Source: Moniliella sp. 'wahieum'
Lineage: Eukaryota > Basidiomycota > Moniliellomycetes > Moniliellales > Moniliellaceae
Assembly (NCBI GenBank): GCA_003971905.1
Contig: RSEE01000162.1
Location: forward strand, 1-64,000
DNA length: 64,000 bases
Direction: 5' to 3'
The notes under the pieces were generated by a model, which had not been told where the DNA came from, made no database searches, and was given only the letters and a program-made list of their open reading frames with translations. The position numbers and the translations under genes were made by a program. Positions within the stretch are counted from its first letter, which is position 1. Every line of letters starts with the position of its first letter. Of this stretch, positions 1 through 64,000 are shown one piece after another.

Positions 1-78
1 TCTTTGTACTCTCTTCGTCTGATCGTTTGTTCGGTTTGCTTGTTGGTCTTTTGCTTTTGCTGTTTCTTGAGGGGGGTA
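1..78 (+). other. Probable intron 3' part
   Basis: T-rich sequence ending in GGGGGGTAG just before the first codons that match the mutarotase family. Its donor site lies upstream of the window. Confidence 0.45.
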
Positions 79-693
79 GAACTCGATACGGACGACCACA
101 AGGACTTTGCAGCGTACTAACCCTTGGCACGTGAAGCTCACGTACGAAGTGCGAATTAGCGATGCATCGCCTACGCTCACCAGTCACTGCATGTAACCAA
201 CTTGAGCGAAGACGAAGCGCCGTTCCACGCGCTGTTCCACAACTACATCCGTGTGCACTCGGCCACCACAGCCCAGCTGACCGGCCTAGCCTCCGCCACC
301 TGCATCGACACGACCGACGCCAACCGAACCAAGACCCACACTGCCGACCCGCTCGTGCTCCACGCCAAACCGATCGATAGTGTATTTTACAATGTCAAAG
401 GCGACGTGGCCCTGGCCGAACCCCAACCGGAACCAGGCCGCACACTCAGCCTCCATGCCTCCCCCACCTTCCACACTACGACCGTATGGAACCCGGCCCG
501 CCGAACAAGCGCAGCTGGAATTCGTGATCTCCACCCGGGCGGTTGGAACGAATTTGTCTGCATCGAACCGGGTAGCATCAAGGACCTTAACTTTGTTGCC
601 CCGCACTCCACCTGGACCGCTTCCCAAACGCTTACCGTCTCCTCGACGGCACCGTGCTCGCGATGCAGCTGCATCTGTAGCCGGTACCCGTAG
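79..693 (+). CDS. Hexose-6-phosphate mutarotase (YMR099C-like), 5' partial
   Basis: This is the 3' part of a glucose-6-phosphate 1-epimerase of the aldose-1-epimerase-like fold, a cytosolic enzyme that interconverts the alpha and beta anomers of hexose 6-phosphates. The sequence shows VKLTYEVRISD, SLHVTNLSEDEAPFH, then ALFHNYIRVHS with the His expected at the active site, TTVWNPA, and NEFVCIEPGSIKD with the expected catalytic Glu, followed by TASQTLTV near the C-terminus. This order matches the C-terminal two thirds of the family. Bases 1-78 are pyrimidine-rich and end in TAG, so they are probably an intron; earlier exons lie outside the window. Two single-base frame breaks (about 117, a T in TACTAAC, and about 172) interrupt the exon. 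The last about 20 residues before the stop at 691 are not family-like and may follow another indel. Family assignment is firm; the exact C-terminus is not. Confidence 0.8.
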
Positions 694-1159
694 CGGGCGC
701 TTGGTACGCGCACGGGCGCTTAGGGTTCTCCTACTGTGGCTTACCCTGTATGCCTCTTGGTTTAGGTTCGCCATGAGTACTGAGTCCTGGCAGTCAGCTT
801 CCTGACTCGCTTGCGCTAGGGAAACTGTTCCCTGCGCAGCGAAATTATCGATCATCGTTCTTGCACAGCCCTAGCCCCTGGGCCAGGGAGAGGCGCGTGG
901 CCCAGGCTTACTCGTCCCATTGCCTTTGAGGTAGAACTTGTAGAACTTGTAGAACTGCAGCACTGTTGAACCTGAGGAACTGGGCAGCTGGGGAACTGGG
1001 GTGCGCCAGGTCTGCCCCCTTGTCCCAAAATGAAGGGATAAGTACTGCAATAGATGCCAGGGGGGGGGGTTAGGTGACAGGCACGTATACAATAAGAAGG
1101 CGAACGCACTCTTGTGGTACGGCCCACGGGCATCCAATATCCAGGGGTGAAGCTTGAAG
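694..1159. other. Intergenic, convergent 3' ends
   Basis: About 470 bp between the mutarotase stop and the stop of the ubiquitin-like repeat gene. It contains a short GTAGAACTT direct repeat near 932-955 and a G run near 1061-1070. No gene is recognised. Confidence 0.5.
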
Positions 1160-2438
1160 TTAATAAGGATCGGCACCGCCGATCATACGAACCATCATGT
1201 GCAGCATGGACCCGTTGCGAACGTTTTGCTCCCACAGACTCTTGCCCTCTTGTAGCCGCTGACCACAAAAAATCAAGTGGCTCGCCTGGCGAAACCGCGC
1301 AATGCCTGCCCGCTCCTCGATTTGCAACTGAATCGTCACTCGGTATCTTCCGGCCGCACGTCCAGCACGTACACCAAGTCGATCAGAGTACCCACGATCA
1401 CTCGCATCTCCCCCCTGCGGGAAGCGGTACCATGTGCAAAATCGTCTCGTTCTTAATATCCTTATGCTCCCACACGCGCTGCTCGTCCTCCAGCGCACCG
1501 AGCGAGCTCCATGGGAACAATAGCGATTGTCGCTCGGTCCTAACTCCCGTCTGTTCCTCAATGCGCGACTTGAGACTGAGCACGGTATCGTCCGATGTAC
1601 GTCCAACATCAGCAGTTCGTGGTGAACGTCAGGAAAACAGACGTCTCACCGCCTTGTGTCGACGAGGCATAATGTTGCACGTCGTGAGACCACACAATCC
1701 CATCTCATCCTCGAGCCGCGGCATCAAGTGCACCACCGACCCGCTCCGCAGCCCGCACCTATGCAACGGGCATCCGTCCGGCCGGATCCGTTTGGATCGC
1801 AACACGGGCCCGTCGATCCGGTCCACAATCAAAATCTGTTTTTCGGGGGGGGACGTGGACGTGCCGCACAAGGCCTGAACTTTGGCCATGAACCTGTTCG
1901 TATCCTCCTCCCAGTCCGTCTCGATGCGCACCGTTGGTCCCGACGGCCTCCTGACCCAAACGTGCATCTTGTCCAGCAACATAAACTCGTTCTTCCCGGG
2001 CCATTCGCATACTTTGTACGTGGACAGAACTCGTGTATCGTCCTCCAAGTGTTCGTTGGTGAGATCGTACCATAGCCGCTGCGAGCTAATCGCCGTACCT
2101 ACCTCTTTCTCGATCGCTGCCTTGAACTTACCCACAGGTTCTTCCGAATCGAGCTGCACCCGCACCGTCCTCCCGTCCACCGTGCGCACAACCAACTCCA
2201 CCTGCCCCGCCAGACGGAACCTCACACCGTGTCCCGCAGCCTCGTCAACACCATACTCGGCCAACGTCCGCTCATCGTCCAGGTCCGCGTGGCCAGGGAG
2301 AACCAAACGCTGCTGCTCCAGCGGCAACTTGTTCGTCCCGCGGATCTTGGCCTTGAGGTCGGCGATGGTGTCGCTGCGCGGATCAACGTGCACGCCGACG
2401 CAGCCCGAGACGGATACCGTGCCCAGTTGGAGAAACAT
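1160..2438 (-). CDS. Tandem protein of five divergent ubiquitin-like domains
   Basis: Five beta-grasp ubiquitin-like (UBL) repeats lie head to tail. UBL1 (2438-2205) has SDTIADLKAKI and LPLEQQRLVLPG. UBL2 (2204-1968) has VGKFKAAIEKEVG and HLEDDTRVLSTY. UBL3 (1967-about 1698) has FMAKVQALCG and SGSVVHLMPRL. UBL4 (about 1660-1402) has DTVLSLKSRIEEQTGV, ALEDEQRVWEHKDI and TILHMVPLPAGG. UBL5 (about 1395-1160) has MRVIVGTLIDLV, IQLQIEERAGIAR, HLIFCGQRLQEGKSLWEQ and MLHMMVRMIGG, then ADPY and stop. UBL4 and UBL5 join directly, GG-E-M, if the G run at 1407-1412 gains one base. Repeats 4 and 5 keep the diglycine; repeats 1-3 do not. The repeats are far from identical, so this is not an ordinary polyubiquitin precursor. 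Frame breaks fall near 1600, 1410 and 1357. The first ATG with UBL homology is at 2438; an upstream extension to about 2500 is open but not UBL-like. Function is unknown: it may be a processed modifier precursor or a scaffold. Confidence 0.75.
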
Positions 2439-2850
2439 TCCGCGGTTCAGGAGGCAGACGTAGGTGGTGGTAGGCAGTTCGAACGAAGAAGGCGAGAGTG
2501 TCAGCAGGGCAGATAGCGGGCGCCCTGGATGCCTACTATTACTACCTGGCTTGTATGTACCGCCTATATACTACTAGCTCGTGGTCGACAGCCACAAACC
2601 ATATCCGGCAGAACCATATCCGGCAGGCAACACTGCCCCCCTGCGGTGATGCTCACGTGACCAGTGTCGCCGCTGCGGATGCGATGCGCGCCGCAGCCAA
2701 CACGCTGCTGTGGCCACCAAACGACAGGACTCCACATCAACATTCCAGGGAGGCGGTCCTGTGCGCAGCTCACCGACGGCAAGTGGGAGAGAAAGGGAAG
2801 AGAAGGGAAGAGAAGGGGAAGACAGCTACGTTCTGATGGTGTTCAAAATG

Positions 2851-3145
2851 CTAAAAACCACAGAACAAGCAGCCGAGTTCCATCACCATCCGCTCTCCAA
2901 GTAGCGGTAGTTTACCGTGTCGCGCTGCATCTAGCACGTAAAGCGCATCTTCTCTTCCACCACATACACCACGCTGGAACTCGACGATCTGTTTTGGCGG
3001 CATAAGCTGTTCCTGCCGCCTCTTCCGAACATCCTTTGAGGCGTTGTGCGAGGACCTGTTCCCTCGCATCCTCGGAACGTAATAGTAAAAATCGTCCTGC
3101 AAAAAAGGGTTCATGTGGACAAGCACCAGGCCGACACAATTCTAT
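2851..3145 (-). CDS. Unrecognised reading frame, possible gene fragment
   Basis: The minus strand encodes about 95 residues including NPFLQDDFYYYVPRMRG, a basic stretch KDVRKRRQEQLMPPKQ and a tail rich in Leu and Gly. The DDFYY segment loosely recalls the D-x-Y-x-x-DFY stretch of Pat1-type decapping activators, but the context around it does not convince. There is no clear start, and no continuation was found upstream of 3145, where the reading frame runs into the first copy of a 20-bp direct repeat. It could be a decayed exon or chance. Confidence 0.2.
3124..3143. repeat. 20-bp direct repeat, copy 1
   Basis: The sequence caccaggccgacacaattct occurs here and again at 3328-3347, 204 bp apart, with unrelated flanks. 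It is a small local duplication. Confidence 0.7.
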
Positions 3146-3327
3146 TAACGCCTAGGAAGAGCTCAAAGAGCAGCAAATGAGAATGGTGGTCGATGGAGAT
3201 CAAATTGCTAAGGCGGTGGCGAATCCAAGTTATCATGGAGTCGGAAACGCCACGTCAGAAAACATACACGCGCATCACACATGATGTCACTCGGAAGTGA
3301 CCTTGGCCATAAATGACCAGAGGTCAA

Positions 3328-3347
3328 CACCAGGCCGACACAATTCT
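3328..3347. repeat. 20-bp direct repeat, copy 2
   Basis: Exact second copy of the 20-bp sequence at 3124-3143. Confidence 0.7.
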
Positions 3348-5299
3348 CATGGTCAACCGCTCCATCCGGATTCCCCATATGTGCAGTGTCTCGTGTCTCG
3401 GACGTGTTTCATGGAGACAAACTCACCATGGCGATCAACCGGAGCGAAACTGTTGCTCGTCCAGGTCGGTGGGGGGCACATACCCTTACAGAACGGAAGG
3501 ACCGTACGATCGACTCACGGTGTAGTTTTGTGCCTCTCAGCTGTGTGGTTGGTAGATAGTGGATCGAGAAAGGGACTCACCGAATCTTGTGGTTGCGGCT
3601 GCAGGTGTGACAAGGCTACCATTTATGCATCGGCTGGGCCGGCCTGAAGCCTTCGGCCCGTATAGGAACAGGCACCGGCACTAAGCGGAGGACAAACGCT
3701 ACCAGAGCTGGGATTCGACTGGGACATGATTCGACGGGGCTGGAAAAGGGCACACACGCACCTTTACTGGGAGCCGGGATTGAGTCGACGCAGCCGAAAT
3801 AGGACCCAGGGGGATTGAGAGGCTTGACTATGGCCGAACAGTCGAAATTGGAGAGACGGGAGAGTTGGAGACGACTAGAGTAGGAGACAAAGTTGCTTGC
3901 CATGGATCGATTAGCGGGTGGAGGCAGATGTCAATACTGGAACGTTGTAGGGCAAAGCCACTGACCACCACGCGCTTTTTACAGTGACAGATCCTGAAGG
4001 GGAAACTCTGCATTAGAGGTAACAACGGGAGGAAAGGGGGACAGAAAGGAACAGAGTGGAACAATAGTAGAGGTGACAGTTTGGCCTGGCGAAGCCGAGG
4101 AAGAGAAAGGGCGTTGAAAGAGGAGAATGAAGGAACTGGTTCTGAGTAGAGGTTTAGAAGCCTATGAGAAGGGCAGGGCCTTATATTGCCGAGGGTGCTG
4201 TGGACAGAGGGAGCGTTTGGGGGGATAAGAGGAGAGTGACACGTTTATAAAAAACAGCAACGCACGGCGAGATTCCGCCTCGCCAGCCGATTCGGGCCAC
4301 GTGCATCCGGCAAAGGAAGTGATGTACCACCTGAGGCCGACTGGCTCGTTTGGGCTATATCTTTGGTTCCCCAGGAAGCGGCAGCGGCGGAAAGTCAGTG
4401 TCAACCTACTCACACGAGAGGGATGAACTATGAACTGAAACTAAGCCAGGTAGACGGCACAGTGGCTTGGTCACAGGAGACGGGACCAATGGTACTGAGG
4501 AGGCCACAGAGCCGTCCCTCGCGTGGGGGGGGGGCTGAACCGGCACTGTTTCTGGTGCTGGCGTTGACCGTTCGGAAATGCACGCGGGCAATCCCGAAAC
4601 CCACACGTTGCGCTCCAACAGGAGTCGCGCCGCCATATGCCATCCTATTATATACGGCGGCTACTTTAGTAGTTCGAGTATTCACACTCCAGTGCAGTGT
4701 GGGTCAAGGTGACCTCACTCCGACAGCGCCAAGGCCAGCGCATCGCGCTCGGTCACATGAGTTTGACTCGTCTCACTCTAGCTCCGCTGAGATACCCTCA
4801 GCCTGTTGGAGTTTGATACAGACGGAGTCCAGTCCGGATAGTATAGCTCCAGCAGCGTCCGCTCAGCTGGGTTTGATCGCGGCCAAAACGATGCAGCGCA
4901 CACGACGTGATTGGCCGCAACCTTGTCTTTCGACAGCGCGGGGCTAAGGCTACAGCGACAGCACGCGTTTCGGCGTTAATTGGACAAGGGTACCGCAGTC
5001 GGCACAGCCTATCACGCCGCTCGTGGGCAGTGGTGAGTGCAACCTTGACGGTCTGAGCCCCAAGGTCGTCCAGTTAAACAACGAGGTAGTGCCGTTCGGA
5101 GACGAGACCGTCGCTTTCGGGCGAGAGAGAATTGGACAGGGCCAAGTTCCGGGTGAAGGGCGAGCTGGAGACATCTCCGGGGTAGAAGTGAGTAGTGTTC
5201 CTCGATGTGGCGGAGACGCATTTCACACCTCGTAGATCCCAGCCACATCCAACAAGAGTGATGCATTTTCTTCGTTGACTGTATAAAACGTGGCCCCTG

Positions 5300-8200
5300 G
5301 ATTTGGTTGATGTGCGTACGCCTTGCCTCATCATGTAGCTGGAAATGCTTTCATGGAATTTAATCTACTGACAGTGACTGATCGATCAATCATTGGATAC
5401 CATAGGTTTAGACAAATTCGCATGGAAACGCATGTCCGCTGTTCATATCACAAGGAACAAATTCAGTAGTACGGCCACACAGCATGGCTTACGAACTGCT
5501 ACACCACACGGTCCTCCTTAAGTATCCCCTTGTTTGAATGATAGTTGTGAACGGCTTGATCACTCCCATCATCTCCGTCTAAGGCTGAAATAATCTGGAG
5601 TGTAATGCCCGTTTGAGGGTTTTTTGAAGGGGCATTCCCAATTCTTTGATGACTTGGCCTCGCACGTAATGTTCGATGCTGATGTCCTTGTCCTATACAT
5701 GAGATTAAAATGGCAGTATGATGCCAGACGGCACCCGAAATTTTACGCTGATCCCATCATCATCTTGTCCGGGTTGTTGTATGGCATCGGTGGCAATCTG
5801 ACGCCGGAGGACGACATCCTTATGTACTAGGCACACGCGGAACAGGAAAAGACATCATTTATGTTTAAGATATAAAATACCTTCAAAATGTCGAGGAGTA
5901 ATTGCCGTGGGTGAGGCAATTCTGTCAGCGCGCTGCAGGTCAGTGATGTCTTCGATGTCACCGCCCTGAACGTCAGATTGTCCTCAATGTCATCCCACTG
6001 TAGGTCAGTTGTGTCCTCGATGTCATCGCCTTAAACGTCAGATATGTCGCCGACGTCACCCCCTTGAACGTCAGAAACGTCATTGACGTGCCCATGGGCG
6101 ACGTATATGACGAATCTGATTCTCCTATGCTCGCTCTCCCTGGGTTACGATTGGTATTACATTTTATACTACTACTCATTCTAGCACCATTTTTTTTTGC
6201 ATTGCGATGGGTCAATATGGACTTGGGGGCTTGCCATTGAGAGGTCTTTGGAATGTATAGGCGCCAAATCACTCTTCAGTCTCAGAGTCGTCTGTACGGT
6301 CGTCGTCCTCGCCATCTGTGCCCTCTGCGTCCAAGAGGTTGACTGCAGTGCCTTCGTTGTCCCGTGCTCTTCGTCTGTTATTTGTGCCCTGGGTGCTGCG
6401 ATGTGACGGAGGTGGGTGTGTTGTGCACGGGTCGCACGACAGGCGGTACAAATTTCAGGGTTACCTTACGCAAGATGCGTGTCCGCAATGCCCTAGAAAT
6501 TCTCCCATGCGCTCGTCCAGCCCAGTAGATAGCTTGCGGGCGATGAGTGAAAAAAGTCAGATGACCTGCTGGACGACAACGGGGTGGGGACGTACTTGTG
6601 ATTGGACAAAGAGACAGTGACGGCACTGGAAATGCCACTGCAGCGGTTGCTGTTATTGTTCAGACTCCGGTTGAGCAAGACGGTGGACAGGGCAGATGTG
6701 TCAGCCGTATCGCATAGGTGATGGATAGATCGCAAAGGGGCTAATGGATCGACCGTAACCAATTAGTCTGCTTTGGTCGCGTTATACCAAGATGGGGGTT
6801 TGTAGTATTCGCAATCGGATGCTGTACAATTCGTGAATGAGGTACTGAAGGCACACGCTAAAGCAAAACGACAGTTCATCAATTCGATTAAATTAAGAAA
6901 TGCCTGCAACAGTTGTGGAAGCTTTCGCGAGAATTACTGCCCCAATAAGCCCCGCCTTTGGTATTAGGTCATGGCTTTAATCGGTCACAGATGGTGGAGG
7001 CCATATTCGGTGAGCGCTCAACGCAGAGATCATATGGGCGTAACAATTGACTTTTCCGTTGCCAAATGACAGGAGATGCGATCAATAGTGTGTGAAAATA
7101 AATATGGGACACAAAAAAGAAATGGGGAAATGCTGTTAACGGGATGTGTTGCATGCTGCCTACAGAAACCCATGGGAGATGTGTTGGCCGCTTGGACCAA
7201 CACTGTTTAGTTACCAGGGGTCTTGGGTATCCACGCGGGAATGGACTACTTAATTTTTTGTCATCACATCGTCGACAATACTGTTTCAGAAGGTGCAAAT
7301 GTTCATCACTTCAGCACGCAAAAGCTCAAGATCAAGGGAAATGAAAGAAAATGTAGAGGGAGAAATATGGATACGTGGCCATCAGCCCCTCCGAACGGCA
7401 GATCCGGCATAGTTAGAGGAGAATTGGTGGAGAGACGACCAGATACGGGGAGAGACCCCGTACAAGAGCAGTAGATCAAAGACTCACAACGTCCGAGGGG
7501 CCTTCCTATAGGCCTGTATATCTTGATTAAGAGAAATGTACCGCAAACGAGGCATGGCAGCTGCTCAGCCGCAAAGCGATAATACAAGGATTCAAAACGA
7601 TGATCTTTGAACGTTGGCTTCGATGAAGGGTAAGATCCGTTCTAGGGCCGTGTGGACACTGAGTAACGCGACTCGGCTTGCGTACGTGACCACCTGGGAC
7701 CAGTCTTCAGCACCATTCAATTGCAAAAGCTGAATATTCTGATACGGCTTTCAGTGCTCACATTCGGTAGTAATTGTAAAACCGACATATGATGGTTACC
7801 GTGATGGTGACGTCTTATAAATTGCCGTTTATTTAACCAAGTGTATGGCTCTCAAAGCGTGTGGCACTTCCTATCCACTTTCACACCTCAATGCATTGTC
7901 CAGATGTACCAATAATCTGTATGGTGACATTTAAATCGCCCAGTACATCGGAGTGTCCTTCCAGATATGGTTGCGAGAAACTCGTATATTAATTCGGGTA
8001 TGCATGGAATCTGTGGTGTAGCTGAAAAATCACATGACCCTTCTTGAAGCAGAGGGTGCCCTTCGCGTGCGCTTACCCGTTTTCCCGTTTCAATCAACTT
8101 TTTTCGATGGCTCAGCACTTATTATCCTGGCTCTTTAATAGTCGTCTAGTCCCATCGGTTGCCTCCGAGCTACCTTCCGCCTGAGCAGACGAAACTGATA

Positions 8201-8900
8201 AATATTAGCCCCGGACCATATCTGATTTTTTCGGAATTAGCAGCTTTCTGTACAATCTTAATGAAAGGTGAATGGACAACTCTTCATGCATCAGACTAGC
8301 TCGATCCCTACTGCTGTCTTATCCAATTAGGGCATCCCGGCCCACGTCAGCTGGTCAGTATTGTTCCAATAACTGGGATGGAGGTGGTAAAGTCATACCA
8401 TTCACTGCATAGCCTCCACCAGTGCTATGCTCCCACTCAAAGCAAGTGAGAAGAAGAAAATAAGAACACAGTTGCTGAAGAGCCACTTGTCGCATGTCGC
8501 CACCAGTGTAGGTGCAATTAATCCACACGCCATGGTTCCCCCTTCTACACTTAGAAATTGAAGGTGTACTGGGCGCACCACAGCCTATACAGTATGAGTG
8601 CAGTCGATCCTCAATTTGGTGTCCTTGTATGTTTTGGGGATGAACAGTTAATCCGGGCGAGGGTATTACACGGTGATATGGTAAAGAAGCCAGACATCCC
8701 GTGGGTAAGATGACGTCAGTTATACAGATGTGGTGCCTACAGCTCCGTCTCCGTCAGGGAAGGGTATTCCATTAGTTCCATGAGCAGGCAGATCGCCGAC
8801 ATGAGCGTGTTAAGTAACACGGGGGCGCCCAAAAGCCATTTCTCACATTGGGAAAGACAAAGCATCAATATATCACTGAAAGAGCGAGTCGAAGACATGT
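5300..8900. other. AT-richer gene-free block
   Basis: By eye this block is clearly more AT-rich than the rest of the window. All reading frames are short and none looks conserved. A small plus frame at 5624-5830 and an acidic minus frame at 6269-6451 have no family likeness. It contains the 33-bp array at 5939-6104. It may be old transposon debris or a relaxed intergenic island. Confidence 0.4.
5939..6104. repeat. 33-bp tandem repeat, about five copies
   Basis: Imperfect units of 32-34 bp each begin near GTCAG and contain a TGTC-NNN-GA-NGTCA core: about 5939, 5973, 6005, 6038 and 6071. The period is a multiple of three. On the minus strand an open frame from 6272 reads through them as an 11-residue repeat of the form T-S-x-T-x-L-T-F/Y-x-x-M/V, breaking where one unit is a base short. 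A coding origin is possible but unproven. Confidence 0.65.
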
Positions 8901-10076
8901 TTAGTTCATCACTCAGATGCCTAACATCACCTTCAATCTGTACATATCTGAACGTTCGTGTCTATGTTGCATATCGTACGACCGATCGGCTGTGGTCAGC
9001 ATCCCGGCCGTTTGCGATCAGAACGAATATGTTACGGATGGGCGTCGCTAGGGAGATCCGCCCAGGGGGGGGGGGGGGAAGAGGTATAATCCCTTACCCA
9101 CTCCCGGGATTACGTGGCGGTGCAGCGTCCGAGCGAAGCTAGAGTCAGCTGAATCACTGTGTGCCAAAGCTGCGTAGACACCGGCTTGGACGGTGCTTGT
9201 GTGCCTAAAGCCTTCGGGACTGGGGTGGCAAGTGGCAGCGGAGGAGAAACACTGCCAGAGCTGGAGCTGAGATCTGGAGGTAACGCGGCTGGAAGCGGGA
9301 GCCACGCGGCGGGTGGACTTGGTTTCGACGTGGTAAGAGGGCAGACTCGACTTCCAATGGACCGCAGGAGAAACCCACACTGTGAACCATTGCATACAGA
9401 CAGGGACTACTAAAAAGGGAAACAACGCAATTAAGAAAGAACGGGGGACAGGTAGGGAGAACAAGGGGAACGGTTTCCGAACGGGCAATCTAGCAAGGCA
9501 AGTTTCCTAACGGGAACGGGGTGACTATCGCCGCAAAGGAGCCCAAGATACTGATAATTGGGCTGCCACGACTCACTTCGGCAAGAAGCGACTATTGTCT
9601 CACGGATACGTAGAACTGGTGACCGTGAGGGTGGTCTGTCTCCTAGCCACTATCGGAGTGGGTTGGGTTTGGGAGCGAGCCATATATTATTGGGTAGAGC
9701 AGACGGGTCTCTTCACTGCAGAGATCGGATCAGATCTGATGACCAATACTAACCTGATGTCGGGGGTAGTAAGGCGAAGGGAGCGCGTAGGCTGCGCTAG
9801 GCTTGCCAGCCTGTCTTCGCCCGGCGCGATATATGATAGAGGATCTGCTCTCAGCCATGCAGTCACTCGACGAACCACTGCTTTTTTTACCCAGAACGCG
9901 GAAAATTGCTCGAGAAAAAGTTCGCAGCAGTGTTGAATAAGCACATTCAGTGAGAGGACCTTTGTCTTCCTAGTAACTTCCATTCATTGGCAGACTTAAG
10001 AAGGCTGGGACAGGGGGAACGCTACGTCTAAACCTAACCGTTCATCTTGCGGGGGTTACTTAGGGCGCCACCAGGG
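8901..10076. other. Gene-free stretch
   Basis: Nothing recognised apart from the poly-G run; the frames present have no family character. Confidence 0.4.
9065..9078. repeat. Poly-G run
   Basis: About 14 consecutive G in gene-free sequence. Its length is likely to be unreliable. Confidence 0.7.
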
Positions 10077-10968
10077 TCAAGGAACCAGGGGGATCGCCAG
10101 GATATCAGGACCCTCCGGCTCATGCCATCCGGTCCCGTACCCTAGGAAGCGCGTATGGACACGGAGGAACGTGGTTGACATCCGAGCGAGGAACCATTTC
10201 CACTGAGACTTAGTAGCCAACTCCTTCCAATGCGCAAACAACTTGCTCGCCGTCTTGGTGCCGTAGTATCCTCGCGTCGTCAAAACCAGGGGGAAAAACG
10301 TCTCTTGAGTGCGTCCTGGTACTTGGCGTTCTTCTCGCATTCTGCTTGTTCAAGCATCCGAAGCAGCTCCTTCTCCCGGCGTTCCAAGGGGGTTGCGGTG
10401 CTCGCGTGCACCACCCTCCGGAACGCGCTCTGCGCTGCCAGTGATCCCGTGTCGCGCAGCGTGTGGTCGACCTCCATTCCTGATCCTCCCAGTGCTCCGG
10501 GTCCCATCACGCGGTAGTCAGTGCGCTGTGTCCTCTGTCTCCGGCCATCCTCGTCCTCCACCATTGGTTCGTTGTGGACATGGGTGTCGGGAATGGAGCG
10601 TACTAGTATATAAAAAACTCGCCATAATAAGAACATTTGGATGCAAACTGGCCCTTGGAGGGCTTTTCAATGCGTACTCCACCAGGACATGCTTGAGATG
10701 CTCAATATGCCGAATAGTACCGATTCAAACCAAGATTTGGTTGATGCCGATGGCTTTGAAGGTAACATATCCTGTCAGGCGATGCACGGGCGGTTAGCCT
10801 CGAGCAACCATTGAATCGCCAAATGCTTTGTGGAGGGGGCGTACCAGGCGTTCTTTTGATCCTGATATCAGCCAAGCATTGATCGATCAGATTCGGCGCA
10901 CCGGGGGTGCGAAGGAATTGCACCTCTTGTTTCCTTGCCATTGATGGAAGGTTCTGGCGATATCGCAT
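10077..10968 (-). mobile_element. Retroelement-like coding remnant A
   Basis: The minus strand carries RSIPDTHVHNEP, ECEKNAKYQDALK, then in another frame FFPLVLTTRGYYG-TKTASKLFAHWKEL and KWFLARMSTTFL. The pattern E-KNAKYQ-ALK-FFPLV-T--G---G--A--L resembles the extreme C-terminus of fungal LINE-type reverse transcriptases (x-KYxxL-x-FxPLV-x-x-G-x-G), but no polymerase motif is present. Two related fragments lie at 62.5-63.25 kb (+) and 63.48-63.98 kb (-), so it is dispersed. The frame breaks are too frequent for a functional gene. An unknown host multigene family is the alternative. Confidence 0.4.
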
Positions 10969-13628
10969 GCGGCTGGCAGATTTTGTTTATTGGGGAGATG
11001 GTGATGGGTGTCGCCGTAGGGAGAGTTCAGCTAGGTGAACAGGTGTCTCTGTCCGGAAGTGGGCTTGAACTGATGAGACCTGGAGTGTGGGGATGGTCCT
11101 CGAGGGTGATGCAATTGCACTGGTGGTGGTGGTGGTCTAAGCCAACCAGCACCTACAAAGGAACAGCAAGCAGCGAGTCGCCACCAGGGGCTAAGCTGCG
11201 GAACAAGGAAAAACAGGAGAGAGAAAACAACGGAACTCCCAGGCCCGAGGAGGAACTACTAAAAGGGACTTCGGCCAAAGCACGAGCCACCCGATGGCTC
11301 AACACGGCAGAGTAGTAAGTAGGGTGTTGAAGGCGCTTATGAAATCCACAGTTATATGTCGATACTAATGTTGGTCAAGCAGGCGCCAGACTCTGGATCA
11401 TCCTGGCAGTGTTTTCCCGCCGCTGTCACACTCTAGGGCTCCGAGACGCCTCTGTCATGTACATATAGGCCGAGAGGCCACGCCTTGTCTCTAGCTCCGC
11501 ATCCCTGATCCACCAACCAGCTCAAGCAACGGTAAATACCGTGGCCACTCACGGTATTACTCCCAAAGATTTTGTACCCCTAAACTCTAAAAACCCATGT
11601 GGTTAGCGCGGGACCCACCCGTGACACTCGCTGCGCCCCTTCTCATTTACCACATTTTCCCACCTCACCTCATGCCTATACTCATGTGAGTCAGCCGTAC
11701 ACAAGTCGCCTTACCCGCACCACCTTCCCGCTGCGGTCGTTGCTGCGCCGCACCCACCTTCCCGCTGCGCCGCACCCACCTTCCCGCTGCGCCGCACCCA
11801 CCAAGTTCCCGCTGCTGCGGTTTGCTGCGGTGTCCGAACTGTGCACTCAAAGCATAGTACCCTGAGCGGCTCCACATGCAAGTCTCATGATGTTCTTCTC
11901 GTAAGTAGAGCCCGATGAGTACACCCTGAGAACTTGAGGTGACATCTACCTTTGTGGTTTGTGTTCGACCTTGCTAATAATATGGGATCTGAGGCACAGT
12001 ATTTCAGCGTTTGCCTGTTGGGTGTATACTCTACTCCGACCCACTTTGAAGACATAATGTATGTCTAGACGGTTAAGGGCGAGGCGAGTGGCGCCAGGGA
12101 AGCATTGGGCACTTGTGCCTACTACAGTTACCCTAATAGCGCGGCACTGCATGCATGCACTGCAGCAGTGAACCCTTTGTCCTGTCGGCTATAGTAGCTC
12201 GCTATGCTCCTCCATTTTTTGTTAGCATGAAAGTACAAGGGGAGTATGCTGGTGTGAGGGGGGGAAGAACCAAAAGGTCTAGCATAGCATATATACGTGA
12301 GAAAGTTAGGTGTACTGAACGACCGGAGAAGAACCCAAGGGGTTGGGTAATGAACCTCTGGAAATGTAGAGCAATGCAATCGCGGTGATGGCGGTTACTA
12401 GCTCTACGCCTTATGCCACACCTAGAGGAGACAGGGGTCCAAACAAGCCTGAGTATACACGTGGAGGCTTCGGAGGTCAAATAAGGGGAAAAGGGTGATA
12501 AGGCGCCTTCGCCTATGTACGGGACCGGGGTCCCAACAAGAAAGTTAGCGCACTGTACTATGCTTTTCATGGACGACACCTGCTCAGTTGAGGGACGCAC
12601 GTTGCATGGTGTAGCACGCCGGCCGCGTGCTCCAATTTGTGACTGGGCGTACTAAGTAGAGACGATATTTAAGTTGGGCAAACACAGAGTTGACGCCGGT
12701 GACGCTGTCTTGCTCCCGGATAACTCTACACGAGAGGCGACGCATTTGAGTCGGAATTGACACCTCATAAAGCAACAGGGGGGAATCACCGCCAGCCATT
12801 CCAGACTCTTCTTGGTACTTACAGGTGTACGGGGACTGACATTTTGAGGAGGATGGCGCTGTGCAGTGAGTGGTGGAGTCCGACGTAGGAAACGCCGCGA
12901 TCCTATGGATCACAGCCGTGCAACTAACGCAGCCTTCAGATAAGGGGTAGTGAAGGCAAAAAGTGGTGAGCCACAAAAGTTTATTGATGCAACTAGTAAT
13001 GCGGGAATGACCCAACATCCCGTTTTAGCAGCTGGCGGACACAAGGGATGACGAAGGGAGAAGACTGCAGGTGTGTGGGGGAGGAGTCGGGGGAAGATTA
13101 AAAGACGAGACGGTTGTGAGAGGAAAGAAGTTGAGTTGAGTTACCAAAAATCCTGTCCAGCCGTCCAGGATTTGTTAACCCTAGAACGCCATCGGCACTA
13201 GGCCGCTATCATTTGGACCAATCGGACATTCCGCGACCAGCAAGTGACCAGACGACGGAGAGGTCCGAAGGGAGGTCCCTAGAAAGACGGGAGAAAAGAG
13301 ACTGCGGAGAGAGAAGCCGGTGCTGGCCCAATTAGTAGCACATCCGCAGCGTGCGTTGCCACCTAGACAGCCTTTCGGCCTGCCATCCGACACGCTCGGC
13401 AGGGGCGAAGGATGGGCAGCAACCCCACCAACCGCAAACCACCGATAAACTCTTCGATAAACGATCGCCCCCCAGAACCCTTGAAGCTGCAAGTTTCAAG
13501 CGTCAAGCTTCAAACGCAGTCACCGTCCAGGGCTCACGCTTCAAGTGGCGCCGCCACGCCGCATCCGCCCACCCCCACCACCCCCACCACACCTTCTCTT
13601 CCCCACCGCCTCCGCCACCTGCCCCACC
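10969..13628. other. Gene-free stretch with 22-bp array
   Basis: No conserved gene seen. It holds a short 22-bp tandem array at 11742-11803. Near 13488-13514 it contains CAAG-CGTCAAGCTTC motifs of the kind repeated elsewhere in the window. Confidence 0.4.
11742..11803. repeat. 22-bp tandem array, about 2.8 copies
   Basis: Unit gctgcgccgcacccaccttc plus cc, at 11742, 11764 and 11786. The array is preceded and followed by degenerate pieces of the same unit. Confidence 0.75.
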
Positions 13629-16325
13629 ATGGCTGACGTGGCTGCTGCCGCTGCGCTCGATCCGTTTGACTCCGGCGTCCGCCAAGCCCGTGCTTACTGC
13701 TCCTTCTCTCCGACCGCCTCGCCGCCGAGGCCCGCTACGCCGAGGACATCCAGCGTGTTCTCTCCCTCCATCGCGCCAGGCCCGACACCCCCACCGACAC
13801 TGATACCGATGCCGATGCCGCTCGCTGGCGGCCCTCGGGAAAGAAGTCAGCCCCACCTCCTCCTCCGCGCCCCACCGGGCATGCTGGCCGGGCTTGGCTG
13901 GCCATGTGCCATGCTGACGAGTACGAGGCGACGGCCCGGCTGAAGCGCGTGGAGATTGTCCGCCGTCTCGCGCTCGACCCGCTCGACGCCTGGTGCAAGA
14001 CCCAGGATCGTGCTCTGGAGAATCTGCGGAACAATCTGCAAGCTGCTGTGCGACTCTACCTCAATGCGCGCAACAAGTTGGTCCCCGAGGCTCAGAAGGG
14101 TACGAGAAGCGCTGTACCGAGTGGGACGACCTGGTGCGCCAAGAAAAGGCCGTGCAGATGCAACACCAGCTCCTCTCTGAGCGCCACCATAACCCATTTT
14201 CTGGGCCTGCCGATGCGTCCTCCTCCCGCACCTCCCTTGGCCCAGGTGGCGAGGCCGATGAAGATAAGGACTCGTTGCCCGATGCGCGCAACGTAAGCGG
14301 CGAGCCCCTGAGGTCGTTCCCCAAAGTGCTCAAAGAGAGTGTGCCCAAACGCTCTACCATCTTCTCTCGCCGCCACAGGACATCCGATGTATCTGTCGAC
14401 CATATGCCCGATCCGTCGGGGTTAGAGATCCTGCTGCGGAAAAAGACCAAGGTTCAGCGCGAAGCTGAGGAGCTCGACACCCAATACCGTAGTGCCGTCA
14501 TCAAGCTGGAAACGCTGCGCTTGTCTGTCGTTCACTTTCTCAAGATGGCCCAGGACCAATGTCTTGCCCACCGGGCCCAGATGAGTGTCAAGGTGGTGCA
14601 GGCGTGGAGTGAGGACGAGAAGCAGGCCAAGTTGCTGAACGAAGCAGTGCAAGGGGTTCGAGCTCAAATGGAGCAAGTAGCGCTGAGTCATCGGGCCCAC
14701 ATCCAGAACGACGTACCCATGGTTGAGCAGCAGTTTCCTGTCCTTCAAGTCCCAACAATACCTTACCACAACCAGTATGTCTCCTCCTGCCCCGAATCGT
14801 CCATGCCTCATGGATGCTGTGCAGCCCAGCGGTCGTACTGACCCACCTCTGTTCGTGATGTAGCTGGCATGGCGATGCAAAGGACCTGCTGTTTGGGGTC
14901 AAACTGATGGACTATGCCTCGAGCCACAACACGCCCTCGAAGCCGCCGCTACTGGTACAGAAGTGTGTCTCCTTTTTGGACACTTACGCGTTGGATGCTG
15001 AGGGGCTTTACCGCGTCTCGGGCAAGCGGACGGCCATTCAGGCCTTAGTCAATAAGGTGGAGCAAGATGAGAAGCAGTTCACCTTTAACCCTGGCGTTGA
15101 TGATCCGTCGTCGGTGGCAGGGCTGCTGAAACGGTACCTACGGGAGCTCCCTGACCCCCTTCTGCCGCTTAGCCGGGAGACAACTGCGCTCTATCTCCAG
15201 TCACGAGATGAGGAGATCCAGATGGGGTGGCCGTTCCTGCGCAAAAAGATACGTTCGCAGCCTGTTGTGCACCAAGTAACGCTGCAGGTCATCCTCGAAC
15301 ATCTCGGCCGCGTGGCTGCGCATGAAGAACAGAACAAGATGTCGGCCTCTAACTTGGCCCTGGTGCTTGGGCCGGTCATTTTTTGTGGGGCCCAGGGGGA
15401 ACAGAACTTGCTGCCTGGACCGGACCAAGAGACGACGATGCAAGACCTGATTCGGTATGGCCGGGATATCTTTGAAGACCTGAAGGGTGTTACGTCCTTC
15501 CCGTCGACTGCGCCCCCGGCGCCATCGACGCCTTCGATCTCGGTGGAAACGGCGGTGCAACACCACGTCCAGACCGCATCCCTCGACTCGGGTCGTGCAC
15601 CCGGCTGCCCGCCGGAAAGGTAAGTGACCTGGTTCGAAAGGGATCAGTGGCCCTGACCGGACGGGCGCGGAGGTCGTTGACCACGTACCGACGCCAGCCT
15701 TCGCCATTGATGGCCTCGGGTACTTCCTCCCCTACGTTGGTAGGTTCTAAGGACCAGGGGTTAGCGGTGACAACTGGACATGGTTCGTCGGGTTTGCAGG
15801 AGCATATGACCAACGTTTCTCCTACGGATGCTTCAATCGGCCACCCTTCCTCTGCTTCGGCAGGACGGTGGTCGCCAGCAACGATGGCCTTGCCATCTCC
15901 GCGTCCTTCCTCCCCATCCGGATTGAGCATGCCCAAGAGAACAGACCTGACGCCCGAAGTGGAGCCAGTGGATGTGCAAGAGAACCCCTTCCAGGCTCCC
16001 GGGTTGCAGCCGCAGGCGTGTCAGCACAAAAAAGGAGGTCCCGTTCGCTACCGCGGCGGCGCCCGGGATTGTGCACCGGCCGATGGCTCAGCGTCCGCCG
16101 GCGGTCCAAACGGTCCAAGCGAGACCTGTAGCGGCCGTGCGTCCCTTGCCCTCCCCGTCGGCAGCGAGTGGGGCCCATTCGCACCCTCCGCAGCTACGGC
16201 CGCTGGTCTTCCCGACACAGCCACTCTCGATGCTGGCGGTTGGGCCCTTGGGCACGACACCGGAAGCTGTGCGCGAGCAGGACGAGCACGCGCCAGGTGA
16301 GGAGGAAGTGCGGATGGGGACGTAA
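13629..16325 (+). CDS. F-BAR and RhoGAP domain protein (Rgd1-like)
   Basis: This is a membrane-bending Rho GTPase-activating protein; Rgd1-type proteins act on Rho3/Rho4-like GTPases at growth sites. The start at 13629 (MADVAAAAALDPFDSG) leads, after a frame break near 13690, into an F-BAR helix LLSDRLAAEARYAEDIQRVL, then ALENLRNNLQAAVRLYLNA and, after a break near 14100, YEKRCTEWDDLVRQEKA, REAEELDTQYRSAVIKLE and VVQAWSEDEKQAKLL. An intron at 14775-14863 (GTATGT...TAG, branch CTGAC) restores YHNHWHGDAKDLLFGVKL. The RhoGAP domain follows, with the arginine finger in AEGLYRVSGK, YLRELPDPLLP, and NLALVLGPVIF. A GTAAGT donor at 15620 with acceptor near 15697 probably marks a second intron. The tail is Pro/Ser-rich and likely ends at 16325 (HAPGEEEVRMGT). 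The domain calls are strong; the tail frame is uncertain. Confidence 0.85.
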
Positions 16326-16862
16326 CGGCAGCGAGCCAGGCGCTGCTCCCGCCGTCGCCAGGGTCGACATCGTCGTCGTCGTCGGGTTCGGGCTCGCGAT
16401 GAGCTTGGACGGCAGAAGGGATGGATGGTCGATGAAGCAGGGAGAGGATAGATGAGGAAAATGGATGATGCATACCAGTATTCCACGTCCGTAACGCGTA
16501 ACATGTAACACGCAGTGCCCAGTCTGTGATCTGCGATCTCCGTCTGAGAACTCATCCACGGACCGAGCGGGAGCGCGTGGAGGGCGACGCGGACGGGGCC
16601 GAAGACAGACAGAGTCCTAGCTGGGTCCGTGCGCTCGCAGCCACCGCCTGTCTGTGCCTGCGCTTGGCTGCCCAGGCCTGCGCTCGCACTCGGGTGTGAT
16701 TCACGAATGTGATATGATGTCATAGCGATCGTCGGCCAGCCTGGTTGGATCGCAGCCCGTTGTTTGCCGTCTCGTGCGTGGATCGGAGCCTGCCGACCAT
16801 CCTTCCCGCCCGCGCCGTTCTTCTCGCCACCACCACCACCGCCACTTCCCTGCTTGCTCACC
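16326..16862. other. Intergenic, BAP31 promoter side
   Basis: About 540 bp between two plus-strand genes. The last 60 bases before the BAP31 ATG are C/T-rich with CCACCACCACC, typical of a fungal leader. No other feature seen. Confidence 0.5.
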
Positions 16863-17771
16863 ATGGCGCTCCACTATCTGCTCTCCTTCATCATTCTCCT
16901 GCTGGAGATCGTCTTCTTCTTTGTCCTGATCGCACCGCTTCCCTTTGCTGCGCGCCGCAAGTTGTTCCACTTCCTTGCCTCGCGCCCGCGCGCCGTGTGC
17001 AGTACTGGTTCAAGATCACCTTTATCTTTGTCGCCGTTCTCTTTGTGGATGCGTGTCAGAAAATGGCTGCTGCGGCCCGCCACCTGCACGAGCTGGAGAA
17101 CAGTTCGGAGGAAGGGCTGGGGCAGGCGGCGGTGCTGGCCTCGGTGGCTGCCGCGGGTGGGAACGCCAATGCGCTCGCGTCCAAGTTCTACACGGAGCGC
17201 AACTTTTACCTCACTGGGTTCACGCTGCTGCTTGGTCTGTACGTTTGCCTTGGTCCCTTCTTGTTAGAACGAAACAGCGTAAACATGAATGAGAGGGAGG
17301 GAAAGAAAAGCTAACTCTCCCAACCCTTTTCTTTTCCTTTTCGATCTGGACGCAGGATTCACTCGCGCGTCTTTCGTCTGATCACCGAACTGATCGAAAC
17401 GCAAGAGGAACTGTTTGCGCTCGAAGCGAAGAAGACTGCCCCGCCCCCCCAAGGAAGCGCTGCCGAGGTGGAGGCCAAGTACCAGCAAGAAATTGGTAGT
17501 TTGTTTTCCTGATCTCGATTTTGGTCTTTCTTTTCTTCTTTCTTTTTGTGCCTCTTTGGTTGCTCTTTCCTCTCTCTGTGATGGATGGTCGATCAGATGA
17601 TCGATGATCGCAATCCTGATCGTGCCCTATCGTCCTAACCTCATTCTTCTCTCTCTTCCCCGCACAGCCGTTCTCAAAAAGCAGACGCAGCAGCAGCAAG
17701 TCGAGTACAACCGTCTTTCTGATCAGCTCGCGCAAGCAACCGGCAACGTGAGCAACAAGCGCGTCGATTAA
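16863..17771 (+). CDS. BAP31/Yet-family ER membrane protein
   Basis: BAP31 family proteins are ER membrane proteins that take part in the sorting of secretory cargo. The N-terminus MALHYLLSFIILLLEIVFFF is the first membrane span, followed by APLPFAARRKLFHFL, the FKITFIFVAVLFVDACQKM span and FYTERNFYLTGFTLLLGL as the third span. Introns are 17239-17355 (GTACGT...CAG) and 17496-17667 (GTAGTT...CAG). They join GL-IHSRVFRLITELIETQEE and KYQQEIAVLKKQTQQQQVEYN into a C-terminal coiled coil that ends NVSNKRVD at 17771. There is one frame break near 16995-16999, where GTGTG fits the family only if two bases are removed. The tail lacks a KKxx retrieval signal. Length is near 200 residues, normal for the family. 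Confidence 0.9.
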
Positions 17772-18448
17772 TCAGAAGTACGAGGTCCAGACCTCCTCCC
17801 CCTTTCCTCCTCTCGGCGGGGGTCTGGTTCGTCCTAGGATCGCACGCAATTCGGAGCCCTCGTCCCTTCCCAAGAGGGAGGGGGTGAGGCCTGAGGGGTG
17901 AACGATGACGAACGTCATCGCTAAACGCTGAACTCCGGCCCCCAAAGTCTGACATGTTACTAGTACTGTTCCAATGCTTCTAGATAAGGGTCTTACAATC
18001 GCACGTTTGAGAGGTCACAATGTGGACCTGCATCGCCTCATTGAGTGCGAAGGAGGGCAGGGGCAAGCGGGAGGGAAGAATGCAAAGCGCAGTGGCGGAA
18101 CGTGGAACAGAAACCTAATTTGAAACGTGCCACGGGAGGTAGTTTCGGGGAAATGGGGTGCAGCGCTGGCCGCGCCGTAGCGCCGGTTGATGGGGAGAAA
18201 CCGAAGATGGAGACAGGGGCTAAGGGGACAGGGAGGGCTGGAGGAGAAGGGAAGAGAAAGCAAAAAGATGATGATTGCGAAAGAGGAGGGCAGAAGCATG
18301 GTGGCGATGCTTTTGAGTGGGAAAAAAAGAAGAGGACGGGGTAACAGCAGAAGAAGGAATGGGGAATGATAAGAACAGTTGGGTAGGGGAAGAAAGTGCG
18401 AGAGACAAGGCAAGTACAGACACCCATAAAAGAGGCGCAAGCAAAGTC
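17772..18448. other. Convergent intergenic region
   Basis: About 680 bp between the BAP31 stop and the importin stop. It is purine-rich on the plus strand at 18200-18370. No gene recognised. Confidence 0.5.
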
Positions 18449-21400
18449 TTATGCCGCCGTCGCGTCTGCCGTAGCGTCCGACTCACCCAACGCAGCAACC
18501 TCGTCATCTTTCATCTCCGACACGGTGGCTAACGCGCCCTGTACATCCGCCGGCAGCTGAGCCAGGAGCGCATCGAACGCCGCCGGAGTCGACGACTGGA
18601 ACGTCTGGCGCCATGCACGGAAGGCATCGTACATCCGTAGCTTTTCCAACGCCGACTCGTACACTGCATCGTCGTCATCCAGATCCTCCTCTTCTTCTTC
18701 ATCCTCGTCCAGGTCGGGAACAGTTTCACCCGCCGCAATCGCTTCCCGACGTTCCTCTTGCTTTTGCCGTTTGGCTGCGGCCGCCAACAGCATCTCGTAC
18801 AGCTCGTTGGCGTCATTGTTCACATCCGCATCGTCGGCAAAGTCTTCCACCAACCCATCCTCGTCCCCGTCCAGCAGTTCCTCCAGATCCCCATCCTCCA
18901 GCAGATCCGCCAGCTCCTTTTTGCGCGACACCACCTCGGGGTACTTGGCCAAGAGCGTTACCACACCCGAAAGAAGTAGGGGTGCCACTGCCTGAACCTC
19001 TGCCGGCATCGACGCTGCCGGGAGGCCGAGTAGGGCAAGGAACGAGAAGACGCCCACGCGACATTCGTGCATCCGAGCAAACTTGGTTGGCACGCGGGGA
19101 AGGATGGCTTGCAACACTGGGGTGAGCATGCCTTGGGACGCAAGTACCTGCAGGGCCAGGGGTGCATTGGCAATGAATGTGTCGAGCACCACAATGTCGG
19201 TCCACCGCCGGATCGAGGTGGAGGTGGTGGCGGGAGCAACGACGATGTGTACAACGGGCTGCAAGAGGGCAGCCAAGTGTTCGTCCCATGCGCCCGGCAT
19301 GCGCAGCAGCATCGAGTCCATCAACTTGCACACTTCGACCGGTTCCAATTCGGGCGCGTCGCGACGCCATTGGCTCAAGCAAATTTCCACCAACGCCTTC
19401 TTGTACGCTGGGTTCTGGGCAATGGTCTGGCCACCAAAGGTGATAAAGTTGCTGAGGGGCGATTGGACTTCAGTGATGTAATCGGACCCCCAGTCGAGCA
19501 GGATCTCGCTCGTCAGCTCAAACACGCGCCACATGGCCGGCGAGATGAACTGCTGGTTAAAGGTGAGGAGTTCAACCAGGTCGTACACTTCTTCCGTAAA
19601 TTCAGACCGCTTGTTCTCCAGGGCAAAGATGATGGCCGGGAGGAGGGTCTGCTCAAGCTGAGCGAGGATTTGCTTGTTGTTATCGGCGGCCGAGACGAGT
19701 TGGTACATGGTACTCAGCGAGGCCATCGCAGCAAACATTTGGTTTTCCGTTTCGGGCGTGGCAGCGCCAGGTCGCCCGACTCCTCCGCTGTCTGAGCAGC
19801 GGCGTTCATCTCATTGACAAGACGGATAAAGCTGTCGCGCAGTTGGGTGGCGAGTTCAACGGCGAACGGGAGCAACTCGGTAGCAAAGTTGTCCACCACC
19901 TGCTCTTGGGTGCGCAGCAGCACATCCAGATCCGTCTTGTCCGACAAGGCCAGCAGTTCCTGCATCAGACGGCCCGCATTGGCCGCACAAGCAGCGTGGA
20001 CATCATCGTGGCTGATCAGCACGCCAAGCGCCTCGGCCGCCTGGAGACGCACCGGCAGCGCCATCGAGGGTTCCATCAAGTCAGCACCCCCTGGAAGGCA
20101 GCGCCAAGGGTAGCCGTGTTGGTCCAATTCATGCCCGCCTCGTCAATTTTTTGATGACCTGGCAGGCACGGAACTGGAGGAGAGGCTGTGCCGTGTTGGC
20201 GAGTTCGGGGATGACCTGGGTGCTCATGAAAGTGTCCAGTTGCGGTCCCACCGTATTGTCGTTGACCATGGTGAGGCACATGGCCCCCGACAGGCGGAGC
20301 GCGCCTTCCTTTTCGACGGCCGAACGCTGGCCCGAGGCGGCGGCGGTCATGACGGTTTGCAAGAACGCGAGAACGGGGTGGAAGGTAGCCGACTTGCGCT
20401 TTGATACAGCGGTGCGAACAAAGGCAAAGGCGATCCAGCGGGCGAGCCAAACTCTTCGGTCGGGTCCATCTGTTCCCGAATAAAAGTGATGGGCTCATCC
20501 TCAAACTTCTCAATCTCCTCCTGGTTCATGCACAGGATCGGGAAAGCGAACGACTCGATGAGTGTCTGGATATGAGGCTTGATCCGCGACCAAAGTCCCT
20601 TGACCAAGATGCAGTCGTGGTAGAACTCAAACATGGAGATCTTGACGACCGGGCTGAGGTACTGGCCGCTGACAGCGAGTTCGGTCTGGTGCAGGTACGC
20701 ACGGAGGATTTCGGGGGCAAACTGTTCGGAAAAGGTGGTGGCAAAGGGTTTGTACTGCTTCATGTTGCTAAGCAGTTGACTTGGGTTGCCATAGCGGCGG
20801 TTGAGCTTGCCCAGGACGCGGTACGCCCACTTTTTGGCCTTCCACCACGGCGCCGTCGCCTTCTCATCCGGATCTTCCGGCAAAGTCGAGTCATCCACCT
20901 GCTTGGCAATGGTAGCGAGGAAGATGGCCCCCCAGCTGGCAATGCTCTGCTGGAGGTGCGGGGGCAAAAGGTGAGAGACGGTGCGGAAGTAAGTTTTGAC
21001 AATCACGTGCAGCAGTTCGCCGGCGTCCTGGTTGGATGCTGCATCGGGAGCATCGAGCAGGCTGCGCGACATTTGAAGGAGCTGAGGGAAGGTCTGGACA
21101 CACATGGTCTCCACCACATCGTCCTTGATGTTCCACCGCAAACGGCGGGCAAGGACGAGAAGCGCGCGGGCGCCGGCGCCAATGGTGGGCAGGTCGCCGC
21201 TGTTGAGGGCCTGGACAATGGAGGGAAGGAGCTCGGGCCATTGTTCAAGGAATTGGTCGGGGACCATGTAGTAGAGAGTGCTCATGGCGTGCACGCGCAA
21301 CCGGGGGGGAGGGTGGCGAGCGAGGGGAGGGGGCGTGCTTGAGCGCGAGCTTGTCGGCGTCGTCGATGGGGGCGCCGGTGCCGCCGGCAGCAGAGGGCGG

Positions 21401-21639
21401 GTGGGCGAGGGCAGTGGATTCCCAGCCACGGCGGACGCGGTTCTTGACCCAGATGGCCGCGGCCTGCCGGTGGGCCAGGTCGGCGTCGGGGTTGGTGACG
21501 ATGTGGAAGACAGAAGGCAGGATGCCGTTCTGGCGCTCGAGGGCGCGCAGCTCGAGCTCGGCGGCCTTGCGGACATTGGGGTTCTGGTCGAAGGAGGCGC
21601 CGAAGAGGGCGTAGAGGTCCTGGAGCGAGGGGGCGGCAT
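18449..21639 (-). CDS. Importin-7/8 type karyopherin (Sxm1/Nmd5-like)
   Basis: This is an importin-beta superfamily receptor that carries cargo through nuclear pores under RanGTP control. From the N-terminus it shows SLQDLYALFGASFDQNPNVR, AAAIWVKNRVRRGW (importin N-terminal domain), LRVHAMSTLYYMVPDQFLEQ, then the family hallmark APWWKAKKWAYRVLGKLNRR followed by YGNPSQL, then FEDEPITFIREQMDP. Next come HEAT-type helices (LQAAEALGVLISHDDVHAA; AMASLSTMYQLVSA; LWD-type segments), a C-terminal acidic stretch at about 18660-18900 and a final helix. The gene appears intronless. It needs frame corrections near 21628 (C run after ATGCCGCC), 21310, 20350-20460, 20100 and 19740; with one added C the start reads MPPPSLQDLYALF. 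Length of about 1050 residues is normal. Sxm1 and Nmd5 cannot be told apart here. Confidence 0.9.
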
Positions 21640-24600
21640 GGGGGCGGGCGGCGGCGGAGGAGGCGGGGGGGTGGGGGGGATGGGGGGGATGGGGCTAATG
21701 GGGCTGCGTTTTGGGGGCGGCGTGGGTTTGTTTTTTTCTTTTTTTCTTCGAGTGCAACACGGCCGCTGCCCCAGGCGCCACCGCCCGAGCGCCGGGCCAA
21801 CCCTAGCACTGCCGCCCGCGGCGGCGGTGTGGTTTCATATTGCAGCTGCCCGCCGCCGCCAACACAATGAACACTCGACGCTGGGTGCGTGCCTCTCGTC
21901 TTCCCTGCCGTCTCTTGTGGGCGTCGGCCGGCACCAGCGTATCCTTGGGGGCAGTGTGGGGGTGCCATCTCGTTCAAATCCAAGCGGAGCAGCCGGCAGC
22001 CATTCCCTCGGAGAGGATGGGCTCAGTGGACTGTGAGCATAATGCCAGTACTCCTGAGCAAGAGAAGGCCAACACTCACCCACCTATACGAGGGGAGACG
22101 GCATCAGGACCACCCAATCTGTAGAAGACCAGGGCGCAGGAGGTTGATGGTGTATAGCATTGCACACGAGCCTCAGAGGCTAGAGAATATTCCCCACTAC
22201 ACCAGCTTTGGGTCACACATTCTATCTGTCCAACATCCTGCAGAGGAATACAAGAACGCCCAAGAACAGGGACACACTCAAAATGATCCAACTAGTAACA
22301 TTAGTGTCTCCTCCTGGTCATCACAACGTGCCGTGTAATACTATAGAAAAGCTGGCCCACATCTAGTAATGTCGCACCTCTCTTCTTACCAACCCATTTC
22401 TTCGCATCCCCTCCCCCCTCCGCCAGCCATGCACGGTCAGCCGGTCAGGACACAATCTCTGCCCATACTCGCCTAGCGGGTGAGCACGGCGCTTTGGGAT
22501 GCATGAGTTAAGGCCGTCCTTCATCATGAAATGCATCAAACCTCTTGGGCTGAGTAGACCGACATCACATTACGTCACATGTCACATGCGCGCCCGTCGC
22601 TCTTGAATTCCGAAGCAGGGCGGAGTTGTCTGCAGATGATTGCGTCATCACCTGTGACATGTGACTGAAGCTCTGAAGGATTCGATCACCACATCACCAC
22701 ATCACTTGCCACATATGTCGAGCTAACTCCCCCGAACATCGAAGCTCGGACAGCGAAGTGGAAGGAGCGCAAGAAATTGGACTCCAAGCTTCACGAGCTT
22801 CAACCGTCTCAACGTTCAACGATTGGCAAGCCCATCAGTCTTCCGGAGGTTAACCTGGGTTGGCCCGGTGACCATCAGATCGTAGCCCTCCTTAAAAAGG
22901 CATCGAAAGCCTAATATAGGCGCGTTCGCAGCCTTCGTCGCGACCCGCCCGCGTTCGATCCATCGGGGGCTGGGACAAGTCGGCCCAATCCTGCGCGTGT
23001 CTCCGTGGTGCAGGTGTCCCGTCCGCAGGTGGCCCACGCCCAAGTCGCGACCACGGAAAATAGCCAGGTGCAAGCGGGAGGGTTATCGATTTGATGGCAT
23101 TGAGGTCATCGTCGAAGGCAATGTCAGCGCCAGCACGCATGTACCTGATCAACACACATCACCTTTGACGCTGTTCTTCTCCGACTCTCCTATATGTTCT
23201 GCCCCAGCTAGCGGCCTCCTCTCCTGGAATAGCATAACCATCTCTTCCTTTCATAGGCAACTGTCTTTTGGTTAATGATCTTCATGGCCTGCATGATGCA
23301 TGGCCGGTGACCGGTGACCAGAGGGCGCTATGTGTGCGGTTGAGGCTTAACTTGGCAATGGCGGTTGGGAGAAAAGAGGTAAGATCTAAGAAGGGATACG
23401 TGTGTAATCTCTCAGCTGCTGAGCTGAGCCAGGCTGAGGCTATGCTGAGCCTGAGTCTGCTTGAGCGCGCAGCTGAGCCGCAGCTGAGTCCGAGCAGGGC
23501 TCAAAGCGGCCTTTGACCGCTTAACGCTAGCTAAGCTCAGGCTGAGTTCTGCTTCTGCTGCCTGTCCATGTTCGCGCCGACTGTAGGACTGAGCCTGAGT
23601 CTGAGCGCGCTCCTCCTCAACGTCCACGTGCTGCTCAGCTTTTATTGGGTGGCTGTGGGACGTGGGTGCCGCCCATACTCAGGGTCTCAGTGCCCTGCCC
23701 CAGTATCTCAACAGGAGCCTGGTCGATGGACATGGCAGAGAGTACTCAACTATTGAACACTCGGACTGAGTGAGTAGTGAGTGCACAGAGCACTGACATG
23801 ACTGACAAGGGATGGAGTGGATAGAGCGTAACTCAGAATTTCAGACCTCCTATAAAAAAGGAGCCATCCAAACAAAGCGGCTCGCACGCCTGCCTTGGGA
23901 GGAAGGCACTGGGAACGGTGAGCGCTGAGCGTGAGCTGAGGCTCAACTCAGTACTCACCGATCGCCATTCAGATATTCAGGCTTAGTTCGGCCGAGGCAC
24001 AGCTGACACAGCCAATTTGCCGCACGCGCGGTGGTGGGGCCCATATTCATGAGTCCAGCACGTGGCCGCTCAGCCTGAGCCATTCAATTAACGCTCCCCA
24101 GTGCTGTGCCTCTGGCTTCAGCCACTGCCGTGTGGCGTGGGCGCGCGGCGTTGGACCCTGGAAGGAAACAGTCTGGTTTGGACACAGTCTGGGTTCCTGT
24201 CGGCCTTATTACGCACACGGCACTCACTGTACTCACTCAGCTCTCCACCACAGTGGGGGTTTGTGTGGCCCCGTCCGCTCGTCGAGTGTTCAGCACGTCA
24301 AACAACCACTGTTCAGAACGTTCAGACGTTCAGCTTCAAGCTTCAGCCATTCCCTATTCAGAATTCAGATCGCAGATGGGCGGTGCAACAGCCTGCAGCA
24401 ACTGGCAGGCGCACCAGGGCAGCCGAAGAGCCTGGCGAAGGATCATTCTATCATAGGGGTGACGTGGGTGGCAGCGGAGATGTGAGACGGGGGCTGCCCA
24501 GGCTTGCCAGGCAAAGGAAGAGACAGGAGGATGCCCAATCCATGAGGGAGACAAGCGCGGCAGGAGCAGGCGGGTATGTAGGGATGTCGGTGGATGTCAG

Positions 24601-25257
24601 TACATGTCAGTTGCACCAGGCAGGAGCGCAGGTGGTGGTGGACGCGAATTCGATGACGGAGCACAGCCCCGAGACGAGCGCGGCGCCGCGCCAGACGGGT
24701 GCAGACGGGTGCTCCTATGATGCGCTCAGCGCTCAGATGCACACGCGCGCCCCAGCACAGCACCGCAAACCGCGCATGGTGAATGGGACGCGCGGCATGG
24801 CAGGCCGGAGAAGGAGCACGCGTCAATCTTCCATTCGCTGAGCGGGAGCTCGCTGGTGCAAGTGAATGTGATGGCGATGCTGCTGACGCACAGCTGTGCT
24901 GCTGAAGCTTCAGCTGAAGCCTGTGAAGCTCGCTGAACGCCCCGTCCCTCCCAGATGTTCGATCATCACAACTCGATCAATGAGATCATGATCATCGGCC
25001 ATCATCGATCCTGCACCCATTCGCACCCAGGGTACACTGCGTACACTCAGTACACCCTGTACACTCAGTTACTGGAACCGCTGGCTGATTATAGAACGTC
25101 ATGCGTCATGTCCTCATCTGTCGTTCGTCATCTACTCCACGAAGCCTGCCCTCGACCCTCCCGCCCTCCCGCTCCCCTCCCCTCGTCGTAAGCCCCGGAG
25201 CCTCAGGCCTCAGCATCCGCTCGCAGCGCCTCGCCCATCCCCACCATCATCTCCCCC
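21640..25257. other. Gene-free stretch, CTGAG-rich
   Basis: About 3.6 kb with no recognised gene. Near 21640-21740 there is a very C/G-rich leader of importin. At 23400-23640 and 23900-24000 the sequence is saturated with CTGAGC/GCTCAG words, with frequent inverted neighbours. TCACATG and ATCACCAC repeats lie at 22560-22710. A GTACACTCA repeat lies at 25030-25070. All frames look like chance. Confidence 0.5.
22575..22588. repeat. Palindromic heptamer repeat (ACATGTC)2
   Basis: tcacatgtcacatg: two tandem copies of a 7-bp unit whose core ACATGT is self-complementary. Confidence 0.7.
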
Positions 25258-28200
25258 ATGGCCGCCGTCTCGCCGGTATGTTCGGCCTCGACTCGGGCCG
25301 CCATCCTCCTACCAGCAGTGCTGCTGGCCAGCCGGACCCCATGGCTGCTCATCCCGTCGACCCTGCCCCCCAGCCGTCGTCGGAAGATGTCCCGCCCAAG
25401 CCAGCAGACGCCGCCGCTGCACCCGATCTTCTTCCCAGCCCTACCGTGGCCGAACCGAAGAAGGTGCTTCGGGCAGCCCACACTGCCCACGCTCCCCTCC
25501 ACACGGGTCCTGACACGGGCAGTCCCCTCGGCGCTTCTTCCCTTCTGCAGGGCTCACCTGCCCCTCCGTCCATCCCCCATCCATCCGCCTTGACGAGCGA
25601 GCAAGTGCTCCGGGCGGAGCAAGTCACAGTCAGGGGAGCAGCATCGACGACGCCGAGTCCCAACGTCACTACCTGTCTCCCCAACCTCCGTCCAGTCATG
25701 GCCCGAGCCCTGCCTCGTTTGACACTGTGCTGGAACCTTCTTCAACCGACGCGCCGCTTTCGGCGGGACCGTCTGATATCCCAGCCCCGTTCGAGCAGTG
25801 AGGAGCGCATCCCTGTTCAACTCAGCAGGGACGCTTCGTCTCAGTCTCCCGGAATACGGCAGCATCAGCGCCCCCCTCCGCCCACGGCCTGGCCGCGCCC
25901 CGGCATCCCAACTGTGATCACGTCTCCCGAAGGCCTGGCCCGGCGTCAACGCAGTCCCGGCCATTCGCGGCACTCGTCGATGACGGACCAAAATCCGGCG
26001 CTGACGGCGGTTGATGGGCTTGGATTCAGCTTATCCCTACCCAGCGCTCAATGTGAACACGCCCAACAAACGCAGTCTCGCCCACTCGGTTGATGCGTCT
26101 CATCCTTCGTCTCCGGGCGGTGGGTCGGTAGACCAGCGCCACGTTGGATCTTCCGCAGTGCCCCACTCGCATCCTCGCCAGGGTCAAACGGACAATAGCA
26201 GTGCGACGGTGTCGCCCCACAGTGCCGTTTCCCGCTCAAAGGGTCGGGGTCGAGCGAGTCGCCGTACCCCCGCACACGCCTATCACCCGCGACGGCACGG
26301 GCAGGTTTGGGTTCCGAGACATTATTGATCTAGCCACCATGAGTCCGCTTGACTTTTTGAGTGTGACCGAGGCGGAGTCGGACGACGGCCTGCACGATCC
26401 CGAGATGGGCGAGAAAACGTCCAAGGGGTCATGGTCGAGCCAGCGCCGGAGCAGGTTGCTGCGTCGGGGAACGCATCCGCGCCGGAACTATCGTCAAGAG
26501 GTGCGGGAAAAAGAGGCGGAGGCGGCTGGGGAGGCAGGCCCTAAGCCGCCGCGTGGAAGAGATGGAACGGACGGGGGTGCGCGGCATAGTGAATTTGGGT
26601 ACGGTGTTGATTGTGGGGGTGTTGATGTTTTTGCTGGATACCCCATCTACAGCCACTACCATGGCCTGTACAAGTACTCCAAGCTGGGTGGGTATGGGCT
26701 GGGAGGTGCCAACAGTTCGGGCCAAGTGGGGGCGCTCTACCGGGCATCCGCACCACCTTGATCGACCCCGATACTCCCCGGGATGCCTACACGCGATTGG
26801 GCGAGGATGGTGTGACAACGTACGAATTGGTCTTTTCCGACGAGTTCAACACTCCTGGCCGCAGTTTTTACCCTGGTGATGTACGTTGTTTTCATCTTTG
26901 TTTTTGGCATGTGTCTCGTGGGGGTGTGAAAGAGAGGAAGAATACTGATGGACATGTGATGCGCTTGCCTGCCTCCCCTCACAGGACCCCTTTTGGGAAG
27001 CTGTCAACCTCAACTACTGGCGTACGTACCGTTGACTACTCGTTCCTCTGTTCTCTTGTCGCAGTCTCTTGACTTTTCTAACCTGTTTATTCTGGAACCT
27101 ACCCCGTTTACCTTGTGCAGAAACGAACAATTACGAGTGGTATGACCCTGCCGCCGTCACGACGCGCGACGGAGCCTTGACAATTTCGCTCACCCAGCAT
27201 CCCGAGCACAACCTCAACTTCCGTGGGGGGATGATCCAGTGGAACAAGTTCTGCTTTACAGGTGGAATCATTGCTGTCAGTGTCCGTTCCTGGTCAAGCC
27301 CGAGTCGCAGGGCTGTGGCCAGCGATTTGGATGATGGGCAACCTCGGCCGTGCTGGGTACGGTGCTTCGCTAGAGGGACCTGGCCTTACACGTACGATAG
27401 CTGTGACACGGGCACGTTGGCCAACCAAACCATCCTGCAACTGGTATGTTCCTCTCTGAGTTCTCCCTTTGCTTGTTGTTTGCCTTTGTTGGCCTTTGGC
27501 CCGCGGCTCGGTGGGAGAGGAGGGGGAGAGGAAGGGATGTGGCTGACCATTGAACTAGGTATGCCCAACTCGACGCTCCTCGGCGATTGTATGTTTAACG
27601 GGCAATTTGGCACCAAGGCGTTAAGTTTTCTTTCCGGCCAACGCTTTCGTCGTGCACATGTCCTGGGAGGACCATCCTGGTCCGCAAAACAAGGATGGGA
27701 CGTTCAAGGGCCGTGCCGCGCCCGAGTTGGACATTTTCGAAGCCCAAGTGAGTTCAACCAAGGGCATGACGGTCAGTCAAAGTCTGCAGTTGGCGCCGTT
27801 TAACGCGTACTACAAGCTCTCCCATCCCGCCGAGCTTACAACAACCAGTCGCGCACCAATTCCTACACGGGTGAGCGCACACAGCAAGCCGCGTCCGGAG
27901 TCACTCCCAGGACCAGACCGCGGTACAATACCTCAACGATAGCTCGCCTGGCATTTTTGCCGACTATGCTGTCGAATACACGCCGGGGTACGATGGGTTC
28001 ATCAAGTGGGAGGCGGATGGACGGCCAGCGTGGATGTTAAATTCGAGTCAATTGGAAGGGACCCAGTGGCTGGGATCTCGCGGCGGCCTATCCCGGAGGA
28101 GCCGCTGTACATTATTATGGTGTGTGTTTCCCCCTTTCCCTCTTCCCCCCCACACCGAGAGAATGGTAGATACTGACACTGGCTCCACCTCTTGGTAGCT

Positions 28201-28639
28201 CCGACTATGAAGAACTTGGGCATTTCTCAGAACTTTGGCTCGCCAGCTAGAGCTGGAGCAGTTGAAGTGGCCGAACGAGATGGCTGTGGACCATGTGCGG
28301 GTGTACCAAGAGCCCGGAAAGACCAATGTGGGATGTGATCCGCACGACTTCCCCACCAAGGATTACATTAACCGCCATATTGAAGCGTACACCAACCCCA
28401 ACCTAACTCTGTGGGGCAACAGCAAGCGAGGGCGGGTACGGCCAACGTGGCCGCGCAACCGTCTGTATCCGGGCGGGTGCAATGCGCCGTCTTCCACCTA
28501 CCCGGGCAGTCCATTGGCCAAGCTGCCTGAAGCACCTAGCTATCCGTCCTGGAAATCGATCCCAACGATGCCAACTGCGCGGTTCCAAACAGCACTGATC
28601 CCTCGTCTCACACTTTTGTATCCAGGATGCACCTCTTGA
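25258..28639 (+). CDS. KRE6/SKN1-like beta-glucan synthesis protein 1 (GH16 fold)
   Basis: This is a type II membrane protein of the SKN1/KRE6 family, needed for beta-1,6-glucan in the wall. A long Ser/Pro-rich cytosolic part (from about 25258, start not certain) leads to [20 protein letters not shown], then the signal anchor [20 protein letters not shown] followed by [10 protein letters not shown]. The lumenal GH16-like domain has [93 protein letters not shown] (the usual catalytic-region motif), [15 protein letters not shown] and [19 protein letters not shown]. Introns: 26881-26984, 27022-27120, 27444-27558 and about 28120-28198. Frame breaks occur near 26630, 27290 and 27640 and around 27850-28200. 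The C-terminus has [11 protein letters not shown] where the paralogue at 47.4 kb ends, then runs on about 45 residues to 28639. Confidence 0.88.
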
Positions 28640-30017
28640 TATCCCCCCCCCCCGCCCTCTCCTTTCCCCCTTTCCACCGACTGGCAGAATTTTCACCTCT
28701 CAGGAAAATGCCAAGACGACTCAGCAGTGTGTCCCCCTGAGCGCCTGTGGGCGCCTGAGCTGCTCTGCCCCGAATCTTCATGTCATATCTCGTTGCTACC
28801 CCCTCCTTGCCTTGTTCAGTCTCCGCCACTCTGATCCCCCGTTCGCCTCGTTTTATGGTACCCCATTTTGGTTCTTCTGTTCATTCATCCATCGCTACTG
28901 TCTGATACCTCGGGCGTTTCGCAGTCGCATTCTAACCACCGAGGAAACGAGATGGAAACTGGCCATGCATATCATATGGCCATGAACACATAACTACGTT
29001 TCTAGCAGATCGGGATATAGATGGGGAAAGTGGTACACAGGCGAGCCGCTTTTGAGCTCTACTGCCTCTATCACAGTATAGAGTGGAAAAAAATCCAAGT
29101 CCGCGTCACGTCACTCCCCGTCGGGTGGTTGCCTGCCTTGACGAGTTTTGGGCCCAGGCAAAAGCCTTGCTGGACGCGGTCGTCTTTCTTGCCTTATGCT
29201 GGACAACACGGCAGGTTTTGTCCCCACGTCTTCTCGCAACGCTAATGTAACGAGGGGACTGGGCGGGGCTGGGGCTGAGCGAGGTGCGGTGGTGATAATC
29301 TCTCGATATTATTGATTGGTGATCTTCTTTCCATCAACTGTGGCGCATCAACGACCAGGCCCGCCCATTCACGGACAGATGCTATATTGACGGAGCGGTC
29401 CTAATCAAGCTCCAAGTGGATGTCACATCGTGGCATGTAGAAAAAACACAGGACTGGCAAATGACAAACAAACTACTATACATACACACGTACCCTCAAC
29501 ACAGTTCTCCTTACATCAAAAAGCCCCCAAAGAGTGCAAAAGTATATCAACATAAACACAGCAAACGTCAAATCGTAATAACAAAGTACTGGCTCCAAAT
29601 CCCGTTCGCGTCGTAAGTAGATGCAGCCTTCGTCCGTGCGCACATCATCATAGTATGACCGACCGGTTGGGCTTGGACTTATTTTGGGGCTCGAGAAGTA
29701 TTGGGTGTTGTCACAAGTCCATCCACCAACTTCGCCCGCCCGGATTCATCAATGCGGTCATGTTGGTTTTGACCCGTGTCACAACGGGTGCGATGGACGC
29801 CTGGCCGAGGGAAGGACTAAGTACGACATTCCCGCTGCTCGTGCCGTTTTCGCGGGGGGTACGGTTCAAGCCCGCAGAGGGCATGCGGGGCAACGAGAAG
29901 GGGGAGCCAGCGTGGCTGCAGAGTCGGGGTGGTGGCCGCAGGGAAAGCCGGAGTAGAGGGGCGTTTTGGAATGCACTCGAGCTGCGTTCGCCTCTCAGTG
30001 CTGGGGGTGGGGTGCTG
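28640..30017. other. Convergent intergenic region
   Basis: About 1.4 kb between KRE6-like 1 and PRMT5. It contains a C run at 28645-28654. No gene recognised. Confidence 0.5.
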
Positions 30018-32578
30018 TCAACCGAGAGGGGCGACATATCCATATCCATATCCAGGAAGAGGCGAGTCGAGTCCCGTACCTGAACCTGTACCTGTACCGC
30101 TCCGGCCAGATGGTGTGACACCCCCCTGTGCTGCCGGAAGCGGTAGGAACGTTTCGGCGTACCATTCGTACCACACTCTCCGCTCCGTCGTCATTCGCCA
30201 CATGTGTACGTCCAGCTCGCAGTTGGGGGGAGCGTAGAGCGGGGCAGAAAAGGGAAGAAGAGGGGAGGCCAAGAGGTGAGTCCTGCTGTTGCCTGTCCGG
30301 GATCTGGGTGGGTACTAAGGCCAATATCGCCATAAAGACGGGCTTCAAAGTATCCTACCAAGCCATGCACCACCGAGGCAAGCGGGAGGTAAAACGTGAG
30401 TGCGGTGGTACGAACGTTGGCCGAATTGTTCAACGGCAGTCCTGAGCCTTCGTCGAGCGGTACGGGCGATCGCGTTGGACTAAATTGAAAGTCCCAAGCC
30501 CGCTGGATGGGGGCCCAACCACCACGTCCGCCTAACGCGGCAGGGCAACCAGGTTGGTTTGCAAGAACAGCGTAGGGTGTCTCGAGGGCATCACGTTCGT
30601 AGCCCTTCTGTCGCAGGGATTCACATGGGCACTCTTGGATCGAAGTAAAGGTGAGGGGAGGTGACAGGGGTCACGAAATTGCCACGAACGAAGGAATGAA
30701 GATCCCATCAGCTAAAGAGAAAAGGGGTTAATCATGTCAGCAAGTGAACCACACAGCCCCTGCCTTGCCATAGTCACAGCCTGGGCAGATACCTGGGCAA
30801 AACATACCTTTGAGAAACCGTTTGGCTCCATCCAGCATCTCGGGACCCAACGTATTGTCACCAAACGAGCCCAACAGCTCCGAAACGATCAGATCAGCTT
30901 TATCATTGTCACGAGGTAATGGAGGCAACAAGCGCAGATCGCCATTCAGGATCGTGACGCGCTCGACCCCCACTCGTTGGCCCGCCGGTCCTGCAACACT
31001 ACAACCGCATGAGGGTTGTTCTCTATGGCGGTTACATGTACCTGGACATGACTGCGCCAGGACGCAGCCAGACATCGGGCCACCAACACTCCCCTTCCTG
31101 CCCCACACACCCAGATCCGGATCCCGTGCTCGCCCGCCTGTGGTTGCAAAGTCCAGGAGCGCAGCGGCCACGGCATCCTCGTAGAGATTGTACTTAACTT
31201 CATCCCGTTCTTGTATGGCGTATGTGCTGGAAGTACAGGGATCCAGCAGCAAAGGTTGGAGCGGGGCTTGGAGCTTGTTGGTGGTATGCGTGAGCGTCAA
31301 TGCATCGAGATCATGGGTCAAGGTGGTTGTGGTGATACGGGCAAAATGCTTAATATAGGTGAGGTAGGCGTCGCTGCCTCCGCGGGTATGCTCGGGGGGA
31401 GGGGTATGCGTCTCGGAGAGGAGGATTCTCGGTTTTTGGGGGAAGACGGAACGAAGCAAAGCCTGGGCCGCCTTGCTTAGGACAGGAAAGCCCTTGGCAT
31501 TGCTCATGAAGAAGAAGCGGGGATGGACAGGCCTGCAACAGGTTCTGATGCCCAGCGGCCCATGACGCGGCGTTGAACGGGCAAGGGCGCTCGTAGATCG
31601 AGCAAAACCTTGACTCTTGGGTTCTGCCGGCACACATCCTGGATTGTGCTCCAGGTTTCCCATGCCCAGTCGTCATCCACCCGTCTCAACACGGCGGCCG
31701 ACTTGCCCGACGGTTGGGACGGTTCCCTGGCCAATTTCTGAGCCAGCCGATGAGGACTGGTGATGGGAAGGGAGATTAGGAGCGACATGGTTTGTCCAGC
31801 AGCGGGACTGGTACTTGCCGAGGCAAGTTTCAAAGCAAGCTGCCACGGTCCGAGCATAAAAGGGGAGGAACCTCCTTCGTTCTGGATCGCTTGAAGGAGC
31901 CGGAAGTACCACAGCAGGCGCATTGAGGTGGGCAGCATAGGCCACTTCCTGTATCAGGGCCAATTCTGCGTCCAGACGCATGCCTTCGTCCGCCGCATCG
32001 AGTTCGAGCCATGGACTGAGAAGAAGCGTGACGTCAGAGGCTGCCTCAGAGGTGGTGAGGGTAACCTCGTCGTTGCGAAATGCAGGGTTGGCGCGCCAAA
32101 GCTCCGCTTCGCGTACAACGGGGGTTGGGGCGGCGTCCGGCCCTACTGCTGCCCCGCCGGCCAAGTTGAGGCGGGAGGAGCTCAGCGCCATACCGCTCGA
32201 CCCGGGATCGGGGGCTTCAATGCACATACGTTCCCAGCGCTGTCTCCACTGCGGGGTGGTGAGGTCAGTGGCGACAAAGGAGTAACCTTCAGCACGTGCA
32301 GCAGCCAGAGCTCGTTGGGCCGGGGGGAGGTGGGCGTGGACAGGATCAGGCGTAGTAGCCCGAAGATGGAGGGCATTGCTGTGGGAGACTTCGTCGAGCG
32401 TCTCGAGCAAGCCGAGGCGCATGCCGGCGGACCGGCGCCGCGCCGGGGGCGAGCGGCGGATGGGGGCGCTGGCCAACGAGGCCCCGGATACATAGACGCC
32501 CACTGGCAGGACACCCGTCGCCCATGAGGAAACGAGGAGAGTTGGTGGCGCGGCGTAAATGGAAGAGGTCGGGGGCAA
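30018..32578 (-). CDS. PRMT5-type protein arginine methyltransferase (Skb1/Hsl7)
   Basis: This is a type II (symmetric) protein arginine methyltransferase. The N-terminal TIM-barrel part shows SPWLELDAADEGMRLDAELA, EVAYAAHLNAPAVVLPAP, and DDWAWETWSTIQDVCRQN. AKGFPVLSKAAQALLRSVF follows. The Rossmann part has motif I GAGRGVLVARCL, the post-I VTAIENNPHAVVVL and the double-E loop SELLGSFGDNTLGPEMLDG. The C-terminal beta-barrel has HGLVGYFEARLYGDIGLS, TSWPPLFFP and VWYEWYAETFL. An intron at 30712-30807 (GTATGT...TAG) joins FLK-ADGIFIPS, as in the family. Several one-base frame breaks occur (about 31690, 31500, 31090 and 30430). The start at 32578 (MPPTSSIYAAPPTLL) is the first ATG of the TIM-barrel frame. 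Length of about 800 residues is somewhat above human PRMT5. Confidence 0.9.
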
Positions 32579-33057
32579 AGCGAGAGGGATGGGGGGGGGC
32601 AGGCCATAGGGAGTTTAGCACTCGCTTACTAGTCTTGCTGCGCGCTGATGCGGAGCCTTCAAGCGTCAAATGCGTAAACGCCTAATAGCCGCGAGGGGAA
32701 GCTGGCGCAAAAATCAAGCAAGCCACAAGTTGGAGGGATATATCAGGTCGGCAAGGAATGATACCAAGTTGAACTCGCCGTTAACCAACAGCTGCTGGCC
32801 CACTGTTGAGTATTATAGGAAGAGTTGGGGTGGCAGAAGAAAGAAGAGAAGAGAATACAGCACGTGTACTTGATTGTGCCATCGTCTTCAACGCCAACAA
32901 AGTAACAAGGTTAGCACGTACCTTCTCCAGCTTCACATTCTCAGATCTCACTGCACTATTCACATGTTCACAGGCGAAAGCATCTCCACCCGTTCTTTTC
33001 TGCATCTATCCCCGATCAACCGATTATTTCGATGACAAGACTGACACAGGGCTCAGT

Positions 33058-33071
33058 TGAGTACTGAGTAC
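33058..33071. repeat. Palindromic heptamer repeat (AGTACTG)2
   Basis: tgagtactgagtac: 7-bp unit with self-complementary core AGTACT. Confidence 0.65.
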
Positions 33072-34153
33072 ACAGTAGAGTTACTACCTATTAGTCACTC
33101 GATCACGATGCCCTTCCGCAGCAGCTCCAACGTCGTTCAACGTTCTTTTTCACACATATGTCGCAGCTCCCCCCCGCGGCCACAAGAAAAGAATGCGGTA
33201 CTAGACTTTTGTTTGTTGTTTCGTAAGCTTTTGATGGGCTTTTCATACACCATGGATCAACATGTGTACTGGTTGCGGATACATATCGATATTTTCCGGC
33301 CCGGCGTGGAGAAGAAAACGCAAGTAGTGCTTGCGGGGATGCCGTGAGAACCTCCCCTTTCAAAAGTCGCTTGCCCAGCTACATGCAGCATGTCAAGAAC
33401 GCCCAGGAACACCCTCTCCTTGATCGATCCGCCTCTTCTTTCCAACGTTGTTCGAACACTGAACATATTGAACATCGACGACGTTTACGTTGGATAGTAA
33501 TGCTAAAAGCGCTAATGAATAATCGATGAAGATTAATGACATTGACATGTGTGTGACATGTGACAATGAACTAGAGCCGACGACAATGCCACAATAGCCC
33601 CGCCGCAGCCCCACATGTAGCCCCTTGGAGCCCCTTGTAGCCCCCATCACGCACATCACATCACATGGAGAGACGGACATGGTGGCTGGGACATGGCGCC
33701 TCGGACTTTATACATACCAGCTGACAGCGTCTCTCTTACAGCTTCCCACCCTCTAAAGATCTCAACCGTTGAGAGCTAAAGAACGCCCTCAGTGTATGAG
33801 TACTCAGCTGGGAGTGCTGACATATCCAAAATGCCTTGCGAGAGGAGCTAACTACCGTGCCTGCTGGTTGTCCGCATTGCGGGTCTCACATATATTAGAG
33901 GCTCAATAGTTAACGTTCCGCGTTATAGTGCGAACATCCCAAGATACGCTTACTAGGTCACTAGGTCACTAGCCCCTGCGCCGCCCTGCGCCGCCCTCAA
34001 AAAACAGGTTGTTAATCACTCTTCGCTGCTCTCCGCACCTCAGGGCCTCAGAATCCACCCAGAGTTTTCCGGTGGGGCCAAAAGCAGGTACGAGAAACCG
34101 AGACAATACATACGTACGAGCACTTGGCACGTACAAAAAGTGGGTTTGGCCTC

Positions 34154-34173
34154 GGTTACCGGTTACCGGTTAC
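34154..34173. repeat. Palindromic heptamer repeat (ACCGGTT)2.9
   Basis: ggttaccggttaccggttac: 7-bp unit whose core ACCGGT is self-complementary. Confidence 0.8.
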
Positions 34174-34180
34174 CCGTTAA

Positions 34181-34216
34181 GCCTTAGGCCTTAGGCCTAA
34201 CCTTAGGCCTTAGGCT
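34181..34216. repeat. Palindromic heptamer repeat (AGGCCTT)n, interrupted
   Basis: Two runs of the 7-bp unit TTAGGCC (core AGGCCT) are separated by TAACC. They start eight bases after the ACCGGTT array. The word resembles the TTAGGG telomere repeat, but the unit is different and internal. Confidence 0.8.
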
Positions 34217-36169
34217 CCGGGCAGCTTTTTCATACTTAATACGTACAGTATAACGCACTTAGCGCTAAGGCTTAGCTCCACACCGAATCGCTCGCGTTAG
34301 GCGTTCGCGTTTTAGGCCTTTTAGATTTTCGACCTTTGGCCGGCCTTAGGCTTTTTAGGCCTTTGGCGTTACGCGTTTCACTTTATTAACGAAAGTAAGC
34401 ATCCACCCTCTCCGCAAGCTCTCCAAAAGCCCCATCACACATTTCGTAGTAATAGTATACGGTCTCTGGCCTCCTTTGGTCGGATTAGTAGCCGGAGGTC
34501 GCCGGCCAGGGCGCCGCCAGGTACATGCTGTTTTGCAGTCTAGTGATGCATGATGAACGAACGATCAAGGTTTCTTCCCAGCCTGCCTAGCCGAAAGCTT
34601 CCTCCGCCATGCAGCTCTCCAACGTCCAACGTCCAACATCCAACGCGCACCACCTCGCTTCCGGATGATTCATTGATTAGCTTCTGGGCTGTCGTGTCCA
34701 TTATGCATTACCGGTTACCCTTTGCCTCTCAGTCAACACAGTATGTCAATTCCGCGTCATATTATGAGTGAGAATATTCGCATCTCAAAGTACTAGTCAA
34801 GGTGAGTACGTTGAATACCAATGTTGAGTAAATATACTACGTATCCGGTACCGGAAGACCAAGCCCTGAAGAAATTAGCGAACCACCCAGAAGGCTCATA
34901 TTCGAGCAGCTCTACCTAATCCCTGATTAGGTCAATCAAGCCGCGCAGGGTCTCTTTTCTTTTTGTCTTCCACCATGGACGTTAAAAGCCGTGTGTACAC
35001 GATATGAATACCACATGAAATAGGGTCCACTTTTGCGCGCGGCTGACAGACACGGGGATAGGACAGGCAATACCTAGCAATGCCTGGGACCGCTCCTGCG
35101 TTCAACACGTTCAACACGTTCAACCTCCAACGTCCACACCATTAATCATTATAATCAACGTTCCACGTTCGATGTTCACGCGTTCACGCCCTTCTCGAGC
35201 GAGCATATGGTCCATGGTCCATTATGAGATGGTCCCACATCACGCTTCACTTAGGCGTGTTGCATCTCGAGATACGCCGAAGTCGAGGGCGCCTCCTTCG
35301 GATGCTTAGCGCTTGCTGCCCTCTACTATAAGGCCTATTAAGGGTCGGCGGGCGGAACCATCGTGCATTGCGGGGCACAAGAAGGCTGATTGTCATACAT
35401 GTCATGGTCCTTGGTTTTGGGGGAAACATCCCTGTTCGTTGCACGCCGCATTGCATATTGACACCTACTAGATTTGGCCCACTAACAGACCATCCACATC
35501 CGTCGTTATTTGGATCAGTCGTTGTTGTCGTACTGCTGCCATTACTATATGCGAGCGATCCAAACTCGACCAACTGGAGGTTCTCATTCGTTGGTGTGTA
35601 ACATGTAATATTACTATCCGCTTGATTGGTGTGTCCTTTTGTTCTTTTGCCATATGTTAGAAAGTTTGCCCCGCTCGCACATCCTCAGTCTTGCCTCCAC
35701 CACCAGCACCCTGCACTACAGAACACCCGAACCAGTAGAACAGCCGTTTCCTGCCGTTTCCTGCCGTGTCAGCCGTATCAGCCGTGTGCCGGACCCAACA
35801 CCATGTGGGCTTAGCTAGTATACGACCCTACCTTCCTGCCCGGCCGGCCGCACATGCGACCGCACCTCAAGTGTCCGACGGGGACGAAGGACGAATGACG
35901 AAGGTGTTCTCCCCATCGACCATTGACCGTCACCCACCTTTGTTCCCTCTCAATCGCATCAGTCTGCACCGTCTTACTTTCCCCCTGGTGAGTGACGTGG
36001 CGTACTAATGCATACTTGAACGATGATCGATGCGCAAGGGAAGGAAAGGAAAAGGAAGGGAAGGAAAGGGAAGGGAAGAAAAATCAACTTGAACCCGCTC
36101 GAGAAGAAGTAGGTAGGTCCGTGGCCATGGCCCAGTGCAGCGCAGGTCCAGGCGGAAGGTCAAGTCGAG

Positions 36170-36239
36170 CCTCCAGTCGCAATCCTCCAGTCACAAGCCT
36201 CCAGTCGCAAGCCTCCAGTCGCAATCCTCCAGTCGCAAG
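36170..36239. repeat. 14-bp tandem array, five copies
   Basis: Units cctccagtcgcaag or variants (cgcaat, cacaag) lie at 36170, 36184, 36198, 36212 and 36226 without gaps. It lies about 200 bp beyond the VPS36 stop. Confidence 0.85.
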
Positions 36240-36437
36240 CCTCGGATGCGCGAGGTGGGATGTGGGATATGGGACGTCGGGGACCGCGGGGCAGCAGGGA
36301 CAGAACAGCAAGACCCCAAAGTACGGGCGGATCAAGAGAGAGACGATCGATGAGGCCTGAGGCTGGAACGTATCCGGTTACGGGTTGTGACAAGCCCATT
36401 CATTTCTCAGGTCCGCGTACGAGGGGGGAAGGATTAA

Positions 36438-39165
36438 TCAAGTTGGGGAAGTACCGTGGTGCCGACTTGAACCCGGTGGTCCGTCGTCCCGGACCAAGAG
36501 ACCCAATTGGACTGTGGCTTCCTCCACCAGTGCAGCGACAAGTGGGATGGGGACCTGTTCTTCCCCTGCTATTTGTACCACACTTGCCCCACTCGCCTGG
36601 GGCGGAAGGACAGGGTTGGAGCTCGAATCGCCTTGTTGGGAAGGTGATGCCTCACCGTGCACCTGGAATTGCTCCTGAACGTTGAGCGTGCTCCTGAACG
36701 TGCTGAGCGTGCTGCAGCTGCGAACGGGGAAGGGCAGAGCTTGATCGACGCAAGAGTCTGCGGGCGGTGCGACGAGCGAATGCCAAGGTGGTAAAGCGGG
36801 GCGTATGGAGCACCGCTACGCCCGGTGCGGAACCGAGGATACGAAGTTGAATAGGGGGCAAGGTTACGCGCGCCAAGAGCGGGGCGACTTGGCGCAAAGT
36901 AGCTGGTGAAACCAAAGCGATCCCGCGCGCTCGGTTCCATACTGCCCACGTCTCGTCCAGCGGCATGATCCCACGTCCCAAAGGAGGGCGAGTACGGCGA
37001 CGAGGACGGGACGGGGGTAGAGGAGATTGGTTCCCTTGTTCCTCAGTTGTCTCTCGGTCGTCGACGTCCTCCTCTACTTCCGCCTCTTCATATTCATCTT
37101 CATCATCATCGTCTTCTTCTAGGTCTTGGTCTTGGTCTTCGATCGACATGGTTTGGGCAGCCGATGCGACGTGGGAAGTAGAACGTTGCTGCAGCTCCGC
37201 AGTGCGGGGCCCATCCCCCCACCCCCTGCGACCGGTGGGTCCACGACCGTACCTTGGCACAACAGACCATGGACCAACAATCCACCCAGTTCACGTGCCA
37301 ATTCCGAGTGGTACACCAACTCGTCCGCAGCCTCTTCAGCGGTGACAGCGGGAGCGGGCAAGCCGAGTTTGACCAAGCTGCTACGGAGCAAACTGGTAGT
37401 TTGTTGAGTTGTATCTGAAGCCGTTTGTCCGGTGCAGCACGCGCTTCTGTTTGGCCAATTTGACCGACAAGGTTTCTGCCAACTGACCATCTGTGCGGCC
37501 CGGGTCATGAGTGCTTCCAAATCGCGCAACGCGTCGCCTACATCTTCTCGTTCGGCTTGGGCAACGTCCTGTGCGGCGCGCAGGACACCATCTGGGTGGG
37601 AACAGAGTGTTAGCTAACCCACACATTAGATGGGTAGGTACGGTAGAGATACGTGGACAGGTAAAAGGACAAGGCCCGGGAGCAAAGGCGGCCAAGTACC
37701 ACAGTACCACAATACCACAGCACCACAGTACCATAGTACCCAGGAGGAAAGAGGAAAAGAGGACACGAGCAAGGAGGGGAGGAAACCGGAGAACGGAGAA
37801 CGGAGGACGGAGAACGGGGGGGAAGGACGTACTGATACCCGCTTTGCGCATGTGGGTCGTGCGACCATCAATGTCCGGCGCGGTGGGGCAGAGGTACGTG
37901 GTCGAGCGCGCTGGACCACGCGCGAGCTTTCAGAGCCGCTTTGAGTTCGGCATAACAATCTTTATCCCCGCCGAGACGGAAGCTGAGCTTGATGTAGTCG
38001 ACCGCTGGTGCTGGGGGGCTGTTGGAACGGCCGGGACAGCCGATACAGCCGGTACAGAGGGGCAGCAGACAGGCCAAGGGGGGGAAGATGATCCAGGTCC
38101 GGGAGAGCTAGAGGACGTAGTGGTACCGTTATCTCCTCCTAGGGTTTGGAGCAAGGGTAGGGGTGGAAGCAAATGCATCCTGTGGTGGAGCAGGTTCGTT
38201 TGACAACGAGAGACCTTGGACAGGAGGTAAAGACACAGTGGCTAAATTTGATCCGCCACATCTCACAGGCCACCATGGCCGGGGGTGGTTACTAAAGTAC
38301 ACAGGGGCAGGACAGTCCGCCGGCTCGTTGGGCGAAGGGGCCCCGGGCGGGGGGACGAGTGGGGGCGGGAGGTGGGGAGGGAGGTGGTGGCAAGGGGGGT
38401 AAGAGAGCGCAAGGGCGTGCGGGTGCGGGAGGGGACGGTGCGCGGTGGTGGTGTGGCGGGTGCGCTGCGTGTGAGAGGGCGAGTGTGGGTGTGAGTGTGG
38501 GTGTGGGTGCGGCCCAGCGGACTGGCCTGGGCCGGACGCGGCACACCACATAGTCCACAAGCCGATCCGGTCGTGTTGGCGAATCCGCACACACGGCAGA
38601 CCCACGTCGTCGGCGCCTGCACAGTCTCGCGATCGGCAGCAGCAGGCGCACGCAGCGACAAGACCGGCGGCGACGGAGGCGTCGAGACGGGCAGCGACTC
38701 GGTGGAGCGCACCGACGCAATGCCCACCCTGCGGATGGCGGTGGGGAGCGCGGTGGGGCGCACGGCAGGAGCGGATGCGGATGCAGATGCGGATGCGGAT
38801 GCAGATGTGGATGTGGATGGGGATGCAGATACGGGCGCAGGCGTGGGGACCGAGGCGGCGGCCGAGCCCGGGGCGGGTCGGAGCACAAGGGTGATCTTGG
38901 CCGAGGAGCGGAGGAAGCCGGCGTAGTATTCGGACATGTGCACCAGCTCGAGCGGGAGCGCGCAGCTGTGGGAGAGCGGCTGGGCATCGTCGACGTAGAG
39001 CAGGCGGTGGCTGGTGAGGTAGAGGGTGCCGGCCTGGCGGTCGGGGACCTTGGTCTTGCCCTGGTACAGGCCGACGCCCGCGACGAGCGTCAGGACCTGC
39101 TCCTCGGGGCCGAGCACGGCGCCCACCGTCGACGGCGTAACCTCGAGCGGCACGAAGCGGTCCAT
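36438..39165 (-). CDS. VPS36: ESCRT-II subunit VPS36
   Basis: This is the ubiquitin- and phosphoinositide-binding subunit of endosomal ESCRT-II. The N-terminal GLUE domain reads MDRFVPLEVTPSTVG, VGLYQGKTKVPDRQAGTLYL, TSHRLLYVDDAQPLS and LVHMSEYYAGFLRSSAKITL. A zinc finger of NZF type, WVCRVCGFANTTGSACGLCG (about 38617-38558), follows a Pro/Ala/Ser linker with a SASASASAS run. Next come IKLSFRLGGDKDCYAELKAA, an intron at 37592-37832 (GTACGT...CAG), then DGVLRAAQDVAQAERED, ALRDLEALMTRAAQM and HSELARELGGLLVHGLL. The winged-helix part has GIMPLDETWAVWNRARGIAL and PPIQLRILGSAPGVAVL. The last frame EEQVPIPLVAALVEEATVQL ends at 36438. Between LLVHGLL and GIMPLDE lies an unusual insert that is strongly acidic (37069-37150), then basic/Pro-rich. 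Frame breaks lie near 37470, 37250 and 36660. Confidence 0.9.
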
Positions 39166-39502
39166 CGCTCACAGCGAGGGGATGGGATGGGATGGGACGA
39201 GGACTGGGAGATGGCGAATGGCACTGCGTACTGATGACAGCTGGCCGATAGCAGTCACGTGGCCGGTGCAGCCGACGCGTGGGTTGCAAATTAAGGGTTA
39301 CCTCCTGAGCCTCTCCGCGCAGCACCAGCCGCCCGCCGTGGTGACGTCACACGCTCCCCCCCGCCCGCACGGGGGCAGCAGGGCGCAGGCGCTTATGTCA
39401 TGCCACGGCATGTCATCTGGTGCGCTGAGACGCCGCGCAGCTGCTTGTGCCCCTACCATCGACCATCCCGCGTGCATCTTCAGAGTACTTCTACTTGCCG
39501 CC
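39166..39502. promoter_or_regulatory. Shared divergent promoter, VPS36 / vWA gene
   Basis: Only 337 bp separate the two start codons, so both promoters must lie here. A GATGGGATGG repeat at 39180-39195 and a TGATGACAG near 39231 are visible. No TATA box is obvious. Confidence 0.5.
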
Positions 39503-40647
39503 ATGCCCTCACCCCCGCCCGACGCGCCTCCGCCGGCATACAACCCCATCGACCCCAACCACGCCGCGCCCACTGGCGGATACGCGCCCCCCAGCCACCC
39601 CCCGCCTCCCGCTGCCTCCGCCGCCTACCCGCCCTCGGGCTACCGCCGGCCTCCAGTCAGGGCTATCCGCCGCCGGCTTCCAATCAGGGCTATCCGTCTG
39701 CCTCGGCTCAAGGCGGCTACCCCCCCGCTCAAGGCGGTTATCCCCGGCCTCGTCTCAAGGCTACCCTCCGGCCTCATCTCAAGGCTACCCCCGGCGTCGG
39801 CTCAAGGCTACCCCCCCGCTGGCGCCTCCTCCGCGTCCGCGGCGCCCGCAGCGCCGGGCAAGTCGCCATCCCAATTCGGCATGAGCGGCGGGATTTCCGA
39901 CACGGTGCGGAGCCACAGTATAAATGCGAGTGGGGGACCGTCTGCGCGGTACACGGAGGATCCACTGGACTTGCTCAAGACGTTTGACACGGTGTTGATT
40001 GTGGATGACAGTGGGTCGATGCAGTTGACGCGGGAGGCTGGTGGACCAAGTCGGTGGGAAGAAGCGCGGGATGCGTTAGCTGGGATGGTGACGTTGGTCA
40101 AAGACAAAGATCCGGATGGGGTGGATGTACATTCCTCAATTCGCCACGGCATTTGGTTTCCTGTACGGATCCGGCAGCTGTGCGTGCGTTGTTCGATTCG
40201 GTCGTGCCGGATGGCGCGACGCCTACGGGGGCCAAGATCGAAGAGCTGATGATGGAGTATTTGGATGCGATCGAGATTGCCAAGCAGGCCAAGGCGACCG
40301 GTCGACCTCTTCCCGAAGGATTTGTCGAGCCGCGTAAACGCAACTACCTCATTCTGACCGATGGTGCCGCAACGGACGATGTGGAGGAAGTGATTGTATC
40401 GATTGCGCGACGCTTGGACCAGAATCACTTTCCTCTATCGCAGCTTGGCTTCTCGTTTGTCCAAGTAGGCGACGATCAGCAAGCGACCGAGTTTCTCAAG
40501 GAACTGGACGATGCCATCTCCTCTGCCCAGGGCGTGCGGGACATTGTTGATACCACACCGGCCAGTGGCATGGCCTTGTCGTACGACTTGATCGTCAAGG
40601 CCCTCTTGGGCGGCATTAACCGCCGCTTTGACCGGCGCACCAATTGA
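39503..40647 (+). CDS. von Willebrand factor A domain protein with YP-rich head
   Basis: The protein starts MPSPPPDAPPPAYNPIDPNH, an acidic Pro/Tyr-rich head. A run of SQGYPPAS-type repeats (39640-39830, readable only by switching frames) follows. The vWA domain begins DLLKTFDTVLIVDDSGSMQL, with the MIDAS motif DDSGSM. It continues RWEEARDALAGMVTLVKDKD, DPAAVRALFDSVVPDGATPT (the second metal-binding Thr), NYLILTDGAATDDVEEV (the metal-binding Asp), FVQVGDDQQATEFLKELDD and ASGMALSYDLIVKALLGGIN. It ends NRRFDRRTN at 40647. A frame break lies near 40130. Such FDTV-x-x-VDDSGSM proteins are common in fungi, but their role is not established; membrane or ESCRT association is only a guess from the neighbour. 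Confidence 0.85.
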
Positions 40648-41382
40648 AGTCACTATAAATCCCACCCTTGGGAAACACACGTTTCCTCTTCGTGTGAGTT
40701 GGAGTTTCCATTATCCTATCTTTTTTTCTTATGGGGTTTAGCCCCCCCCCCCCCCCTCCCCCCTGTCCCTCCTCCTCTGCTCGGTGTACGCAGAGGCACT
40801 GGTAACCCACCATTTGGACTGCGCGATGGTGGCCATCCCATCCTCGCTTTGTGCCTTTGACGAAACTGAACTAGGATGTACCGAGAAGTCCGCTTGGTTG
40901 AATCGAGTAGAAAATGAGTTTTGCCTGTCCCGCCCACTGCAGCACAGTAGACGGATACAGCGCGGAGATCAAGGCAGAGCAGAAACAACCTCGCCCCCAC
41001 CACCGTGCTGAAACACTAAATAGAGCGGAAGCACACTACCTTGCATAGTCCTTTGCTGCTCCGCTACTGCTCCTCGGTTAGGGGAATGGGGTGTGGGGGT
41101 GCGTAGCCATCCGTCTCGAGGGTCTGGCTGGCAGGGCTAGGGCTGCCGCGTGACGGGAGAGGGAAGAGGGTTGCAATCCTACCGTAACACGAAGTGCTTC
41201 CAATCGAGGGCGCACGACAAACTAGGCGCACCTCGTGGGGAACTATGCCGTAACTATACCATAACTATACCGTAACTGCACCGTCGGTTCAACGTACGCG
41301 CCACCGTGTGGTGGTAGTGTCCGATGCGCAAGTGGTACGTATATAGTGCCGAGAGAGGTACGTGGTTGGTTGTTGGTTGTGC

Positions 41383-41453
41383 CACTTCCACCTCTACCTC
41401 CACCTCCACTTCCACCTCTACCTCCACCTCCACTTCCACCTCCAACGGGGCCA
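41383..41453. repeat. CCACYTCCACCT hexamer minisatellite
   Basis: Degenerate 6-bp units CCACTT/CCACCT/CTACCT give about 70 bp. On the minus strand they read as a (Glu-Val)n tract in a frame that has no other protein character, so it is treated as non-coding. Confidence 0.75.
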
Positions 41454-41689
41454 TGTGAGCTACAGATGGAGTGGGCAGTCCAGGCGAGTCCGTAGCCCGA
41501 AACGGGCTCGTGGGCAGTGCGAGGGTGAGGTGTGGATCAATAGGATCAATATATGGAGGAGGAACAAGAGCAAGGTCCGAGCGTGGAAATGGGTAGGAGA
41601 ATGGGAATGGGTCGGAGAATGGGAATGGGAATGAGGATAGGAATGGGGATGAGCATGAGGATGGGAACGCATACAAACCGCCTTGCGTC

Positions 41690-41691
<2 letters not shown>

Positions 41692-41725
<34 letters not shown>
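41692..41725. repeat. (TTTC)n microsatellite
   Basis: Eight consecutive TTTC units. Confidence 0.9.
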
Positions 41726-41881
41726 CTGCATTATTTTAGTTGTGGACGCGTGTTGCGCCACGCGTCCACGGGTGGCGCAGGGTGGTAGGGAGGAAAGCCA
41801 AGCACCACATGTCACATCCATAGCTGTGCGTGGGGTTACATGGTTACATGGTTACATGTCCCACCCAGCACGCACCACGCG

Positions 41882-43500
41882 TCACCTCATCGGGGCGTAG
41901 GACCACCGTTGGACGAGGATCTGGGCAGCTAGCCACGCCAGGACACACACGCACGTGTCCACCCCAAGCGAGCGGTAGAGAGTACGAGCGTCCTGAGGTG
42001 GGAGGTGAGTCCATGCACGCACCTCGCCCTGCACCCAGGCACGCCAGCTGCGCCGTGGGTCCCGCGCCAGCCCTTCGTCCCCCCATGCATCATCGTCCGG
42101 CTGGGAGAGCGGAAGTAGGAGCGCGTCCGTGTCTGGCTCGGTGGGGCGGGTGGAAGAGGGGGGAAGGGGGGATGAGGCAGAGGCCGAAGCAGGGCCGAAG
42201 CAGTACCAGAACCAGAAGCAGAGGTAGATGCAACTCGGACTTGCGGGACATGCATCGGAAGCAGATTGCCCGCTGAACTTTTGCCCCATGCCCAGGAGGT
42301 GCGGGGGGAGGAAAAGGAAAAGGAGGAGGGGTGTGGCATGGGCTGGGCCAGGGTGGCGCAAGAAGGTCATCAGAGCCAAGCAGAGCAGGGCCAAGAGAGC
42401 GTAGGTGAGATAAGGACGGTAAGGAGAGCCAAGGTAACACTTTGTACCCCCCACCCAGTGGGGGTCAAACTCAACAACGCCAGTCCGGGGAGAGAGATAC
42501 CCATGGCCATGCTGAAGGACTTGATGGTGTACTCGGTTGCGCCGCCAAAGGGGATCCAACCGGTGTATCGTGTTGGGTCTTGTGGCTCTGCGGGCGGGAC
42601 AGGGGCAGCCGGGTGGGTGTAGACACAGGCATCGTGGTCGTCGCCCGAAAAGATGAGGACCGGGTTAAGTTTGTGAAGGATTTCCATGGTCAGGTTGGGA
42701 GACAGTTGAGGGTATTGGTAGCCATCCGCCTGGGGCAATGGGCGTCCGGACTCGCGCTCAGGGCCACAGGAAGCGTTTTCAGGGCGAAAGAGGGGCACAT
42801 GGGTGAGCAGCACCACCTTGCTGTGGGCAAGGGAGGGACGAAAGGTATCGAGAAACGTCTGTGCGTCCTGTTCGTACGGCTGAGTTCGGTTGTCGGCCGA
42901 CAAGCTGATGGTATCGAGCACGACCATGTCATATTCGCCCCCGAGCAGGGGGGAGATATGGTTCGCCGGGCCAAACTGGGCGGCAAAGCGTTGGGGCGCA
43001 CCGGGGACAATGTCGTTGCCAAATCCAATGTCATGGTTGCCCTGGACGCTCCAGTCGACCTGCCCCTGCAGGGGAGGGGGGGGAATATGCGTGCGAGTCG
43101 GTCGCGCTCCTCATCCAGCGAGGGTCGTCGATGGGCCATTCGCGGCCACCATCAAACAGGTCGCCAAGGAAGAAGGTCCTGTGGGCGGAGGAGGAAGGAG
43201 AGGAAGCGCCAGGAGCGCGCCTCCCAGCGGTCGGTCAGGACACGTGTAACCCACTGCAGGGGGCAAGGCGGCGGGGTAGGAGAAGGCGTCGATGATCTGT
43301 GGGTCGGCGACGAGGGCGACATGGAGTGGGTCGTGCTGCGCGCTGGGCGGGAGGGGCCAGGCGCATCGGTGTGCGATGCGCTGGGGGGCCCAGAACTCGG
43401 AGACGAGCGTGGCGGCGACCCAGACGAGCGCGAGGAGGAGGCGGGAGCGCCAGTGCCAGCGGCTGGCGGCGATGCGTGCGGCGTTGGGGCGCACGGCCAT
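41882..43500 (-). CDS. Ted1/Cdc1-like ER metallophosphoesterase
   Basis: This is a calcineurin-like phosphoesterase of the Cdc1/Ted1/PGAP5 group, which trims ethanolamine phosphate from GPI anchors in the ER so that the proteins can leave. After the start (MAVRPNAAR, 43500) there is a membrane span LLLALVWVAATLVSEF. Metal-site motifs follow in order: HVALVADPQIIDAFSYP (D-x-Q in place of D-x-H), FFLGDLFDGGREWPIDDPRW, WSVQGNHDIGFGNDIVPG, VVLLTHVPLFRP and LIFSGDDHDACVYTHPA. Then come TEYTIKSFSMAMGISLPG and C-terminal spans (LTYALLALLCLALMTFL). The segment LQWVTRVLTDRWEARSWRFL before the GD motif fits the family's interval. Frame breaks lie near 43260, 43150, 43080 and 42480. A downstream hydrophilic part ends ILVQRWSYAPMR at 41882. 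Confidence 0.88.
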
Positions 43501-43846
43501 GGGGGGGGCTGCTACTGATCGGGGGCGGAGCGGCGAGGGGTGCGCGTGGGCGAGCGAGTGGCGCACTGAGTACTGATGAGAGCCCACGTTTGACATTTCA
43601 ACGTTCAACTGGCCCCACTGTGCTGGGCGGAAGGCGGGTGCGGAACAGAGATGCACCGAAGCAGCCCAGGCGGCTGGCCGGCGGCGGGGATGCAGGCCGG
43701 CCGCACACTGCCGCTGTGCCGGCGGGGCCGAGTGGGGCAGCGTGGCTCTAATCATTAATCAAACCAGAACAGGCAGGCCGCACCACAAGATCATGTGTGA
43801 GCACCACCCAACGCCACCTCCTCCGCTTCTCCCCCTTGGCGCGGCC
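43501..43846. promoter_or_regulatory. Shared divergent promoter, Ted1-like / membrane protein
   Basis: 346 bp lie between two divergent starts. TTGACATTTCAACGTTCAA lies near 43589-43607. No TATA box is seen. Confidence 0.4.
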
Positions 43847-45690
43847 ATGCGCGCCCTCCTGCGCGTCCTCCGCGCGCTCGCCATTGCCCTCGCCGTCCTG
43901 CTCGCCGCCCTCACCCTCTTCCTCCACGCCGCCTTTCTCGGCCTCACCTCCTCCCCGCCCCGGCCCCGCGCCCGGCCCGCACTCGACACGGCCGTCTTGG
44001 CCCAACTGCGCGCTGCCGCCCACGACCCGTCCAACCTCGTCCTCGACCCTGGCGGCGGCGGCGCCTTGGCCTCGCTCCCACGCCCACTGGCGAGGCTGTC
44101 GTGTCGTGGTACACGCCCTCGTACGTCCCTCGTGGCACATGGGTCTCACTCGTCCTGGTGCCCGTTTGGCCCCCGTCTTTGCTCATGCCCGTCAGCGCGC
44201 CCACAAACGTCTCGGAGTACCTGGGATGCCTGCACGCGCGCGCGAAGCGTCACGACGAACATTGTTGGCCTCGTTGGAGCACCGCGACTGGTTCTCCTTT
44301 TCGCTCCGGTGGAACGCCACGTTGCGCGCGCTCAGTCTCCGTCCGGCCCTGGCCACGTCGCTTGAGACGGACCAAATCGAGGGCTGCCACCTGGCTTCAA
44401 TGCGCACCCTCTTCATCATCACCATCCTCTTCTTCATCGTCTTCTTTGCCTGTGCCCGTTCCCACACCCCATTCGTCGACCGCGTGGGACGTTCCGTACC
44501 CTTCGACCATCATGACCTACCGCCCCTCGTCCGACGTGCGCAACCACCCCCGCTGTGGGTGCGTTTGGCACGGTGGGCAACCAGTTACTGGGCAACCTAC
44601 TTGCCGTCTTGCCCCCCGCTGACGATGCGCTGCACTTTGCCCAGACCCGGGCTGGTGGGCGAACCGTCGTCGGCGATTGTACCTGTGTATGCCCACTGTC
44701 GTCCGCTCACGTCGGGGGAAGGATTTCAATATGCCGAGTACGAACAAGAGATTCTAGCAGCTCAGGGTCAATCGACTACTGTCCCACCCTCACCATCCTC
44801 CACCCCAACCGGGCCCGGCCGAATCGAGATGCAAGTCTACCTGGCCGAACAGTTTCCGTCGTACAGCACCATGCTCCTCTCTCTTCTCCTCGATGGGCAG
44901 GGAGAGGTGGAGCAAGTCATGTTGCCCAAGACGAGGGTGGTGCCCAGTGAGCCGCATCATCTAGTCCCACCCCAACAACGTGGTCCCCTACCTCGGCAGT
45001 CAATGCCCAAGCGAGTGACGTTAAACCCCGCCACTGGCTTCTCGTCCCTTTCCAACGGCGTCGGTCTCGGGAAGAATTCGCCCCCTTGCCGGTGAATGGT
45101 GCAAGGCCGAAATGGGGCTACGGGTCTGGGTACAACGGTGCGGTGTTGTACCGGGTAGGCGGCACGTACGCGCTGCGATCCGCTGGCTTGGCTGGCTGGG
45201 GCGCATGGGACTGGTGGTGGTTCCGAAAGGTAGTACGACCTTGTAGCAAGTTTCTCGACTTGTGGTCAAGGTCAGTGTGGTGGTAGTGGCCATGATTGGG
45301 GTACTTGCGGTACTGCGGTTGATCGGGCGGAACGAGGGCACACACGTTCGGTCCATTACCTGCACGATTTCTTTCGTCGCATGGGCACAAGGACGATGGG
45401 ATGCGCCCTGGGTTCGCAGGTACCAACTGGTCGTCCCGCCATCCTCGAGTCATGAGCCCGACGTGTCCTGGCCCACCACGCGTGGCGAGCACGACCTTTC
45501 CGCGCCCAGGGGGGCAGGCCAAGACGCACCCTATCCGCCGTACCCGGCGCACGAAAAGGGCTCTCCACCTTCCCCTCGCTCACCTCGGTCGCCCACGCAA
45601 CGACGAACGTCACCTACGCTTCGACGACCTGCGTCGTTAGCCAGCAGCCCAATTACGCTGTCCTCCCTCGATCCGGTCGGAGACAAGTGA
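43847..45690 (+). CDS. Unrecognised membrane-anchored protein
   Basis: The frame starting at 43847 (MRALLRVLRALAIALAVLLA and on through ALTLFLHAAFLGL) encodes a clear uncleaved signal anchor, followed by DTAVLAQLRAAAHDPSNLVL. Beyond it, frame switches are needed to follow likely coding stretches: VVSWYTPSYVPRGTWVSLVL, NVSEYLGCLHARAKR, RDWFSFSLRWNATLRALSLR, VPYPSTIMTYRPSSDVRNHP, FGTVGNQLLGNLLAVLPPAD, EMQVYLAEQFPSYSTMLLSL, and near the end a second hydrophobic span VSVVVVAMIGVLAVLRLIG. This suggests a lumenal domain between two spans. No family was recognised. It shares its promoter with the Ted1-like gene, which may hint at a secretory-pathway role. The 3' end at 45690 is the last open frame and is uncertain. 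Confidence 0.5.
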
Positions 45691-45922
45691 CGTTAGCCTC
45701 GGCACCACATTGGAGTGGGGGGGAGCCTATCTCTGGACCTCCTGTCCTTTTCTCCCCTGAGTCTGACTCGGGCTGTGCGCGCCGCCGCCGCTCGTGTCGG
45801 TCCGGTCGATCCGTACCCGCCTACTCGTGAGGCCGATTCGGCGCCGTTGCAGAGCCCGTTGCAAGGCCCGTTACGTTGATGCGAGGTGCACGGTTGTGCT
45901 GCTTGTACTCCAAGCTTCGAAC

Positions 45923-45940
45923 TTCAAGCTTCAAGCTTCA
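45923..45940. repeat. Palindromic heptamer repeat (AAGCTTC)2
   Basis: ttcaagcttcaagcttca: 7-bp unit with self-complementary core AAGCTT. Confidence 0.75.
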
Positions 45941-46139
45941 TACATGATTAATGATTGCTCATCGAGCTACTGCAGCAGGGCGGTGCACCGTGCCCTTGGC
46001 TCTAGTGCGTTCTCATTCCAAGTCCTTAGTTCCGACATGTTAGTTCTTGGTTTTTGGTTCTCGGTTCCTGGTCCCTCTTCACTCGTTTCGTTCCACTCGG
46101 ACGCTGCGGTGCCCCCTCGCTCGCATCCACCCATTCATG

Positions 46140-46177
46140 TCACATCTCACATCTCACATCTCACATGTCACATGTCA
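46140..46177. repeat. Heptamer array TCACATC x3 then TCACATG x2
   Basis: Five units with an exact 7-bp period. The last two have the self-complementary core ACATGT; the first three differ by one base and are not palindromic. Confidence 0.85.
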
Positions 46178-47417
46178 TCAGTCATATTTGCCTCCCGCTC
46201 CACATGGCGCTGAATCGCTTCGCTCCCGCGCCTCTGACGCCCCCAAAAAACAACGGTAGCGCACCGACAGAGAAACAAAGTATGTATGCATACCCTGTTT
46301 GGACCGTCTACACTTCCGCCGCATACGTGCTACGTATAGCTAGTCGCGTGCACCAAGACGGCCAAGCGAGCGCGAATGGAAAGGGCGACAGGCGATAGAC
46401 ATCAAGATGGATGGGGGCACCGTACCAAGGTACATGTGCGGTGTGGTGGTTTGTACGAAGGGAGAAAAGGGTGTATACGTACAAGATTTTGTTCAGTTGT
46501 CGCCAGCAACCGTAATGATCTTTGTCATAGTCAATATGTCCGTGTTTAGCCATCACAAGAGCACCGTGTTGGGATTGATCGATCCCCGCCGAAGCGGTGG
46601 GCAGCCATCCGATCAAACACGGGCAGGACAGAGAGACAAAGAGATGAAGTATTGTACTGTACTATAGTAGTTGCCATTGAATAAAAGGTCTGCTTTTGAG
46701 CATCCGAGACGACCTTATATCGCTGGCAGCCACACTGGAACGTCAAGGAAACTAACGCAGAAACAGGCACTGAATCGATATCACTTCAGAACGAAAGAGA
46801 CACCACAGTATCATTGAAGGCTCTCCGTGTACTAAGCGCCCTCTATAAAGTCCGTTTGTACGCTCTTCCCCGATGAATCTCTCTACTTCTGCGTTCAACT
46901 CGTCCTACTCATATCTTCGGGTCCAGATTCGAACTTCATCATTCGTAAAAGTCCATTGTTCGTATAGTCAACTCTTCCCCCCGCGCCGGGGAAGAACATT
47001 CATGCACGGGGATTACCCAGTCACGGTTTACCCTCTGGAGGCATGTGTTGATCCGAACAGCAGGGGTCCGAACAGCAAAGATCTTGCTATAGTCTCACCC
47101 CCGCAATGCCATCAGCGCCAATAGTACATGAAAATAGCACGCGATAACACCCTGAGTATCAACGTTGCGTTTCTGAGAGTGAAGAAGGGGAGGGAGAGTA
47201 AAAGAATGTTTGAAAAGAATAAGAGGGAATAGGGGCAGCTTGAAAGAATAATGGCAAGGGGTAACCTGTGCTGAAGAGCACACAGAACGCAACAGAAGCG
47301 GGGAATTCGTAGCAATGGAGACAACAGAACGCATAAGAATATCGCGCAAGAAAAAAAAACTGTTGTTGTCCATCTTGAGGAGACAAAACGTGCGATGGGA
47401 AGCGGATGAGCGCCATT

Positions 47418-49525
47418 TCAACAGGTATCCATAAGGCTGTTTTTGGGCCAAGGGTACCGGTCTCGAGGCCAGACAGTGTAGTTGGGATTGTGTACACCTC
47501 GTAGTGCCTGTCAATGTAATCTTTGGTAGGGTAATCAGGAGGGTCGCACGAAAGGCGAGTTTGGCCCGGGCGCTGATACAAGCGGATATAGTCGATCGAA
47601 AGGCTGGAACACGAGTTCGTCCCAGTGCACCTGAACAAATCCAGAACTGACGCCTACATGCCAAGAAGAGGACGGGTGAGAGGGTTAGAATCGAATCGAA
47701 CAAACAACGCAAACGGAGCAGCCAGCAATGACGACTATACGCACCTAAGTTGACCACAATCGACATGGGCTCAACCGGCACCAATCGTTGTGACACATTG
47801 ACAGATTCTTGCGGACCAATCATAGCCGCTGACGCTGTCCAACGCGTTTGGCCGCCCGAGTACCACGACAGCTGACCGGCCGAGCCGTCACCATCAAAGT
47901 CAGGGTCGATCTGGACCCCAAAAGTGTAATATTCCGATCCGGGCGTATCGCGGTAGGCGCTGTCGGGGATGGGCGAGACGCCCGACATGGCTTGTTGGAA
48001 CACACCACCGCGGTAGCTGTTCCAGTGGGTACTGCGTCGAATGTATAGGAATCATTCGAGAGAGGGAGATAGTCTTGGCTAAAGGGGCACATCTGAAGAC
48101 TTTGGCTGGCTTGCCCTTGCATGCCGCTATTTGCGCTTCGAGGATGTCCACCTCAGGGGCACCACGGCCTACGTTGGGCCTTGGTCCCGGGTGGTCCTCA
48201 TTGGCACACGTGCAAGAACTCAACTTTTGTCCGGGCATGTAGGACAGGCGTCCATCGTACTGTGCAGAGTACTGTCCATGTGCGTTGAGCGTCGCCAGGG
48301 GCAGCGTTTTGTCCGGGTTGGTTTGGTTGGGAAGGGTTCCCCAGTCGCAGGCTTGGTACCTGTGAGCAAAGCAGAGATCTGTCAATGAAACTGTCCGATG
48401 GAGATGCGAGTGGGGGTTTGAAAGGGACGTACGAGTAGGGCCAGGTACCTTCGCTTGTACCGCGATAGCCTGGGCGAGCCAAGTTTCCCATCGTCCACAG
48501 ACCCGGCCAGAAACCACGCTGACTCGGAACACCGGGAGTTTGACGGCCATCTCGAGATAACCGCCTTGGAAGCAAAGTTTGTTCAACTTGCAGCATACCT
48601 GATGGAAATTGAGATTGTGGGTGTCCTTCTGCACCATGGTGATCTGCAATGCACCGCCAGTAGTGTTGATTGCTTCAGGGAGTACCATTCGTAATCCTGG
48701 TGGCACCATACCAGAAATCTTGGGCCTCCAAAACGGATCATCGCCCTGGCCAAAACGTTCGGCCTTCTTCTTCAAACTCATCGGAAAAGACCAAATGATA
48801 CTCCGAACCGCCTGCTACGGCCGCGGGGGTGGGGAGGTCCACGTGTACGCCGACTTGGGTGTGTCGGGATCGATGAGCTGAGGAGGAAGGGAAGCTCCCC
48901 GACTTGCCCCGTGTTGTTGAGGTTGACCATGTGGTGAGTGGGATTGAGAAAGTGGCGAAGAATAGGGTAGCCAGCAAAGAGCATCAAAATTCCCAACAAG
49001 AGAAGGGTCACAGTAAGTATATTGAGTAGGCCACGGAAATCTACTCCGTGCCAAAAATGGGACTTGTCGTCCTCAGCGTGGAGGTAATCGTCTGGCTCAA
49101 CCTCCTCATCCTGCCAGGCCCAAGGACCGTCTGTGGGAAGAGGAGTATCTTCTCTCATCAACTGCCTTTGACTCGAGGCAGGAGATGCCGAAAGAAAAGA
49201 AGGGTAGGTGTGTTGGAGCCGGGAGGCTTGCTGCATCTTGCTTGTGGGGGTGGAGCTGCGGGTACCCGACGGTGACATAGGTCGTCTCCTGCCAGAGCTG
49301 ATGGGTTGGAGAATGATGGGCTGAGATGATAGGGCCTGGATGGTATGCGCTTGGGTTCGATGAGAAGCGCTGACGCGGGACAGGGCTATTCGAAGCAGAT
49401 GGTGGTGTCCAGCTGTTGCCCCTGGCCATGGGGGTCGCGACGGGTATACTAGTTGGGCGTTGCTGGGTTCGTGGTGGCGACATTGGTCTGGGTTGGGTCG
49501 GTGCGTCAACGAAGTGCGTTGACAT
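47418..49525 (-). CDS. KRE6/SKN1-like beta-glucan synthesis protein 2 (GH16 fold)
   Basis: This is the second SKN1/KRE6-family protein in the window. The cytosolic head starts MSTHFVDAPTQPRPMSPPRT at 49525. The signal anchor is LLNILTVTLLLLGILMLFAG with YPILRHFLNPTHH after it. The lumenal part has EYHLVFSDEFEEEGRTFWPG, DDPFW, KDTHNLNFH, LNKLCFQGGYLEMAVKLP, YQACDWGTLPNQTNPDKT, MPGQKLSSCTCANEDHPGPR, APEVDILEAQIA (catalytic-region motif), EYYTFGVQIDPDFDGDGSAG, IDYIRLYQRPGQTRLSCDPP and YPTKDYIDRHYEVY. After one frame change the C-terminus reads WPKNSLMDTC and stops at 47418, the canonical family ending. Introns are 48360-48432 and 47654-47744. It differs clearly from KRE6-like 1 (25.3-28.6 kb), so the two are old paralogues. 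Other frame breaks lie near 49200, 48940, 48700 and 48540. Confidence 0.88.
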
Positions 49526-50303
49526 GGTGTGGATCGCGAGAGAGGTTGGTGGCAGTGTCGGTAAGGAAGGAAAAGAGGGGAGGAAAACGAAGAATAGGGA
49601 AGAAAAGACGGAGCGGAGAGGGGACTATATGCGGTCCTGCAGAGACGTTCGCAGCGGAGAGAAGGGGACTACTATAATAGCAACAGGGGGTGAGATATTT
49701 GAGAAAGAGAGGGCGTTTGCAAAGTGGCTCGGCGGATAAGAGGCGATGACCTTGGGGTATGTGGGGGTTTTCCTCCGACGCAGCGGGGCGGGAGTGGTAT
49801 GGCAATGATATGGCGGATGTGCGCGGATGGGGTTATGGGATGGTTACCGCCGGCGTCACGCGTCGCGGCCTCCGTCGGTCGTCAGGTGTGGAGCCAGCCT
49901 CTGCATTCCGACGCACTGGGCCAGTGCCAAAAGCCACCTGTCTCCGGGTGAGATCCCAGCAGGAGGCCACTGGGGTTTGCCCCCGGAGCTCCAGCGACAG
50001 GGTGCGGCGCCGCTCTCTGTGCCTGGCGCAGATATAACACGTTTTGGAACTCAGCCACCGCGGGGGGCCTGCCATATGCTGCTACCCTGCCGCTCACTCG
50101 CCGGCACCGCGGCCTAGCAGAGGACGTAGTCTCCGCTATGTACCATCTCATCAGCTTGGGTGGCAAAAGGCGCCTTGCCCCCGGGGGGTCTCACACAGAG
50201 TCCCTCCCTCCCCTACCATGCAACATCCAGCACCAATATCGGCCTTAGGTCGTACGCCTCGCGCTTTTTGGCCCCTGGGATCTATACGTTCAAGCCTCAG
50301 GCT

Positions 50304-50326
50304 GAGGCCTCAGGCCTCAGGCTCAG
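50304..50326. repeat. Palindromic heptamer repeat (AGGCCTC)n
   Basis: Starts GAGGCCTCAGGCCTCAGG; 7-bp unit with self-complementary core AGGCCT. The flanks continue with inverted GCTGAGG/CCTCAGGC words. Confidence 0.8.
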
Positions 50327-50577
50327 CATGCTCGCGTGAGACTCTCGTTCCTCCGCCGCGGGGCGCGCGAGAACACCACGGGATCCGGCATATCAAATTC
50401 CCATCTCAAGGCGGAGCACAAAAAGCAGTTGCTTGTGGCAGAGTGTTGCACACTCACATGCATCACAGTTCCTACCCGTCTGTATGGAGGGTCTTCGTGG
50501 CTTGGGACTCCCAGCCTCTTCATTGACTCATCCGTCGCCGCGTAAAGAAAATGAATCTTGTGCCTCTCGTGAGGCTC

Positions 50578-50597
50578 AGGCCTCAGGCCTCAGGCCT
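50578..50597. repeat. Palindromic heptamer repeat (AGGCCTC)2.9
   Basis: aggcctcaggcctcaggcct: same unit as at 50304, about 270 bp away. Confidence 0.8.
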
Positions 50598-50842
50598 AGG
50601 ACCTGTTTGAGGGTTGAAGTTCAACGTTCAAGAGGCTTGTGGCCTATGACGCGTGACGGTGGACGCCTTATCGACCTGATCATTAACCGGTAACCGTTAT
50701 ATCTATCGGGTATACTGTCAACGTAGGCAACGTCTATACGCTACTGATAATCGATAACTGTTGAAGATATCTATCAACCTGCCGCCACGCGTACACCTAT
50801 ACCTCCGTACCCTATAGCGCCCGACCGTAGGTTGGTTTTGCG

Positions 50843-50859
50843 TTCAAGCTTCAAGCTTC
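50843..50859. repeat. Palindromic heptamer repeat (AAGCTTC)2
   Basis: ttcaagcttcaagcttc: core AAGCTT, period 7. Confidence 0.75.
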
Positions 50860-51580
50860 GCAAGCAAGCATTCACAAAAACACTCATTTAGATATCGGTA
50901 GAAAGAAAGACATCGAGAAAATGCCTTCGCGGACTTCGGAGGCAATGGTGCGCATTTTGATGTTGAAGTTATAACCACGTTAAACGAAGACCAGCAAGTT
51001 TGTAAGTCACAAGATCACCGGGATCACTCAGGCCTGAATATTGAATCCTTAGCCTTAGGCCTCCGCAGTTCTCAGCAACCTCGGCCTCAGGCCGTATATA
51101 TGTGTTTTTGGAAACAGTGTAACTGCCGTTCTGACCGACACAAAGGGTTGCACGTCCACCTATTTTGTCACTGTATTTTCAACATCCGAAAACGTCTTGC
51201 GTCCGGCACACACCGCCCACTAATACGCCGTATTGAGTCCTCAGGCTGAGGCTTACTCCATCAGGACCGTGCTCATCCAGATCATATCGATGATTCTTTC
51301 CTGTACATACACATGTACACGTCGAGTGCTCACACATTAAATAAGCAGCTCCTTAGCTTCATTGAGATGTTAGTTGCAATACCCATGTCCTGCCACACGC
51401 GCTCCCAGCAGGACGTTTGCAGGGGTAGGATCTGTCAAAGAGACTGTCAAACAGTTGGAAAGACAGATATGCTGAGCCAAGCGTGCGCGCGCCCTTTGCC
51501 ACTCGAAACCTGAGGCGGGGTCTGAGGTGCCGGTGTCTGTTGCATGTGAGGCTTGATCGATGATGTCGATGATGGATCAA

Positions 51581-51604
51581 AACGTTCAACGTTCAACGTT
51601 CAAC
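51581..51604. repeat. Palindromic heptamer repeat (AACGTTC)3
   Basis: Three perfect copies of AACGTTC plus AAC; core AACGTT is self-complementary. Confidence 0.85.
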
Positions 51605-52702
51605 AGCCCCGCACCTTCCCGCGCACGTTGCGCATGATGCCGTCGGTTGGATTCCGAGAGAGGCGTACTTCCGGCGATCATAGCGAGCGACCGCGGAGGT
51701 CCGCCGCGTTTCTGGCGGGGGTACGGGCGGTACGGGCCACACGTGCCCAACAAGAACAGAAAGATCTCAAAAGCGGGTTTTGCCGTACACAGCGTACGAA
51801 TAGTATGAATGACATGTCACTGAGAGTGACTAGTGACAGTGGATGAGCAAAGGGTTATTCGTTCTCAGGTCCATATATCGAAAGGACACTTACGTGCATT
51901 ACGAGATGAATGGACGCAAGATATGGATGGCCACATGTATCTGTATTTCCGTATTTCGTCGTACACTGGCATCCATGATGAACGTAACCGAACTACCACT
52001 GGGTTGGCAGGGAAGCACACCTTGGTGGGTCCTAGGCCCATCCGGTCACTAACGTGTTTAATGTTCGCCAAGTCAGAGGATCACGGCCATCGCCCACGTT
52101 CACTTTGAGTTGGAGACCCCAAGTGGTCAGAGATGAGCCGAAGGGGAGGGGATACATAGGATACATACTGCCCAGTAGTCCTAGCCAGCGGACCCACAGT
52201 TATCTCGTGTAGCCGGATTGGCTCGGGCGCACGTCGGCCGTTCTGATGCACCCCAAACCGAGAAAGAAAGATGGGAGAAAACATATACATTTTGCATATG
52301 CCAATGCTCTGCGTGTGCGAAGATGTGGGGCAATCGCCCTGCCCCGTAGCACGAGGGTTTTGGGAACAAGACTAAGAAAGGAGGGGAAAGGAGAAGATGG
52401 GAGAGGGAAAAGGGAAAAGGGGAAGAGGGGCACATGGCGAGAGTATAGGACAGCATGAGTAAGAGTCAGCCTACGTTGAGGGGGATATTACAGCAGGACA
52501 AGGGAAAGAAGACTGGTGCCCATGGGAACCCGTGTGGATGATCTCCACTAAATTGCTACGCCCTGCGTCACCTTGGCCTCACCCTCCCCCACGCGCCCAC
52601 GCCGCTCGCCGCGCACCGCGTCCAGCACCGACAAGCTAACAAGCAAGACCTGCGACAAAGGGGCCTGACGCTTCCACGTACCACATCTACGTGGATGGAC
52701 AC

Positions 52703-54112
52703 TTAACGTGGTGTCGAAGCGCCTCCGCGGCCTCCACGGCGTCCAGCCTGGGACGCGGTACGTGCAAAGCCACCGCCATCGTCCGCTCGCATCGGAGGCA
52801 CCGACGCAGGGTTCTTCGTCTGCACCAGAACTTGGTGGCGTTGACCCGATCCCAGCTCGACCGTCACGCCCTGATGCTGGTCCGAGTGGGCAATCGCCTT
52901 ACGCGCCTCGTCGGGCGAGGCGAAATCAACGTACGCCCGACCGGCGGGGAGCATGCTGATGTTCAACACGGTCCCAAACGTGGCCATCGCAGCCTTGAGT
53001 GCATCGGTTTGACCTTGTCCACGTTGCGCACGTACAACGCTCGCACCAGGTACACGAGTGGGGGCGTAGGCTTCGATGGGGCAGCCTTGGCGCCGTTCGA
53101 GGGGGGCCGTGGGGCGTCGGCGTGGCAGGCTTGAAGGGGCTTTTGGCCAGCGGAGGAACCGTACGAGCAGGTGGAACCACCTTGGTCGCCGTTGCCGGTG
53201 CTTGGTTCACTTGGCAGCGTTCGTCGCGGCCAGGTTGGCCCAGCTCGTAGGCTTGGTCGGCTTAGGTGCCGGCGCCGGGGTAGGAGCCGGAACAGAGGCG
53301 GCGGCGGGCTCAGGGGCTGCCTCGGCAGGCTGGGATGCAGGATCCGTCGTGACGCCGCATCGGGCGACGTGGCATCGGGAATTCCTCATGCTCGCCGGTT
53401 CGTCTTCTTCGTGGGTTCAGCAACAGCGGGTTCGACTCTGGGTGCTCGAGGTGGCAGCGGGCGCCGTCTCGGTCGCATCTTCGGTCAGCGTAGCGGGAGC
53501 TCGGGCGCAGGCTCGGTGGCGGTCTCAAGGGCGGGCAGGTCAGTAGGCGCCTGGAGGAAGCGCGTTGCTCGGCTGTCTGCAAATTGGCAACGGCAGCGGA
53601 ATGTCCACGTCGTGGGCGACGAGGTGGCCCTCGTGTTCGGCCTGGGCAACTTCTGGTCGATGGCCGCGTCCACTTCCTGGGCAATTTCTTCTGGTCGACG
53701 TCGCTCTTGAGGGTACGGAACATATCATTCAGGGATCCAGTAGCGGCCCTTCGTCGGCGAGGAAGAAGGTTGGCTAAAGCGGCGCCAGGGGCCATCGTTT
53801 GCTGCTGAGCTCGCCGAGGACTTGGATGAGGATGCCGTTGGCGGCCGAAAGCTGGCATCGTAGTTGCTGACGCATACTTTGCAGTTGTCAAAGCCAGCAT
53901 CGGCGATGGTCTGCTTGATGGCAGCGGTGCCGACGACAGGACTGACGTCGTCGCCCTCTTGGCCAAAGACGAGGGTGGAGCGGTCGAAGTAGAGGCGGTA
54001 GAGCTGGGAGGGGTCCTGGTGGAGGAGGGTGTAGTACGGGTGATGAACTGTTGGCGACGTCGGAAGCGTCGGGACAGCGGGGGCGTGTCGGGGGGGCGAC
54101 GTGTGTGCTCAT
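52703..54112 (-). CDS. G3BP/Bre5-like NTF2-domain and RRM protein
   Basis: G3BP-type proteins join an NTF2-like dimerisation domain to an RRM and RG-rich tail; they act in stress granules and as cofactors of a ubiquitin protease. From the start at 54112 (MSTHVAPP) the NTF2 domain shows YYTLLHQDPSQLYRLYFDRS, TLVFGQEGDDVSPVVGTAAI, KQTIADAGFDNCKVCVSNYD. The middle is Glu/Pro/Ala-rich. The RRM has RNP2 LYVRNVDKV, then DALKAAMATFGTVLNISML and RNP1 GRAYVDFASPDEARKAIA. A short RG tail GRRGGRGGASTPR ends at 52703. The size (about 465 codons) and domain order suit the family. Frame breaks lie near 54045, 53720, 53400 and 52985. No intron was needed. Confidence 0.85.
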
Positions 54113-54830
54113 GGTGGGGGTGGGGGCAGAGGGAGGCGTGGTTCGTGGCGAAGGTCCGGTGCGGGAAGGCTGATGCGCTGCGGCTGACGCCGCTTACGCC
54201 CGAAGACTGGGCATAGGAGAGTGCAGAGTGAAGATTGAACGTTCAAGTTGAACGTTGAACCTTTGCAATCTGAAACTGGATCCACGCGTACCGAGTATCA
54301 AATTTCAAAAACGAACCTTTGAACATTCAATATTCAGCATCGACGTGTGCGTGTGCAATTTGGAATTGCGGGCCGTGCGCGTAGCTGCCAATATGTTTCC
54401 TCGGTGCAAACAGGCCACGTGGGTTGCGCGTTCCCTCCCCCATTCGCTTACCGCTGCGGCTCGCACTCGCATATAAGCAGCGCGTGTGGAGAAAAAGCAG
54501 GGCAGAACACAGGAGAACAAAACAGCGGCCTATACAGGAGCCTGTTACTTCTTCGCCAAGCTCCTTCTGTGAATGTGACGGACCATGCACACGCACCCAC
54601 CGGGGTGCGTATGGCCTGTTCTACAACTTCCTTGAAGTTTGACCGGTAAACCGATACCCCTTTGTATGTCTCCCTCCATCTCGCGCGCGTCTTATTCATC
54701 GCGTGTGACATGTGATTGCTTCTCAGTCCTCCTCTGGTATATAAGGCACCACATTCCATGCAGCCTGAAATACCATTGGCATCCAAAACAATCCCCCCTT
54801 GATTCTGACTTGCTTTCTATAGGTGGGTTA
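54113..54830. other. Intergenic stretch beside the LTR element
   Basis: Carries GTTGAACGTTGAAC at 54247-54260 (heptamer AACGTTG) and TATATAAGG near 54737. No gene recognised. The five bases 54826-54830 (GGTTA) repeat after the element. Confidence 0.5.
54247..54260. repeat. Palindromic heptamer repeat (AACGTTG)2
   Basis: gttgaacgttgaac; core AACGTT, spacer G instead of C. Confidence 0.7.
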
Positions 54831-55200
54831 TGTAGGCCAGTCGTGTGGCCATGCACAACTCCAGGCCATTCGTCCCGGTTGCCACTCAAGTCCTCCCCTC
54901 TCTACATCCACTGCAGGAGCTCATCCCACAACCGATGTCTCCGGGTTCCCTGGCCAGCGGGGGTGTTGACTGTGATCCTCTGGCTCCCAGTCGGTAGACC
55001 AGGTTCGCCTCGGTTCCATCGGCTTCCACGCTGACGTCCCTGCGTGTCACTGTCCCTGTGCCCTGCACTCTCTCCTGTGTGACTCACTGTCCCTGTGCCT
55101 AGTCCAGCCTCCTATATAGATGCCTCTGTACCAGACCCAACTCTGGCTCCAATCCATCACCTTCTCCTCATCCTTCTGCCCGTCCGGCTCCCTAGGCCAA
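54831..55200. repeat. LTR copy 1
   Basis: 370 bp. It matches copy 2 throughout apart from four single-base indels: C count near 54875, G near 54912, C near 55070 and C near 55131. A TATATAG promoter-like word lies at 55113. Confidence 0.9.
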
Positions 55201-55323
55201 CAGAGCTACAATCTGATCCCCCGGAAGGGGAGCGCTCTTCAAGCAAGCCCACCCCCAAGCCTACAAGCCCAAGCTAAGCCGCCAAGCCCACAAGACACAC
55301 CCGTCCTCCCGCCCAAACAACAC

Positions 55324-55403
55324 CCGCCACAATCGGCACCTTACCGCCACAATCGGCATACTACCGCCACAATCGGCATACTACCGCCACAATCGGCACA
55401 CTC
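55324..55403. repeat. 20-bp tandem array, four copies
   Basis: Units ccgccacaatcggcatacta start at 55324, 55344, 55364 and 55384, nearly identical, in the interior of the LTR element just after the first LTR. Confidence 0.9.
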
Positions 55404-55974
55404 GTCCCCCACAGATGGGCAATGATTTTTAGGGACAACACACGACGGAACAAAACGTGTGGGTATCGTCAACGAGACGAAATTCCTCCAACGACAAAAC
55501 GGCGCGCGAATCGCAGAAAGCGGGGTGGCTGCTCATCAAGTGCCCCACCCACGGCTACACGCCCCGGATTGCCAATCATCCGGGGCACCTGGGGAAAGGA
55601 TGGGGGGGGGTGGTCACCCAACTTCTTCCACTCCTCTTTTTCAACAACAAAGAGAACCCAAAAGATCAAGACGGTTGACGCATAGCGCCCGTTCATTTCC
55701 ATGCCCAATGGACCCCACTGGCACCAGGCATGCGGAACCAAACAACTACCAAACGCATCCAATTTTGATGCCAAACGACCTTGGACCGCATTTACTCCAA
55801 GTTTCCAATTTTCTTTCACTACACCTATAACTGGTGCTTTTACTTTTGCCCACCAAATCGTTCGGGCGCAACCCTACTACTTTTACTTCTAAGACTTCTA
55901 CAAGCATCTGGCGGTCGCACAATACACCAACCACAAGCGCTCGGCTCGTCAGGTGTCATCCTGGACAGCGGGGG

Positions 55975-56345
55975 TGTAGGCCAGTCGTGTGGCCATGCAC
56001 AACTCCAGGCCATTCGTCCGGTTGCCACTCAAGTCCTCCCCTCTCTACATCCACTGGCAGGAGCTCATCCCACAACCGATGTCTCCGGGTTCCCTGGCCA
56101 GCGGGGGTGTTGACTGTGATCCTCTGGCTCCCAGTCGGTAGACCAGGTTCGCCTCGGTTCCATCGGCTTCCACGCTGACGTCCCTGCGTGTCACTGTCCC
56201 TGTGCCCTGCACTTCTCCTGTGTGACTCACTGTCCCTGTGCCTAGTCCAGCCTCCTATATAGATGCCTCTGTACCCAGACCCAACTCTGGCTCCAATCCA
56301 TCACCTTCTCCTCATCCTTCTGCCCGTCCGGCTCCCTAGGCCAAA
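55975..56345. repeat. LTR copy 2
   Basis: Second copy of the 370-bp repeat, followed by GGTTA. No base substitution relative to copy 1 was found by eye. Confidence 0.9.
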
Positions 56346-56536
56346 GGTTATCCTCCTTTGTTAACCTCACATACGCCATAACATGTCAACCGTCCTCCAC
56401 ACGTCAACGGCTCTCGCTTGCTCTGGTAAGCGGTTCTCAGTGATGCACTCTCATTCATCGGTACAGTAATCGCCCACGGGTCGGTATGACATTCCTACAT
56501 CGACCCACCGAGCATGAGCCCATGGACGAACGAACG

Positions 56537-58980
56537 TCAATGCAGATCCGGGTACCAGGCTTTTCGATATCCAAGAAGGGAAAAGTTACATTTGCAGGGA
56601 CTTCCTACCCCTGCCACAAACACGAGCCCGTATGTTGTGTGGCGGGCATGGGGGCGCAGAGAGTCAAACAAAGGGGGGGCGGGGGGAGAGAGATGACAGA
56701 GGGACAAGTTGCAGAACATCCTTTTCAGCATCGTTCTACAATTGCGGAACGATGTAGGAATGACTCGATGACGGAGAGGTATATATCCTCGCCCATTTGT
56801 CATGGACAGCTGGGCAGCACTGTTATCTAGCCGTTTGGTGGGCGGCGAGGCCGTTAGTCTCTTCATCTTTTCTTCTTCATCGCCATCATCATCGTACTCT
56901 TCATCGTCATCGTCATCGTCATCGTCATCCGACACCGGTACCTCCGCCCCTTCCTGTGCATGGTCCAGCGCTACGTTGGCCTTCCGCTGCATTTCGGCCG
57001 GCCGGCGGGGCCGGGGTGGGGTAGGGCTGTAGCCCTTGTTCGCTGGCAAAGCGGGGCCAGGGTGTAATCTGCCTTGTGGCTCCTGTGGCTCCAGTTGGGC
57101 ATCGCTGGGGCTCTTGTTCGGCCGGGCCGGGGCGGGGTGGGTGGGTGCGAGCTTCGGAGCGAACAGGAATGCGAACACCCTGCTGTGCCAGTGGCGCGAC
57201 AATTCTGTTGCTGGAAACTGACCAGGATACTGGCGTGGGGTGTAATGATGTGGTGTGGATTGGGCAAAACCAACGCAAAAACATAAGTAAGCCTGCCACA
57301 CTCGTTTTTTTTCCTCTCGCCCTCCTTCTCGCATAGCGGAAGAACACTAGAAACCGCCGGGAAAAGGAAAAAGGGGGGAGGGGGGGAGGTATAGGGAGAA
57401 GAGGGGGGGGACGTACTGAATTGAGGTGTGTACATGCGCACCACGATCGAAGTCACTCCTTCCGATGCATTGCCATCCAGTTCAGCGCCGAAAGGGAGAG
57501 AAGGAGACGATAGTTTCCTACTTCCCTCACACTCAAGTCGGCAAAACAAGAAAATTCCAGGCTCACCGTCCAGATCACGACAATTGTAGGCCGAGCTGAT
57601 GGGTGTACCGAGTAAGTTGCGCATATACTGACGCGTGTTGTTCATCGGCACTGGAGTACGGGGCCTCCTCTCACCCATTATACGCGCGGCGGAACGGGGT
57701 ATTGCCGTTGGCCTCCTACCTCGTGCGGACGAAGCGCATCGGCATGCTGCCGGACTGGCTGTAACTGGGGTTGCTGCTGCTGCCATTGTACTTGGTACTG
57801 ATGACCCTGATATGCTGATGGTCTTGGTACTGATGACTCTGATATTGCTGGTGGTCTTGGTACTGATGACCCTGATACTGGTGGTCTTCGTACCGGTGGT
57901 CTGCTGGAACCGGTGGTCTTGGAACCGGTGGTCTTGGAACCGGTGGTCTTGAAACCGGTGGTCTTGATACTGTGGTCTTGATACTGGTGATCTTGGTACT
58001 GGTGGTCTTGGTACCTGTGGTCTTGGTACCGGTAATCTTGGAGCTGGTGATCCTGGTATTGCTGTGCTTGCTGCGGTTGCGGTTGCGGTTGCGGTTGCGG
58101 TTGCTGCTGGGGGGTTGGTGGTTGCCCTTGCGGTTGCTGGTTGAATTGCTGTGGCTGTGGCTGTTGCTGCTGTTGCTGCTGCTGCTGTTGCTGTTGCCAG
58201 TGGGCCTGCTGTGATGAAGGCGGATGGAGCACGCGGGTGCGCGTTCTGCGCTCCAACTCCTCTCTAGGAGGAAGTGTGGCAATGGGCAACCGTGCGTACT
58301 CTAGTATATCCTCCCCGCCATCGGCCAATACTGGTTGGGCGGGAGTGGTACTAGGCTCTGTGCTAGGGTCCGTACTAAATTCCGTACTAGGTTCCGTGCT
58401 AGGCACCGCCTCGGGCTCACGAGGGGTTCGGTGCGGCACAAATGCGGGGCCTACCAACGGACGAAGCGGAGGCGGATGAATGGGTGGGATATCGAGCTCC
58501 TCGTCATCGTCGTGGTTCAAGGTGAGCAACATGCTAATGTGAGCGTGCCAGATTCCACCAGCTCGGCGACAGGGTGAGAAAGGAGTGTCGAAGTGGCTTG
58601 CATGAGGGAAACCAAAAGGAGGGTTAGGTTCCGGTCTCGTCCCTTCTAAGTGCCTGGGTGTGCTGGACCGGAAAACGGTATAGGAATCAGGACGTACCGT
58701 AGGTCTACCATCTCGTCCGTCGCAGCATGGTAAATTCGCAGGCGGACAATGGTAGTGGAGACAAGGGACGTCGGTCCTGATTTGAACCAATAGGAAGAGG
58801 AGAAAGGCAGGGTTAGTGGAGGTGACGGATGCTACCCGCGAGGGCGGTATTTGACTGTCTGTTGCAGTGCAACAGGGAAGAGGGAGAAAGGGATCCACTT
58901 ACCTTGTCACCATGTGCTGCGATCCGTCCCCGCAGCGGGATTGCTCAAGAATAATCTCGTACGCGCTTTTCCAAAGAAAA
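56537..58980 (-). CDS. Velvet-domain regulator with Q-rich insertion (VelB-like)
   Basis: Velvet proteins are fungal DNA-binding developmental and secondary-metabolism regulators. The N-terminal half of the domain shows KSAYEIILEQ, then after an intron (58773-58902 region, GTAAG donor) TTIVRLRIYHAATDEMVDLR with a GTACGT donor. The second half has NLLGTPISSAYNCRDLDGEP, then FADLSVREVGNYRLLLSLSA, an intron at about 57230-57416, and YPGQFPATELSRH plus QQGVRIPVRSEA. Between the halves lies a long insertion: Ser/Thr/Pro-rich, then a polyQ tract (58150-58200), PQPQPQ, and YQDHQ-type repeats (57840-58060). VelB proteins are known for an insertion at this place; VosA proteins lack it. After the domain the tail is Pro-rich, then strongly acidic (poly-Asp near 56880-56930). 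The first exon and exact stop are uncertain; an N-terminal exon may extend to about 59200. Many frame breaks. Confidence 0.8.
57780..58205. repeat. Coding tandem repeats: YQDHQ units and polyQ
   Basis: Imperfect 15-18 bp units (GGTCTTGGTACTGGT-like on the plus strand) occur at 57820-58060, and CTG/TTG trinucleotides at 58141-58200. They lie inside the velvet gene insertion and are read on the minus strand as Tyr-Gln-Asp-His and Gln runs. Confidence 0.8.
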
Positions 58981-60472
58981 ACCCATGCACACCACACCTA
59001 ACCGTTAGACACCGACCGAGCATACACCCACCCGAACCAAGAAACGCGCCACAGCACTACCCAGAATACTCACAAGCCTAAATGCGTTCCTTGAGCGCGT
59101 CCCTCGGGCAGAACATCGCGACCGCCTCTTGCCAGAGCGACGGTGGCGTGCTGATCGCCGGAGTGATTATCAGGAGGAGTTGGGCGCGGGCGTCCATTTT
59201 ATCCGGAGAGCAAGTGGAGGATCCGTGATGGTGGTGACAAGCGTGCGACCAGGAGCGGGGTCGCAGGAACAGACGAGGGGGACGAGTGCAGACCGAGGGG
59301 AAGAAGAGCGAGGGGACAGCCAACAAGCGAGCGCCAGCGTGCGTTTTTCTTCCGTCGTCGCTGGGTCGCGGGGGCAGGGTGGTGGTGGTGGCGGTGGTGG
59401 GGGCGGCCGGAGTGGGGAGGGGCGGTGGGGGACACAGCAGCGTCCAGCGCCCAGCGGCTGCGTGGACGTGCTGTGGGGCGCAGCAACGTGCCAGCGACCC
59501 AGAAGACCGGTAAGACCGTCGTGGCCACTGGCGGGTGCAGCTCCGTCGCATAAAAACTTCTCTGCCCGCGCCGGCGATTAGAGGAGCGCGTCGGCGGCGG
59601 CGTGGGCTCCCAGCAGCTGGTGCGCATCCCTCGCGCGCCAATGGGATGGATCGAGCGCGCGTCGGGGGGCTGCCCGGTGCCTCTGGCGGTGATGGCGACG
59701 GTCGCTGGGTGCGAGCCGGTGTGGCTGGCTTTCTTGACAGCAGGCCCATAGTGCGCGGGGCAGGAGAGCGCACAGGAGGCTGTCTATGGCCGATTCATGT
59801 GACCCGAGTCGAATTGGCAACTGATTTTCAATTTGGGGTGCCGGTTCCTAAGCGGCTGAAGCTCTGGAGCTTCAAGTGAAGCTTCTCCTATGCCGCCTCC
59901 TGCCTCCTCCTGCCTTGCCTGGCGTGTTGCCCAGCTGGAAGCAGCCGCGCGCAGGTCACCAGGTCACGGGGGGCGTCGCTCGTACCGACGACTGGCCAGT
60001 GGCCTTCTTGCGTTGGACATTCGTTTGAATTTTGCCGGCACCGATCCGAAATCGACGCCATGGCATAGAGCGCCACAGCCAAAGCCGATGATCGATGAAG
60101 CTCGCCCCCACCCCCAACCGACACATGCAACGGTAAGTAGCAGACAAGCCAGTACGGCAAGGTAACCATAGTAGCCAAGCCAAACCGCCGTCTGGCGCCG
60201 TCGCATTCCGACCCGCTCGCATGGGTCTCTGGCCTCGTGCCCGACCTACTCAGTACTCAGGGCCCACCTGCACCGCTCCCCCGGTCCCTCCCCGAGCACT
60301 CTCGGCAAATGCACCACCGCACACGCCCAGGGCCAAGCCTGTGCCACATGCCCGTGCGTATTTGGCTGTGGCCATGCTGTTGCGCGTTGCGCACGCCTTA
60401 CGTATCGCCCATGCTTGCCTGGGGTTGACGTTGACGCGTTGACGTTGAAAGAGACAGCCTATGTAGATCAGG

Positions 60473-60490
60473 CTTCAAGCTTCAAGCTTC
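60473..60490. repeat. Palindromic heptamer repeat (AAGCTTC)2
   Basis: cttcaagcttcaagcttc; core AAGCTT, period 7. Confidence 0.75.
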
Positions 60491-60568
60491 AGCTTCAGCG
60501 CCTCTTCAGCGCCTCAGGCTGAGCGCTGAGGCTTAGCGCTAAGGCTTAGCCCTGAGGTTCTCAGACTG

Positions 60569-60583
60569 AGATCTCAGATCTCA
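60569..60583. repeat. Palindromic heptamer repeat (AGATCTC)2
   Basis: agatctcagatctca; core AGATCT, period 7. Confidence 0.7.
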
Positions 60584-60680
60584 CCGGCACCCCACGCCAC
60601 TGCGTCACCGGCCACCTGCTCCCCGTTCCCCCAACAGTCTTATATATAGGCCTTACCTGCTTTTTGGCTCTCGTTACACG

Positions 60681-60695
60681 TTACTAGTTACTAGT
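60681..60695. repeat. Palindromic heptamer repeat (ACTAGTT)2
   Basis: ttactagttactagt; core ACTAGT, period 7. Confidence 0.7.
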
Positions 60696-61205
60696 ACTCA
60701 CCCTCTTATTCTCGCCAGCGCCATGCCCACGCATGGCCAAGCATGACGCCGTCTGTGGCCTGGCACCTAATCCCCTACAGTGACCCATAGTGACCCGCCA
60801 GTGACCCTACGACAGGAGGATCGATGAACGTGATAAACGCGCAGGCGCTCAGAGGCTCAGATGAACGATGAAGCTCATCGATTTAACCTACCGTATAATA
60901 TTCAACGAATTCTTTATTCCTCTTCGGTTCCTCGCTCTTTCCGACGTCGCTCCTCTCCTCTTCTCTTCTCTCCCCTCCTCTCCCTCCAAGCTCCACCCCG
61001 CGCCGCTCAGGAACAATGAAGAAGTAAAACACCGTTGTCGGCTATATACCAGGTATACTATAGTAGCTACGACAGCTTCTAACTCCTGAGACCCTAAGGC
61101 CTAAGGCTTAGGGCCTGAGCCCTGAGCGCCTGAGCAGCCCCCAGGCTGAGCGGCCTGGGAGAGCGCTTCAAGAACACAGCGGAAATGCTCCAACAATTTG
61201 AAGCA

Positions 61206-61224
61206 TGAAGCTTGAAGCTTGAAG
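61206..61224. repeat. Palindromic heptamer repeat (AAGCTTG)2
   Basis: tgaagcttgaagcttgaag; core AAGCTT with spacer G. Confidence 0.7.
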
Positions 61225-62499
61225 GTCAGCGCTCGCGAGCGCTGAACGTGCTGAACGTTGAACGTACGCTGAACGTACGCTGAAAACGTACCCTGATGCC
61301 TGAACGTACACTGATTCAACGTTGAATGTTACGTTGAACGAACCGCACCAATTCACACGCACTACACGCCCGAGATGTCTGTGCTGTGGCCTTCTGCATA
61401 CCTGCCCCCCTCTCCTCGATCTCTCTGCTCTCTCTGCCTCTCTCTGTCTCTCCTGCAGCTCTCTGCCTCTCTCTGCCTCTCTATGCCTCTGTCGATGTGC
61501 TTTGCACCAGTGTTGCACCCCCCCTTAGGCCTTAGTGGCCTTAGTACCTTTCACTTAAAGTCTATTAACGCGTAACGTCTATGGAATATCGCGACCCACA
61601 CACCGCTGTGTATCTCCTCTGGCAGCACCCTGGCTCAATTGATTTCCCGGCAGAGGGGTGCAACAGCTCAGCTATCAGGCTCAGACGTGTGTGGGAAGTC
61701 ACGTTATTTGTAGCTAATAGCTAGAAGTATAGTAGCAGACCAAAGTGCAGCGGTACTACAAAGTAAGACCATAGGTAGACTACGTTGTAACGCTTAACGC
61801 GCAACGTACAACGGAACGGAGGCGGGTAAAAGTATGAAAAGTAAGTACAAAGTAGTGAAACGGCATTTTCTCAGACAGTATCCTCATCGGCCTCATCGGT
61901 CACTCGGTACAGTACTCACACTCGTACTCAGCAACTCAGTACTCGTATTCATACTCAGTCCTCAGTACCTCAGTACGCTCAGCCGGAGGACTCAGACTGA
62001 TATTCATCGTGTACGAAGAGTTGCACCTCCACAACTGTTACCCTTGGTGGCCACCAGCAACCAACGTGATAATCTCCACCCCCTTTCTCTACCATTCACC
62101 ATCTACTTCGCCTCATCGCAGTGTCACCAGCTACGCGTATGACTCGTTGTTGGCAACTGACCCAAGAGCGTCGAAAGATGCGTTGTGCATCTGAGCATCG
62201 GTGTCGCTGAGGCTTAGTGAAAGGTGAGAAAATTGAACTCAAAAGGCTGAGGCTGTGACATGCGAACGTTGAACCAAGGAGCAGACGGGGTGTGCGCTGC
62301 TGAAATGGACTGTCAAGTACGGTGAGAGGATGGAGATCATGAGATCTAAGAGGCCGTGACACAACCTATGCTGCGGGACACCAGCTCCCGTAGCACCCTC
62401 AGTACGTTTCCGGACACCGTGCTCGGTACGAGCCCAATGGAGGAAAAAATACCCTAGAGAAAGACCCACACCGATGGGTCTCTACCTAGAGAAAAAGAA

Positions 62500-63250
62500 T
62501 CAACACTGACGGTCCCCCACTCCGTACCCTGTGCCGTTCCTCACGCAGCAACAGAGGACCAAGTAGGGGTTTGATGTTCTCGCTTGAGCATATTTGGGCT
62601 TGCACCAGTCCAAGTTTGGCGCATTGCATTGCCTGAGGCTGTGCGGGTTCCGATGCTCAAGTTTGTGCGCTCCATCCCGGACTCCCACATCCACAACGAG
62701 CTGACAGGGGAGGAGAGAAGGAGAAGGAGAAGGAGAAGGAGAAGGAGAAGAGAAGGAGAAGGAGAAGGAGCGTGGGCGGAAGGCGAGGTGCAGACCACCA
62801 AATGAAAGTGATGAGATCTGAGAGCATTCGGATGATCTGGAATGAGGTGGACCATACTTTGCGGGGTCCAAGTCCAAAGCAAGCGATGGATTGAACGTGG
62901 AAGGTGTTGTACACGATGGAGCCACAACTCGTTTGGAACGCCACGGGAGAAGACTGTTTCCTATAACAACGAATGCGACAAAAATACCAAGTACTAGGGG
63001 GCGCACTCAAGAACTTTTCTTTTCCCTCTTTTGTCTTGATATGACGACGCGAGAGGATACGGGCACCAAGACGGCGAGCAAGATGTTTTAGACACTGGAA
63101 AGAATTGGCTGATGTGTCTCCTTGGAGATGGTTCGCCGCTCACATGCCTACTATCCACGCGTGCTATCCATTCATTTTGGAAGCGAATGGTGGGCGCCAA
63201 AGGTCCTGACCTGCTGGCGACTCGCCTTGTTTTCTAATTGATTTAGCACG
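62500..63250 (+). mobile_element. Retroelement-like coding remnant B
   Basis: The plus strand has VRSIPDSHIHNEL, then after a GGAGAA repeat VDHTLRG-type sequence, KNTKYQ-ALKNFFF-type residues, and in another frame ED-TGTKTASKMF, HWKELADVS and RWFAAHMPT. These line up in the same order with remnant A (10.0-10.97 kb, minus): RSIPDTHVHNEP, KNAKYQDALK, TKTASKLFAHWKEL, KWFLARMST. The copies are broken and diverged. The likeness to LINE reverse-transcriptase C-termini is weak, so the element class is tentative. Confidence 0.4.
62709..62770. repeat. (GGAGAA)n purine microsatellite
   Basis: About ten GAAGGA/GGAGAA units, inserted in remnant B at a point where remnant A has non-repetitive sequence. 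Confidence 0.85.
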
Positions 63251-63479
63251 AATACGCCATGATACACCGGATGAGCGAGCGGGATAGGCTCACCAGCCTT
63301 TCTTTGTCCCTGCCTACGCTCCATTTCCCAAGCAAACGTATGTACGCACAAGGATACGAAATGGGAAACGCTCCCCCCCAAGCCCGCCCATGCAGCGTGT
63401 GCTGTCATCTCGTGCCAAAACCCATTCGTGGATCCACAACCGACACGGCGTTGCCTACAGCAGGTCAACACCCCTCTGT

Positions 63480-63985
63480 GATCAGTTTTCTTCATTCCGA
63501 TCCAAACATCGAATGTGGCGCGAGTCGGGTGTGTGGATACGAAGAACGGGGCGGAGAAGGGTGCGCAGAACGTAACCGTAAACGTTAAAAACCCTTCTCC
63601 GACTCCTCGGCAAGTTTCTTCTTCCAGTGCCCAACATCTTTTTGGCACTCTCGGCACCGTGGTATCTGCGTGTCGTGGTGGCCAGAAGGAACAATGAGTG
63701 TTGCGTGGGCCCCCGCTACGGGAACGTGGCATACGGGGCTCCCCGTTTGCCTACTGGAGGCGTTCAAATGCATCAGCTCCTGATTCGCCCGCATCTCACA
63801 TGCGTAATAGGGGAGGTATTCTGTGTGCCACCTTCGAAAGCAACTTTGGCCTCTTCCCTGGTCCCTAAGTCCCAAGGTGTAGTCTACCCCCAGTACCCTG
63901 ATCCATGCAATAACTCTATCCTTTGCAAGCCCCATCCGCGGGCGTAGTGCGTGTGCCTGGTCTTCCTCCACCGCCGCGTGCAACT
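63480..63985 (-). mobile_element. Retroelement-like coding remnant C
   Basis: Minus-strand frames read LFLLATTTRRYHGAESAKKM and GHWKKKLAEES, matching PLVLTTRGYYGTKTASKLF-AHWKELA of remnant A. Upstream is an unassigned frame with YLPYYACEMRANQELMHLNA. It lies head-to-head with remnant B 230 bp away. It continues toward the window end. Confidence 0.35.
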
Positions 63986-64000
63986 ACTGTGTTCGTACCT

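Follow-up and report, generated by a model that had tools for sequence, protein, structure and literature searches.

Why should so many short tandem repeats in one stretch of fungal DNA share a period of seven bases and a palindromic core? The question is raised by the window, the whole 64,000-nucleotide stretch of Moniliella sp. 'wahieum' contig RSEE01000162.1 analysed here, for which an initial annotation had described arrays of a 7-bp unit made of a self-complementary hexamer, A-NN-N'N'-T, and one spacer base. Actin and SKN1/KRE6 in this genome point to a fungus; a conserved 18S pattern gave no match, and no radial-spoke protein turned up, although its control matched nowhere either. All ten heptamer positions given as examples proved real. 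In the window, 97 arrays of period 7 reach 13 bp or more, and 45 of them are built around a palindromic 6-mer; order-1 Markov shuffles gave 14.0 and 1.4, indicating that the shared palindromic architecture is genuine. At periods 4-6 and 8-15 the palindromic excess was not comparable with that of period 7: period 6 gave 8 palindromic arrays out of 160 (2.3 out of 52 in shuffles) and period 5 gave 79 out of 302 (53 out of 202). A 9-bp tandem class is also present. In a 264-kb sample, composed of the window and 20 loci picked by coordinate, 57 of the 131 arrays with period 7 and a length of 14 bp or more were palindromic versus 1.6 of 16.2 in order-2 shuffles, and 100 of 277 with a 13-bp cut-off. 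At the 14-bp threshold the excess is about 35-fold for palindromic-core heptamers (57 vs 1.6) and about 5-fold for the others (74 vs 14.6), the latter resembling period 6 (261 vs 57). Palindromic heptamers are thus neither at chance level in these 264 kb nor equalled in excess by non-palindromic ones, and the argument that unrelated microsatellites would not all be palindromic holds.

These heptamers collapse to a single 12-base rule, TNAxx-yy-TNAxx, in which yy is the reverse complement of the dinucleotide xx (yyTNA-xx-yyTNA in the mirror orientation). In the 264 kb, with both orientations counted and arrays included, the 12-mer was seen 202 times for 1.8 expected from Markov shuffles, while each of 15 control classes with other flanking letters occurred at most 20 times; the GNA class gave 10 for 3.0 expected. 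The spacer was fully complementary in 202 of 294 TNAxx-nn-TNAxx words, complementary at one base in 53 and at neither in 39. The N of TNA tracks background composition, and 15 of the 16 possible xx dinucleotides are used, hence 15 of the 16 palindromic tetranucleotides between TNA triplets, with AG, TG and CA over-used and AA, AT, TA, CT and GC under-used. The A-NN-N'N'-T core stands in that 85 of the 100 cores found with the 13-bp cut-off start with A, but what is actually fixed is a T-N-A on either side with N at background. HIP1 of cyanobacteria is likewise a short palindrome over-represented genome-wide, but it is one fixed sequence. Words close to the rule are also enriched. TNA-palindrome-TNA words with unequal N are so to a lesser degree (50 vs 14.5 expected). 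Of 25 12-mers with unequal N, 13 carry C/G swaps, which look as if paired TNAs had existed once. Words one mismatch away from the rule number 199 for 24 expected and are likely older, decayed copies. Ligation of units in random orientation was rejected, since TCA and TGA spaced by 7 bases are not enriched (1.0- and 1.2-fold) and C/G-swapped 12-mers are scarce (13 of 226).

The motif is sharply bounded. Among 155 TNA-palindrome-TNA sites in the 264 kb, the commonest kind (57 sites) ends exactly at 12 bases, from T to x or from y to A, and sites of 19 (8 sites), 26 (1) and 40 bases (1) share these bounds, following 12+7k. Arrays of a 7-bp tandem unit are thus real, but the commonest form is a bounded 12-mer rather than the tandem heptamer initially described. 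With a 2-base complementary spacer and TNA placed 2 bases from the repeat end, repeats of 4 to 8 bases were observed; length 5 dominates (57 vs 0.6 expected), ahead of length 4 (16 vs 2.9), 6 (5 vs 0.1) and 7 (5 vs 0). Other registers exceed chance at spacer 1 with length 6 (20 vs 0.8) and spacer 0 with length 7 (27 vs 0.5); as both have period 7, we read these words as 12-mers or arrays whose neighbours match by chance. Words in the TNA-side register (8 vs 0.6), of the CATCA-TG and GATGA-TC types, are also compatible with the xx-side rule. The plain 5-bp tandem duplication TNAxx-TNAxx is not enriched (7 vs 9.0 expected), which indicates that the two added bases are part of the process; staggered fill-in alone was rejected on this ground.

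The motif is abundant well beyond the window. The 12-mer TGAAG-CT-TGAAG (TGAAGCTTGAAG) occurs 2,756+2,532 = 5,288 times in the genome, overlapping array copies counted, for 1+2 occurrences of its backwards control. Six spacers with neither base complementary gave, pooled, 81+77 = 158 (backwards control, 34+20). Sites were found in 19 of the 20 sampled loci, at 0 to 7 per 10 kb in 18 of them and 9 and 13 in the remaining two; given this variation, genome totals are rough, and the figure of about 30,000 sites is an approximate extrapolation from 92 sites in 200 kb. In 27 stretches of viral contigs chosen for a 19-base array, we counted 91 TNA-class sites, 9 ANT and 2 GNC, but 74 of the 91 lie beside the selected array and 17 elsewhere, so that they tell little beyond the selection itself. 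Could the motif be due to chance, or to assembly or sequencing errors? When contig C162 is compared with other copies of an element that it carries, single-base gaps appear (21 of them and no mismatch in one comparison), so base-level errors probably exist. However, an excess of more than 100-fold over Markov shuffles, the presence of sites in nearly all sampled loci, the 5,288 copies of one 12-mer against 3 for its control and the lack of any site in 50 kb of E. coli K-12 make such an origin extremely improbable; the shuffle excess and the genome-wide count refute it.

Within the window, the initial annotation had counted at least 14 places between 22570 and 61230, but there are 64 TNA-palindrome-TNA sites, 59 of them of at least 12 bp, and they extend outside this range. 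Ten TNAxxyyTNA sites are clustered at 22574..25213 (22574, 22653, 22809, 23304, 23380, 23919, 23946, 24332, 24722 and 25200). Two TTAGG-CC arrays, among the examples first given, lie side by side on the plus strand (34181..34215). The AACGTTC array, another example, is on the minus strand at 51581..51604; (AACGTTC)3 occurs 79+82 times genome-wide versus 3+0 for its backwards control. A dense cluster at 60472..60583 combines an AAGCTTC array with AGCGCTG and AGATCTC sites, all three common to the homologous contig. Two supposed exceptions in fact fit the rule. At 41834..41858 (plus strand), GGTTACAT x3 reads GTTACA-TG-GTTACA-TG-GTTACA, a 6-base-repeat form with TNA, two bases and their complementary two, and at 46140..46177 (minus strand) a TCACATC x3 array, one spacer base away from TCACA-TG, runs into a TCACA-TG-TCACA array.

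The window and its homolog represent two haplotypes, and the indels between them are 7 bp long in 16 cases, 5 bp in 13, 6 bp in 7 and 8 bp in 6. Three sites oppose a pentamer to a full 12-mer. At 22653..22665 (minus strand), the window carries TCACA-TG-TCACA, read on the plus strand as TGTGA-CA-TGTGA plus one chance base, and the homologous contig C152 a single TGTGA. At 32939..32950 (minus strand; TCTCA-GA-TCTCA on the plus strand), the homolog has a single TCTCA, a precise 7-bp presence/absence. At 61531, just past a TTAGG-CC-TTAG site on the plus strand (61523..61535), it is the homolog that has TTAGT-AC-TTAGT and the window a single TTAGT. In each short allele the TNAxx pentamer stands alone, with no spacer dinucleotide on either flank, indicating that the extra bases were not copied from a neighbouring unit if the change went from short to long. 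We infer that the 12-mer arose from the pentamer, although two haplotypes leave the direction unproven since a deletion between pentamers would also convert a 12-mer into a pentamer. Clean pairs are limited to these three; several more sites differ but not cleanly, among them 33058, 50647, 23946 and 60247.

Unit number also differs between the two haplotypes. The homolog has one extra 7-bp unit at TGATG-CA-TGATG (34544..34555, plus strand) and one at AGTGA-CT-AGTGA (51825..51837, minus strand), and two pentamers for three in the window in the TGAAG-CT array that, with a TGAACGTTGAACGT found in both haplotypes, occupies 61206..61265 (plus strand). Among the arrays first given as examples, CGGTTAC x3 (TTACC-GG-TTACC...; 34153..34174, plus strand) is longer in the homolog, one AGGCCTC array (50305..50322) differs in length, another (50575..50597) does not form an array there, and an AAGCTTC array (50843..50859) differs, the last three being on the minus strand.

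Such single-unit differences at several sites recall replication slippage. A simple-slippage microsatellite, whose unit number would likewise vary between haplotypes, does not fit: at the three sites above the added unit does not duplicate what lies next to it (the direction being assumed), with 202 of 294 spacers fully complementary the process is not independent of self-complementarity, and neither the TNA rule nor the bounded 12-base form belongs to such tandem units. A structure-assisted version would let 7-base slippage act on any sequence, foldable units with 4-base palindromic arms and a TNA loop being kept, perfected by quasi-palindrome template switching and expanded. The approximately 5-fold excess of non-palindromic 7-mers indicates that slippage does occur, and the C/G swaps of N suggest that TNA copies can pair; yet TNA alone works, and GNC, CNG and ANT do not though equally able to pair. 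Growth is commoner than a first hit, as 18 of 155 sites reach at least 19 bp while only about 155 of 9,919 TNA triplets bear a site, but the other 137 are shorter than 19 bp and so hold one insertion at most. Odd palindromes centred on TNA in general, arrays included, are just 1.1- to 2.5-fold enriched at arms of 3-5 and 3.7- to 6.7-fold at arm 6, and the three short alleles lack yy beside the pentamer. We thus judge structure-assisted slippage rather unlikely as the source of the motif.

The reading that we favour, with a little less than even confidence, is an ongoing sequence-directed process that converts TNAxx into TNAxx-yy-TNAxx by inserting 7 bases, mostly in non-coding DNA, through a staggered break, a fold-back and end joining. 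A break or paired nicks with a stagger of about 5 bases at TNAxx would leave the pentamer on both ends. A 3' end in TNA (NNTNA on one strand) could then fold back around a TNA loop, or form a hairpin opened later, and two bases would be added by copying its own strand up to the duplex edge, before the ends are sealed through end joining. As the product holds the target twice, repeated events or slippage could extend period-7 arrays, and independent events at adjoining TNAs would yield neighbouring arrays with different cores. Of the processes initially proposed, hairpin-primed slippage and end-joining fill-in are both possible, and a copying or end-joining type is likely; the break, the hairpin, any nuclease or ligase step and the enzyme are inferred. 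Extension of existing palindromes does not seem to fit, since at three sites the palindrome arrives with the 7 extra bases. The scheme has weak points: two bases make a very short stem for a fold-back, the final gap is joined without homology, and the position of the added bases on the xx side is assumed rather than explained.

Fold-back copying is also a feature of polymerase-theta / SD-MMEJ, which makes short insertions templated by the broken end in both direct and inverted orientation, with varied length and microhomology, whereas length and register are fixed here. Artemis opens the hairpins of RAG-mediated V(D)J recombination, and opening of the Artemis/Pso2 type nicks two bases from the hairpin tip, a distance that the two-base addition may fit. 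V(D)J coding joints gain palindromic bases, from one to three of them (PMC3528771), but here a similar addition is tied to a 5-base direct repeat.

A close precedent is the excision of hAT elements (Ac/Ds) in Candida and yeast, for which PMC5873905 reports palindromic P-nucleotide insertions that derive from flanks ending in hairpins, and a part played by Pso2. The likeness lies in a duplicated target with a short palindromic junction, tentatively attributed to off-centre hairpin opening and joining (PMC5873905), and the 2-base reverse-complement spacer has this form. The 12-mers could be the scars of a DNA transposon that duplicates 5 bp of its target and has since left, the hairpinned flanks leaving a 2-base palindromic P-nucleotide junction between target copies. 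The hAT products described there are mixed, with P-nucleotides on either side of the break (28 kinds in 128 Ds clones, two predominating with 35 and 18; PMC5873905), whereas one product dominates here, on the xx side and at TNA. The repeat here is mostly 5 bp and no element was found. The hAT target duplication is 8 bp, and PIF/Harbinger elements have a TNA-like 3-bp target. A search for inverted ends within direct repeats returned three matches with a TNA-type 5-bp duplication, none convincing: the ends of the best (L006 1187-1355) are built of the motif itself, and those of the other two measure 8 and 9 bases. One locus carries inverted LTR copies that swamped one scan for element ends. DDE_Tnp_4 (PF13359, PIF/Harbinger-type) gave no candidates where its control matched one bacterial genome, although introns may hide exons, and the hAT dimer domain (PF05699) was not found, which weighs little as its control matched nowhere. 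An excision footprint therefore seems improbable. Remnants of element ends were rejected, as xx should then equal a family's terminal bases and 15 of 16 dinucleotides are seen. LTR retrotransposon integration does not fit either: LTR-type elements with apparent 5-bp duplications (GGTTA, GCTTG, AGAGC) are present, but the 12-mer pentamers enclose just yy and no element DNA.

Young copies of one LTR-type retroelement hold no site in 26.8 kb (797 TNA), compared with 38 in the 28.5 kb (1,108 TNA) of their flanks. Long open frames contain 22 of 162 sites and 50% of bases, in agreement with the suggestion that arrays avoid genes. This distribution outside long open frames, with clustering in parts of the window, might be taken to mean that selection for regulatory or chromatin-protein sites, and not mutation, accounts for the 12-mers, but the depletion is expected of any 7-base insertion. 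With 15 of 16 xx used and N at background, such a protein would have to read complementarity instead of letters, for which reason a binding site is not our first choice; presence/absence turnover and the one-mismatch tail suit mutation better. We consider selected sites very improbable.

The low count of GNA 12-mers, which should equal TNA ones if nothing but loop stability counted, implies for the insertion process that an enzyme must read T.A. It is possible, though on balance doubtful, that a dedicated enzyme, a domesticated or host nuclease or recombinase, introduces breaks staggered by 5 bases at T-N-A in eukaryotic chromosomes and seals them via a 2-base self-templated hairpin. If so, the activity would be previously undescribed, and the self-propagating 7-base insertion would be the smallest 'element', with no sequence of its own and its target re-created each time. 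Our search of open-access PMC text found no report of the motif. To our knowledge, hairpin or fold-back end joining normally leaves mixed scars; a mutational process with a grammar this strict bears the signature of a single biochemical reaction, and lends itself to counting, dating and mapping in whatever genome is examined. Should the insertion reading be right, a eukaryote undergoes and repairs a defined staggered break at tens of thousands of places, its intergenic DNA being rewritten in the process, which would provide a new class of marker loci, a sequence read-out of hairpin or fold-back end joining and a starting point for an enzyme hunt.

The window belongs to an assembly of 69.5 Mb in 223 contigs, with a GC content of about 57%, that carries actin genes. 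Cse1, ubiquitin-type, Vps36, SKN1/KRE6 or PRMT5 TIM-barrel domains were found in five of the seven window ORFs scanned. Together with the actin genes, the SKN1/KRE6 domain suggests a fungus. The dataset covers one genome and two haplotypes, and the statistics come from 264 kb, composed of the window and, from contigs C1 to C20, twenty 10-kb loci at a set coordinate. The initial annotation described period-7 arrays built on a palindromic hexamer plus one spacer base, and all of its example heptamers were located in the window. The excess that it proposed is borne out: the 6-base core is palindromic in 45 of the 97 window period-7 arrays of at least 13 bp, compared with 1.4 of 14.0 after Markov shuffling, and adjacent periods in the window display no comparable palindromic excess. 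The same holds beyond the window, with 57 of 131 arrays of at least 14 bp palindromic in the 264-kb sample (1.6 of 16.2 expected). In direct triplet-pair counts, T-N-A pairs flanking a 4-base palindrome number 180 with the same N (6.9 expected) and 50 with different N (14.5 expected), and no enrichment was observed for same-N A-N-T (6, expected 6.6), C-N-G (22, expected 23.2) or G-N-C pairs (28, expected 28.4).

When each site was bounded by extending the period-7 match to both ends, the commonest object was a bounded 12-mer rather than an array, exactly TNAxxyyTNAxx or yyTNAxxyyTNA (xx being any dinucleotide and yy its reverse complement), found at 57 of 155 sites. The remaining 98 are shorter than 12 bases (17), of 12-18 bases with other bounds (63) or of at least 19 bases (18); the exact T..x or y..A bounds reappear at lengths 19 (eight sites), 26 (one) and 40 (one). 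The 12-mer is a 5-base direct repeat whose copies are separated by a 2-base spacer, reverse-complementary to the repeat's last two bases. Scanning repeat lengths 4 to 15 with spacers 0 to 4 gave a single dominant register, with spacer 2 and exactly two bases between TNA and the end of the repeat, in which length 5 was observed 57 times against 0.6 expected, and lengths 4, 6, 7 and 8 were observed 16 (2.9), 5 (0.1), 5 (0) and 1 (0) times. Spacer 3 gave scattered single cases and spacer 0 at length 5 was at chance level (7, expected 9.0). Two other combinations, both of period 7, namely spacer 1 with length 6 (20, expected 0.8) and spacer 0 with length 7 (27, expected 0.5), look like 12-mers or arrays with matching neighbours. 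The scan thus indicates that the spacer and the TNA-to-junction distance are fixed, with the repeat's outer edge shifting by a few bases. A tandem class with a 9-bp unit was also noted, in most cases a doubled xxyy-TNA-zz (GTACTGAGT x2, GGCCTTAGT x2), with 7 cases in 264 kb against 0.1 expected at that register, at four window places (e.g. 51557, 61524) and in sampled loci L014, L023 and L031.

Tallied in both orientations, overlapping copies in arrays included, the 12-mer reaches 202 occurrences (1.8 expected), and the other flanking-letter classes do not exceed 20 (CNT 20, expected 2.8; CNA 15, 3.2; TNG 11, 2.0; GNA 10, 3.0). N matches that of all TNA triplets (G+C 77% versus 73%), and 15 of the 16 xx dinucleotides are present with a bias (AG 31, expected 14.8; TA 0, expected 6.9). 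The spacer is fully complementary in 202 of 294 TNAxx-nn-TNAxx, and 13 of 25 12-mers with unequal N have a C/G swap, which makes a perfect inverted repeat. Copies with one mismatch (199, expected 24) or two (388, expected 198) read as a decay tail. We consider it nearly certain that this grammar is real.

Genome-wide, the 12-mer TGAAGCTTGAAG was counted 2,756 times forward and 2,532 times in reverse, overlapping copies included (backwards control 1 and 2), and its pentamer with six spacers in which neither base is complementary gave summed counts of 81 and 77 (backwards control 34 and 20); (AACGTTC)3 was found 79 and 82 times (control 3 and 0). The 20 coordinate-chosen loci contain 92 sites in 200 kb, from 0 to 13 per locus with zero at one. 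At that density the genome would contain roughly 32,000 sites; the window is denser, with 64 sites, and 50 kb of E. coli K-12 contained zero. The initial annotation asked whether arrays avoid genes; long open frames are avoided, since 22 of 162 sites lie within stop-free frames of at least 200 codons, taken in any of six frames, that span 49.8% of bases.

A young LTR-type element of about 1.5 kb with LTRs of about 371 bp, which we take to be TRIM-like, lies at 54831-56344 of the window, with copies at L030 and L032-L041. It does not carry the sites: zero were found in 26,788 bases (797 TNA) of its DNA at 11 loci, against 38 in 28,493 bases (1,108 TNA) of flanks. As the copies share a recent ancestor, this absence reflects one family's youth and not many independent tests; it is consistent with sites building up in older DNA. 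A second LTR-like family was likewise free of sites in four copies. A genome-wide listing gives 61 match rows for the element, many of them about 98% identical; its copies are often in tandem with shared LTRs (e.g. contig C145), and its apparent 5-bp target duplication is GGTTA in the window and GCTTG at L034. The window copy differs from some others by 21 gaps and 0 mismatches, and single-base gaps of contig C162, which holds the window, relative to sister copies are possibly sequencing errors. For another dispersed family (window 62511-63141), about 40 places with 69-78% identity were listed, and some 230 bases separate its two conserved blocks. An 854-bp dispersed repeat at L016 8975-9828, also in L002, L015 and L021, is solo-LTR-like, with TGTCACGGGC inverted ends, a 5-bp duplication AGAGC and 91-95% identity between copies.

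The window region has a second, homologous and haplotype-like but diverged copy on contig C152 (about 4% substitutions and many indels), and two actin loci (L010/L011) share about 95% identity; with these pairs, the genome is perhaps heterozygous, dikaryotic or hybrid. Coordinates suggest that the LTR-type element is missing from C152. In 15.8 kb of C152 (L042-L045), 558 substitutions were counted over 14,836 aligned bases, and indels were plentiful, with 167 of one base and, overlapping alignments kept, 13, 7, 16 and 6 of 5, 6, 7 and 8 bp. Three sites are clean pentamer/12-mer pairs: at 22653 (TGTGA in C152, TGTGA-CA-TGTGA in the window), at 32939 (TCTCA and TCTCA-GA-TCTCA) and at 61531 (TTAGT-AC-TTAGT in C152, TTAGT in the window). 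The last adjoins an older TTAGG-CC site, showing how different neighbouring cores can arise. Unit number, whose variation had been raised, does differ by whole units at 34544, 34708, 51825 and 61206, and at 61566 next to a larger insertion. The two copies are identical at about 14 sites, and the rest differ through substitutions, other indels or rewriting of the stretch (e.g. 33058, 50647, 23946, 60247, 50619) and count for neither side. About 308 bp with GCCACC-type repeats, inserted at window 61565, occur only in the C152 copy (L042, about 1730-2035), their end adjoining a TAACG-CG array.

In all three clean pairs, the spacer dinucleotide does not adjoin the pentamer of the short allele, which, if the 12-mer is the derived form, argues against an initial event by plain slippage. 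Insertion is very probably the direction of change. A 5-base staggered cut with both overhangs kept would leave a 5-base direct repeat on either side of the junction, and a hairpin or folded-back end could supply the two complementary bases there. A 3' end finishing in NNTNA may fold back with TNA as the loop, which leaves exactly two single-stranded template bases before the duplex and would explain the addition of two, end joining then completing the event. We propose this combination of break, fold-back or hairpin addition and end joining tentatively, at slightly under even odds.

A precedent exists in hAT excision in Candida and yeast, where palindromic junctions arise from hairpin ends with involvement of the Artemis-like Pso2 (PMC5873905); those products are mixed and follow departure of an element, whereas here a scan for inverted ends enclosed by direct repeats gave no convincing element. 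A genome search for DDE_Tnp_4, in which introns may hide exons, returned zero candidates, and in the hAT domain search the control itself matched nowhere. Searches of the open-access literature listed no paper describing the motif or arrays of palindromic heptamers in the intergenic DNA of fungi. The process works like P-nucleotide end joining, and it fails some of the tested features of transposon footprints and simple microsatellites.
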